Below, piece after piece: positions 1 through 64,000 of a DNA stretch of 64,000 bases. The DNA lies in NCBI RefSeq assembly GCF_003573695.1, contig NC_039363.1, positions 154,592,406 to 154,656,405 of the forward strand, in the 5' to 3' direction. Below the pieces are notes generated by a model that worked only from the letters and a program-made list of their open reading frames with translations, was not told the DNA's origin and searched no databases. Made by a program: the position numbers and the translations under genes. This DNA is from Papaver somniferum (lineage: Eukaryota; Streptophyta; Magnoliopsida; Ranunculales; Papaveraceae). The stretch's first letter is position 1; the number at the start of each line of letters is the position of its first letter.

Positions 1-75
1 TATAATCTAATTCTAGCAGAAGATGATTATTTAGGCACAGATGGATTCACAATTGATTTTTTTTTCTTTTATTAG

Positions 76-211
76 GTCTGGTCGTATATACGTTGTTGAC
101 ACACAGGATCCAAAGGCTCCTCGTTTGGAAAAGGCTGTTCAGTCGGGAGGAGTTGTTCAAATGACTAGATTAGCGTATCCCACATACTTCTCAAAATACG
201 GCAGTAGATAA
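76..211 (+). pseudogene. Selenium-binding-protein-like exon fragment
   Basis: After a pyrimidine-rich stretch ending in a possible acceptor AG (74-75), one frame reads SGRIYVVDTQDPKAPRLEKA and later TRLAYP, then stops at 209-211. This resembles the segment of plant selenium-binding protein (methanethiol oxidase family) that begins SGRIYAIDT and ends TGLAFPHTAH. After LAYP the reading no longer resembles the family, and no other exon is seen downstream. It is either the edge of a gene lying left of the window or a captured/decayed exon. The assignment rests on about 40 residues and was not tested by a database search. Confidence 0.42.
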
Positions 212-928
212 TAATTTGGTACCTAAAAATACGTTTGATTATAACCATAGACTATAGTCAAACCAGGGTTAGCTGACATCAAAAATTGCCAAATGCTTGG
301 CCTAGGTGCTCGCTAGAGCAAAAAAATTTCCTAAAAATACGTACGGTTAATTCCAAGAGCTAATAAGTAATAATCACTAAAAGTCTTTAATGGCTCACTT
401 ATAAGTAAACAGTGAATCAAATTCAATGTAAAGTGGATAATTAGACAGTAAACAAAATAGGATATTATGGTCAAATCCATCAACAAAATCAACAATAATA
501 GAAATAATTAACAAACAAAATAATAGAAATCAAAAGAAAAAGACAAAGAAATTGATTTATAAAATAAATCCTAGGTTTTTTCCTTTCTTTTTCTCTTCTC
601 CGTTTTTTGTTCCTTTTTTTATATTTTTTAAACTATTTTATTGTTTATGTATAAACTAGAACATGTTTCCTTAATAACGGAAAGACGTTTCTCGTTGACA
701 CAATTAACTATATTTTAGTTTGTGGCCCCTTACAAATATTTTTTTACTCCTATGAATTTTTTTGATTTACAGAAAATGCTCTTTTGTTTTCTTTTTTAAT
801 ATGAAGTGCATGTATAATGTGGCCTCCTAAATTTGTGACCCAATGCAAGGCATTTCCTGCATGGGCCCAAAGCCGACTCTCGCACAAATCATGTAAGATG
901 TTACCAGGCGATTTTCATATGATCATTT
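212..928. other. AT-rich non-coding stretch, nothing recognised
   Basis: No open frame with protein-like composition, no RNA gene and no terminal repeats were recognised. The stretch is AT-rich with T and A runs around 560-640. It lies between the exon fragment and the first LTR fragment. Confidence 0.4.
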
Positions 929-1351
929 TTTGACTTTCGTCAAGAATATAACATGAACTTGGTTAAAGCGAAAGCTTACAAACATATATTTCGAGAAATA
1001 TGTAAGCGAGTGAAACTCGGCTCGAAATATCAAATGTGTATAATCGAATACTATATAGCTATACGACTTTTGTCTCAATATAGGAGATAGTATAGAAATA
1101 GACTTTCCGAGTGATAGATGAGTTTCAGTCTCCACATACCTTTTTTTGATGAAGTTCCACAAGCTCTCCTTAGTAGTTCGTCGTCTTCAATTGATGAACG
1201 CCGTGAAGTTTAAAACTCAACTACACAATCTATCCTAGTCAGAGACATAGCTATAAGTAGACTAGAAATCAAGACTTATAGTTTTGATCACTAAACTTTA
1301 AAAACAAGCTTGAGATAGCAACGCTTGCGAGTTTGACCGAGTAGTGCTCTA
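929..1351 (-). mobile_element. 5' end of a TGTTAGAGCA-family LTR, minus orientation
   Basis: Read on the minus strand this begins TGTTAGAGCACTACTCGG at 1351 and runs leftward to about 929. It matches the first ~420 bp of the 5' LTR at 49513-51847 in the same orientation. Shared words on the plus strand include GACTTTCGTCA, GGCTCGAAATA and GAGATAGCAACGC. It abuts, at 1351/1352, an LTR body of the same family in the opposite orientation. Confidence 0.75.
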
Positions 1352-3108
1352 ACAGTATTGATTCAACAGTTGAAGTCCGGGAACTATAGTATGCATACCC
1401 GTATATGTACTGAGTTCGGTCATGAACGACAGTATGTGTACCTGTTTGCATACTGGCGAACAAGACCAAGTCCGGGAACTTAGGTATGCGTACCCATTTG
1501 CATACTTGAGTGGGTTAAGTTCTACAATCGGTTAAGTATGTTTACGTACTCATGTAAAAATACATTTATATAATAAGGAATGCAATCTTTGCAAACCTTG
1601 GCTATAATGTCATTGAATTGATTCGAGTGAATCAACACCGATTTTGCTTCAGTTGTGTCTTGTATACTTCTATGAGAATATAAACAATTGAATAACTCTA
1701 TAACTAGTTTTATTTGAGTCATTTGAACTAGTTGTGATTAAGATGAACAAGGTTGATATGAAAGTGTTCATATGCTAACTTCGGTTAACTATGTTGAGCC
1801 AACTAAATGTACACGTTTAGGTACGGTTATCCATATCTGAATGAAGGTACATTTCATTTGTGTGTAACAAGCCAAGACCATCAAACGGTCGAAAGATATT
1901 GGCTTGAATCTAATCAGGTTTTCATCTAACGGTGAATATTGAATGCGTACCAAGGTAACATTGATTTCAAACCCTGATTTGATGACTATATAAGGGAAAA
2001 CTCTAGCAGCTGGGAAACCTGATTCCCACACCTCATGTGTGATACTAGTTGCGACTAGAGTCGTTTCTCCTTTAACCTAGGTTTTTCCTAAAACCATTAT
2101 AGGTTAACAACTTAAAGACTTCATTTGGATTTTGAAGCCAGACCCAACTATTTTCTCTGTAGTTGTGTGTTCTGATCTTACTTTGTTTTATCGTATTGAG
2201 TACTATATTCTCTAATATTTGCTCGAGATTTATCTCCGATAGGTAAGATATAAAAAGTAATCACAAATATATTCGTCTCATTCTTTGTAATTCCACAATA
2301 TCTTGTTCCGCTGCCATACAGTTAAGTTTTTGTGAGGTGATTGATATTACTAGGATATTCTTCGGGAATATAAGTCTGGTATATCAATTGGTTCCTGTTC
2401 ACCTTGATTTATCAAAAGACGAAACAAAAACTTCGTAGGTATTTCTCTGGGAGACAGATTTATGTATTCAGTAGACTTTTCTTTGTGAGACAAATTTGTT
2501 TATCAAGTCTTCGACTCTGGGTCGTAGAAACTCTTAGTTGTGGGTGAGATCAGCTAAAGGAATCAAGTGTGTACAGTCCTTATGGGATTTAGAGACGTAA
2601 GTAACGTGACCGTACCTTAATCGGTGTGACATCGGTTAGGGCTCAACTACATTCCAGTCCGAAGTTATCTTGTAGTAGGATAGAATCTGTAGCGGCTTAA
2701 TACAGTGTGGTGTTAAAATTTGGACTAGGTCCCGGGGGTTTTCTGCATTTACGGTTTCCTCGTTAACAAAACTTCTGGTTTCTGTGTTATTTCTTTTCCG
2801 CATTATATTTTATATATAATTGAAATATCATAGGTTGTGCGTAGTTCAAATAATTGGTAAATCCAACCTTTGTTTGTTGATTAAAATTTATTGGTACCAT
2901 CCAAGTTATTTCTCATATTAATCTGGCTCACGGATTTCTATATGTTCGATTGCAGGTTGATTTGAGAAATTGAGATATAACTCTTGGATATATTTTCCTT
3001 GATTGAGTCTGAGTGTCTAGTTGATTCTCTTGGAAATATATTAGAGTTGGTCCATAGAGATTGCCTAAAAAAAATATTTGGTGTGGTTGTTAGACACCCG
3101 CTTTTTCA
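1352..3108 (+). mobile_element. LTR body and 3' end, TGTTAGAGCA family, plus orientation
   Basis: The stretch from 1352 to 3108 aligns by eye with the solo LTR at 28807-30832 and, reversed, with 49513-51300. Landmarks are GGTTTCCTCGTTA near 2753, TTTCTTTTCCGCATTATATT near 2790, AGGTTGTGCG near 2832 and the terminal CCCGCTTTTTCA ending at 3108. The family's 3' boundary is ...TTTTTCA, so the end is intact. No Met-tRNA primer site follows, so this is not a 5' LTR. The first few hundred bases of the LTR are missing from this orientation and part of them occurs inverted at 929-1351. Confidence 0.72.
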
Positions 3109-4219
3109 CAATCAAATTGCTTTAAATATGCAAGCTCCGCTTTTAATTAAAGATGGGAGTAGGATGGTCGACGCGTTTAATTTCTTAAGAAAATAGATCT
3201 TGAACGCTAAAATTAGCCGCAAACTAATCACGACCATACGACTGGGCAAGCTCCATTAGCTAACTCCAACTCTTGCAAACTCGGTAAACAAGGTGTTGTT
3301 ATGACAACCGGTCGTCCACCTATTACCTCGACCAATCATATCGCTTCTAGCCTACCTGCTTCTACTCCAAATTGTTATCCAAAGTAGGCTAGTCGAGCTG
3401 CTTCTTATATATAAGAAAATTAATCTAAACCGCCCAAGTCAGTCGTGGAACGATCACGACCATACGACTTGGCATGTCGATTTAACAAGCTTGGCCCTCT
3501 CCCAATATGACCGAGCAAGCTTCATGACATTCACCTACGGGCCCTTTACTATTTCAGCCAATCAGGTATTTCCTAGCTTTCCTGCTTTGCTATGAATCAT
3601 CGCCCAAAGAAGGTTTGTCACGCGACTTGAAAGGTTCTTAATTAGGTCAATGGCAGTCAATGGCAGTCTTAAAACGATTTTAGCCGTTTGACTTAGCCGG
3701 CCGATTGACCGGCTTAGATCCAATTTTGGGCGACCAATGAGGTGCCATAATGATTGCTGGTCACCCCTCTCCTATGAGGACCGATCACCCTGTCCCCAAC
3801 ATACTTGAACAGCTCCTGGCAACCGTGAAGTCCGTGATGAGCGGGCTTTATACAATGATGCTTTACATGCATCGATCATTTTTGAGCTGCTTACTTAAAA
3901 GCGATATTTTACATCCGTTGATTGCAAACCATATTTTATGAGTATCGATTTCATAAATAATTAAATTATTTATTTAACTTAAAAGCACCGTATGCTATTT
4001 TTTGAACGCTGATTCACGGCAAGTCTCATTCATACGACTTGACTTGTCATTTATGACCACCTTTCGCCTAGCTTGTGCATGATTATCGAAATAATTAGGT
4101 CTTGCAAGCAAGACCCACTCAGCAACTACCATGTAAGACGTGTTTTATTCTTCATGTGGCTTGCTCCATATTTTCTACAAAAAATACTTGAGACATCAAA
4201 CATGTCATAAACTGGGGGA
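3109..4219 (+). mobile_element. Probable retroelement internal/3' untranslated remnant
   Basis: No protein domain was recognised here. The stretch has a diffuse repeated vocabulary (CGACCATACGACT at about 3230 and 3460, CATACGACTTG at about 4030) and ends in AAACTGGGGGA, which looks like a polypurine tract immediately before a TG-starting LTR at 4220. I infer the 3' untranslated part of a retroelement on the plus strand; coding regions are absent. Confidence 0.35.
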
Positions 4220-5120
4220 TGTTCATCGGGGTATTGGTCTGGCGGTTTACAGCGTGCGGCATTCAACACGCCCATTGTGAGAAAGGGTCGGGAAAGGCGG
4301 ACAATTGATGGCAGTAGAGAAGTAGTGGATGTAAACCGACCAGTCTTCCCTTCACAATAGGGAAATGGTTCTCACCATTTTTACACGATCCTCACTTCTC
4401 TATCACTCAAATACTTCCACTTCCTATGAGATCAGGGTGTTTTTATGACTTACTATAAATATATTGTATTTATTGGAAAACGACAAGAATCATTAACGCA
4501 AGTATCCCGAGAATATAGAGAATTTGCAGCTTACCATATTTTGCAACAAGTTCCATTTTCTGAGATAAGTCATAAATAACCACATCTTACAGAATCTATC
4601 TCTGTGATCTCCGCACCTTCTTTGCTTCCCTCCCTAAGATCAACCTTTCTCTTTCATTTCACGACCGAAGCAAGAGTGGATCAGTCTTTTCTTGGTTTAG
4701 GCCAGAATTGTACATATTGATCTCTCGAATCTAAAGTACTCCTGTGTAGTAAATTTTTTTAGGGTCTAGACTCGTTTCTCATCGACACACCCGATTTACC
4801 TTTTTCAGCAGAATTAGTTTTTACCCTACTACAACCTGGTAATGCATCCATAATAAAAATTAATCTTGATCATAACCACGCTAATATCTTCGCGAAAGAA
4901 TCCATGATTGATCTCGAGCGATAAAATTAATAAAAAAATGCACAAAGTAGTAGAGTCATGCTGATAACGTGTTGAAGTATACATAGAATATGAAACAACA
5001 GAAGAAGGAGGACTCTTATTCATTAGAGATAAGTTACATGTTACATAGGTTTAAGCCATTATATATAGGTTACGAGTTAAATCTATATGGGCCGCACATA
5101 CATGGGCTCAAGGCCCTACA
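4220..5120 (+). mobile_element. Probable LTR (~0.9 kb), TGTTCATC...CCCTACA
   Basis: The segment starts TGTTCATCGGGG directly after a purine tract and ends GGCCCTACA, giving TG...CA boundaries of about 901 bp. No second copy is present in the window, so the boundaries rest on the tract and the TG/CA rule only. Confidence 0.45.
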
Positions 5121-6888
5121 ACATGCGTATTTTTAAATAGAAAAAACGATTGATAATCAGTCAACTAGTCGAACTTTCAATTTTTACGGTTAATTGATTC
5201 CATACCTCTTAAAAAACCCTATATCCTTCGTGCTTTAAAAATTGTGTAAAAATGAAAACAATTCATTTTAGGAACATAAAGAGTATATAAGATTAATTAA
5301 TCTTATTTATCGATGAAAAATGGAACACCGGTCCATGCCCTCCAAGCAAACATGTCACGAAGGAGAAATGCATAAAATTTATCCCATGCAGTATAAGCAT
5401 AAAAATGATTTACTTATTTTCTTGATAAAATTTCTCAAATATTAACTGATATTAGCTTATAGTTCTAAAACAAGGTGTAACAGTATCGTTTCAAGTTCCG
5501 TGGAAAAATAAAAAAAACTTTGAACCATCATGTTATCAGTGGAAACTTTAAGCCTTCATCCAAATATTGATGAAGGGAGTAAATAAATCGGTGCAGATAA
5601 ACTATATAAAAGGTGTCTCCCGAAAGTATAGGCTCAATAATATCCCGATGAGACATACTCAAATAGCGCATGAAAAAATTGTTTTTTCCATAAAAGAGGA
5701 TAATCTCGGCAAATACATTGATAAAACCGATTCAGAAAAACAGAAACCTTACATGAATTTTTCAAGATTACAAAATAATCATTCAAGTTATAGTATCTCC
5801 ACCAATTTTTGCCTATCAATCCTATCCCTTCAAACCTAGAAACAGTTTCAGAGGACCTTCTTCTCTCTCGCAAAGGAGAGGAACAAACAACTAGGGAATC
5901 TATTAAAGTTTTGATTACCTAATGCAATCAGGGTAACAATGACCCAACTAACAGTAACAATATTTAAACAATAACCAAAGTGTCTTGAGTAACAGTAGTA
6001 ACCAATGTGTCTTGAGTAGCAGTGGTAGTCTGAATCCGTCTTAAAGAGTCTGAATCGGGACGAATCGGGCTGTCTCGGCAATGAAGATGTTGCAACAGTT
6101 ATAGTGATTGAAAAACTTGAAGAAAATCTTGAATAATGAATTGATACTATCTTGGTTTCCCTGACTTGAATTACTGCCATGCTTGTTGCTTCCAAGAGAG
6201 AGGTTTATCAGAATCATTTCCAGACGGAAAAAATTGTTGAAACTAGACTTTTTTTAACATCTAAAACAAAAGAGTTTGCCCGGTTATCCTCGTAAAATAT
6301 TTATTTGGATACCATAAACAATTCCACCTCTCCAAAAACAAAAGTCAATCTCATAAACTGGAAGCAAAAACCATTTGTTTCACTAAGAATAAAATTTTTT
6401 GCTTTGGAAATCTTTCGTTCTTAAACTTACTTTTGCCGAAATCTTATTTTTTCCTTTACCATATAGGAAATAAATTTTACTAGTGAAAATTAAGTAACAA
6501 CGAGGTTATCTATTCCAGAAGTAGAAAAATTGCTTCTTAGGATATATCTAACACCCTCTAGGAACAATCTTTGAAGACATTATCCCTCAGGGAACTTCTC
6601 ATTTTCATGCTATCACAACATCTTAAATGATTATTTCCGTGAAGGAAGCACCATGAGCCTGAAAAGGATATTAATATTAAGCAACCTTTTTCAAAGGAGA
6701 ATTGTTGCCCAAGTTCTGAAATAAATAAATCACTTGGGAAATGAAGATATAGAACAATTTCCCGCACCCTTTCTGTTTCTCCCTCTCTCTCCTACTTTAG
6801 ATTATGTTTTTGGCGGGCCTAAGCGCTGACCAGTTCCTCAATGATACAAGAAAATAAATAAAAAAATTGAGCTAAAAAAACCTGTTTG
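5121..6888. other. Non-coding region, no gene recognised
   Basis: Open frames here are short and low-complexity; none matches a family I know. A small imperfect direct repeat, GTGTCTTGAGTA(A/G)CAGT, occurs at about 5980 and 6010. The region separates the retroelement remains from the left terminus of MULE A. Confidence 0.4.
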
Positions 6889-6970
6889 ATTGGAGGCCAT
6901 GGAAAATAATTGGGGGCTATGAAATTTTATTTGCACCCCAAATTTTTCAGGGGCGTATAAATACGAATAT
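6889..6970 (+). repeat. MULE A left terminal inverted repeat
   Basis: Begins ATTGGAGGCCATGG and continues with a second TTGGGGGC block at about 6910, mirroring the right terminus at 19327-19408. The similarity is clear over about 30 bp and becomes patchy further in. Confidence 0.6.
6956..6963 (+). promoter_or_regulatory. TATA box candidate for the PMD gene
   Basis: TATAAATA lies inside the left terminal region, about 270 bp before the ATG at 7236 and ahead of a CT-rich leader (7085-7140). MULE terminal repeats commonly carry the element's promoters. Confidence 0.4.
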
Positions 6971-7235
6971 GAAAATACTATTTTACCTTTACTAAATCTA
7001 AATCTTAAAAATCAGTTAATCACTAATTAACCACCCTAATTAAGTCCCTCAATTTATACCCTAAACTAAAAGAGAAATCAGTTTCATTTCTCTTCTTCTT
7101 CATCTTCCTCCCCTCCTCTTCATATTCTCCACCACCATTATTAATGACTCTCCCCGAAGAAAAAAAATTTCTTCAATTGATTCATCGCGTAATCGTCTAT
7201 GATAAAACTTTAATCGACGATTAACTTCCACAAAG

Positions 7236-10200
7236 ATGGCTCGTACAAAGCAGATCGCTAGAAAAGCACTTCAAATCCATAATCTCGTAGATACGGTAAA
7301 AGGAAAAGTATACGTGAGAAGAACTCCCAAACTCGAAAAATAGAAACCCAAGAAAGGAATGGCTCCAATTAGAAGGTATGTGAACTAAAACCCAATTTCT
7401 ATTCGATTTTTTGTTGTGTTTTGATTGTGTAATCGAGTTTGGTAACTGAAATTTAGAAGTTACAGTGTGTGGGTCGTTATTATCGAGAAATAATAACCTA
7501 ACGACCCTTGTGTTTGCATGAGACTGTATGAAAAATCGTTAGCATGTTAGGTTGAATATGAAGACCCTTTTTTTGCTACCTGAAATTTGTTTGTCCTAGA
7601 AAAGAGTCGTTTATGTATTGGGATGAAGATGACGACTCTTTCTGGACGACCCTTCTGCATTCTTAACGACCCTATGAGAGAAAATAACAGCCTCTCTGTC
7701 CAAATATTTTCAAGGGTCGTCATCTTTAATTGGTAGAATCATCATTTAGTTTTATACGTTACCAACTATATTAGATTCGTCAGTTTGTCCTGAAGGGTCG
7801 TTTATTTGTTAGACCATCACATTGATGACCCTTTAGCTGATGATAACTCATATTCTCATTTTTATACAATGTGTTTGGGATATAGTACCAAGAAGACCAA
7901 ATACAAGGTTGCAATGATGATAACTCCTCCTTCCAAAGATCCCCACCACGATAAATACTTACTTGCCGGTCCATTACGCGGAAGAAAGCCGAGTGAGGTA
8001 ACCTTTTTTATCAACGAACCAAGAGACAAAGGTGATGAGTCTTCGGATTCGTCGGAATCATCCTATCCTGTTATTTCCTCTAGCGGGAGCGATGAAGAAT
8101 AAAAAAATGAGTTACAACAAGATCCTCCCGTACAAGGTGAAGAAGAGGAAGAGGAGAGTGATGGTAATGGTAATGGTGATGAGGAGGATGATGGTAATGG
8201 TAGTGAAGAGGAGGCGGAAGAGGATGAAGGAAATAATGGTGGCGAAGAGAGGGATGATGAGGATGAAGGTAATGATGATGGTGATAAGGATGATGAAGGT
8301 AAAGATGTTGGTGATAAAGATGATGAGGAGGATAAAGGTGATGATGCTGGTAATAAGGGGGGTGAAGAGATTGAACAGCCGAAGCCGACAAAGAGGGTAA
8401 AGAAGGATGGAACGGATATTGCACCCAGCGCGAGACACGTTCCCGCTACTCATTTGCTGCTATCACCTCTTCGCAGTGGTAAACCCATAGGAGAACCTAG
8501 AGATAGCTGCGAATTTCTATTTGGATATCCCGGATCGTGGGCTCATACCATCTATGAGACAACCGTAAGAATCCAAACTTTTCTTGTTATTTGATTAGTC
8601 GATGTTAAGTTGTTTTTAAAAAAAAAATATATGTATATGTTTCTATTTTGTAGGATCATAAGAATGTCGCACGTCTTTTCAGGCACCAATCTTCTTTTAA
8701 GAAAATGGAGTTGTGGCCGCTAGAAGGTGAATGTGCAAGAGTCAGAGCGTATGTTAAAAACTCCGGTTTGTATGCTGCCGTTGAGAACTCAGTGATTGCA
8801 TATGACAAGGTCGCAGTATCTACTTTATGTTAAAGGTATTACGCTGAATTCGACATGTTCCAATTCCCTTTTAGCGAGATGGCAGTTACTCCTGATGATG
8901 CAGAACAGATATTAGGGTTGCAGGTCGAAGGTAAATCCACCAATGAGAAGTTCAAGAAAAGGCCTAGTTGGGATGATATCTATGGGTGGACCAAGAACTT
9001 TTTTGGCTGGGATAAAGAAACCACTGATGGGTTTTTTGTGCCGGGAACCAAATACGCGAAAAAAGAGTTCAAACTTGTTAAGATTATGGAGATGTTTGCT
9101 GGGACACAAAAAAAGGAAGACAGTGAGGGTCTCTCTGATATGGAATTTCGTTATGCGGCGGCCGCGTATTTGTTGTACGTCCTTACGTCAGTTATATTTC
9201 CTGACAACAAAGGTAATAGGGTCAACGCCAAGCTTCTTCAGCTTTTGGATCCCTTGGAAGATGTGAACAAATACTCTTGGGGGACTGCCATAGTTGCACA
9301 TTTGAATGGTCAGCTTTCCCAAGAATCTCGCGAACGAACTTCTCAAATTAATGACAATTTGGGTCTACTCCAGGTATTTGGATTGATGAAAGTTGTCTTG
9401 TTTGTGTAATTTTTTTTTCTTTAATCTTTTTATGTTGATTGTTTTGAATTTTTTCGTGTTATAGGTGTGGTTTTATGATCATTTCCCGTCACTGATCAAA
9501 GATAATGAAGACGTAAAACTCAGCTCAGAGTAGAGCGAAGGTAGTCCAACATGTAGACGGTATGAGTTCACTGGTTCTCAACATAAGGAACAAAATGATG
9601 CGTTGGTAGCAATGCGCCAAAAATTGGACAACATCACGACGAAAGAGGTAATATTTAATCTGTATAAGGAAATTAGAGTTGGTGCAATGGAAGAAGTTGT
9701 GTTTTACCATGGCCCTTTGTTTCACCCTTACGGTTTCTCAATGTACAATCCGATGAGAATCATGCGTCAACTTGGATTTATTCAAGATTCACCCGATGAA
9801 GGCTATGTACCTCCGTTCAAGCACAAGTTGGAAAAGTGTGAGGCTGACGTGTCGGACATAAAGGTGGTTTACGAACCTGAACCTCATACCAATCATTGGA
9901 ATGCTAGACACTCTATGCTAGTAGACATCACAGATTGGGCGCATGTCAATGAAGGTCACGAGGAAACAACAGATTATATTGTATGGTACGTAGGGTTCTC
10001 GCATTTTCGGGTGATACGGATAGATCAGACTACGGGTAGGAGGACCAATAGAGCATCCTCCTCTTCTTCTCAAGCTGACACTAGAGATGATACTACAATT
10101 CTTGCACTAGTGGTGAGTATTTATTTTTGAAATTGTGTTATAAATCTACATTCAAATATAAGTTTTCTAAGGGTGAATTCGTATTTGAATGCATATAGAG

Positions 10201-10528
10201 GGAACGAATGAAGCTTTTTGTCAAGTCATTGTGTTGCTCGGGTGACAAAGGAGAAGTGTTTGATCCTGAGAAGCAACGTCGGTACGTTGATTACTGCACG
10301 CACATTGAAAATCCCAATGCAAAGAAGATGTTTGTTGAGATTGCTAAGGAAGGTAAGAGGACCCGGAAAACACGTAGGCAGCTAGCACAAGAACGTGTTG
10401 AACAGGTGAAGTGTAGCCAACATAGAGATGAACAAGGTGCTAGGGAAGTTGGTGGTTCCCGGGGGGAAGTGATACTCAGGGTCCTCCTAAGAAAAGACGG
10501 AAAGTTTCCAGGTCAGGGAGGTAAATAG
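7236..10528 (+). pseudogene. Plant-mobile-domain (PMD) protein gene of MULE A, with histone-H3-like first exon
   Basis: Exons inferred from sites: 7236-7375 (donor GTATGT), an exon starting near 7806 and ending 8564 (GTAAGA), 8654-9373, 9465-10112 (GTGAGT), 10199-10528. Exon 1 starts MARTKQIARKAL, matching nine of the first ten residues of mature histone H3. Exon 2 encodes a long Asp/Glu/Gly tract (about 8136-8350) followed by PKPTKRVKKD. Exons 3-4 show the PMD signature: FQFPFSEMAVTPDDAEQILG, AAYLLYVL, KYSWGTAIVAHLNGQL, VWFYDHFP, MRQLGFIQD. This is the family of Arabidopsis MAIN/MAIL1 and of many transposon-borne relatives. In-frame stops occur at 7341, 8100, 8831 and 9531. Near the end a G6 run (about 10460) appears to have shifted the frame: the next frame reads PPKKRRKVSRSGR and stops at 10524, a nuclear-localisation-like tail. 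The join of exons 1 and 2 is uncertain. Confidence 0.68.
7455..7812. repeat. GAGTCGTTA/GGGTCGT motif array A1 (PMD intron)
   Basis: About nine copies on both strands within the putative first intron, for example TAACGACCC at about 7497, AGAGTCGT at about 7603, GACGACTC and GACGACCC near 7630-7655, and GGGTCGT near 7712 and 7795. The core is RGTCGT(T/C) or its complement. Confidence 0.75.
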
Positions 10529-10734
10529 AATATGGTGGTCTTGAGTGTTTCATTTTACTTTATGACTTGAACTTTTGTGTTTGTTGAAACAACTTATGTG
10601 TTTGGTTTGGATGGTTTGTTGAAACTACTTATGTGTTTGGTTTTTATGGATTGTTGAAGCTACTTTGTTTTCATAAGATTTTAGAAGGATGTTTACAGGT
10701 ATCTTTGTTAGAATAATTTTGGACTCTAAGGCAG

Positions 10735-11400
10735 ACAAGATTATACATTGTAGAAGAGTAGAGTCGTCAGCTTTAATTATAGCAGAATAACGACCCTAGA
10801 TGTGATAGTTGGATTTCCCATGTCAGAAAAAGAGTCGTTAAGTGACTGAAATAGCATACTAACGACCCACTGAGAAATTAAAACAAAGAGAACATCTTAA
10901 TTTTGATGTCTAGAGTCGTTACGGTTATATGGAAACCAATGAAGACCCTGGGTTTAAAAAACATCCAGGAGATGAACCAAATTATATATAGTTGAGTCGT
11001 TAGGTTGATCATATAGCATATTAACGATTCTAGAAGTGTATTAACTCCTGAGAATAGGTATATACAGTGGTTGGTAGTTATATGGAAACCGATGACGACC
11101 CTTAGTAAGAAAAACATCCAGGAGATGAACCAAATTACCTAAAATGGAGTCATTAGGTTTATCATATAGAACATTAACGACTCTAGTTGTGTATTAAATC
11201 CAGAGAATACCAATTTTTGGTATATAGAGACGTTGCTTTTTATATGCAAACCAATAACGACCCTTTGAAACAAAAACTTCCAGGAGATGAACCAACTTTT
11301 CTATAGTGGAGTCGTTAGGTTGATCATATAACAGAAGAACGAATCTGTTTACAGTCGTTAGTGTGGATATTATAAAGGTGGACGACCCAGTATTGAAAGT
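10735..11400. repeat. GAGTCGTTA motif array A2
   Basis: The densest cluster of the motif, with roughly 17 occurrences on both strands, several set in a larger repeated phrase: GAGTCGTTAGGTTGATCATA at about 10995 and 11310, and CATCCAGGAGATGAACCAAA at about 10961 and 11114. It lies between the convergent ends of the PMD gene and the minus-strand SANT-like gene. Confidence 0.78.
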
Positions 11401-11473
11401 TTAAATTGGAACGAGAATGCACTTTGATTTCATTAAGAAAATAACATTACATGAATCTCGTATTACATAAGAG

Positions 11474-11983
11474 TTAATATGGGTATTCTAGAATTTGACA
11501 CATAAAATGTTCGTCGATGAACCTCCTAAAACATCGATACAACGTGGTATATTCTTTGTGGTGAATGAACTACATTTCCCCGTTACAAATTCTCCCTAGC
11601 CCATTGAAACGTTCCAGCTGAAATTCAATAACTTCTTAAACTTTAGTATGATGTTTGTGTAACATATTCAATGAAACGATGCGAACTTTTAACGATGAAT
11701 ATTATCGGATTGGATTACTTACCTTTTCCCTAAGAGGATCTTGTGGATGATGTTCGTATACCATACTCCTAACCTTAACATACTCTCGCATTGAAATTTT
11801 CATGTGGTTGAATCGAAAATCCAAGTCTCTCCACTTGCTGTTATTTGGATTCCCGGTTCGACCGTTAAAGAACTCTTTAATTCTCTTCCAAAACATGGAA
11901 TAGATTTCATTCAGACGTTCACAAAACGTATTAGCAAACGGTTTAACGAGACATGAATCTTCATACGGTTTCCATTCCGCCAT
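11474..11983 (-). pseudogene. SANT/Myb-like accessory protein of MULE A (minus)
   Basis: Exon 1 (11723-11983) gives 87 residues starting MAEWKPYEDSCLVK, with FWKRIKEFFNGRTGN and WRDLDFRFNHM, then a GTAAGT donor. Exon 2 (11474-11617) reads EYTTLYRCFRRFIDEHF and ends in a normal stop. Spacing of Trp and hydrophobic residues and the two-exon layout resemble the SANT-like proteins often annotated as glutathione S-transferase T3-like or NAM-associated, which are also found in other DNA transposons. A TAG interrupts exon 2 at codon 16. Two more divergent relatives lie at 16859-18387. The function is inferred to be DNA binding. Confidence 0.5.
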
Positions 11984-12094
11984 TGCCACTAAAAGTTTTA
12001 AGTATTTTGGTAGAAAATGGGATGTTTTGGGCGAATTTTTCAAGAGGAGGGGGTTGTACTTTACAGAAAGAAACCCCAACGGTCGGATTTTTTG

Positions 12095-12190
12095 AAATAC
12101 ACAACCAGAGTCGTTACTTTATTAATAAACACAATGACGAATGTAGAGTCGTCACGTTGGAACTTCTAGATTGATAACGACCCTTAATCA
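12095..12190. repeat. GAGTCGTTA motif array A3
   Basis: Short cluster with AGAGTCGTTA at about 12110, AGAGTCGTCA at about 12145 and TAACGACCC at about 12175, between two minus-strand accessory genes. Confidence 0.65.
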
Positions 12191-12274
12191 GAATAAGTAG
12201 AAACTATTAAACACCATTTAGTTGAAACTACAATACATCAAGTCTAACATAAATCGTACTCAACAAATTACATG

Positions 12275-12704
12275 TTACTTCTCGGTGCGAGATTGAACTA
12301 CCATTGCGGCTTCGATGTGATAAAACGGCTCTCCTCTCCATTTGATATATGCATCTTGGGCCGCACGCCTATCCCATTTTTTCCTATTGAGAAACTCGTT
12401 GTACTTGGTGCACAATCTCATAACGTGAATCGTCCTATCACGAATGTGGGACAATTCATAATCATAGCGTAGTTTCTTGTTGTAATTAACGAAAGGATTC
12501 CAACCAACTTGAATCCAAAATATACTTTCATGTTGATGTTCTTAGGGAAGATCTTTGACGATGTAATAATTTTTAACCCATTCGGTCTCTTCCTCGACTT
12601 ACTTGAATACTTCCTGGAGATGCGCTTGTTCTTTGCCTCGTTTTTCGGCCTCGCGCTTCTCTTCTTCTTCCTTCGTAGGGTATGGCGTGTAACTGTATGG
12701 TTTT
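12275..12704 (-). pseudogene. Lys/Glu-rich MULE A accessory ORF, unrecognised
   Basis: One minus-strand frame reads YPTKEEEEKREAEKRGKEQA, then (past an in-frame TAA) VEEETEWVKNYYIVKDLP, then (past a second TAA) IFWIQVGWNPFVNYNKKL and RDRTIHVMRLCTKYNEFL, ending in TAA at 12275. The charged first half suggests a coiled coil. I do not recognise a family. The steady amino-acid composition across the two stops argues for a decayed gene. The N-terminus is not resolved; a further upstream exon is possible. Confidence 0.42.
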
Positions 12705-12879
12705 TAGTAGGTCGCATGTTTCTTTTGCGTATCTCTTCTTTCATTTACAATATTTATTTGGTTGGTCGCTTGCATCTTCTAAGTATGTTTTCAATTGATG
12801 ACGGAGTTTCCATTGAAAAAAGTATTTTGTGAGGTTGTTTTCAATTCAATTTGCTAGTCGATGGCTTCCTCTATATATA

Positions 12880-13250
12880 GAAAAAATAGCAACGACTATA
12901 TTTTTTGGGAATAGTGTACACAAAAAGAGTCGTTGGGGGGAATCCTAAGAGTGTCGTCCATGTATACATTATAGTGGATGACGACTCTTTGTTGAAAAAC
13001 ATCCAGGAGAACATCAAAGTTATGAACGTGAGAGTCATTAGGGGATATATTCATATGGTTAACGACTCTTAGATGCAAAAACATCATGGAGAACACCAAA
13101 TTTTTAAACGTGAGAGTCGTTATGGTTTAAGTTTATATGGATGACGACTCTTTGTTGAAAAACATCCAGGAGAACACCAAATTTTTAAACGTGAGGGTTG
13201 TTATGGTTTAAGTTTATATGGATGATGACTCTTTGTTGAAAAAACATATA
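12880..13250. repeat. GAGTCGTTA motif array A4 with a larger tandem unit
   Basis: Motifs here sit inside a repeated phrase: GACGACTCTTTGTTGAAAAA at about 12970 and 13142, with a one-base variant at about 13224, and CGTGAGAGTCGTTATGGTTT at about 13109. The repeats lie downstream of the OTU end of the transposase gene. Confidence 0.72.
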
Positions 13251-13378
13251 TGCCGCAAGATAAAACGCATTGTATTCATAAGCATTCCTCAAAATACAAA
13301 TATCTGGGTTCAAGAGATAACCATTGTCAAAAAGTAAGCTTAAAAATGCAATGCAAAGCTGAAAATAAACATATTCTT

Positions 13379-16330
13379 TCACGATTCATCGCCCATGTCT
13401 AAGTAGATCGGGGTTGGGTCCATAGCATTCCAAATGTTCATTCCATACTCATATTGGTTTGTCCACTCCTTTGTGTACTCTCCCCAATCACCATAGACCC
13501 GTGGTAGAGGACATTTGTCGGAAATCTTCAAGCTTATGTAATGGTTATTGTTGACATGTGCCATTACAATTCTTCTTTTCTTTGTTGCCGTCTCGCACCT
13601 AGTTTTTGAGGGTACGTACATACAAGAGCCTCCGGGGAAGCCTTTGCTGAATACAATTACAACACAAGTGAATTTGTCCGCTAAAAGTTGACCACCAAAA
13701 GGCATTTGCATCCAAAACTTATAACCGTCCTTCGTCGACCCCTTCCTCCATTTCATGTTAGGGTCTTCTCTTTTGTATATCCTTCCAACATCATTGTCAC
13801 ATAGAGTTAATGTCTTCAACGAGTTTGGAGGCCATTTTATTTCTTGCATATTTGATTTTTGTGATATTAAGTTCGTCGGCCTCGTCGAAATTCCCTAATT
13901 GTTCCGTTACAACATGGTAACCACAATTTCCATCGTCGTCAACGTCCTCGGTTGATATAAGGTGATCCAAGATGACGTGAGGAAGTTGATCGGTATACTC
14001 TTTATACAAAGTGTAAGCAACACGATGTGATCTTCCTTGGGCATCTCTAGGGGTGTGTGGATTACCCTTTATTCCTCTTATCGTCACCATTATGCACGTT
14101 TGGCTTTGTTGGGTACCGACCACATGCTCTACATCCATGTCTGCCTTTTGTTTCACTTCTATTTCACATTGGTTCAAATCTTGCTTTTTTGGCCGACCCC
14201 TTGGCTTGTGGAGGAAAGACTTCTCATACTCCATTTATTCCGCCTGGACATACTCCTGACGTGATGGGTCACTTTTGCAGCTCTTGCCCGCATTCACTGT
14301 TTCTCTAAACAACTTTTTAGTTGTCGTTCTACCTCGTGGTTTTTGTTTGATTGGCTCTTCTTCTACTCCCAAGATCTTACGGGCAGCCGGCCACATATTA
14401 GAAACCAATATTTGTCTTCCTGCACAATTCATTTTTCGATATTTCTCATTGATATACTTTCCAATCTCCAGGTCTCCAAATTTTTCATCAGCGGCTCCTG
14501 TGGGATCTGGGGTGAATGAAAGTTGCTTCCAAAAAGGATCGACATCTTCAATAGAAATGATCCCCTTGTACCCACCAAGCTTATGTTTACACGGGAGGCC
14601 AAGCCACGTCTCGGTTGTACAATTACATTTAATCACTATTCCATTGGAAGCTTTCGCTCGAAATTTGTTAAGTTCAGTCATCATATGCTTTATTTCCCAC
14701 CATGATACTTGGTGTCCAACCCCACGTATAAATTCTTTGTCTTCCATGTATTGCTTCATAAAACGGTCTTTACTATACTCCGCATGAGTCACTATCTTAC
14801 TAAGATCATTCTCGGCGTGCTCGTGAATAGCTTCATGTACCATAACTACCCCACCAGTGTTCTCTTGAAGAATTTTTTCAAACGTCCATGGGACTGCTCT
14901 GCAATACTCGTGCACTCATTTTGGTAGTGCTTGTACTTATTGGTCCATGCAGAAACAAACATCTCCTTCCAAGGATTCAACCATGTATCTAGGAAATAGT
15001 CGACCACCTTCTTATGATCCGTACTCCAATCATCAATAATCTTCTGCAAATTTGCATAGTACTTTATATCGGTCTTCGAATGAGCCAAATGGTCCCAATC
15101 TTTGCAGAAATCCTCCCATGGATCCCCATCTTCATCATATTTTTCCTTTTCTTTCCTTTTCTCTTCCACTCTCTCTTTTTTTGAAAGTTGACTTAGACGC
15201 TCGTCTTACTCCTTGGAACGTTGATTACCCTTCGCAGGTTTGATCTTTTGGATATGGTTCTTGCAATTAGAAAAAAGTTTCATTTGGATGTTCCACGTAC
15301 AAAGGAAATGTTGAGCAAGTGGAATAAATTTACGTGTATATAACATGCGTGTCTCTTCGCCACGGTAAATCAACCTCACTTGTTCCAACCCCCAAACATA
15401 GTCCTTTATTTCTTCTTTTTCCATAAAGCACCTTACAACGGTGAATGATTGTTTATCCGAAGTGTAACTAACCACGTTCAACAACGGCATGTTATACTTG
15501 TTGGTCTTATAGGTGCAATCTATGAACAAGACCTGGTAAAAACACTGAGCCAAATCCACCATCCTAGGATGGGCAAGAAAAATATGAGTCACTTTGTCGC
15601 CCGGACCCACCGTTGTTTGCATGGCATAGTTAAGTTTTTCTGCCAACCATTTTGATTGTTGCATAATTAATCTACCATCCCATTCAGTTCTCTTGATCGT
15701 TTCTTTGGCAGCGTACATTGTGGAAATAATAGACAAGTTTGTCTTATCTTCCGCCCTTATTGCATTTAGGATCTGAAGGGGCCTACATCCCTTCATCTTT
15801 CGGACCTTTTCCATTTGATGTGGATTCAATATGGCATATGCTGGGAGTCCTAAAAGACTTCTAGGTGGAGGATGGTTGTGACGACCATCCGCAATACTAT
15901 AGAAACTCCACAGATGAGTTTCATGATGCCTTTTGAAAACAATCCTGCATTTTATCTTCTTCGACGAAGTTTTGTAGACCCTCGTCGTCTTCTTCTCATA
16001 CTTGTAGTTCTTCCCTTTGTGACTTTCTTCCTTATCCCTTGCTCTCTCGCATACCATCTTCATTTGATTATAATAAACGTGTTTGCTTTGAACAACTGCA
16101 CACATCTTCTCTTTTGCCTCGGAAATAATCCATTCCTTGACCTCAGCCTTAGTTTTCCACGTCTACATTAAACAAATAACACGTTCATGAAAACACTAAT
16201 TAAAAAAAAATCATAAAGATATACATCGATTCAAACAATAAAAACCTACCAAATCAATCATATAGTGTTGGGAGGTATCCGGACAGATAGTGGAGACGGG
16301 TTCAGGTTGAGAGCTCGCACGTACAACCGA
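13379..16330 (-). pseudogene. MULE A transposase with FAR1, MULE, SWIM and OTU domains
   Basis: Upstream exon 16250-16330 (SSQPEPVSTICPDTSQHYMI) joins a main exon starting at 16162 (TWKTKAEVKEWIISEAKEK). Then come a FAR1-like region (C and HNH ligands, IADGRHNHPPP), the first catalytic Asp in FIDCTYKTNKYNMPLL, the Glu motif TSIAEQSHGRLKKF, a SWIM finger (CNCTTETWLGLPCKHK), a basic link PRGRPKKQ, and an OTU cysteine-protease signature DDDGNCGYHVV with a later HVNNNHYISL. MULE transposases fused to OTU domains are known in plants. Damage: the segment expected to hold the second catalytic Asp is missing between RLIYRGE and ETRML; TAA stops at 15206 and 14235; frameshifts near 14880 and near 13800. 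It should have cut and joined the element ends in the nucleus; this copy cannot. Confidence 0.8.
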
Positions 16331-16374
16331 CTACAGACAAAAGAAAAAATATCATTAAACAATCGTCAATTTAT

Positions 16375-16680
16375 AAGATGTAGACATGACAACCCTATTG
16401 TTTATTTTGCTTAACCATACAAACGGTCGTCATTTTTACATTTGCAAAACGACGACCCTAACAGTCGTCAACTTTATTTACAGGTTAACGACCGATAAGT
16501 TTGAAACAAGATCCGTCGTCATGGTTAATTTTTGCAAAACAACGACCGTTTTTCGATAAATGACGACCCTTTTTATACACAGACGACTCTACATTGACAA
16601 ATATAAACCATTCTGCCCAGTTTTCACCTTGAGTCGTCACTGTATATATATATCTAGCTTGACGACTTTGTACGAAGTTA
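16375..16680. repeat. GACGACCC/GTCGTCA motif array A5 in the divergent promoter region
   Basis: About ten copies (for example GACGACCCTAACAGTCGTCA near 16450, GAGTCGTCA near 16632) lie between the 5' end of the minus-strand transposase and the plus-strand SANT-like gene. This is where a shared bidirectional promoter would be expected. Confidence 0.72.
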
Positions 16681-16769
16681 TTGCGGACTTTGAAAAACTT
16701 TGACTAGTACGAGCAGTTATTGCAGAAGTAACCGTTTTTTTTTTTAAAGTAGTTGTTGGGTTTTTTTCC

Positions 16770-16776
16770 TATAAAA
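16770..16776 (+). promoter_or_regulatory. TATA box of SANT-like copy 1
   Basis: TATAAAA stands 83 bp before the ATG at 16859, a normal plant TATA-to-start distance allowing for a short leader. The paralogous gene downstream has a TATA box in the corresponding position. Confidence 0.55.
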
Positions 16777-16858
16777 GGAGACCTATCCCTTTGAAAGTTA
16801 TTTACACATCACTTTCAATTTTCCCAAATAAGCCACCCATCACTTTCAAACACCAGAA

Positions 16859-17353
16859 ATGGCTCCAACTCAAATCAATAATCAAGAAGATGTTGCTATT
16901 GTTAGAGCACACATCATGCTCACGAAGCACGACTTTGAATAGGAGGATTGGGCCCCTAATAACATAGATCAAACATCCAACGCTTGGTGAAACGTGTATT
17001 TACAATATTTAAAGCACTAAATGGAAATCGTAATAGAAAGACGCTCCAACAGATAAGGAAAGGTACGAATTTTTATACAATGAATGCGTATTGTTGAGAG
17101 ACTAATTGAAAGCTCGGGATGACGCTCATCTCGACGAACCGCGAATGGATAGAGTAAGTTGTTGAATCAATTGGGCGTTCATTAAAACAAATTTCTTCGG
17201 TTATTTTTATTCAAAAACAGTAACTTATAAAAAAAATTGCAGTACTCTTTGGGTCGCAGCTAATACGAATTCAAGTACGACCATGAGTTTTTGCACGAGG
17301 AATGCTACCGTCTCTTGAGGGAAAGTGAATGGCAATTTGACCAATATGATTAA
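16859..17353 (+). pseudogene. SANT/Myb-like protein of MULE A, copy 1
   Basis: Exon 1 (16859-17153) begins MAPTQINNQEDVAIVRAH; after two stops and a one-base shift it continues VFTIFKALNGNRNRK and YEFLYNEC. It ends at a GTAAGT donor. Exon 2 (17243-17353) contains YDHEFLHEECYRLLRESEW and a terminal stop, with one internal TAA. It is a tandem paralogue of the gene at 17919-18387: IDQTSNAW here, IDQTSDAWW there. The pattern resembles the SANT-like ORF of PIF/Harbinger-type transposons and the plant proteins named glutathione S-transferase T3-like; DNA binding is inferred. Confidence 0.55.
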
Positions 17354-17474
17354 ACTCGTTTAAGTGTTCTAGCGCAATGTAATGAATTATTTTATGTGTT
17401 TTCCTTCTATTTTATTTCAAGCGCATGTATGTTTTTTCGGATTCAATAAAATGCATGACTTCAAATATAGGTTC

Positions 17475-17780
17475 AGTAACTATGGTTCAGAAAGGGTCGT
17501 CATGGTTTGTAAAAAAACAAGTGACGACTCTATAGATGGTTTGAAATTGTTGGCATGAGTCGTCACTTTTGAAGAAAGACATATTAATGACTCTAAATGT
17601 TATTTAACACAGAGACTTTCTGATAGTAGAGTCGTCAGCCAATAAACAAAATAAAAGACGACTCTTTTCATCTTCAACAGTCGTCACTTTATTATTATAT
17701 AAGGTAACGACCCATATAGCACTTAATGTGAATTTTGAATTCACCAAATGTGGTTGAGTCGGGCAACGGTTAAAAATTAA
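17475..17780. repeat. GAGTCGTCA motif array A6
   Basis: About eight copies between the two SANT-like paralogues, for example GACGACTC at about 17523, GAGTCGTCA at about 17557 and 17629, and AAGACGACTC at about 17655. The array leads into the TATA box of copy 2. Confidence 0.72.
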
Positions 17781-17808
17781 AAAAAGTGACTGTTGGGTCG
17801 TAAATTTC

Positions 17809-17816
17809 TATAAATA
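17809..17816 (+). promoter_or_regulatory. TATA box of SANT-like copy 2
   Basis: TATAAATA lies about 110 bp before the expected start position at 17919. Confidence 0.55.
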
Positions 17817-17918
17817 GAGAACCATATCTCACCCCTTCTTCACCCAAACCATAATTCTCAACCTTTACATTCATTCTCATTTATTTATCATCCAAGAGGA
17901 AAAAGAAGAGGAAACACC

Positions 17919-18387
17919 ATAAGTATTCCCTACATTGTTGAGGAGAATTGTGTCATTGTGAGAGCTTGGAAAATAGTCACAAACCACTTTGAAGATCAAG
18001 GAAAAGACATTGATCAAACATCGGATGCTTGGTGGAACCGTGTATTCATCGTTTTTATGGCGTTAGATGGAAATTGTAACTCAAGGTATTTGAAACTCGT
18101 AAAGGAACGGTTCGAGGAGATAAAATTGGAATGTGATGCTTTCAAAAGAGAAATGAAGGCCGTAAGGGAAGCCATGCCCAATATGTTGGGTGTTATAAGA
18201 ATAAGTATTTAAACAAGAGGTAAAACTTATCAAAACCTTTGAACAATAATAGCTAAGTTTTTGTTTTTTGTTTTCAGTTGGGAAGGCTAATGCGCGATAT
18301 GAGGTGCTTCGTGGGAAAAAGTTTGAGTTCGACGGTAGCTACTTTATCTTGGAAGGCACTATGTATAATTACGTCATTTATGGTTAA
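17919..18387 (+). pseudogene. SANT/Myb-like protein of MULE A, copy 2
   Basis: The expected start is ATA (17919-17921) in a context where copy 1 has ATG, followed in frame by SIPYIVEENCVIVRAWKIV, IDQTSDAWWNRVFIVFMALD and VKERFEEIKLECDAFKREM. The Trp-rich SANT-like core is better preserved than in copy 1. The donor is uncertain (GTAAGG near 18159 is one option). Exon 2 from 18278 (after TTTTCAG) gives ARYEVLRGKKFEFDGSYFIL and stops at 18385-18387. Apart from the lost start codon the reading frame is mostly intact. The role is inferred to be DNA binding; partner unknown. Confidence 0.55.
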
Positions 18388-18504
18388 GTATATCAGTGCA
18401 CCGTTATTATCTAATGTATTTCATTTCCTTCAATGCTACGCTATGCAAGATGTATGCCTTTTACGATTCAATGAAATGATCCTGTGAAATCAAAAATTAT
18501 GATA

Positions 18505-18850
18505 ATCCAGTGCAAGGGTCGTTAGTATATTAACTAAGAAACCGAACGAATCTACATAAAATTTGAAATGGCTGGCTAGGGTCATCAACTGCTATGAATG
18601 CATATATGACGACTCTAAGTGTTTTATTTATTGAGAGTTTTGGTTTTAGAGTCGTTTGTCTGTAAACAAAAAAAACTAACGACCCTTTGTGACATAGCTA
18701 AAAGAGTCGTCAGTGTTTATCACACCACCCTAACGATTTTTCATAACCTGGAAAAGTTGCAGGTTTAAGTCATCATTGGTAGTGTCAATATACTGACGAC
18801 CTTAAAGAGTCGTTAGTTTATACAACACCCGACTATAACGACCCTCACTC
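18505..18850. repeat. GAGTCGTTA motif array A7
   Basis: About ten copies, including AGGGTCGTTAG near 18517, AGAGTCGTT near 18648, CTAACGACCC near 18675, AGAGTCGTCAG near 18703 and AGAGTCGTTAG near 18807. They lie between the second SANT-like gene and the minus-strand terminal ORF. Confidence 0.74.
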
Positions 18851-18926
18851 TGAGTAGTTTCATGGTGACCATGAATCGACCACTTGGAGCACCATTCAGA
18901 CAATTTGAAGAGTATAGGAAGTTTAC

Positions 18927-19135
18927 CGGATTGTTTTGAGCTCCGGGGGAGGATTGGTTCCTTCATTTTGAGCAATATGTTCTTCATTTTCACCATTATT
19001 CATAGCTTCCTCTATTAACATCTCTTCATCAAACATCCAACCCATGGAATTAGTTGAGACAATCTTACCATCAACACAATCATGTTTGTTATTTGAAGCT
19101 TCACCAACCTCATTCCCTCCACTTGAATCACTCAT
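18927..19135 (-). pseudogene. Short acidic ORF beside the MULE A right end
   Basis: It starts MSDSSGGNEVGEASNN at 19135 after a purine-rich leader inside the terminal region, contains FDEEMLIEEAMNNGENEE, and reaches a possible donor (GTAAAC) at 18926. No second exon is recognised; the motif array follows at once. The position, next to a terminus and reading inward, matches the gene at the right end of MULE B (52682-53827), though the proteins are not alike. Function unknown. Confidence 0.38.
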
Positions 19136-19326
19136 TTTTAAAAACCCTAATTTTTCCTCTCAAAACTCCTCTTCTTCTTCTCACATAAAAGCCCAAAAAT
19201 AAATTTCCCCAAATTTTTATTTCAAAATCTGATTTTAATCTAAACACACTTACCACACTAATTAACTTAATTAATTATTAATACTAATCATTCAGGGGCA
19301 TTTTAGCCATTTAGAAAATATTTTGA

Positions 19327-19408
19327 TAATGGGCAACACAAATTAGGGTGGGGTGACCTTTTTTGTCCTCTAGTGCAAGGCCCCCAATCAATATCCATGG
19401 CCCCCAAT
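19327..19408 (-). repeat. MULE A right terminal inverted repeat
   Basis: Read on the minus strand it begins ATTGGGGGCCATGG and has a second ATTGGGGGCC block, like the left end at 6889. It ends about 50 bp from the HUA1 stop codon, so MULE A lies directly in the 3' flank of HUA1. Confidence 0.6.
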
Positions 19409-19460
19409 AAAGCTAGGAAAAAAAAACACTAAAATACAAGTACAGAAAATTTTAGCTCGG

Positions 19461-22400
19461 TTAACTTGTGGAGCCAAATGAGATGGCTACTTCAGGTACT
19501 ATTGTGTTATTATTATTATTACTTTCTCCGTCCTCTGCAGCAAACGAAGATCCTTGTGTTACTGTAGGCATGGCTACAGCCTCCCCCAATGGGGGGGCAG
19601 ATGAAGATCCTTGTACTGTTGTAGCCATTGCTACAGCCTTTCCTGATAGGGGGGCAGATGAAGATCCTTGGACTACTGTAGCCATGGCTACAGCCTCCCC
19701 TGGTGGGGGGTGATCAAACCTGCAACTAGAACCATATTTGCATGCCCCTGTCTTCATGTAGAAAGGGCAGACCACTGCACCCTGCAAGACCAAAATAATT
19801 TCAAGATTACAACTTCAGACAATCTTATACGTCACACTGTCAACAGATCATCAGTAAGTGGAACAGTTGCAACTAATGGAATAATTGCTGCTTAAAATCA
19901 AAGTGAAGTATCATATGCACAAGATAACTAATGGCATAATTGCTGCTTAAAATCAAAAATCAAAGTAAAGTATTATATGCACAAGATATAAACTGTACTA
20001 ACACAACATATACCTCTCTCCTAGGTAGTCCTGCAAGGGTGAGTTTTACATCCTGCTTAGGCATTGACTGAGTCGCTGCTGTCCGATCTATCGGATGATG
20101 GTACTTGCATCTCTCACCAAACTTGCAATCCCCGGTTTTCATGTAAAACTGCAGAAAATGAAATTGGGTGATTAAGAGCTCTGAACGACTGCCTAGCTTC
20201 CCAAGCAAAATAAAGATGACAACTGACAAGTGTTCCTGAATGAAGACAAGAAATTTACTTGGAGAGGCAAATTACTATAGTTTTTTATCCTCAATTCCTC
20301 ATGAAAATCATCTTCTTATTTTTTTAATTTTCAGATACCTAATAACATACCCATGGAAGCCATATATACCATGTAGGGTCCAAGTGAAGATGAGATAAGA
20401 GCTTCTTGTTTTTGTTGCTTTGAAATGATCCACTTGACCAAGCTCACGAAAAAGAAACCTATTATTGGGGCTGCAAAGCTTTGGATTTTCCTAAATGTGG
20501 ATACGGGGGCCTAATTTGTAGCAAAAGTCATAAATACCTTGCCCCTATAACTAATCTAAATCTATATCAAAAACCTAAATTAAACCGCCTCTTCTTCTCC
20601 ATTGCATGGTCCATTTTCCTCCGTCTTCTTCTTCAATTTCAAATAAAGAAGAAGTACTATTCGGTTTTCATTGGTTAAGGTAACAATCGAAAACCCACCA
20701 TTTATTTCTGCTTTTGATTGGTTAAAAGGTTCGACTCAATTAAGTTGAGATAAGGAAAAAAAAACAGCTTCCGAAACTGTTTATTGCCTGGAGTTCTTAT
20801 TTTCCCAGCCGTAAATTAACTATAATGGCTGGGAAAATAGGGATTCCCAGATGTAAAACATGTCTGTGGTTGGGAAAATAAGATTTTCCTAGCCATATGT
20901 AGTCGAGGTTGGGTTTACGTCTAGGTATTTCCCACCATAATAGATAAAGTTCCCAGCCGTAACGCTTATGTCCTAGCCGTAAATATAGATTTACGAGTAG
21001 GAAACCATAACTCCCAGTCGTAAATTGGTTTACGGTTAGGTCCTATCCAATGTCCCAACCGTAAGTTCTTGTCCCATTACAATTTTGTTGCTTCTAATCG
21101 CTTAAAGGACGTAAAAAAATTGGATTTTTTCTGTATTTTACGGCTGGGAAATCAAGAAATTCTAACCCTAGCATCAGTACACAGCTGGGAAATCTCGAAT
21201 CCCAGCCGTAATCAGCTGTCTGTGGCTCTGAAATGAAGAACTCCTAACCGTAGACAAGAACTTAGAGGTGTGTATGACTATTTTGAACATACATTTCTTC
21301 ATATTCTTCCAAGGTTTTCAAAAACATCCTCCTACTTCTCCTCCAAAACAGAAATTAAAAAAAATATTGACTTTCAAAATATAAACCAAATTATTAAGCT
21401 AATTAATCACTAATCTTCAATTAGTGTACTTAATCCATTGTATTAGCACTAATCGAGGGCATGTTAGCCATTAGCAAAATTAGTTGGATAAGCCCCACCC
21501 CCATGTTGCAATGCAGACAAAACTAAAGATCCCATAGTAAAGTTCAACTTACTTCACATTCCGTCTGTCCAGGTCGTTGAGGGTAGACAGCCACTCCCAA
21601 CCCCAGCTGCACAAGAGGTAAAATGAGGTGAGGATGGCTTCAACGAATTCAAGGGTGAGTTACAAAGACCGAATCTTTTTGTTAACCAATACCCAGATGA
21701 TGCTCAAACATCTCTAGGAATTTGGTAACATGAAAAACATGTTATTCAAAACATCACACCTGTTAATAAATCAAAATAAAAGATATTTGCATTTAGTAAC
21801 AGTAGGGAAGCAGAAAAACCCAATGCCCTACATATTTTCGTTAAAATTTTCTGCTTCTGTTCCTATCCATCTTTATCAGACACTCATCAATATCACGCAC
21901 ATGCAACAGCAGCACCCCCTTGGTGAATATATCCTAGCTCGAAATATACCATTACTTTGTGGATTCTGTTTTCTATGCTGGGTACTTTTGGGACGTGGAG
22001 GTGGCATTTTAGTACTTCATAGCTGCAGCCTAGAGGTGCCATGACATGCAACTGAACACTAAACGAAGCCCAAGTAACAAGGATCCTACAAATTCAACAA
22101 ATCTGCTCTTCAAATCCGGACACCGCTCTCGTGTCTGACACTGGTGGGCAAAGCAGCGGGTACCGCAGTCCCATTTATCCTCTAGGGTTTCATAAAAACG
22201 TACAGGCTAATATATCTTTGTTCCACAGAACAACGCTTGTTTGAGTTGACTACAAACATTGTATGTCATAGTTGCGCAGGAATGAATAGTCTATTAGTAC
22301 ACTTACGGAAAAAAAAAAAATAGACTTAGTATTAAGAAGTACTTACCGTTGCTTGTCCAAGCCTTGGGTCGATGGTCGGAAGAACCATAGCAGCAGGATT

Positions 22401-25400
22401 GATGAGTCCAACATTCATACTAGATGCTGAGGAGGTCATCATTGCATGCCCTAGGCCAGGGGCAACTGATATGCTGATGACTGCAAAAGCAACTCTTAGT
22501 AAGTGGAACTGTGAAACATGTCGGGACCTGAATAACACGACTAAAAATCTCCAATGCAATGACTTTTTTGACAGATAAAAAGTGTATACCTGCTCTCTCA
22601 GGATGACTGTAACGACAAGTGGCGCCATACTTGCAACTAAGAAATAGAAACACCAGAGATAAGAACCAAATTTAAGAAGAAAGATAAGAACCAGGATGAC
22701 TGTAACCAAACAAGAAATATAAGAATTTAAAATCATTCCTTAAGAACTTCCATTAAAACTTTTCACCTGCCAGTCTTAAGATAGAAAGGGCAATCCACTT
22801 CACCCTGTACAAAGCAAAGATCAGCAAGGAAAGACGTGAGAAAGAAAATCAAACTCTAATTCAGAAATTCTAGCTATGTGATACACAAATTATCTAATTC
22901 AGTAATTCTAGTTGGTAGGAAACTGAAATGATATTCAGGAGGGAGGGGGGCGGATTGGCCTTTTACCGGTCTAACTGGAAGTCCTTTGGTATTATGCAGT
23001 GATGCTGGGGTAAATGGAACAAATGGTGGTTTCACCGACATTATACTATCAAAAGAACCCACAGAGGCATCGTGCTCTGCGCAACCATTTTCTTGACCAG
23101 TTACTGGTATTTGAATATCTTTAGGATGATGAAACTTACAAGATTCACCAAATTTACATATTCCAGTCTTCATGTAAAACTACAGACATTTTCCATAAGT
23201 TAGTGCAAGGAACAAGATATCAACCACAATCAACAAAATGTAGAGTAGAGAAATTTTCTTACTGAACATGGTGGAGCATATGGCCTTTCAGGTAATAGAG
23301 AAAGATCAACAATCTTAGAAGCATCCTACAAAAGTAGAATATATTATCAAGATATTACAAACTGAAATGTGTTTGACAGCTAATGTCACACAGCCACCTA
23401 CCACAGACTTTGTTATATCTTTTGGGTGGTTGAACTTGCATTTAAAACCAAATCTGCACTTTTTGGTCTTCAGGAAGTACTGGAACAGATTGTCAGGAGA
23501 TTCAAGTCAGAAACCAAATACCATATCTAAAATCGAAAATTCAGAGACCAGATAAACGAGAGAGAGACTAAGGCTTACAGGACAAGCAGGCTCTCCGGGT
23601 CTTTCCGGAAGAGTATCACCCAAAGGGACAAGTGGAACCTGCACCAACCAGCAAAAATAAATGACGTAATTATCTTACCCAGAGCATAGTGTAGAGACTG
23701 TAATTTAGTTGAACTCGCATCTAGAGCAACGGTTCTTTCATACCCGTTTTGGGGACTCTAGCAAATCGAAACTCTAGTGTTTGCAATTCTGTACTGCATT
23801 GATAAAGATGATAATCCCAAAATATTATGTACACAAACTTGTCACTAATAAGTAATGATTTGATGACCTTGATGCTTATTATCATTTTCAGTTATCTATC
23901 CCATTTCTGCTATTGCTTTTCCTAGATACTGCGAAAGTATAGGTCAGCTTGATGATCCAGTCAGGGTGGCAGTCTTTCCTATAAATATGTATTGGTATCC
24001 TAATGGGCCCTGCTTTTAACTCTCAACTAATATTTAAACTTGAGGTTTTTACTGAGTTCTCTAGGAGCCAAATGATTTATTATCCCTAGACCCTTGAAAA
24101 TTTCTGCTAATCATATCAGTCTGCTTAAGGTATCATTCTGTATTGGGCTGGCACCATTTGCCGCATTGCGCTAAATATCTGTGGAATTGTACGGTGTCCT
24201 AAAACTGTTCATGCAGATAAAGTGACCTTCGCCTTTCAAACATCCAATGACCAAATTAATGCCTTTTAACCTAGTGACTTGACCAAAATATGCCCTCCTT
24301 TAGCTAGGTGAGAAGAATTCACATCTAGGGCTACTAAATATTTTCTTTTATTTTCTAATTTGACTATCAAGATCATGTCATCTATCCAGTTCAAAATTTA
24401 GTACATAAATGAATGAGAACAGGTGCAACAACACCTAAATACGGTATGACAGTACAAGGAATGAAATGAATTCCACTAGAAAAAGAAAAAACTGAAGATC
24501 TAAATGGTGCCAATAAACCATGTAGAAAGCACCTTCCCAAGCAGCTTTCTCACTGCACAGATTTTAAATGTCATGAATCACACTATGCCTGTGGTGGCTG
24601 CCTGGTTGGGTTGTTCCAACCACGGAAGACGTAAGAGTTTGACCTACTTCTTGAGTCCTGGGCTTATCGAAAAGGGTGAAAGCTCATGGATAATTTCATG
24701 CCCCTTGCAAACTAATTTATTAGGATTATGATTTATGAGGAATGACAAAGCTAGACTGAATATCAGAGTATTATAGCTACTGATATCAGCTGTGCAACCA
24801 AATTACGAACAAGATCCGTCCAATGTATTGCTACAGAACGTAATTACGTGCTGAAACTTTATGGGTGTTACAAATGCTATAAGATCAGTATTTCTTATCG
24901 TAATAGAAGATGCAGGTTAAGCCATTCAAGTGAATTTATAAGCATGCTATTCAACATTTTAAGACCATGGAATTCGTGAAGAAGATAAAGTGAGAAAACT
25001 GATTAACTGTGATATATATATATATATATATATACGTACAATGATGTATTTCTAACTGTACAAGATGACTTTTCTACTGAACCAACTTTACTAAATGTAT
25101 TTCTAATGAACCAACTTTTCCACGAGCCTGTGGTATGATAAAATTTGTTTTACAGTTTCCTTGCATTAGCCTCTCCGTACTTACTACAAACCGGGCCTTT
25201 ACTTGTCAGTGCATATACACAAAACTCATGTATATAGTGATTTTACTGCCAAAATCGCAACTGACAAACTGGATATCAAACAGAACTTACAATATATGTA
25301 TATCACTAACCAAATTTCACGTGCTGAATGAAAAGTAAACTAAAGGCCGAGCTCAAAGCATGGACATGGTTATTACCTTTTAAATATTACTTTTACAAGC

Positions 25401-27373
25401 TAATCTACTAGATTCAGTAACAAATTTTCAAAACCGAGAGTGAAGAAGTTTGTGTGTGACGTCACATTATATATTAGAGTAATTTATCAAAGCTATAGAA
25501 ACAAATTAATTAACAGAGTATAATGATTCTATATATATTTAGTCAAAAAAATAGTATATCCCTCAGAATAATGATATCAAGCAATCACCTCTTTCCAATC
25601 CGGGATACCACCCTCAGGAACCCAAATAGGATGATCGAACTTGCAGGTATCACCAAACCTACAGGTTCTTGTGAGCATATAGTGAGCACAGTCCGTCTCT
25701 CCTGGCCTTTGGGGATAGATAGGCAAATGGCTTGTGCTCTCGAACCTAGGGCGCTTGCTTAGATTGTTTGCAGAATAAAAAGCCTCACTTTGCCCAAAAG
25801 TGTTACTCGTTCCCAGATAAGTCTGATGGTAGAGTGCTATATGTAAATAATAGAGAAAAATAAAATAAGAAGCAAGGCCTAACATCAAAGATGTTATCTA
25901 AGTACATCCATAAAAATAAATAATATAGGCCAGGGCAAACACAAGGTATCGGTAGTTATAGACTTACAATTGATATAAGTAGCTGAATGTAAGTTTAGCC
26001 TGTTTAGATAGATTAGAAGTTTGCTAGTTTAATCCAATTTAGTAATGTAGTATATGGAGTTACTATAGTAAACATAAACCAATTTAGTGTATTAATTTAG
26101 ATGGAGAAAGTTTTTGTATCACGCGGTTTTATATTTGTCCATTTATGCATCTTAATTATTCTTTTGAGGTAACAATAAAAAAAATTAGAGAACAGTTGCT
26201 ATATCCCTCAGGTTTCCAAGAAGCTCACATGAAATAACCTAGGCACATACATGGACCATAACAAACCATCAACAAAATCTAAAAAACTGAGACCCTCACT
26301 GCTCAGCAGCATATGAACCTCCTGTGTGGCCAGTGCTTGGGAGGAGGAAATGCAACAGGGAGGATCCTTTTCCAAGCATATGAACCTGACTCTTACTATC
26401 ATTCTTGCATCAAACATTCACATGCAAACACATTTCTTCTCCAACCACTTCAGCTTACAATCCAAATATTTACCATTCAGCTGTGAGTCTAGTGTACATC
26501 TTTCAAAGTCATTCCTTCATGTTCATTTCAAATGAAGTGTGAAGGAGCAATCAGAATTTGAAGCTTTCACTGACAATTTTGATTTGATCACATACGATTA
26601 ACGGGCAGTGACAGCAAAATTTATGTTCTTATTACAGACATTTGTCCCTTACCAATGGAAATAGACATAAACCAAGCATTTGATTCTTCAATACCAGCAC
26701 AGGCCATTCAAAAAATTAATAAAGAGCACGCAAAGCAAAGAAAAAGACGTAAACCATTGGAGACAAATATAAAGTTATTAACACAAAGTGTAGTTACGAG
26801 TGTATTGACATCAAATTAACCTAGTCGACAAAGCCGTGGTGATGCATCCATGTATCATAGTGATCAAGCATAACCCTTCGAAAAATGTGATATATCACTT
26901 GAAACTTCGCAAAATTCAAGTTAGAATACTGATTGAATAATCGGTTGCAGTCACTGTATATGGTCAAGCATAACCCTTCAAAAAATGTGATATATCACTT
27001 GAAACTTCGCAAAATTCAAGTTAGAATACTGATTGAATAATCGGTTGCAGTCACTGTATATGGTCAACTAGAAGGTACTAACAGCAGAGGGAGGGGCCGC
27101 TAGAAATAGGCTGAAAGCCTGAAACTACTTACAACGACACAATTACATTTCAAGATCAATAAAACACAATGTGAAAGTTGTAACTTGTAACAGACGGCTA
27201 AAAGCCCAAATTATGAAACAAAGAAAAAATATGAACTAACCTTCGGAAGAAGTACGCTTAGTACCAGCAAAACAAGGGCTGAAAGAAGAAGACGCGTCAA
27301 CACCAGGTGGCCATAAGGACTGTTGTGAAATTGAAGGAAACCTATATCTGTCATGGTGGTTCATCATGTGCAT
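19461..27373 (-). CDS. HUA1: HUA1-type six-CCCH zinc-finger RNA-binding protein
   Basis: Twelve exons with GT-AG borders sum to 1524 nt (507 residues): 27241-27373, 25589-25836, 23579-23638, 23402-23479, 23263-23325, 22967-23179, 22767-22804, 22590-22636, 22347-22480, 21553-21606, 20014-20148, 19461-19781. ATG at 27373 has an in-frame stop just upstream. Six C-x8-C-x5-C-x3-H fingers start at residues 94, 146, 193, 270, 355 and 406. The linkers [29 protein letters not shown] and [12 protein letters not shown] match Arabidopsis HUA1 (C3H37), as does the length. HUA1 binds RNA in the nucleus and promotes AGAMOUS pre-mRNA processing in flower development. Fingers 2-5 are each split across exons. 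The C-terminus has three tandem ~20-residue repeats ([19 protein letters not shown]) and a run of five Asn. No damage seen. Transposons occupy intron 10. Confidence 0.93.
20452..21540. mobile_element. Element C: non-autonomous MULE in HUA1 intron 10
   Basis: The left terminus reads CCTATTATTGGGGCTGCAAA, nearly the same as the MULE B termini. The right end on the minus strand reads CTTTAGTTTTGTCTGCATTG then GGGGG, alignable with the left end's CTTTGGATTTTCCTAAATGT then GGGGG. The interior has no ORF and consists largely of a CAGCCGTAA motif array. The right end is only about a dozen bases from the HUA1 exon 10 donor at 21551-21552. No convincing target duplication was found. Confidence 0.62.
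20815..21250. repeat. CAGCCGTAA motif array in element C
   Basis: More than ten copies on both strands: CCCAGCCGTAAATTAA near 20806, ATGGCTGGGAAA near 20826, CCCAGCCGTAACG near 20950, TTACGGTTAGG near 21030, ACGGCTGGGAAAT near 21140, ATCCCAGCCGTAA near 21199. The same motif fills the non-coding parts of MULE B. Confidence 0.78.
25012..25034. repeat. (AT)n microsatellite, 23 bp
   Basis: An uninterrupted AT alternation inside HUA1 intron 2. Confidence 0.9.
26863..27062. repeat. 100-bp tandem duplication in HUA1 intron 1
   Basis: Two adjacent copies with an exact 100-bp period. TAACCCTTC recurs at 26871 and 26971, and the following GAATAATCGGTTGCAGTCAC recurs likewise; the copies differ at only one or two positions. 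The near identity implies a recent event. Confidence 0.9.
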
Positions 27374-27531
27374 CTATGATTAACCTAGCACTAGTACTTC
27401 GACTTGGTGTAGTACGAGTAGTACTAAAACCCTAGAAAATACTAGTAGTATGAGAGAATGATTTTTTTTTCGGTCTTATTTTGAGAGAGAGAAATAGCAG
27501 CCGAGGAAGGATAGGATTCAAAAAGAAATAA

Positions 27532-27552
27532 AGAATCCTATTATTGGGGCTT
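27532..27552 (+). repeat. MULE B left terminal inverted repeat
   Basis: Near-perfect inverted match to 54091-54111, with one mismatch in 20. It also matches the left end of element C at about 20452. Confidence 0.68.
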
Positions 27553-28135
27553 AAAAAGGCTTGGCTTTTTGTGGGCTATCTGTGGTCATGAAATAGTGAT
27601 AGTGAACACCCCCTATCCAAATATTTACATAATTACTAATATGACCCATGTGATTTGAGATAATAATGATTAATAGCACTGATCATGATTAGCTAATTAA
27701 TTAATATTAATTCATTTCTTTAAGTTAAGTGTTGAAGATGAAAATCAAAACAAAAAAATCAGAGGGAAGAGAAGAAAAAGAAGGAAAAAAAAAATTTGGG
27801 GAAAAAAAGAAAATAAGTGATTCAAGCAAAACTTTTGATGTGGTGAACCCTCATCTTCAAAATACGATAACATATTAATACTCAACAACAACGATTAGTT
27901 CTTTGCTGATTTTTCAGAAAATCATGAAATCTTTTCTCAAACTCAAAATAACCCTTATGACCTTACTATGATTTCGAAAGACCAATCCAAGAAGAAGAAA
28001 AAATCGAAAAACCAAATGCTCAAGATTACTAGGTATACCTCTATTCTAACTCCTATTTCAGTTTTTAAGCTCAGAGTTGCAAGAAGTTTCGATTTTTTCC
28101 TTCCGAAAACCCTAGGTTTCCAGCCGCCAGGTACA

Positions 28136-28610
28136 ATCACGGCTGGGAACCCATGAACTCCTAGTCGTAATACTGTTTTACGGCTCACACTTAATGAACT
28201 CCCAGCCGTTATCAAAATGTTATGGATGGAACGATGAATACTCCTGGTCGTAACTATAAAATTACGGCCAGGTTTTTTCTACGTGCATGGGAAGCATTTA
28301 ATACTGTCGGCGGCGGTTAGGTTTCCTGGACGAAAATATTAAATGTTATTTAATGATGTCGGTGTCGGTTGGGTTACCCAGCCGTAACTCATTTTACGGC
28401 TCGTTTTCTAGGCCGTAAGCTGACTCATCCAGTTACATACCAATTTACGACCCGGAATTCATGGCCGTAAATCATTTACGGTTCGGAATATCATTTTTCG
28501 ACTCAGCCGTATACGTTTTGACGGCTGGAATATCCCTTGTAGACCCAGCCGTGTAGGTTATTACGGCTGAATATATACTTTTCGACCTAGACGTTTATGT
28601 GTTTTTAAAT
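28136..28610. repeat. CAGCCGTAA motif array B1
   Basis: About a dozen copies on both strands, for example CACGGCTGGGAA near 28138, CTCCCAGCCGTTA near 28199, CCCAGCCGTAACTC near 28379 and TTACGGCTGAA near 28562. They occupy the intron of the MULE B transposase gene. Confidence 0.78.
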
Positions 28611-28806
28611 AATATTTTTTGACATGTGTCGTTCTATTATAGATTGTACCGTACATTCTGGTGGAAGACCAAGAGGTGGTTATGGAAGATCAAGAGGTGG
28701 TTATGGAAGATCCACCCCCACCTGTGCAAGTTTCAGAGCTACACAAGTGCTCACTATGCAAACAACTATGAGTGGAAAGATAAGGAAGATGCAAAGAAAT
28801 GGGCTA

Positions 28807-30832
28807 TGTTAGAGCACTGCTCGGTTGAACCCACTAGCGTTGGTATGTCAAGTTAATTGTCAATTTTAGTTTCCAAAATGCATTCTTGATTTAACATACT
28901 AAAGATAGTTTCTGACTAGATTAGGTCTAAGAAGTTGAATCGAAGTTATCCTTAAAGGGTGAAGATTGAAGATTGAAGACTACAAGAAGACATCAATAAG
29001 TACTTCATCAGCAAAGGTATGCGATTGATTTCATTTGGATTCTTGTTCAATTCTACCTTTCTAATCTATCAAGATATATGCTCACTCTATGGAACAATTC
29101 CGATGACGGTAAATGTACATGTTTGTATATATACTTGAGGTTATTTGATTCATGACCTTGGAAACAATAACCTTTATCCTTGTAAAGAATCTTATGTTAT
29201 AGTGAATGAGCTTACGAATCCAACGAGCCAAGAATCACCCAATTCCGAGTTATAACGATGAAGTTATGAGTTATTTATTAAAGTTCGTTAGTAGGAAACA
29301 ATCCATGGGATGTTTGTAATAGTTCATGGACTTGGGCCCAATTACGTGACTAAGAGCTATTTTTGGTCAAGTTGGTGATGTTTCCTTGTCTATGCAAGAT
29401 GGCTATTAATCCAAACATATTTGATTACCATATTAAAGTGTTTGTGATAACTTTTAATTCCTGCCTAAGTTAGAATGTGATTTATTCACATAAATAAATA
29501 TTTGCTAATTACTTATTCAATTAATTATTTATGCATAATATTTGTAACTTAGGAAAGACTCCCATATTAGGAGAGTCTTGAAAAAGGAAAATAGTCAAAA
29601 CCCTAGCTTTGTTTTCAAGCTAACTTTTCACTATAAATAAAGGGTTCGTGAGTTTACGCAGTTTTTTATCCCTTTGGAAAATTGGCGTAAGGTTTGCAGG
29701 TTGTTTCCATGTCTTCTGTTCTTCGTGAACAAGAGTGAGATAAAAGTCTTTGTATTGGGGATCACAAAGCCAGGTTGAATTAAATCTTCGTGATTGATTA
29801 TATAATTTTTAATCTAGGTTTTTCACCTCTTGTCTATTCTAAGGTTTTCTCTTCTGATATAAAACCATTCAAGAATTGTTGATCATAAACCCTGGGGTTT
29901 GATAGATTTCAGTTTCCGATCGTATATCAACACTTGTTAGTCGAAATCGGAGACTAGAAAGAAAAATTTCTATTGAGGCATCTCGTAAAAATCCTTGAGA
30001 AGTTTTAAACAAGATATCTCTAGATTTATTCTACTTGTTCTTGTTGTAGAGTTATTAGGTTTCTCTTCCTTTATTGAAGAGTATAATAATCCCTAATCTA
30101 CAAGTTTGTTTTTGATACTACTTTTACCTAGTAATTGTTTTTATCAAAACAAACACAAGATTTCCAAAACCTTGATTCACATCTAAAGGGAAATCAAACC
30201 GGTGTTTTTTGCAAACAAAATATCGAGTCGTATCAATCGTTTTATGGTATCTTCTAAAGAGAACCTCGGGTTATGCTAGAAGATTTGCGTGAAGAATTTC
30301 TAAAGAGAATCGGTATTCTGCTAAGAGTTCTACAAGTGCTGAAGAAGGTATTACATCAAGTCCGAATAGGTAGTAGGAATTTGGTGTGGCAGCTTATAAT
30401 CAGTGTGTGTTTATTCTGGACTAGGTCCCGGGGTTTTTATGCATTTGCGGTTTCCTCGTTATCAAAATCCTGGTGTCTGTGTTATTTCTTTTCCGCATTA
30501 TATTTTATTTATATAATAAAAATATCACAGGTTGTGCGTTAAGATCAATCATTTCTTGTATCCGGCCTTTGGGTTGTTGAGTGAATTGATTGACACTTGA
30601 ACATTGATCTTTGGTACCGTTCAAGTTAATCCTCTTATATTCAATCGGGATCGCGAATTCCAATTTGCTGATTGCGGATTGAATTAAGAGATAGAGATAT
30701 AAAACTCTTTGATATACTTTTTATAGATTGAGTCTAACTGTCTAGTTGATTCTCTTGAAAGTATATTGGAGTTTGTCTATTCAGATTGCCAAACGAAATA
30801 TTGGGTGTGGTTTGTTAGACCCCCGCTTTTTC
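28807..30832 (+). mobile_element. Solo LTR, TGTTAGAGCA family (2026 bp)
   Basis: Boundaries TGTTAGAGCACTGCTCGG...CCCGCTTTTTCA coincide with the family's termini elsewhere in the window. Five-base flanks are GGCTA and GGCTC, a target duplication with one mismatch. The interrupted transposase frame continues across it (KKWA then LSQG). No internal region or primer site follows, so this is a solo LTR left by LTR-LTR recombination. Confidence 0.88.
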
Positions 30833-31689
30833 AGGCTCTATCACAAGGGTTGATAAATATGTGCATCATAGTCCAAAATAAACAAGTTACAGACACCACC
30901 TTTCAAATGGTTTGTGAGCGTAGTGCAAAGTATGAGAGCCATTGGAAAAGGGGTAGTGAGTATAAACGAAAAACCACAAGGAAGAAGGGACGTTATAATA
31001 CGAAGAAATGTGCATGCCCTTTTAATCTTCAATTTAAATATAACGATGATAAAAAAGTATGGTTTATGGTGAAAGTCGTCTCGGGTTATCATAATCATAC
31101 TATTCCAGAGAGTTTGATCAACCATCCTTATTCGGCAAGGCTCAACCCCTTAGAAAAGGAGTTAGTACACGTGTTGAGTAAAGGACACACAAGACCTATT
31201 GATATTCTTAGTGGCGTGAAGGTGTTAAACCCCCAAAACTCATCCTCATTGGCAACCATCTATAGCGAAAGAGAAAAATTTAGAAAAGAGACATGGCAAG
31301 AGAGAGTTCTTATGCAACAATTATTGTTTTTGTTTGAGGAGGCAAAGTACTCTACCGCCTATGAAACAATGAAGAAAAGGAAGTGGAATATCTTTCCATC
31401 GCAAATCCGGAATGTCTACAATTAGCAAGATGCTTTCATCAAATTCTCTTTATGGATTGCACGCATAAAACTAACAAGTACAACATGCCGATATTGAACT
31501 TTGTTGGGAAAACATCTACCAAGTCAACATTTACCGTTGCGTTTTGTTTCTTGAAAGACGAGACAAAGGAAAGTTATATGTGGGCATTGCAAATGGTGAA
31601 GTTATTGTATCAAGAAGGTTATACTCCAAAGGTATTGATTACGGATAAGGAGCAAGCATTGATGTGGGTCGTACCACGTGTTTTCCTAA

Positions 31690-32531
31690 TGTGATTTGTA
31701 GATAGTGGTAAAAGTGGTTCGATTCTCAGACTTGTGAAGGGTATTAATTAGACTTAAATTCTAATATTAAAATAGAAAACTCACTAAAAATTATAGCAAA
31801 CTCAATCAAAATTGATATCAATATTAAAAGAACACTGAGGCTAAGATTCCACTATTTTCCAAATTCAAAGTGATTTAATCCAATATTTATATTCATGCAA
31901 TTTTTTTCGTTCAATTTGATTCTAAACTATTGAGGCTAAGATTCCACGTTTCTGAGCTTTTCTTTTTATTCTAAACTCTTCCTTAGATAGATACAAATAT
32001 TTGGGAAGGTTCATAGCACTTTAATCTCTCTAAAATTACCTAAAACATGTCACACACGTGACTTTCCATATTTTCTGTTGTGATAAAAATCTGTCGATTG
32101 AGCCCCGTCTAATCGATTTCGACACCCATATCAGATTCCTAGACCCATAAGGAGTCTATCCTATGAAAATCAGAGGTTTAATCGACCTCAAACTCCTCCA
32201 AATCAAGAACCCTAAATCTGCCAGAAACTGCACCTACTTTCCCGCCATTTTGAATTTCAAACGGAGAAGATGGTGGTGGCCCCCTATCCAGAGTGGGGGT
32301 GCGAATAAAAGCTGCCTTGGGGGTGTCCTGGGGGTGCCTCTTACCCAAACCGGGGGTCCGAATAGCAAGTGTCCTCCGGGTGCTTTCCGACAACTTTTCG
32401 AGCCAATTTTTTCCAAAAATGTTTATTGGCCAAAAATACCTACAAATAAATAAAACACCATAATAAGTACAAAAATCAGCCCTAACAATATATAGAATCG
32501 AGACAAATCGGACACAAAAGTGTGTCTATCA
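31690..32531 (-). repeat. LTR1 (3' LTR of copy 1), internally deleted
   Basis: 842 bp against 1504 bp for LTR2. The portion matching about 39354-40035 is missing. At the junction (about 31930-31950) there is a short extra copy of TTGAGGCTAAGATTCCAC from ~110 bp upstream, a filler-like scar. The insertion side abuts the MULE B transposase. Confidence 0.85.
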
Positions 32532-32548
32532 AATACCCCCAAACCTAT
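32532..32548 (-). promoter_or_regulatory. Polypurine tract of copy 1
   Basis: On the minus strand AGGTTTGGGGGTATT immediately precedes the LTR start TGATAGACACAC, the expected site for plus-strand DNA priming. The same tract is present before LTR2 at 40622-40638. Confidence 0.6.
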
Positions 32549-33847
32549 TATTTGCTAGTCCTCGAGCAAAAATAAAATAGAAAAAAATCCTAACTCACTG
32601 TCGCAGGCATCGTCGATTGCATTTAGCATATGCAATAAGCCTTTAAACCCCTAGGTGTCTCTAGTGGCGGAGTGTTGTCTCCGGAGGGCTTACCAGAGGT
32701 ATATCCACAAAACCTTTATACTCCAGACCCTAGCTATCTACACATAACCTTGGAAGGCACTAAAGAATCTCCTTGTTTGGCATACTTATTGACTACAGGA
32801 GGAAGTACCCTAATGCGAAATTCCAATTGTTGTACACGAGTTCGCACTCAAACATACTAAAATTCATATGAAGTGACGGAGCTCTACTCAGATAGTCGCA
32901 CTATGGACATCAATATCCGGAGTCAAAACTAATCACATTGATAGATCAAGAAGATGGATATAGAAAAACATATATGGTTTTGATGTTTACTAGGTGAACG
33001 GTGTTTCTCATATCTGTCTGAAGGCCTCCGCTAAAATGAACCTATCCTAATGGACTAAGATACTAGTCTGACTAATATCAACACACTGGCATATACAAGG
33101 GAAGCAGTGATTGATAATCCTAACTCTAGGTCGACACAACTGGCATATACAAGGGTTCCAGTGGTCGACTTTATTGAATTTATTCCAGTTGGTCTGGTCT
33201 CAGTTTCTCTTCTTCTTTTTTTTTTTTTCTCTTCTTTTTTTTTTTTTGTATCTCAATCACTCTAATTCACCCTAGCATTGGTAACAACTTGAATCGTGAG
33301 CCCCACCTAATCACTTAGAGAAACATAGTTTAAAAACAAAACAAAATAAAAACAGAAGTGAAAAGGACTCAACGAGATATGATGAAACTATCATGTTATT
33401 TCTAACACCTGGGCTATGTGGTTTTATGAATAGACTCTTTAGATGTTTCCATCTAATCAGATTGGTTCCTCAACTCCTACAACCAAAATGCTTCCATCCA
33501 CTTTGATTGGTTAGTGCCATCCTTAATAGGGATAAATTTCTAGGCTCTGGAGTTTATTTATTGCAACGAAAAGGTAACAAAAAGTTCTACCCCACCCCCA
33601 AACTTAAATCTAACATTGTCCTCAATGTTTCTAATCAATGAACAGTACCAAAAATATAAGTAACATGACGAAATAGTAAAGATAGAAGTCGGAAAGATAG
33701 TACCTGGGTGAAGTGTAACCAAAATCCTACAAAAATATTATACAACATACAAAATCGCCTCGATGGTCAATCAAGGTAAACAGGGTCCTCCAGAGGGATC
33801 TCCTCAACATCACCTGTAGGAAAAGGCTCTAAAAAGGGCTCCAATCG

Positions 33848-36800
33848 CTAACCGTTAACCTTCGAAGAACTACTACCATCTGGTGTCTCAATCTCAACAT
33901 CGTCATGAGGAAAAACAGTACGGACCACAAAAGGACCGGAAGCGCAACTTCCCGGGGGAGAGATGCAAACGAGTGTCATACAGAAGAAATTTTTGACCTG
34001 GAGAAAATGACTTTCGTAAAATATTCCTATCATGCACAAGTTTCATTTTGTTCTTATACTCCTTAGCACTATCGTATGCATCTCTACGAATCTCGTCCAA
34101 CTCATTGAGCTGGAGCTTTCTTTGAGCCACTGCCTTGTCAAGTGAAAAGTTTAAGTTTTTAATAGCCGAATAGGCTAGATGCTCTAACTCAACAGGAAGG
34201 TGACATGCCTTGCCAAACACTAAACGATAAGGTGACATTCCAATTGGTGTCTTAAACGCAGTACGGTAAGCCCATAAGGCATCAGTAAGCCTCGACGACC
34301 AGTCTTTCCTATTTGGATTAACTGTTTTCTCTAGAATACGCTTAATTTCCCTATTGGAGACCTCTACCTGACCACTAGTCTGTGGATGATATGGGGTAGC
34401 TACTTTGTGGGTAATACCATATTGTTTCATTAAAAGAGCAAACGGTCTATTACAAAAGTGTGAACCTCCATAACTAATTATAGCTCGCGGCGTACCAAAA
34501 CGTGTAAGTATATTCTCTTTGAAAAACTGGACTACGACCCCGTGGTCATTTTTTTTACACGGAACCGCCTCAACCCACTTAGACACATAGTCTACAGCGA
34601 CAAGTATGTAAAGATAATCAAACGAAATAGGAAATGGACCCATAAAATCAATGCCCCACACATCAAAGACCTCAATCACTAAAATAGGGTTCAAAGGCAT
34701 CATATTTCTACGGGAAATGGTTCCTAACTTCTGGGAACGCTCGCAAGAAACACAATGACTATGGGAATCTTTAAACAACGAAGGCCAGTAAAATCCACAC
34801 TGCAAAATCTTAGCAGCAGTCTTCTTAGCACTAAAATGACCCCCACATGCATGTTCATGACAAAAGGAGATAGTACTAGACTGGTCACTCTCAGATACAC
34901 ATCTCCTAATAATATGGTCCGGACAATACTTAAACAGATAAGGATCGTCCCAAAAGAAATGCTTAACCTCGGCTAAAAACCTAGAACGATCTTGCTTACC
35001 CCAATGTTGAGGCATTCGACCAGTAACAAGATAATTCACTATATTTGCATACCAAGGTGATTGGGAAACAGAGAACAATTGTTCATCATGAAAACTGTCC
35101 CTTATAGGAAGGGAATTATTAGGGGAATTAACAACTAGCCTAGACAAGTGATCATCTACTACATTATCTGCATCCCTTTTGTCTCTAATGTCTGGAAAAA
35201 ATTCTTGTAACAAAAGGATCTATCTAATCAATCTAGGTTTGGTATCCTTCTTAGACAAAAGGTATTTCAAAGCAGCATGATCAGTATAGATTACGATCTT
35301 AGAACCTAATAAATAGGATCTACTTATCCAAGGCAAACACGATGGCTAGCAATTCCTTCTCGGTAGTTGTATAGTTCATTTGGGCATCTATCATAGTTTT
35401 GCTAGCAAAGTAAATCACATGGAGTAATTTGTTTTCTCGCTGACCTAGCACAACGCCTATAGCATAATCTGAAGCATCACACATAATTTCAAAGGGTAGG
35501 TTCCAGTTAGGTGCCTGGACTATCGGGGCAGTAGTGAGTAAAGGTTTAAGCTTCTGAAAAGCCTCTAAACAAGCATCATCAAAGACAAACTTAACATCTT
35601 TAGCAAGCAAATTGCAAAGAGGTCTAGAAATCAAGCTAAAATCCTTAATGAATCGACGGTAAAAACCTGCATGCCCTAGGAATGACCTAATATCTTTTAC
35701 AGTTTTTGGGACCTGTAAAGTCTTAATAAGGTCAACTTTGGCTTTGTCTACCTCTATACCCTTTGAAGAGACGATGTGCCCTAACACAATTACTGATTTA
35801 ACCATGAAATGGCATATTTCCAATTAAGCACTAAATTTTTTTCCTTACACCTAGTCAACACTAATGTCAAATGATGCAAGCACTCATCAAAAGATGAACC
35901 AAACACTGAAAAATCATCCATAAAGACCTCTAAGAACCGTTCTACCATATCAAAAAATATGCTCATCATACAACGATGCAAAGTTGCAGGGACATTACAT
36001 AGCCCGAAAGGCATGCGTCTATACGCAAAGGTACCAAAGGGACAGGTAAAAGTGGTTTTCTCTTGGTCTTCTGGGGAAATAACGATCTGATTATAACCGG
36101 AGTAGCCATCTAAGAAGCAATAGTGACTATGTCCAGCTAATCGCTCTAACATTTGGTCGATAAAAGGAAGGGGAAAGTGATCATTCCTTGTGACCTTGTT
36201 CAATTTCATATAGTCAATACACACACGCCATCGCGTGGTCACTCAGGTTGGGATTAATTCATTATTATCATTCTGGACTACAGTGATACATGATTTCTTA
36301 GGGACAACCTGAACAGGGCTGACCCACTTACTGTCTGAAATTGGGTAAATAATACCCGCATCTAACAACTTAAGCACCTCTTTTCGAACTACCTTTTCCA
36401 TGTTAGGGTTCAGTCGACGTTGCATCTCCCTAGAAGGTTTGGAGTCTTCCTTTAAATGAATCTGATGCATACACACAGTAGGACTTATACCCTTAATGTC
36501 TGCTATAGTCCACCCTAAAGCTTCCTTATTGTCTTGAAGTACATTTACTAGCCTACTTTCCTGATCACTATCCAAATCGGAAGCTACAATCACAGGTAAA
36601 GTCTCAGATGGGCCTAAAAACACATACTTTAGAGTATCGGGTAGTGGTTTAAGGTTCAACTTTGGGGGCTCTTCTAAAGAAGGAATTAGGGTAGTCTCAG
36701 AAACTGGTAACGGTTTGAACCTAGCTTTCCATCTATTAGTATCTAACACAGGGGTGGAATCTAATAGAGCATTCACCTGTTCAATAGTGATATCGTCGTA

Positions 36801-37529
36801 AAAATCTAAACCAAAATGGGATAGACAACTTTCTAATGGGTTTTCAGACAAAATGTTTTTTAATGACTCCTGAACTAAGGTTTCTATCATGTTCACCTCT
36901 TCAACACATGTGTCATCTAGCTCATGAGGTTGCTTACTGACATTAAAAATGTTCATCTCCATAGTCATATTACCAAAAGATAAACTCATCACACCATTTC
37001 GACAGTTAATGATCGCATTAGACGTAGCTAAAAATGGGAGACTTAAAATCACAGGTATCTGGTTCTCTGGGTCAGGGACAGGTTGGGTATCTAGGACCAC
37101 GAAATCCATTGGATAAATAAACTTGTCGACCTCAATAAGAACATCCTCGATAACACCTCGAGGGATTTTAACAGACCTATCAGCTAACTGCAGTGTCATA
37201 TGAGTAGGTTTCATTTCACCAAGTCCTAGATGTAAGTATACATGGAATGGCAGTAAGTTCACACTGGCTGCTAAGTCAAGTAAAGATTTTTCTACCCGGA
37301 AGTTACCTATTGTGCAAGCAATGGTAGGAGAACCTGGGTCTTTGTACTTTGGAGTTGTGGTGTTCTGAATGATTGAACTTACGTGATTAGCTAAAAAGGC
37401 TTTCTTATGGACGCTAAGTTTTCGCTTTCGCGTACACACATCCTTAAAGAACTTGGCATAAGCAGGAATTTGCCTAATTGTATCTAATAAGGGAAGGTTT
37501 ATGGTAACTTGCTTAAAAACCTCCACCAT
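33848..37529 (-). pseudogene. Athila-like pol, copy 1 (protease, RT, RNase H, integrase), disrupted
   Basis: In order on the minus strand: protease-region ORF 36243-37529 (LLDLAASVNLLP, where copy 2 has LLDLGASVNLLP), RT from 36242 (MPFGLCNVPATLHRCM, VFMDDFSVFG), RNase H (MCDASDYAIGVVLGQ), then integrase ([31 protein letters not shown]). Breaks against copy 2 are a CGA-to-TGA stop at the protease/RT join (36243), a small deletion near 35820, a 2-base loss near 35320 and a shift near 33955. The integrase second catalytic position reads SYGG, where copy 2 has SDGG. The Gly-to-Ala change in the protease motif and loss of the integrase Asp make it catalytically dead. Confidence 0.85.
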
Positions 37530-37544
37530 GTCATTAAAGTTCGA

Positions 37545-38134
37545 TTACTTCTTTGTTGGTACTAATAGCTGAGGAAATGGGGCTCTAGGCATAAAATCAG
37601 ACCTTTCAGGAACCGAATTCACATCATCAGAAACTTTATTAGTCTCTTCAGCTACTGGTCCTGAGAGGTGAGATCCTGAGGGGTGAACTGCAATATGTTC
37701 ACTATCGGGCATGGTTACCTTATTGTCTACAACTCTACCACTTCTAAGGGTTCTAACATCATTCAATTGATTCGATGGTTTTGCACCTAATTCATGAACT
37801 CCTCTAGGGTTGGGTTGTGTTTGACTAGGAAACTTACATTTTTTTCTCAAAGAATCACTTATCAGACCAACCTGGGTTTTTAACTCGGAAATAGCCTGAC
37901 TATTTTCTTGTCTCTATCCTCAGTCAAAGGACGTTCAAAAACAGACTCTTCAAAAGTCAGACTCTCTATATTAAGGTAATCGAGACGCTTCGAACTATTA
38001 GGTTTCTCTTTAACAAATCTACCTAGTGCGTCTATTTTACGTTCAGGCATACAATAGAATTTTCTAAATTGGAAGGGTAAGCAAACACAGATCAAGGCCG
38101 ACTCAACCAAATCAAACCTATTGATTTTTAGCAA
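37545..38134 (-). pseudogene. Gag-pol linker remnant, copy 1
   Basis: Two short frames read RTLRSGRVVDNKVTMP (37545-37850) and RFVKEKPNSSKRLDYL (37880-38134). A VTLRSGK-like phrase is typical of the stretch before protease in Athila-type polyproteins. No capsid-like or zinc-knuckle sequence was found between here and the primer site. Confidence 0.5.
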
Positions 38135-39117
38135 ACAAAAAGCATGATGGCTCCACTTAGATTGTTTCTAGACCAGCTTCTAATCCTTCGAACGGGAATT
38201 CGTTACAATTTAAGAAAACCCCTCTGAAATCAATCCGAGTTAACGTAAGTTGAATAGAGACGAGGGAATCTCGGTGGAGCTTTGATACCCAAGGCCTCAC
38301 CGGTATTACAAGGCGGCGCAGTCACGTATTCAACTTACAGAAACCGTCAAGAACTTCGAAGTATGCTTGAAAGAGTAACCAATATTTTTCGAATGAATTT
38401 CCTGTTAAGCTCGTTACCATATCCGTCTCGTTTTAGTCAAAATTTTAGGCTTAGGTTCGCGTAGGTTACGTGTTCCTAAAGCGGGGAAGAATAGAACTGT
38501 GATGAAATCCGAACCCTTATCTTGTATGGTCAGGCCTTTCCCTTTACTAGAAAAATAAATGTTTGTATTCAGTCCTCAACATATATACATACGAAGGACT
38601 CCAGTAACTCGCTGACAGGGGATTCGCGAGTGTTTAGAATCTTACCTCCCGTTCCAGACGGGGGATGAATCGGTTGAAGTCGACTCGGGCCACTGACTCC
38701 GATGTCTAGTGTACGAACCCAAGGTGCAGAGACAATATCGTAATTGTCCTCCTTCTCTGCAAACAATTTATATTTAAAGTACCCTTCCGTAGGGTAATAA
38801 AAAAAATAATGTCCCGAAGTCCAAAAGTCCAAAAAAAGTAAATAAAAATTACAAAAATAATAAACCCTAATACAATTTTTTTTAATAGAAACTAAACAAA
38901 CACTAAACTAAAATTGTCTTCTTTTATGTTCTTTTTGCTTTAATCTTTAGCTCCAAGTCTTTATGAAATCACCAAACTCTTTGGCTCAATTTTCTTTATG
39001 ATCCAGAACCTGTAGACACAAGATAAACACCCAAAAACATAAAAAAGGACAAAAATAATAATAAAAAAAAATCTAAAACCCTAAAAACAAGTACGCGTCG
39101 ACGACGCCAAAAATTGA

Positions 39118-40621
39118 TGTGATTTGTAGATAGTGGTAAAAGTGGTTCGATTCTCAGAATTGTGAAGGATATTAATTAGACTTAAATTATAATATTAAAA
39201 TAGAAAACTCACTAAAAATTATAACAAACTCAATCAAAGTTGATATCAATATTAAAAGAACACTGAGGCTAAGATTCCACTATTTTCCAAATTCAAAGTG
39301 ATTTAATCCAATATTTATATTCATGCAATTTTTTTCGTTCAATTTGATTCTAAATATTGCAACAAGTAGATTCTCAAAATAACTAGTGTAAATCCGAAGC
39401 ATAGAACATCAAAAACCTAGGTCCAAGCATGCTCTATCAAAAGAAATAACAATTGCTTAACAAGAATCATTCAAACAATTTTCACTCAAGGCAAAACAAT
39501 CATAAAAATAATTGCGATAAATAAATAAATAAGAATATACCACTTTTTGTTGGAAAAATAGCTTCCTCTATCGCCTCAGCAATAGGGTTTAGCTCCTCAT
39601 ATTAATCACTTGCTCAAAATACATGTTTGTTGCTCAAAAGTTGATTAAAAGAGTGAAAGGTGTAAAGCAGCTGATTGCAACAGCGTAAAAGTGTTACAAA
39701 TCTCTGGTACAAAGAGGAACAATGATTACTGTTGTATATAAACGTTACTTATCTTCTGCTGTTGAATAACGACGCTGTTCTGCGACTGTTTCTCGTGCGT
39801 CAATGTTCTTCGCGTTCTTGAGCTGTGCAGCAGCAGCAGAAACAGAGTTTGATAAAACTCTGATTTCTTCTTCTCTGGCTCTCCTACGGTCCCCGAACTC
39901 TCGACACCCCTTATATATGACCCAAACAATCTATTTACATCAAAAACACCGATTAAATCTCTCCCAAATCTTCTAAAATCTCTTCCCTTCTCTTCACGGC
40001 AAAGTTGCAGCAATTTCTTGTTTTAGAATTTCTACACGTTTCTGAGCTTTCCTTTTTATTCTAAACTCTTCCTTAGATAGATACAAATCTTTGGGAAGGT
40101 TCATAGCACTTTAATCTCTCTAAAATTCCCTAAAACATGTCACACACGTGACTTTCCATATTTTCTGTTGTGATAAAAATCCGTCGATTGAGCCCAGTCT
40201 AATCGATTTCAACTCCCATATAAGATTCCTAGACCCATAAGGAGTCTATCCTATGAAAATCAGAGGTTTAATCGACCTCAAACTCCTCCAAATCAAGAAC
40301 CCTAAATCTCCCAGAAACTGCACCTACTTTCCCACCATTTTGAATTTCAAACGGAGAAGATGGTGGTCGCCCCCTTTCCAGAGTGGGGCTGCTAATAACA
40401 GCTGCCTTGGGGGTGTCCTGGGGGTGCCTCTTATCCAAACCGGGGGTCCGAATAGCAAGTGTCCTCCGGGTGCTTTCCGACAACTTTTCGAGCCAATTTT
40501 TTCCAAAAATGTTTATTGGCCAAAAATACCTACAAATAAATAAAACACCATAATAAGTACAAAAATAAGCCCTAACAATATATAGAATCGAGACAAATCG
40601 GACACAAAAGTGTGTCTATCA
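39118..40621 (-). repeat. LTR2, shared by both copies (1504 bp)
   Basis: Full-length LTR with TGTGATTTG and GTCTATCA borders on the plus strand. It serves as 3' LTR of copy 2 and 5' LTR of copy 1. Beside it the copy 1 primer-site region reads TTTTTGGCGTCGTCGACG on the minus strand, altered from the copy 2 version. Confidence 0.87.
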
Positions 40622-41913
40622 AATACCCCCAAACCTATTATTTGCTAGTCCTCGAGCAAAAATAAAATAGAAAAAAATCCTAACTCACTGTCGCAGGCAT
40701 CGTCGATTGCATTTAGCATATGCAATAAGCCTTTAAACCCCTAGGTGTCTCTAGTGGCGGAGTGTTGTCTCCGGAGGGCTTACCAGAGGTATATCCACAA
40801 AACCTTTATACTCCAGACCCTAGCTATCTACACAGAACCTTGGAAGGCACTAAAGAATCTCCTTGGTTGGCATACTTATTGACTACAGGAGGAAGTACCC
40901 TGATGCGAAATTCCAATTGATGTACACGAGTTCGCACTCAAACATACTAAAATTCATATGAAGTGACAGAGCTCTACTCAGATAGTCGCACTATGGACAT
41001 CAATATCCGGAGTCAAAACTAATCACATGGATAGATCAAGAAGATGGATATAGAAAAACATAGATGGTTTTGATGTTTACTAGGTGAACGGTGTTTCACA
41101 TATCTGTCTGAAGGCCCCCGCTAAAATGAACCTATCCTAATGGACTGATATACTAGTCTGACTAATATCAACACACTGGCATATACAAGGGAACCAGTGA
41201 TTGATAATCCTAACTCTAGGTCAACACAACTGGCATATACAAGGGTTCCAGTGGTCGACTTTATTGAATTTATTCCAGTTGGTCTGATGGTTTGGTCTTA
41301 ATTTTTTTTTTTTTTTTTTATATCTCAATCACTCTAATTCACCCTAGCATTGGTAACAACTTGAATCGTGAGCCCCACCTAATCACTTAGAGAAACATAG
41401 TTTAAAAACAAAACAAAATAAAAACAGAAGTGAAAAGGACTCAACGAGATATGGTGAAACTATCATGTTATTTCTAACACCTGAGCTCTGTGCTTTTATG
41501 AATAGACTCTTTAAATGTTTCCATCTAATCAGATTGGTTCCTCAACTCCTACAACCAAAATGCTTCCATCCACTTAGATTGGTTAGTGCCATCCTTAATA
41601 GGGATAAATTTCTAGGCTCTGGAGTTTATTTATTGCAACGAAAAAGTAACAAAAAGTTCTACCCCACCCCCAAACTTAAATCTAACATCGTCCTCAATGT
41701 TTCTAATCAAACAGTACCAAAAATATAAGTAACATGAGGAAATAGTAAAGAGAGAAGTCGGAAAGATAGTATCTGGGTGAAGTGTAACCAAAAACCTACA
41801 AAAATATTATACAACATACAAAATCGCCTCGATGGTCAATCAAGGTAAACAAGGTCCTCCAGAGGGACCTCCTCAACATCACTTGTAGGAAAAGGCTCTA
41901 AAAATGGCTTTAT

Positions 41914-44900
41914 TCATTGACCGTTAACCTTCAAAGAACTACTACCATCTGGTGTCTCAATCTCAACAGCGCCATGAGGAAACACAGTACGGACCACAAA
42001 AGGACCGGTCCACTGAGAGCGCAACTTCCCGGGGAATAGATGCAAACGAGTGTCAAACAGAAGAACATTTTGACCTGGAGAAAATGACTTTCGTAAAATA
42101 TTCCTATCATGCACAAGTTTCATTTTGTTCTTATACTCCTTAGCACTACCGTATGCATCTCTACGAATCTCGTCCAACTCATTGAGCTGGAGCTTTCTTT
42201 GAGATCCTGCCTTGTCAAGTGAAAAGTTTAAGTTCTTAATAGCCCAATAGGCTCGATGCTCTAACTCAACAGGCAGGTGACATGCCTTGCCAAACACTAA
42301 ACGAAAAGGTGACATTCCAATGGGCGTCTTAAACGCAGTACGGTAAGCCCATAAGGCATCAGTAAGCTTCGACGACCAGTCTTTCCTGTTTGGATTAACT
42401 GTTTTCTCTAGAATACGCTTAATTTCCCTATTGGAGACCTCTACCTGACCACTAGTCTGTGGATGATATGGGGTAGCTACTTTGTGGGTAATACCATATT
42501 GTTTCATTAAAAGAGCAAACGGTCTATTACAAAAGTGTGAACCTCCATCACTAATTATAGCTCGGGGCGTACCAAAACGTGTAAGTATATTCTCTTTCAA
42601 AAACTGTACTACGACCCTGTGGTCATTTGTTTTACACGGAACCGCCTCAACCCACTTAGACACATATTCTACAGCGACAAGTATGTAAAGATAACCAAAC
42701 GAGATAGGAAATGGACCCATAAAATCAATGCCCCACACATCAAAGACCTCAATCACTAAAATAGAGTTCAAAGGCATCATATTTCTACGGGAAATGGTTC
42801 CTAACTTCTGGCAACGCTCGCAAGAAACACAATGACTATGGGAATCTTTAAACAACGAAGGCCAGTAAAATCCACACTGCAAAATCTTAGCAGCAGTCTT
42901 CTTAGCACTAAAGTGACCCCCACATGCATGTTCATGACAAAACAAGATAATACTAGACTGGTCACTCTCAGATACACATCTCCTAATAATCTGGTCCGGA
43001 CAATGCTTAAACAGATAAGGATCGTCCCAAAATAAATGCTTAACCTCGGCTAAAAACCTAGAACGATCTTTCTTACCCCAATGTTGAGGCATTCGACCAG
43101 TAACAAGATAATTCACTATATTTGCATACCAAGGTGATTGGGAAACAGAGAACAATTGTTCATCAGAAAAACTGTCCCTTATAGGAAGGGAATTATTAGG
43201 GGAACTAACAACTAGCGTAGACAAGTGATCTGCTACTACATTCTCTGCATCCCTTTTGTCTCTAATGTCTGGAAAAAATTCTTGTAACAAAAGGATCCAT
43301 CTAATCAATCTAGGTTTGGTATCCTTCTTAGACAAAAGGTATTTCAAAGCAGCATGATCAGTATAGATTACGATCTTAGAACCTAGTAAATAGGATCTAA
43401 ACTTATCCAAGGAAACACGATGGATAGAAATTCCTTCTCGGTAGTTGTATAGTTCATTTGGGAATCATTCAGAGTTTTGCTAGCATAGTAAATCACATGG
43501 AGTAATTTGTTTTCTCGCTGACCTAGCACAACGCCTATAGCATAATCTGAAGCATCACACATAAATTCAAAGGGTAGGTTCCAGTTAGGTGCCTGGACTA
43601 TCGGGGCAGTAGTGAGTAAAGTTTTAAGCTTCTCAAAAGCCTCTAAACAAGCATCATCAAAGACAAACTTAACATATTTACCAAGCAAATTGCAAAGAGG
43701 TCTAGAAATCAAGCTAAAATCCTTAATGAATCGACGGTAAAAACCTGCATTCCCTAGGAATGACCTAATATCTTTTACTGTTTTTGGGACCTGTAAAGTC
43801 TTAATAAGGTCAACTTTGGCTTTGTCTATCTCTATAACCTTTGAAGAGACGATGTGCCCTAACACAATTCCTGATTTAACCATGAAATGGCATTTTTCCC
43901 AATTAAACACTAAATTTTTTTCCTTACACCTAGTCAACACTAATGTCAAATGATGCAAGCACTCATCAAAAGATGAACCAAACACTGAAAAATCATCCAT
44001 AAAGACCTCTAAGAACCGTTCTACCATATCAGAAAATATGCCTATCATACAACGCTGAAAAGTTGCAGGGACATTACATAGCCCGAAAGGCATGCGTCTA
44101 TACGCAAAGGTACCAAAGGGACAGGTAAAAGTGGTTTTCTCTTGGTCTTCTGGGGCAATAACGATCTGATTATAATCGGAGTAGACATCTAAGAAGCAAT
44201 AGTGACTATGTCCAGCTAATCGCTCTAGCATTTGGTCGATAAAAGGAAGGGGAAAGTGATCCTTCCTTGTGACCTTGTTCAATTTCCTATAGTCAATACA
44301 CACACGCCAACCCGTGGTCACTCGGGTTGGGATTAATTCATTATTATCATTCTGGACTACAGTGATACATGATTTCTTAGGGACAACCTGAACAGGGCTG
44401 ACCCACTTACTGTCTGAAATTGGGTAAATAATACCCGCATCTAACAACTTAAGCACCTCTTTTCGAACTACCTTTTCCATGTTAGGGTTCAGTCGACGTT
44501 GCATCTCCCTAGAAGGTTTGGAGTCTTCCTTTAAATGAATCTGATGCATACACACAGTAGGACTTATACCCTTAATGTCTGCTATAGTCCACCCTAAAGC
44601 TTCCTTATTGTCTTGAAGTACATTTACTAGCCTACTTTCCTGATCACTATCCAAATCGGAAGCTACAATCACAGGTAAAGTCTCAGATGGGCCTAAAAAC
44701 ACATACTTTAGAGTATCGGGTAGTGGTTTAAGGTCCAACTTTGGGGGATCTTCTAAAGAAGGAATTAGGGTAGTCTCAGAAACTGGTAACGGTTTGAACC
44801 TAGCTTTCCATCTATTAGTATCTAACACAGGGGTGGAATCTAATAGAGCATTCACCTGTTCAATAGTGCTATCGTCGTAAAAATCTAAACCAAAATGGGA

Positions 44901-45608
44901 TAGACAACTTTCTAATGGGTTTTCAGACAAAATGTTTTTTAATGACTCCTGAACTAAGGTTTCTATCATGTTCACCTCTTCAACACATGTGTCATCTAGC
45001 TCATGAGGTTGCTTACTGACATTAAAAATGTTCATCTCCATAGTCATATTACCAAAAGATAAACTCATCACACCATTTCGACAGTTAATGATCGCATTAG
45101 ACGTAGCTAAAAATGGGCGACCTAAAATCACAGGTATCTGGTTCTCTGGGTCAGGGACAGGTTGGGTATCTAGGACCACGAAATCCATTGGATAAATAAA
45201 CTTGTCGACCTCAATAAGAACATCCTCGATAACACCTCGAGGGATTTTAACAGACCTATCAGCTAACTGCAGTGTCATATGAGTAGGTTTCATTTCACCA
45301 AGTCCTAGATGTAAGTATACATGGAATGGCAGTAAGTTCACACTGGCTCCTAAGTCAAGTAAAGATTTTTCTACCCGGAAGTTACCTATTGTGCAAGCAA
45401 TGGTAGGAGAACCTGGGTCTTTGTACTTTGGAGTTGTGGTGTTCTGAATGATTGAACTTACGTGACTAGCTAAAAAGGCTTTCTTATGGACGTTAAGTTT
45501 TCGCTTTCGCGTACACACATCCTTAAAGAACTTGGCATAAGCAGGAATTTGCCTAATTGTATCTAATAAGGGAAGGTTTATGGTAACTTGCTTAAAAACC
45601 TCCACCAT
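41914..45608 (-). pseudogene. Athila-like pol, copy 2, one frameshift
   Basis: The ORF 43383-45608 (741 residues) has protease LLDLGASVNLLP (Asp85), RT (CIDYRKLNKVTRKDHFPLPF, MPFGLCNVPATFQRCM, VFMDDFSVFG) and RNase H (MCDASDYAIGVVLGQ). A one-base loss near 43413 shifts to the integrase frame (41914-43410): Zn ligands around HEHACGGHF and CVSCERC, catalytic triad D in GIDFMGPF, D in SDGGSHF and E in SGQVEVSN. All key residues are present, so this is the better of the two copies. RT and RNase H copy RNA to DNA; integrase inserts the product. Without Gag and with the frameshift it is not autonomous. Confidence 0.9.
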
Positions 45609-45623
45609 GTCATTAAAGTTCGA

Positions 45624-46212
45624 TTACTTCTTTGTTGGTACTAATAGCTGAGGAAATGGGACTCTAGGCATAAAATCAGACCTTTCAGGAACCGAATTCA
45701 CATCATCAGAAACTTTATTAGTCTCTTCAGCTACTGGTCTTGAGAGGTGAGATCCTGAGGGGTGAACTGCAATATGTTCACTATCGGGCATGGTTAGCTT
45801 ATTGTCTACAACTCTACCACTTCTAAGGGTTCTAACAGCATTCAATTGATTCGATGGTTTTGCACCTAATTCATGAACTCCTCTAGGGTTGGGTTGTGTT
45901 TGACTAGGAAACTTACATTTTTTTCTCAAAGAATCACTTATCAGACCAACCTGGGTTTTTAACTCGGAAATAGCCTGACTATTTTCTTGTCCTATCCTCA
46001 GTCAAAGGACGTTCAAAAACAGACTCTTCAAAAGTCGGACTCTCTAGATTAAGGTAATCGAGACGCTTCGAACTACTAGGTTTCTCTTTAACAAATCTAC
46101 CTAGTGCGTCTCTTTTACGTTCAGGCATACAATAGAATTTTCTAAATTGGAAGGGTACGAAAACACAGATCAAGGCCGACTCAACCAAATCAAACCTATT
46201 GATTTTTAGCAA
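45624..46212 (-). pseudogene. Gag-pol linker remnant, copy 2
   Basis: Corresponds closely to the copy 1 segment: RTLRSGRVVDNKLTMP (45624-45929) and RFVKEKPSSSKRLDYL (45979-46212). The frames are broken in similar places in both copies, implying the decay began before duplication. Confidence 0.5.
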
Positions 46213-47180
46213 ACAAAAAGCATAATGGCTTCTCTTAGATTGTTTCTAGACCAGCTTCTAATCCTTCGAACAGGAATTCGTTACAATTGAAGCAAACCCC
46301 TATGGAATCAATCCGAGTTAACGTAAGTTGAATAGAGGCGAGGGAATCTCGGTGGAGCTTTGATACCCAAGGCCTCACGGTATTACAAGGCGGCGCAGTC
46401 ATGCATTCAACTTACAGAAACCGTCAAGAACTTCGAAGTATGCTTGAAAGAGTAACCAATATTTTTCGAATGACTTTCCTGTTAAGCTCGTTACCCTATC
46501 GGTCTCTTAGGCTTAGGTTCGCGTTGGTTACGTGTTCCTAAAGCGGGCAAGAAGAGAACGGTGATGAAATCTGAACCCTTATCTTGTATGGCCAAGCCTT
46601 TCCCTTTACTAGAAAAATAAATGTATGTATCCAGTCCTCAACATATATGCATACGAAGGAGTCCAGTAACTCGCTGACAGGGGATTCGCGAGTGTTTAGA
46701 ATCTTACCTCCCGTTCCAGACGGGGGATGAATCGGTTGAAGTCGACTCGGGCCACTGACTCCGATGTCTAGTGTACGAACCCAAGGTGCAGAGACAATAT
46801 CGTAATTGTCCTCCTTCTCTGCAAACAATTTATATTTAAAGTACCCTTCCGTAGGGTAATAAAAAAAATAATGTCCCGAAGTCCAAAAGTCCAAATAAAA
46901 GTAAAGAAAAATTACCAAAATAATAAACCCTAATACAGTTTTTTTTTAATAGAAAATAAACAAACCCTAAACTAAGATTGTCTAAAATAAAATTGTCTTC
47001 TTTTCTGTTCATTTTGCTTTAATCTTTAGCTCCAAGTCTTTATGAATCACCAAACTCTTTGGCTCAATTTTCTTTATGATCCAGAACCTGTAGACACAAG
47101 ATAAATACCCAAAAACATAAAAAATGACAAAATAATAATAAAATAAATAAAAAATAAATCTAAAACCTTAAAAACAAGTC

Positions 47181-47196
47181 TGCGCCGGCGGCGCCA
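47181..47196 (-). promoter_or_regulatory. Primer-binding site of copy 2
   Basis: On the minus strand TTTTTGGCGCCGCCGGCG follows the LTR end after a short spacer. TGGCGCC is the usual start of the Asp-tRNA primer site in Athila-type elements. Confidence 0.6.
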
Positions 47197-47204
47197 AAAA
47201 TTGA

Positions 47205-48667
47205 TGTGATTTGTAGATAGTGGTAAAAGTGGTTTGATTCTCAGACTTGTGAAGGATATTAATTAGACTTAAATTCTAATATTAAAATACGAAACTCACT
47301 AAAAATTATAGCAAACTCAATCAAAGTTGATATCAATATTAAAAGAACACTGAGGCTAAGATTCCACTATTTTCCAAATTCAAAGTGATTTAATCCAATA
47401 TTTATATTCATGCAATTTTTTTCGTTCAATTTGATTCTAAATATTGCAACAAGTATATTCTCAAAATAACAAGTGTAAATCCGAAGCATAGAACATCAAA
47501 AACCTAGGTCCAAGCATGCTCTATCAAAAGAAATAACAATTGCTTAACAAGAATCATTCAAACAATTTTCACTCAAGGCAAAACAATCATAAAAATAATT
47601 GTGATAAATAAATAATTAAGAATATACCACTTTTGTTGGAAAAATAGCTTCCTCTATCGCCTCAGCAATGGGGTTTAGCTCCTCATATTAATCACTTGCT
47701 CAAAATACATGTTTGTTGCTCAAAAGTTGATTAAAAGAGTGAAAGGTGTAAATCAGCTGATTTGCAACAGCGTAAAAGTGTTACATATCTTTGGTACAAA
47801 GAGGAACAATGATTAGTGTTGTATATAAACGTTACTTATCTTCTGTTGTTGAAAAACGACACTGTTCAGCGACTGTTTCTCGTGCGTCAATGTTCTTCGC
47901 GTTCTTGAGCTGTGCAGCAACAGCAGCAGAAACAGAGTTTGATAAAACTCTGATTTCTTCTTCTCTGACTCCGCTCAGGTCCCCGAACTCTCGACACCCC
48001 TTCTATATGACCCAAACAATCTATTTATATCAAAAATACCGGTTAAATCTCTCCCAAATCTTCCAAAATCTCTTCCCTTCTCTTCACGGCAAAGTTGCGG
48101 CAATTTCTTGTTTTAGAATTTCTACACGTTTCTGAGCTTTCCTTTTTATTCTAAACTCTTCCTTAGATAGATACAAATCTTTGGGAAGGTTCATAGCACT
48201 TTAATCTCTCTAAAATTCCCTAAAACAGGTCACACACGTGACTTTCCATATTTTTTGTTGTGATAAAAATCCGTCGATTGAGCCCAGTCTAATTTATTTC
48301 AACACCCATATCAGATTCCTAGACCCATAAGGAGTCTATCCTATGAAAATCAGAGGTTTAATCGACCTCAAACTCCTCCAAATCAAGAACCCTAAATCTG
48401 CCAGAAACTGCACCTACTTTCCAGCCATTTTGAATTTCAAACGGAGAAGATGGTGGTCGCCCCCTATCCAGAGTGGGGTGCGAATAACGGCTGCCCTTGG
48501 GGTGTCCCGGGGGTGCCCCTTATCCAAACCGGGGGTCCGAATAGCAAGTGTCCTCCGGGTGCTTTGCGACAACTTTTCAAGCCAATTTTTTCCAAAAATG
48601 TTTATTGGCCAAAAATACCTACAAATAAATAAAACACCATAATAAGTACAAAAATGAGCCCTAACAA
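47205..48667 (-). repeat. LTR3 (5' LTR of copy 2), truncated at its outer end
   Basis: Matches LTR2 from TGTGATTTG to GCCCTAACA, then stops about 55 bp short of the family terminus. The sequence switches to copia-like gag DNA at about 48667. Confidence 0.85.
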
Positions 48668-49464
48668 ATTATGAAGTTTAGAAATTTGTTTCCTTCTGGC
48701 AAAGCAATGGACAGCATAGTGATTCCTTTTCCCACATAAAGTACAGGTTCGTGGAGGAGAAGCAATAATTGGCACCTGTTTTAACTTCATAGCCATATGA
48801 AAAGATTGTAAGTTATAAAAATTTTGTTGACACAATCTTCTTCCGGATAACATTTCGTTCTGTACTGTAACTCTTGAGAATTGTTTTGCACAGAAGAATT
48901 TCTCCTTAAGACAGAGTTTTCCTTTTCCAAGGATCTACACTGTTCATGGGCTAGACTCGGAGATGCTTCTAGTTTCTCTTTCTCAACACGAAGTCTGTTA
49001 AGATTTGATGAATGAGTCTCGATCAACCGTTTCTCTCTACTTGAATCTTCCTTAACAATATCTTCAAGAACACTAATCTTTTCACGCTGTTGAGTAGTTT
49101 TTTGGAGGAGTTTTTCGATATTCTTAGAGAAAGACTCAACGATGATGTAGAGTTCATGCTCTCGATCAAGAGACTTTTTAAATTCATCAGTAAGCTGATC
49201 ATGATCCTGGAACTCAATAATCTCAGCAGTGTTTTTTGAAATTCTGGTGAGTTCCTTTTCAGCCTTTGCCAGAGTGTCACGTGCCTCATGAGAAGAAGAC
49301 ATGTCAACATCATATGGAACAATCGTTCTACCTCGGGATTCGGAAGAATCAACTAAGGAGTAACCCTTTGAGGTGTTTCCAAGACACTTGGCATAATCGA
49401 AAGCTTCATGAGACATCTTGGTATGCGTAAGAGAGACTTTATCCTCAGACTCAGACTGCCACAA
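48668..49464 (-). pseudogene. Copia-like gag C-terminal part with zinc knuckle
   Basis: The frame from 49464 encodes a charged, heptad-like coiled coil (DTLAKAEKELTRISKNTAEI, EHELYIIVESFSKNIEKLL) ending VLRRNSSVQNNSQELQYR; another frame carries a CX2CX4HX4C zinc knuckle, CTLCGKRNHYAVHC, at about 48715-48760. Gag proteins package element RNA through such knuckles. The N-terminal gag domain is missing even though this ORF starts within 50 bp of the primer site, so an internal deletion is likely. The right border is set by the Athila LTR. Confidence 0.62.
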
Positions 49465-49498
49465 ACACAGACTTATCAGGTCTTAAACGTGTTTGCCT

Positions 49499-49510
49499 GC
49501 TCTGATACCA
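49499..49510 (-). promoter_or_regulatory. Met-tRNA primer-binding site
   Basis: TGGTATCAGAGC on the minus strand, two bases after the LTR terminus. This is the standard initiator Met-tRNA primer site of plant copia elements and fixes the orientation and the LTR boundary. Confidence 0.9.
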
Positions 49511-51847
49511 ATTGAAAAAGTGGGGGTATAACAACCACTCCCAATATTTCTCTTAGAAATCTGTATGGAAAAACTCCAATATACTTTCTAGAGAATCAAC
49601 TAGACAGTCAGACTCAATCTAGATAAAAAGTATATCAAAGAGTTTTTATCTCTATCTCTCGATTTAAATCTTACTCAAGCAAACTGCGAGTCTCAATTTA
49701 AATACAAGAGAGATAAACTTGGGAAGGTACGAAAGACCAATATCCAAGTGTCAATCAATTTAAATCAACAACCAAAAGGTCGGATATTCTAATTGATTAA
49801 ACAACGCACAACCTGTATTATTTCAATTATACAAACAAATATAATGCGTAAAATAAATAACACATACACCAGAAATTTTGTTAATGAGGAAACCGCAAAT
49901 GCAGAAAAACCCCGGTACCTAGTCCAGATTGAACACACATTGTATTAATCCGCTACAGACACTAGCCTACTCCAAACTAACTTCGGTCTGGACTATAGTT
50001 GAACCCCAACCAATCTCACACTGATCCAAGGTACAATTATGCTCCTACGTCTCTGATCCCAGCAGGATGCTACGTACGTGATTCCCTTAGCTGATCTCAC
50101 CCACAACTAAGAGTTCCTACGACCCAAAGTCGAAGACTTTAATAAACAAATCTGTATCACACAGAAAAGTATATGATAATAGATAAATCCGTCCAACGAA
50201 TATACCTATAAGTTTTGTTCCATCTTTTGATAAATCAAGGTGAACATGAACCAATTGATAATCCGTACTTATATTCCCGAAGAACAGCCTAGTATTATCA
50301 ATCACCTCAAAATAGTCTTAATTGATGCAGCGAAAAAATATATTGTGGAATCATAAACGATGAGACGAAGATGTTTGTGATTACTTTTTATCTTGCCTAT
50401 CGGAGATAGAAATCTCAAGAAAATTATTACAATTGTACTCGTACGATAGAAACAACAAGATCAGATCACACAACTGCAAGAAAAGTAGTATCGGTCTGGC
50501 TTCACAATCCCAATGAAGTCTTTAAGTCGTTAACCTAGTTTAGAATAAGAAACCAAAGGTTAAAGGAGAATTGACTCTAGCTTAGCACCTAATGTGTGGG
50601 GATTAGGTTTCACAGTTGCTAGAGTTCTCCCTTATATAGTCTTTCAAATCAGGGCATGCAATCAATGTTAGTTTAGTAACAAAGCATTCAATATTCACCG
50701 TTAGATGAAAACCTGATTAGATTCAAGCTAATATGTATCAACCGTTAGATTCAAAAAATAGCTTGTTATACACAAATGAAATGCACGTTCATGGGCTTGT
50801 TTAACCGTACCCAAACTTGTACATTAGTTGGTTCAATAATAGTTAACCAAATGGTTAGCCATATGATCACTTTCATATCAACCATATTCTTCTTCACCAT
50901 AACTAGTTCAAATGACTCAAATAAACTAGTTAGAGAGTTGTTCAATTGCACGTAAATCTTATGTACTACGCAAGACACAATTGAAGCAAAAACGATTTGA
51001 TTCACATGAATCGGTTCATGAAATCTATATCCACGGTTTGCAATTGCCTTCCTTAGTTTATAATAATAAGTTCATTAAACATCGTTTTTAGACATAACCT
51101 AAAGTTCGCGGACTGGGTTCGCGGACTTAAGTTCCCGGATGGCGTTCACAAACTCCAACAGAATTTCTCGGGTTTGAGAACTTCGCCAGTTCGCGGACTT
51201 AGCTTTTGCACTACTCCGGTTCACTTGATCAACAAAGTTCGCAAACTTTGGTTCAAGCAATAAAGACTTATACATATACGTGTTTCCACAACAATGCTCA
51301 TATCCTCCAAATGGTTATATAGTCTAAACTCTTATTTCAATCATTGAAACATTCTCAGAGGACGTTATATAGTTGTTATTCACAAACCATTTATCGTCAG
51401 AGCAACTTTCAAAGTGATTGAAACATAACATGACTTTCGTCACTAGGTAAAGATGAACTTGGCTAAAGCGAAAACTTTACCAACACATATTTCGAGAAAT
51501 AGATAGGCGAGGTAAACTCGGCTCGAAATACCAAATGTGTATAATCTAACTCTATATAGCAAAACGAATTTTGTCTCAAGATAGGAGATAAATAGACTTT
51601 TGAGTGATGGATAAGTTCAAGTCTCCACATACCTTTTAGTCGATGAAGATCCACCAGTTCCTTGAGTAGTCCTTCGTCTTGTATGATGATTGTCATGGAG
51701 TTCTTGAGCTCAACTACACTTTCTATCCTAGTCCGAGACCTTAGCTATAGTAGACTAGAAATCAAGACTTATAGTTTTGATCACTAACATTGACAAACAT
51801 GCTTGAGATAGCAACGCATGCGAGTTTGACCGAGCAATGCTCTAACA

Positions 51848-52014
51848 AATATGATAACAATGTTTTTTGTAGGGTGATGATTAAAATGATAATATGATAA
51901 CAACGTGGTGTAAACCTATGTATTTTGAATCACTCATTATAAATGAACAATCTAATTTTACTCTTATTATGTGTTTACAATGATAATATGATAAAAATGT
52001 GGTTATTTAGAGGT
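51848..52014. repeat. AATATGATAACAA short repeats
   Basis: AATATGATAACAA, ATAATATGATAACAACG and ATAATATGATAAAAATG occur at about 51848, 51883 and 51980, just where MULE B sequence resumes after the retroelement nest. Confidence 0.6.
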
Positions 52015-52500
52015 GCTTACGGCCAGGTTATACGTTGACACGACCTAGCCGTAATGACCCAAGAGACCTTTTCGCAGAACTACGGAAGAAACACCAAGAC
52101 GTTAACAAGTTTACGGCTCGGAATCCTAGCCGTATTTTCGGGTACTGTCAGAATAACGGCTGAAACACCAAATCGTGAAAAAATTTACGGCTAGGAATCG
52201 TAACCGTATTTCTGGGAACCGAGATTTTACGGCTGGTAATTCTAGCCGAACATCCAATTTACAACTGTTAATCCTGGCCGTAACTCTCCCTGGAATGTCA
52301 ATATCAGATTTTACTTAGTTACGGCTGAAACACCTAACCGTTAATCACATTTAGGCTATAAATTTTAGCCATAACTCTCCCTGGATTGTCAATATCAAAT
52401 TTTACTCCGTTACGGCTGAAACACCTGACTGTTAATACCATTTCGACTATAAATGTTAGTCGTAACTCTCCTTGGATTGTCAGTATCAAATTTCACTTCA
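52015..52500. repeat. CAGCCGTAA-type motif array B2
   Basis: About fifteen copies of TTACGGCTGAAACACC or CTAGCCGTAAT-like words on both strands, for example near 52018, 52109, 52146, 52179, 52214, 52321 and 52410. A longer unit, ACTCTCCCTGGATTGTCAAT, also repeats at about 52375 with variants near 52285 and 52465. Confidence 0.77.
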
Positions 52501-52681
52501 TTATACTTAAACAAGAATTTGATAAATTAATATTCAAAACACTAGTATCCATTCATTCAAGGTAAATTAATACCCCATTGCTTAAAACAAACGAAATCAC
52601 CCAAATCCATAACCTAAAACATGTTAAAAGTAAGTCTGCATAATGAAAAGATGGAATGACTTAAACAAGTACATAAAACAA

Positions 52682-53827
52682 TCATCCACTACGACCAACA
52701 ATCTTGGGAACATCCTCAGAAGATGATGAAGAACTGTGGGGAGTTTGGGAACCACTCATCCAATCATCCTCGTCGTTAATATATAGATCATCCTTCACAG
52801 GATTATGTAACTCCTGAAACCTGAGAAGCAGTGTTTTTTGTTGGTCGCAATCCAAATATAAAACCTCCTCAATGTTACAGATAAGTCCCCTGGAAATCCA
52901 CTTAGCTCGCTTGAACTATTTCCACATCATTCAATTAATGGTGGTACATAATTTGAGAAACATATACAAAAAAAAAGAATCATATACTTAGCCTACGTAC
53001 CATCATCGTAGCAATATCACACATTAGTAGTTCCTGAGGTTCTTTCTCCTTTTCAGGGTTCCTAAAAATAACGAAAAACATATCAGAAGATAGGACCAAT
53101 TCACACGAAGTAATACAATTACGGTTAGGAAACAACAAACGACACATCTGTTTTACAAACTATCGGCTGGAAAAAGTGAGACTTCCTAACTGTAAACATA
53201 GTCTCGCTAAGAAACATGTATAAGACCCATCCGTTTGACACAATTGCGTCCCGGAAGTGTGACACCACCTAACAGTAAACATAGTATCGGCTGGAAAATA
53301 TTAATAACGGTTAGGAAAGTTTAATTACGGTTAGGAAACTCCAAGTCGAAACACTCATCACCAAATTTTACTCTGCAAACACAGGACGACTTACGGATGG
53401 GAAAGTCTCATCCGTAAAAGTATTCCGCGGCTGGGATCTCAAATTTTCCTAACCGCATGAGACATTAACGGCTGGGAGTTTTGATGTCCCAACCGTTAGG
53501 TATACATTACGGCCAGGATGATATGATATCCTAGTCGTAAACACTTCAGAAAAAGATTTTTGGAAACCCTAAAACCATCGATCGAACCTATTTTTTCAAT
53601 TTAATGGTAAAATAACTGGTGAGTTTTTCGATTCTTACCTAGTAGGAGTCATTTGTGGAGGATTCACAGGTGTTTGCAGATTGGTTCACCATATCTTCAT
53701 TCAAAGGAACATCAATAACTTGCCCAGTTTCAGAATCAGGGTTCAATCTGCCGGATCTTGTCACTATCTTGTTGTCATCTTGAATCAACTTTAGAATCGA
53801 ATCACGTTGAGCTGCTTCAGAAATCAA
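52682..53827 (-). pseudogene. MULE B right-end accessory gene, unrecognised
   Basis: Exons inferred on the minus strand: 53639-53827 (MISEAAQRDSILKLIQDDNK, ending at a GTAAGA donor), 53001-53061 (NPEKEKEPQELLMCDIATMM, donor GTACGT) and 52682-52915 (FKRAKWISRGLICNIEEVLY, then DDWMSGSQTPHSSSSSSED, stop). The second intron is short; the first holds motif array B3. A TAG stands directly before the first donor, and the phase of exon 2 does not follow from exon 1, so either the model is incomplete or the gene is decayed. I do not recognise the family. Position and orientation match the short ORF at the right end of MULE A. Confidence 0.45.
53110..53540. repeat. ACGGCTGGGA/TTACGGTTAGGA motif array B3
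   Basis: Some twelve copies, including TACGGTTAGGAAAC near 53121, TATCGGCTGGAAAA near 53161, AACGGCTGGGAGTTTTG near 53467, TCCCAACCG near 53487 and TTACGGCCAGGAT near 53507. They lie in the first intron of the right-end gene. Confidence 0.76.
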
Positions 53828-54090
53828 TGGAGAAGAGGGGGAGATATTGTTAGGTTTTGGAGAGTGTTTTTGAGAGGTTTTGGAGAGTTTTTGAGAAAAA
53901 AAAGAGAGAAAATGAAAGGGTTTTGATTTTTGGGGCTTGAATTAGAAATAAGTTTTGGTTATATAAGATTTGATTTTAAAATTGATTTATTAGGGAGGGG
54001 TAAATCGGACTTTTCAATCACTTAAGATCTCCCCCTATCTATATTTTGGTTACTCAAAGCACATTAAATCCTAAAATTCTTATTGGGTAC

Positions 54091-54111
54091 AAGCCCCAAT
54101 AATAGGGTTCT
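54091..54111 (-). repeat. MULE B right terminal inverted repeat
   Basis: Reads AGAACCCTATTATTGGGGCT on the minus strand, matching 27532-27551 with one mismatch. Confidence 0.68.
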
Positions 54112-54262
54112 AAATAAAACCCCTAAAATATGAGGAGGAGGAGGACCGCATTCCTCCAAAAACCTCAATTTTATACTCATTTGACTTTATTTGAGTGATT
54201 CCGGGTTTTATGGGACTATTTCCAAGAGTTTGTACGACTTAGACACAAATGCTATTCTAGAT

Positions 54263-54777
54263 TTTTTTTTTTTTTGATAACTGGAGAATTTTATTTATTA
54301 TGTTTTGTCAGGTTCAAAATACCTGGATAACAAAGATGCTATAAGCAGTTTATCATGATTGAATTCTTCAATCACTGATCTATTCTTCCTAACTGATCTC
54401 GAAATGGAATCAGCCAGCTGAATGAAATTTCTACTAACATGACTAATCTTTGAATACTGAAACGAAACTAACAAGAGTTTTATATCTCTTAAAATTTTCC
54501 TATTTTCCCATCTCACAAAGAAGGGTATTCTTATTGATTGAGTGAACAAGAGCTTTTGCATCTGCAACTAGGTGAATCTTGTCTAGCTCCATCGCTTTAG
54601 CCCATTGCAAACCTTCCAACACAGCTCTACATTCTCCAGCTTCAGCATCAATCACTCCAGCTGCATAGGATCCTTTGAAACCAGCGTGGTCACCTGTGTA
54701 GTGTTGTATAAAACAATGCCAGTGCCACATTCATTAGTATCCTTATCAAAAGAAGCATCAATATGAAATTTAAATAC
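54263..54777 (-). mobile_element. 5'-truncated LINE tail with RNase H domain
   Basis: Flanked by the 8-bp duplication TTCTAGAT (54255-54262 and 54778-54785), with a T run on the plus strand (54262-54275) that is the poly(A) tail of a minus-strand insertion. The minus strand encodes an RNase H-like region: KFHIDASFDKDTNECGTGIV, then in another frame DAEAGECRAVLEGLQWAKAM and HLVADAKALVHSINKN, then ILRDIKLLLVSF. This is the domain found at the 3' end of plant L1-type ORF2. A frameshift near 54700 and a stop after CEMGK mark it as dead. Endonuclease and RT regions were lost by 5' truncation. Confidence 0.85.
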
Positions 54778-54841
54778 TTCTAGATAGTTTTTGTAGTATA
54801 CAAAAAATGTAGTATAATATTTAATGAGTTCTTTTTTTTTA

Positions 54842-54946
54842 GCTACCTCCGTTTTTAAAAAAGAGATACTTTCATTTTTTCTATCTGGTCTAAAAATAGG
54901 CGAAATTGGAAAAATGAAAGTATCTCTTTTTTAGAAACAGGGAGAG
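54842..54946. mobile_element. Stowaway-like MITE, ~105 bp
   Basis: Inverted termini AAAAAAGAGATACTTTCATT and AAATGAAAGTATCTCTTTTT, with CCTCCGT and CAGGGAG near the ends, flanked by TA on both sides. The ends resemble the CTCCCTCCGT of Stowaway elements. No coding capacity. Confidence 0.75.
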
Positions 54947-55690
54947 TATATATTTAATCAAAATTCCAGAATATCTAACTTTTATATTATGAATATGACA
55001 AAGTTATCTTAAGTACCGCCATCTCTACCCGGCATGAATCCAATGACAATCGATACTTCACAGACGCGGACTCCTAAAAATTGGCTGGAAACCACCAGAC
55101 CCACATTGGATAAAAATCAACAAGATGGTGTTACCCGTGAACATTCGGGACCAGCAGGGACTCGACAACCACAATCATTGTTACAATGACCCAACCTTTA
55201 TGGATCACAACAACGTTGTTAGCTGAGACCTGGGCACTACTCATGGTTCTACGATCGATATTTACCAATGGACTAAATCTACATTGAATCAGATTCACAA
55301 ACACTAGTTCATTTCATCAAGGAACGATCAGACCCCCCCATGGTACATAAGAGAAATGATTTCTGAAATTACAAGAAGACTGGATGCAATTCCCTAGTAA
55401 AAAATTTAACATAATTACAAGGATGCTAACCATACGGCAGACGTCCTTGCCATCCATGCGACAAATAACAACCAAAAAAAGGAGTATTTCAGGCTAATAT
55501 ATAGAAACATACTGTACCAAAAGGGAGCATTTCAGGCCGATATATGGGAACATACTGTTCCCAGTTTTTTAAAACAATTAATAATAAATGACACCAGGGG
55601 AACAACATTCCCGCGTGTAACCATGTTTTAATTTTTTCTAATATATCTATGCTTCAATAAAAAGTTATCAACTAGACCTATGTTTTTTAT
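54947..55690. other. Non-coding interval, nothing recognised
   Basis: No open frame, terminal repeat or RNA gene was recognised. Near 55500 there is a small direct repeat, TTTCAGGC(T/C)(A/G)ATATAT, about 45 bp apart. Confidence 0.4.
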
Positions 55691-56010
55691 TTAAACAAAT
55701 CGAACTTCGGCTAATGACTTGTCAGCCGAACCTAGGGTGTTCTTATGAAGAATACTCAGAGGTTCGGACGAAGAATATTCAGAGGTTCAGCTGATAGTTT
55801 GTCAGCCAAATTTTCGAAAGCATGTGTAGACAAGTTATTAGCTGAACTTCACTATATTCAACGGATTTGGTCAAAAAATAGGACAACCGAACTCGGTGGT
55901 TAATTATCAGTCGAAGTGTTCATCGGCAACTTCAAAATGAAGAACAATTAACAGTTCGGCTGCTAATTTGTTTCAATTGTCGAACTTTACTCTGTCACTA
56001 CCGTAAAACT
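55690..56010. repeat. TCAGCCGAAC/GTTCGGCTGA motif array
   Basis: About ten both-strand copies: TTGTCAGCCGAACC near 55720, AGAGGTTCGG near 55750, GAGGTTCAGCTGATAGTTTG near 55781, TTAGCTGAACTTC near 55837, ACCGAACTCGG near 55877, ATCAGTCGAAG near 55898, CAGTTCGGCTGCTAATTTG near 55943. The motif differs from those of MULE A and MULE B/C. No termini were found, so the host element is not defined. Confidence 0.65.
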
Positions 56011-56153
56011 CTAATTTTTTTTTCGATTTAAACACAGTTTATCAATCAAATACAAGAAAATAAGACTTGGATTTGTGGGATATACGTTTTATTGTACATT
56101 TCCCTTGCAATGTAAAAGAAAAGAAAAAAGTAAAAAAACTTAATTAATTAATC

Positions 56154-56895
56154 TTTTTTTTTTTTTGAAAGAAAAACTGAAGGATTTTCATTAAGCACAA
56201 GGCAAGCCAAATCAAACATTACAGGACATTTTTTCAACTTCTAACCTAGACATGACACACAAAGAGAGTTCAGAACTCCATTTCCTAGCACAATTGTTAT
56301 TCCTGGCATACTTAGCAAGTATGATCTGCCACTTGATTACAGTTGACTAAATGTTTGATCTGCCACTTGATTACAGTTCCTACTTTTAAAACAAACTTGA
56401 ACATTCTCTAAACACTTGACTAAATGCTGACATTCTCTAATGATGTTACTATCTTCCCATCTGGTGATGATGTTCTTACCACTGATGCTTTCCATAACTT
56501 CTTTGTTGTCACCTTCCACAGTGACATTCTGAAGCTGCAGCTGGAGAATCCACTGAAGAGCTTTTAGCACTGTCATTGCTTCAGATTGAGCAACATCTCT
56601 AGCTCTTTCTACCAGAGTCCAGGCTTCCACCATCCTTCCTGTAAAATCTCTAATAATCAGTGCAATGCCAGCAAAAAAATTATTGGGTAAAACAGAAACA
56701 TCAATGTTAATTTTGAGTTTTCCTATGGGTGGAGGAATCCAGTTCCTAGTGCCATTCTGATTCATCGCATTACTTTCAGTTGCATTGTTAATTGTCTAAA
56801 CATGAGTACCACCAATGGTTGTTTGAATCTTGTTCGCATTGCAGAAAGTGATAATTATGTGTCTCATTGCATTGCATTGCATTGCATTGCATTGT
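56154..56895 (-). mobile_element. 5'-truncated LINE tail with RNase H domain (second)
   Basis: A T run at 56153-56166 (poly(A) of a minus-strand insertion) follows TAATTAATTAATC, which recurs at 56904-56916, giving a target duplication within an AATT-rich site. The minus-strand ORF 56337-56765 reads WIPPPIGKLKINIDVSV, ALIIRDFTGRMVEAW, QSEAMTVLKALQW and VTVEGDNKEVMESI, an RNase H domain of L1-type ORF2. The expected first acidic residue is present (NIDVSV). The 142-residue frame has no internal stop but lacks RT and endonuclease. A CATTG repeat sits at its truncated 5' end. Confidence 0.85.
56865..56894. repeat. (CATTG)6 microsatellite
   Basis: Six perfect units at the 5' junction of the LINE insertion, next to an AATT-rich stretch. 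Confidence 0.9.
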
Positions 56896-56916
56896 TAATT
56901 AATTAATTAATTAATC

Positions 56917-58148
56917 AAGCATATCTTAATAGTACAGCTGGCCGTTAAACACCTCTTATACACGCACCCACCCTCGAAAAAAAAAATCAATAGATATGCC
57001 CTGAAAGTTCTCCCTATGCCCCAAAATCGTTCTCTTGAGAAATCTTATTCCCCAACCTGTATCAAACATTATCTTTGACGTTTTAAACCAGTGCGCAAAA
57101 GATGAAAAGTAGAAGAATTGGAACTAAGCAACCTTTTCACAACAACTTCAATAATTATTAAAGATCCCTTAGACCATCTTCAATGACCCTCATTCGAGAT
57201 GGTCTTACAAGCCTCATAGATTGCTCTCCAGTTAAGGACAGAGGGTAGACCGATCAAAGTAAACTAGAGATGAGCATACTGTTTTGCTCTTCATCTCACC
57301 ATTAACGTACAGAATACACCCGAGAGAAGCTTAAGACCTAGACACTGGTAGTAAATCCCATTTGGATATTATTATTGTTCTTGATACAAAAACTAGTTAA
57401 CAAACTGCTAAGCCATTTCTTTAGGCACCTGAGGCAAGAGGCGCCATACGCTTCGGTCTGGTCAGAGGAAGTGGTATACTGGTATGATGCTAGGCCGACT
57501 GAAGTGTGGACACTCCGGTCTGGTCAAAGGAAGTGCTATGGTGCTAGGCTGACTGAAACGTTGACACAGTTGTGCATGGATCTTGGCCTAAAAATCCAGA
57601 TACACAACATTTTCGGGCTTTATCCAATGCTCATGAAAGTCGATGCACCCCGAGTCTGAAGCCATTGCCAGACTTGAACTCCAGGTATTTCGAGTAATCC
57701 AGGAACACTAAGGGGCCGCCTCTGTATAAAGTGGAAGAAGATCCTGTAGGTCTGATTTTGTACAATGTGCGAATTTCTAGGGATCAAATCCATCCTTTGA
57801 AATGATGAGTGAAATTGTGACACTGAAATTTCCTGAAAATATTAATGAATTTCACCACTAGTATTTGATACATCAAAAATTTGTATCCCGTCACAAACCC
57901 ATGAACATTATAATATCATTCTTCCACCTTCACCAGCTTTCTATGATTTAGCAAAACGAACCCTTTTTAAGGGTCCGTAGGAAACAAAACTAAAACTTTA
58001 ATTTCACCTTTTCTTTACATCTTTTAGTCGGATTTTGCTTTGGTCCGCATGTCTTCTTTCCTCTCCCTATCTCCCCCTCTGTTGGATGATTGATTCTCTT
58101 TCATGATACTAATATCAAAACACCAACAATAATAACAAATAGAACATC
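56917..58148. other. Non-coding interval downstream of UBP1/2, with one small tandem repeat
   Basis: No gene recognised. At 57451-57565 a ~60-bp unit is repeated twice with drift: GGTCTGGTCAGAGGAAGTG, then GGTCTGGTCAAAGGAAGTG, each followed by a GATGCTAGGCCGACTGAA-like phrase. The remainder would include the UBP1/2 3' untranslated region and terminator, which cannot be placed. Confidence 0.4.
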
Positions 58149-61100
58149 TTACCTTTTTCCATAAAATAATATATACGCTTCAGAGCGGAGGACTTCTGCT
58201 AGAGAAACCTCACGTGTGTGGGAATCACTAGCATAATACCATGTAGAACCCTCATTATCTTCCTCTTTCTTCCCTCTGCTTTTGTCACCTTTCACATATG
58301 CAACATAATGGCCTCCCCTCATACTCCCCGAGTGCTCCACAATTCCAAGCAGAGAATATTTGTACTCGCCTTTCCCAACAGACCTGCAAAGACAGTTTGT
58401 AAAATCAAATCCAAACATGAACTCATTAAAAAGATCATACTCAATAAAAACCACAAATTCAAAAACCACTGCAAGAATTTTTAGACAATTAATTTATCGA
58501 AAATAACAAAATAGAATAGGAAGTTCAACAATAGTGCAAGGAAAATTCACGGTTTTGTGCAGAGATGATATCTTTAGATAGTAATTGGACAAGATTCAAA
58601 TTAAACAATGCAACCCACTTCACAATACTATTGCATTCTCAAATAAGTAGCAGGATAACATTCGTCAGCGTCAGGTGAACAAATCACTTTTGTGGCTACA
58701 AAAATATACGACTTCCAAGATAGAAAGAACTACAGAAGGCACATGGTTTGATCGCCGAGTCATGGGATGAAAATTAAAAAATTAACACTTCTAAACTGGA
58801 AATACTTAAACAGATATCAATCATAACCGCCAGTTCCTTTCTAACATTCGAGTGCCTAGCAATTTCAAAATAATGCAAGTGCCTTTCATAATGGTGGGAC
58901 GAATCCCTATTGGATGAAATGTTCATGCGAAGACTCAACTATGGCTGAAATGGACAATTTATGGTGGGAATTAGAGCACTTGACAATTCACAGCTGATCG
59001 GTGGTTGCTCATTAAAACTAAATCCTATTTCCTAATACAGTCATGGCACATTATTCCCCATTGGGTTTATGGAGGAGAGCTCAAGTGCCAGCCCTGATGT
59101 ACAATCTAGGATTTTCTTTTAGGTTGTTACCTATTTTGTGTTAGAGATCGGCAAATGATGTTTTTTGGACAGTTGTACATTAAATTGCAATAAGTTAAGC
59201 TCTGCCCCTACAATCTAAAAAAAAGCATAGGAACATTATGGATAGGACTTCATGGGGGTGTGGCTTGATCACGTATTTGTAACAATCACCCTTGTTTTCT
59301 CAAGAGACATATCCTTATGACCTATGTGATAGAGATATGAGTTTAAAAGATTGTATCTCATAGTTTCCATTATTGCAGGTGAGCAATGAACAACTCAGAC
59401 TGGGTTGACGGGTTGAAAGATGTTTCAGTTAGTTCTTTTAATTGTGTTTAACTCACACAATAACAATGACACATAATAAGTGTCAAACAACAAAGATAGA
59501 AACAGATAATCCCAATCGTGAATTAGCAGGAAAAACACATAAATGCGCAATTAGATTGTTTCTATTCAGAACGAAAGCAAAAACAAAAGCTAACAATTTT
59601 TCAATCAAAACAAAGTCCAATCTGGAAGGAAAAAGAAAAACAAATATTAAGGCGTAACAATATGAAGTATTGACAGGAGCTTTTAACATGTTTTACCCTA
59701 TTTATTTTTTAATACTAGATTCTAACGGAAGGTGCTCTAGTCAATCTAAATAAGACATGTGTTTATTTTCCAAGGGTTCCATTTGTTTGGATTAGTAGAA
59801 TCATCGACAGAGTTGCTGTGGATTTCGCCTAGAGCTTGCTTTATCTATTCCTCTTTGATTCTCATTGCCATTACTTTATTTCTATCTTTTGGCTCGAGAG
59901 TCCATTAAGTATACTCTAGAAATGCTTCTCATTGTTGAGGACACAGAAATGTATACAATGGTGGAACAAGATTTGAAAAGCAAGAAAATGTATGAACAGT
60001 TGAATAAGATCAAAATGCATGGTTTATAAAACAGAAACTGAAAAAAAAATGAATACAAACATGAAAAGGTTGGAGGTTTACCTGGGGTCCATATATGGTC
60101 GAAGATCGATTGTTTCTTCAAAATTAACATGGCCACTCAATTTACTTAAGCGGCCACGAGTATCTTGGCTGAACCTCTTCAAATGAATGGTGAGAATTGA
60201 AGGAGCACTATTAATTAGAATCCTTTTAGTCGCATCCCTCTTTACTTTCAGACTTTTAGAGTCCACTTCCTCGCCTTCACCGGATTCCTGCGTTGCGGCT
60301 GAACAATCCGAATCCATATTTTCTGCTCGATTAATACAACTTACAGTAGTACCTGACCCATTTGCATTACATGAATAATCGACTTGACAATTAGACGTGT
60401 CAACTATAAGATCAGCATTACTTTCTTGATCCTCAGTAATACTCTTACATTTAGAATAGTTTGCCGAACCATCAGATCTCACCAACTGGGAGACTGGGGT
60501 CTGATTAGTTGATGTGGAATGAATATCACTATCCTGCTTCCCCCTGTCTAAATTTTCATCTATATCCAATAAAGAACTTTGACCTTCATTGATCTGACAA
60601 TTCAGACCAATAGTTGGCTGGCATTCCTTACTTTCTTCCGGTACTTGATCTTGCATAATCTTAGAACAATTCCCACAGAGCCAACCATGGTCACTGGAAA
60701 GAAGAAGTTCAGCTTTTGTAAAATGTGCTAAACAAGTATCTATGGAAACTGGTGCACCCTTATCATCAATTTCATCAGCATCAGATTCTGTACTGTTTCC
60801 CGCAAAAAACTTAGATTCTAACATATCATTTTCCGGGAAGCTTTTTTCACCAAACCAAGATCCTGAGTTGGGAACAGAATCCAACTCCGGTTCATTAAAC
60901 AAATCTCCTAAGCCATCAAACCCTGTATCTTGTCCACAGCCCGCAACAGACAAGGATGTCTCAGCTTCCTTGGTCAATATATCCTCAGTATTTGAAATGT
61001 CCTCTTTATATGGAAGCAAAATAGCTTTAGAATCTGGAGCCTGTGAAGGGAGTTCATCCTTACAAGAGTTTACCTGGGAAGAACCCAAATCAGGTGTGGA

Positions 61101-62636
61101 TTCCTTATTTGCGGAGACAACCTGGCTTTGTGAGTCCGAGTTATTCTGTATCATATCAGTTTGATCAGATAGTTTCTCCTCAGAAGCTTGCATAACTGGA
61201 TCATCATTATTTTGAGAGAGCAAAACACCCTTATCTAATGCTGCATCTGGGCCAAGATAATCCAACCATGAAATACTATCAAGTGCTTCTTCCATGAGAG
61301 GCAAAAAGACTGGTCCTGATGAAGACTCCTTGTTTCCCGATATGCCTGAAGAGGTGTTAGCCAATACAAGAACACCATCATTTTTTTCCTTTACCTGGAT
61401 CTTTCCACCTTTTCTTACTTCCCTTTTTGGAGGCAACTTCTTTTTCTTAGGTCGACTGAGTACTGATGGTTTCCTCGACGAATGTTTCTTCGTTGGTACT
61501 TCCAGTGATAGGTCTAAAAAAGGCTCATACACATTAGATGAGTGACCACATTCTACACAAGATACAGTACTAGATAGTTGGCCTCCAAAGATCATTTCCA
61601 CCAAGACGGGAGACGAATTTGAACTGGTCACATCTTTCTCACTGTTATGTAATTTTCTCACAGCCAACTCTTCGGTACACAGCCCGTCAAGTAAGCATCG
61701 AAGTAACTCATGGCTGTCCTGTTGCTGATATCCGCTAAATTGGGGGGCCTTAGCACAAATGCATCCAAATAGGTTTTTAGGACTTATCCCATTTCTTGAG
61801 TCTGATATGAGGCTTGTTTCAATGAAAAGTTTCTTCAGTGATATAGTAAGAGGTCCAGCAAACCGATTCAGTTTCATCAAGTGATCGCGCAATGGGTCCA
61901 TGGATAGAAGGTTTTGCATAACGGAATTAAAGAAGCAGGTGTTTCCAAGATTGAGCAAGCCTCGCACTATGTACCGACCACTTCCATCCAGAACCAAAGA
62001 TTCAGCATTTTCAATTTTCATTATGCCTCCAACATCTTCGGGATCCATTGAAGATCCTCTCGATGACTTTCCTTTAATTGCCTTTACAATGTCACCTAGA
62101 TGGTCTTTCTGCTCACCATTATCATCTGATTTTTCAAAAGGGATTAACGCATCGCACTGAAAGCAATATCGTAGTTTGGGGTTGTTAAATTGAATGATGC
62201 AAGGGTGACGGCTGGTCTTGTAATGCTGGAAGGCATGTGTTTGTGGAATATTTGGATATCCAACACCCCCACAAGAAAAATGCCCACATTCTAAGCACAC
62301 CCAAACAGGTTTTAATTCTGATTTCTTTTGCACAGAGCCTGCTCCGTTCTTCTTCCCGTGCTTGCTCCTTCCTTTGGCTCCCCTCCTCTCACTAGCATGT
62401 TCTCTACAATCCCTACACTTAACAGATTCTGATGAACTAATTTTCGAAGAAATTTTATCAAAATGCACACCCTCGAAAATATGGCTACACAGCTTTTTCT
62501 CCACTACCAGCAAAGAGTCATTATTCACATTCACAGGAGGTGGATTTAATTTTGCCAAAGATGTTCTAGAGGAATCAGAGGAAACCGCCCTCTCCTTTTG
62601 TATATTTTTTGTCTTCCTTTTTATTTTCTTCCCCAT
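58149..62636 (-). CDS. Ubiquitin-specific protease, UBP1/UBP2 type
   Basis: Two coding exons, 60082-62636 and 58149-58383, give 929 residues; ATG at 62636 follows a TTTGCAG acceptor at 62649. An N-terminal UBP-type zinc finger spans about residues 50-160 (C50, H52, C74, C77, C114, C117, with H-rich FQHYKTSRHP). The catalytic Cys box GLLNLGNTCFFNSVMQNL places Cys at 234; the QQQDSHELLRCLLDGL box follows. A long acidic insert (about 360-760) splits the domain. The His box SGSMRGGHYVAYVK (His877) and WYYASDSHTREVS are in the last exon. It cleaves ubiquitin from proteins; the zinc finger normally binds the free ubiquitin C-terminus. Arabidopsis UBP1 and UBP2 have this architecture and a similar length. 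No damage seen. The stop overlaps an AG/GTAAG donor-like site. Confidence 0.92.
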
Positions 62637-62648
62637 TGAATAATCTGA

Positions 62649-63430
62649 CTGCAAACAACAGGAAAACATTACTACTTTAAGAAGTACCAGAAAACAATCA
62701 AATCATTCGAAGTAAAGTAACCACCCATCATTAAACCATAGGGCAACAACCTAAACACGAAAAGTTGCAACTTTTAGAAGGAGCTTATTATCAGTAAGCA
62801 GATTGTATTATATTCAGTTCCAATCTCTTACATGCCCTATCTATTACTTTACTCAAAGATCCATTGGTCTTGAACACTGGTTCAAGTTCAGTTATCAGGT
62901 AACAACTCTGACGACAACTTGAAATCTCATTATAACTCAACTTAGCGCAATAACTCCGAACTAATGTGCTGATGAGCAGGTGAGCTAATAAACAATGTAC
63001 ATAGATGTTTCTAACACTAACATAAAAGAAAATAAATAAATATCTACAATAATATCTGAAACTTTAGCAAATTAAACAAAAAGAATCCTAGTTAAACTAA
63101 TGGGTTTCTACTTAAATAATCTTCAAAAGTATTTATGCGTAGATAGAGACACAGATTTCTACCTTAAGGATGGATATGGATTTTAGAGACTATAGAAAGA
63201 AACAGAAAATGATAATTAAATAGAAAAAATAAAAAACCGGTGCATTTTACCAGTACATAGTGTTAGTATAAATAAAAGAAAAAGAACAACAGATATCTCT
63301 GTTGTACTTAATAATCTGAAGCACGAAACTCCAAACCCTAGATAATCAACATATAGGGGGGAATGGAAGAAGAGAGATAATGAATTCGGTAACAGAGATA
63401 TAACGAGAGATGGAGTTAGAGAGATCGTAC
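62649..63430 (-). other. 5' UTR intron of UBP1/2
   Basis: The donor reads ACCAAG/GTACGATC at 63430 and the acceptor TTTGCAG at 62649-62650; the ATG is 13 bases into the next exon. A leader intron in this position is common in plant housekeeping genes. The untranslated first exon extends right from 63431 to perhaps 63500; the cap site is not fixed. Confidence 0.55.
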
Positions 63431-63649
63431 CTTGGTTTTAGGGTTAGCGAGGAGGTGGATGAGGTTAGGAGGGGAGCAGAGTGTTGGAGTTACTATTGAA
63501 GAAACTGGAAAGGGGGGAAAAAAGTGATAGTGTTCAAGGCAAGGGTTAATGCCTTCAGGTGGGACAATATCGGGAGATATTGTAATACAGACTGGGTAAA
63601 ATTGTCTTTACCTAGTTAGCACGTGCACTGCACGCGAGTATCTTTGATT

Positions 63650-64000
63650 CTATTTAGCCGATTTTAGGAGGCCCATGTACCTAACATTTTTAGGGGCGAC
63701 CCCGAAAGGATTAGGGCGATTTTTTTATTCCCAACCAAGGGCTGGTGTTGTGGGATGTTCTAGTGGCTCGGAAAGTACCTAAATATCCTTATATAATCGG
63801 TAGTTAAATATCGTTTATAGCAACCGATTATTACTTTGTTCCTCTCAAATTAAATTTGGGCTACTTCCACAACCGGTAGCTAATAAACATCCTTAGACTA
63901 CCGATTGTAAAATTAGAGAAAACTCGAAGTTTCATCTTTTTTAGCAATTTCGAATTTGGGGCATCTATCATAATCAGTAGAAAATTGAAGATATACAAGT
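63650..64000. mobile_element. Edge of another MULE-like element with its own motif
   Basis: Near 63657 the sequence GATTTTAGGAGGCCCATG resembles the MULE A left terminus, followed by a G/C-rich terminal-like block. After it comes an array of a fourth motif: AATCGGTAGTTAA near 63798, CAACCGATTATTAC near 63818, AACCGGTAGCTAA near 63870, CTACCGATTGTAA near 63897 and ATCAGTAG near 63973. The element runs off the window, so only about 350 bp can be judged. Confidence 0.45.

Follow-up and report, generated by a model that had tools for sequence, protein, structure and literature searches.

A Mutator-like transposon of opium poppy with a plant mobile domain gene and arrays of fixed-gap inverted motif pairs that may be its targets

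Introduction

Within the literature that we examined, sequence-specific anti-silencing of transposons has so far been described for the VANDAL elements of Arabidopsis, in which VANC21 binds short motifs and removes silencing marks (Hosaka 2017, PMC5735166; Sasaki 2023, PMC10398659). In the available parts of these reports, VANC21 and VANC6 are element-encoded proteins whose short motifs are clustered in non-coding DNA, with tandem repeats, and differ between related families; VANC21 motifs are arrayed in one orientation, and a figure legend gives DUF1985 as a domain of VANC proteins (PMC5735166). Mutator-like elements (MULEs) with a captured plant mobile domain (PMD), including fusions to the transposase in grasses and Amborella, have also been reported, and PMD was put forward there, as a speculation, as a means of anti-silencing for MULEs; the text available mentions no target motif in these elements (Ikeda 2017, PMC5418596). 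In addition, the host PMD proteins MAIN and MAIL1, which act in host silencing and gene regulation, are linked in the accessible sections to a short promoter motif, DOWN (CATGCAGTTT), possibly read by another factor (PMC7156037, PMC9899485). No report of PMD target arrays in transposons was found in the open-licence literature searched. Here we describe an opium poppy locus that resembles VANDALs in having an element-specific motif clustered in the element's non-coding regions and resembles the reported MULEs in having a captured PMD, but in which the motifs are fixed-gap inverted pairs, unlike DOWN in sequence, and the PMD gene is separate, convergent with the transposase gene and accompanied by putative target arrays.

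Results and Discussion

Structure of MULE A

MULEs are expected to have terminal inverted repeats and a target duplication of about 9 bp. The 64-kb stretch of DNA analysed (the window) contains a 12.5-kb element, MULE A, which is bounded by such repeats (Table 1), and inspection of its flanks by eye gave no clear duplication of about 9 bp. In a Pfam profile search, its transposase scored 46.1 bits for PF10551 (cut-off 27.6), which identifies MULE A as a MULE. The separate PMD gene exceeds the PF10536 cut-off in the window exon and also in nine relatives (76.8-158.2 bits), and no Pfam family was found above cut-off in the four accessory pieces of MULE A. Because stops interrupt it, the window copy of the PMD gene cannot be active in its present state.

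Table 1. Positions of the element parts and motif arrays in the window
Feature	Position	Strand	Details
MULE A left terminal inverted repeat	6886..6917	+	32 nt, 84% complementary to 19380-19411
PMD gene exon 1 start	7236..7274	+	reads MARTKQIARKA; in-frame stop later in window copy
Array 1	7472..7722		PMD gene intron 1; pair 7473-7505 (gap 19)
Acidic repeat region, PMD protein	8103..8594	+
PMD exon	8834..9409	+	PF10536 66 bits (cut-off 34.9); DUF1985 22.2 bits (under cut-off 35.1)
PMD second half	9534..10130	+	29.4 bits, under cut-off when taken alone
Array 2	10762..11360		3' of PMD gene; pairs 10763-10794 (gap 18), 10834-10866 (19), 10996-11028 (19)
Array 3	12109..12182		pair 12148-12181 (gap 20)
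Array 4	12979..13149		pair 13116-13148 (gap 19); 81-bp tandem repeat
MULE transposase exons of MULE A	13379..16162	-	PF10551 in 15206-16162
Array 5	16425..16667		pairs 16464-16492 (gap 15), 16515-16567 (39), 16633-16666 (20)
Array 6	17495..17712		pairs 17496-17528 (gap 19), 17680-17711 (18)
Array 7	18517..18843		pairs 18706-18737 (gap 18), 18809-18842 (20)
MULE A right terminal inverted repeat	19380..19411	-	pairs with 6886..6917
B-type array	20806..21212		RCCGTAA, 7 sites in 20430-21540
B-type array	28163..28568		upstream of second MULE transposase fragment (30727-31649)
C arrays	52017..53540		B motif; flank small minus-strand gene common to L075
D cluster	55706..55962		AGCCGAA variants; exact copies too few to stand alone
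E-like inverted pair and variants	63796..63905		AATCGG...CCGATT

Motif arrays and fixed-gap inverted pairs

The exact word GAGTCGTTA/TAACGACTC occurs nine times in the window, always within 10832-18807, and the looser word RGTCGTYA occurs 44 times (22 per strand), with 43 sites inside 7472-18836. In 500 dinucleotide shuffles of 6887-19411, RGTCGTYA had a mean of 1.1 and a maximum of 5 occurrences, and only one of the 43 observed sites starts within the 4,697 bp of exon-like stretches, which were delimited by hand. Thus, the original prediction that MULE A has seven arrays which avoid exons and in which the motif exceeds what is expected for DNA of the same composition was borne out in each of these respects. 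The sites reach the gaps in the middle of the element and one intron, and are absent from the terminal repeats.

Both in the window and genome-wide, A-type half-sites form convergent inverted pairs at a fixed gap, 5320 of 7162 pairs in the genome having a gap of 17-20. This inverted pair is enriched genome-wide, unlike the lone word GAGTCGTTA, which is rarer than its reversed word (13,875 vs 29,738); therefore, the genome-wide 9-mer count suggested earlier did not favour the single motif, and only the pair is enriched. The arrays might also be by-products of tandem or inverted repeats (amplified units or small-RNA sources) with no protein reader, considering that some of them are tandem repeats (153 bp in part of array 2, 81 bp in array 4) and that a single local repeat accounts for several of the pair places listed genome-wide. 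However, half-sites and gap are constant across pairs with differing spacers, as seen in a count for which spacers at least 60% alike were collapsed, and this together with the genome-wide concentration of gaps at 17-20 makes this the least probable of the explanations weighed here. Same-strand sites at a 21-bp spacing are also present. The original prediction included neither the PMD gene nor the pairing of inverted sites at a fixed gap, nor the association seen across the genome.

Other arrays in the window

Of the four element-specific vocabularies originally proposed, that of MULE A and that of elements B and C stand, the latter with nine exact copies of CAGCCGTAA in three clusters in the 64-kb window (RGCCGTAA clusters at 20.8-21.2, 28.2-28.6, and 52.0-53.5 kb). 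The last two are weak: TCAGCCGAAC occurs once and AGCCGAAC three times in the window, and ATCGGTAG has three copies, including one at 25.9 kb. Inspection by eye shows a single AATCGG...CCGATT pair at the 63.7 kb end, its 5-mers separated by 23 bases as in the pairs of E elements. The inverted pair of B, AGCCGTAA-N5-35-TTACGGCT, showed no genome-wide enrichment (125 vs 169 for the reversed control), and B/C therefore lacks the fixed-pair evidence that is present for A and E. No PMD was found with B/C elements in the parts of the elements seen. The first exon of the B/C gene matched no Pfam family above cut-off.

These observations bear on the possibility that the arrays are sites for a transposase or an accessory protein serving transposition, like the subterminal repeats of other plant transposons, and not anti-silencing. 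The A and B transposases are related (about 35% identity over 173 residues) and so are their motifs (AGYCGTWA), a PMD accompanies A and E but was not found with B, and the B transposase fragment scored 20.5 bits with the AFT transcription-factor profile, just below the cut-off of 21.6, all of which would suit such a function. However, the arrays of the 12.5-kb element extend to its middle and an intron rather than to its terminal repeats, and the motif follows the PMD lineage, in elements whose PMD and transposase lineages are not separated; we consider a role in transposition unlikely.

PMD lineages and a possible mode of action

The motif matches the PMD lineage cleanly, being RGTCGTYA in A and AATCGGNYT in E with the spacing kept. 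One motif per lineage is clean only for these two PMD lineages, and B and C have one common motif. Element-specific arrays that follow an element-encoded protein lineage, as originally proposed, are thus supported for A and E. The E elements are known from PMD and 1.5 kb on each side, the MULE transposase domain having been assessed for MULE A, and no A-type transposase was found within 20 kb of E elements when 28 PMD loci were compared with 45 of 125 listed transposases. No array was found at L043 and L053 (best match P0022), which belong to a set of 14 other PMD loci, and the counts leave out L001-L008, each a locus with a single motif.

A reasonably probable explanation, and the one we favour, is that in MULE A and its relatives the element's own PMD protein binds the paired half-sites in non-coding gaps and thereby keeps the element unsilenced. 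Mutator-like transposons of opium poppy would thus carry, opposite the transposase, a PMD gene whose product binds, probably as a dimer, inverted half-site pairs with cores 18-20 bp apart throughout the non-coding stretches of the element that encodes it. The half-site would be specific to the PMD lineage and the spacing constant, and, by analogy with VANC21, binding may protect this element from DNA methylation and silencing and leave other elements untouched. B/C elements would need a different reader, or may have lost their own. Lineage association alone fails to separate a reader from a passenger, and the arrays might instead recruit a host factor in an enhancer-like manner, with PMD associated through shared element descent only; in the accessible sections of the relevant reports, the MAIN/MAIL1-linked DOWN motif may likewise be read by another factor (PMC7156037, PMC9899485). 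However, an element-encoded dimer that changes accounts better for two half-sites with a common geometry than a pair of host factors would, and one of two predicted protein models has a DNA-bound anti-silencing protein as its first-ranked fold match, which leaves recruitment of a host factor very unlikely.

Likeness of the PMD protein to VANC21

For the predicted model 1, made from a relative, VANC21-DNA was first among PDB chains (Foldseek E 0.24); mean pLDDT is 51.6, values of 70-95 are confined to portions of the PMD, and some stretches within the matched range 212-553 are below 50. VANC21 was absent from the matches of model 2 (P0022, mean pLDDT 56.7), which were filled by the C-terminal coiled coil, and a PDB sequence search up to E 10 gave no match. 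DUF1985 scored below its cut-off in the window exon (Table 1) and in seven of nine relatives (14.5-20.9 bits), with no match in the other two, and these sub-threshold matches fall in the same stretch as the VANC21 fold match. Since DUF1985 is below the Pfam cut-off, the poppy PMD protein is not classed as a VANC member; it also differs from VANC in having Pfam PMD above cut-off and in coming from a different plant. The VANC21-like fold is suggestive only. For MULE A, the earlier suggestion that no VANC-like protein is recognisable, and hence that the solution could be independent, is unsupported, given its PMD gene, the first rank of VANC21-DNA with model 1 and the sub-cut-off DUF1985.

Considering the paired-word arrays and a PMD protein of possibly VANC21-like predicted shape, escape from silencing by this route may therefore be older and more widespread than so far described; if poppy PMD acts as proposed, the strategy would be older and would rest on a domain also employed by angiosperm hosts (MAIN/MAIL1). 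Two PMD lineages with differing half-sites and one geometry offer a direct and cheap test of DNA reading by PMD, and the A and E lineages provide natural pairs for mapping specificity residues.

Histone H3-like N-terminus

PMD exon 1 starts with MARTKQIARKA, in which 9 of 11 residues are those of the histone H3 N-terminus. A broader idea, which we find doubtful, is that PMD may be an ancient family of proteins that read paired half-sites in DNA, with drifting specificity and fixed geometry, with DUF1985/VANC as an offshoot and MAIN/MAIL1 as host members, and that the poppy A-lineage reader may engage or soak up H3K4/H3K9 machinery at its own element through an N-terminal copy of the H3 tail (MA[R/K]TKQTARKA). 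A longer capture of H3 is unsupported: the good match is limited to the first 11 residues, and for the rest of exon 1 in eight A-type peptides, between 47 and 386 of 500 shuffles scored at least as high. The start of PMD exon 1 occurs at 40 places in the genome, including the window copy, and the exon is also present in predicted poppy proteins, among them P0023 and P0028.

Paired motif arrays in MULE A

The motif first noticed in MULE A, an exact 9-mer, occurs nine times in the window, every copy lying within this Mutator-like element. The fuller word, RGTCGTYA, has 44 window sites divided about equally between the strands, and 43 of them fall within MULE A, compared with a mean of 1.1 and a maximum of 5 in 500 dinucleotide-preserving shuffles of the element. 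The arrays were also said to avoid exons, and only one of the 43 sites starts in exon-like sequence, which accounts for 4,697 of 12,525 bases; across 30 loci including the window copy, 17.2 kb of plant mobile domain (PMD) exon contain 6 GTCGTYA sites, versus 424 in 90 kb of flank. The original observation of element-specific motifs is real and was understated for MULE A, and it is weak for the last two of its four motifs; the small cluster D is too small to be judged.

The sites of MULE A are placed non-randomly. When neighboring plus-then-minus sites with 10-40 bases between their 7-bp cores were considered, 11 of 13 convergent gaps in MULE A measured 18, 19, or 20 (the other two being 15 and 39). 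Over a wider set that combined MULE A with 29 relatives and two further, more distant loci, with spacers at least 60% alike collapsed into one, 28 of 39 convergent gaps were 18-20. Divergent gaps were broad, as were same-strand gaps, the latter with a minor peak at 14 (6/37). Genome-wide, GTCGTYA-N-TRACGAC gave 7162 places versus 1177 for the reversed control at N of 10-40 and 5320 versus 315 at N of 17-20, some of the places listed being copies of one local repeat; four of the 31 gap lengths therefore hold three quarters of the pairs.

Features of the window and of one compared locus
Feature	Positions	Strand	Remark
MULE A	6886-19411		bounded by 32-nt terminal inverted repeats
MULE A transposase gene		minus	MULE transposase
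MULE A second gene		plus	PMD gene; PF10536, 66 bits (cut-off 34.9)
PMD gene, start of exon 1	7236-7274	plus	start MARTKQIARKA
Accessory ORF remnants	11450-12800	minus	between arrays
Accessory ORF remnants	16840-18420	plus	between arrays
Polyprotein-like, first	33903-37544	minus	by eye
Polyprotein-like, second	41914-45623	minus	by eye; more open
Small multi-exon B/C gene	52500-53900	minus
Same gene, locus L075	2035-3010		locus positions
Cluster D	55.7-56.0 kb
Long open reading frame	60078-62702	minus	by eye

A PMD gene and a second PMD lineage

No VANC-like protein had been recognized in the sequence, and the PMD gene of MULE A had been overlooked; its product matches the PMD profile above the cut-off. 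This copy carries stops and is inactive in its present form. Among nine relatives, seven show DUF1985 below its cut-off. A PMD place lies within 15 kb of at least 53 of 125 listed MULE A-type transposase places (150 PMD places listed), a lower bound because both lists hold best-scored candidates only, and all 53 show the convergent arrangement of MULE A. MULE A also contains remnants that resemble two pairs of small accessory ORFs, and none of the four pieces had a Pfam family above cut-off.

A genome search for the PMD family returned 30 loci, which were grouped by best protein match alone. Sixteen form lineage E, separate from the 30 loci of lineage A (that of MULE A); these E elements, candidate MULEs, are known here from the PMD plus 1.5 kb per side. 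The E motif, AATCGG[AGT][CT]T, occurs 253 times in 64 kb of E loci, with at least three sites in 16 of 16, and the A motif 416 times in 107 kb of A loci, with at least three in 29 of 30. The A motif is absent from the 16 E loci, and a single E site was found across the 30 A loci; the remaining 14 PMD loci hold four A sites and one E site in total, none having three of either. Ten of 12 independent convergent gaps in E are 18-19, the E pair occurs 7605 versus 22 times genome-wide, and all 50 E pair places listed are 32 or 33 long, that is, of the same gap. Given gaps of 18-19 in E and 18-20 in A with distinct words, the half-site has therefore changed with the geometry kept. Two more distant A-type loci contain both GTCGTYA and ATCGTYA forms and are a step towards E. 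The flanks of E loci (L039-L064) also show palindromic units about 48 bp long, with the form AATCGGNTTAC...GTAANCCGATT, many recurring about 63-70 bp apart.

One report describes VANC21 of Arabidopsis as binding to clusters of YAGTATTAY in the non-coding parts of VANDAL21, where it strips methylation, and VANC6 as acting on elements that contain AGTTGTCC/AC (PMC5735166). The poppy arrays resemble this system in placement and lineage specificity. The proposal that the arrays are binding sites for an element-encoded protein gains support; with regard to MULE A and the PMD lineage to which it belongs, a solution independent of VANC is unsupported. The PMD protein would be the reader of paired half-sites in its own element and, because these are inverted at a fixed gap, we infer that it binds them as a dimer. 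By analogy, such binding may shield the element from silencing; anti-silencing use of the PMD by PMD-bearing MULEs is a speculation that Ikeda and others found tempting (PMC5418596).

A histone H3-like N-terminus

The predicted proteins P0023 and P0028 start with MAKTKQTARKA; this peptide and that of MULE A exon 1 each share 9 of 11 residues with histone H3. By the composition of these peptides, the chance of at least 8 of 10 H3 matches is about 1.5e-7. The closest A-lineage members have the form MA[R/K]TKQTARKA, and more distant ones retain less (P0038, MARTKRTKRLA; L076, MARTNEYKGKF, by eye). H3-like starts were noted in P0023, P0028, P0029, P0030, P0032, P0038, L076, and L077. Three E proteins compared share 1 or 2 of 11 residues. 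The A-lineage N-terminus could, on its sequence, be a histone-tail mimic, for which we found no report in a plant transposon among the open-licence papers listed.

B and C elements and other features

RCCGTAA arrays are common to B and C. A genome-wide count showed no enrichment of their inverted pair (125 vs 169), no PMD was found in the fetched B loci (all but about 3 kb of one element covered), and another gene stands in its place; B and C may therefore be read otherwise, by a different reader, by the transposase, or in dependence on an element elsewhere. That gene, common to both, is small and multi-exon, and its first exon has no Pfam family above cut-off. Elsewhere, two closely related segments resemble retrotransposon polyproteins, and the long open reading frame resembles a host ubiquitin-specific protease gene.
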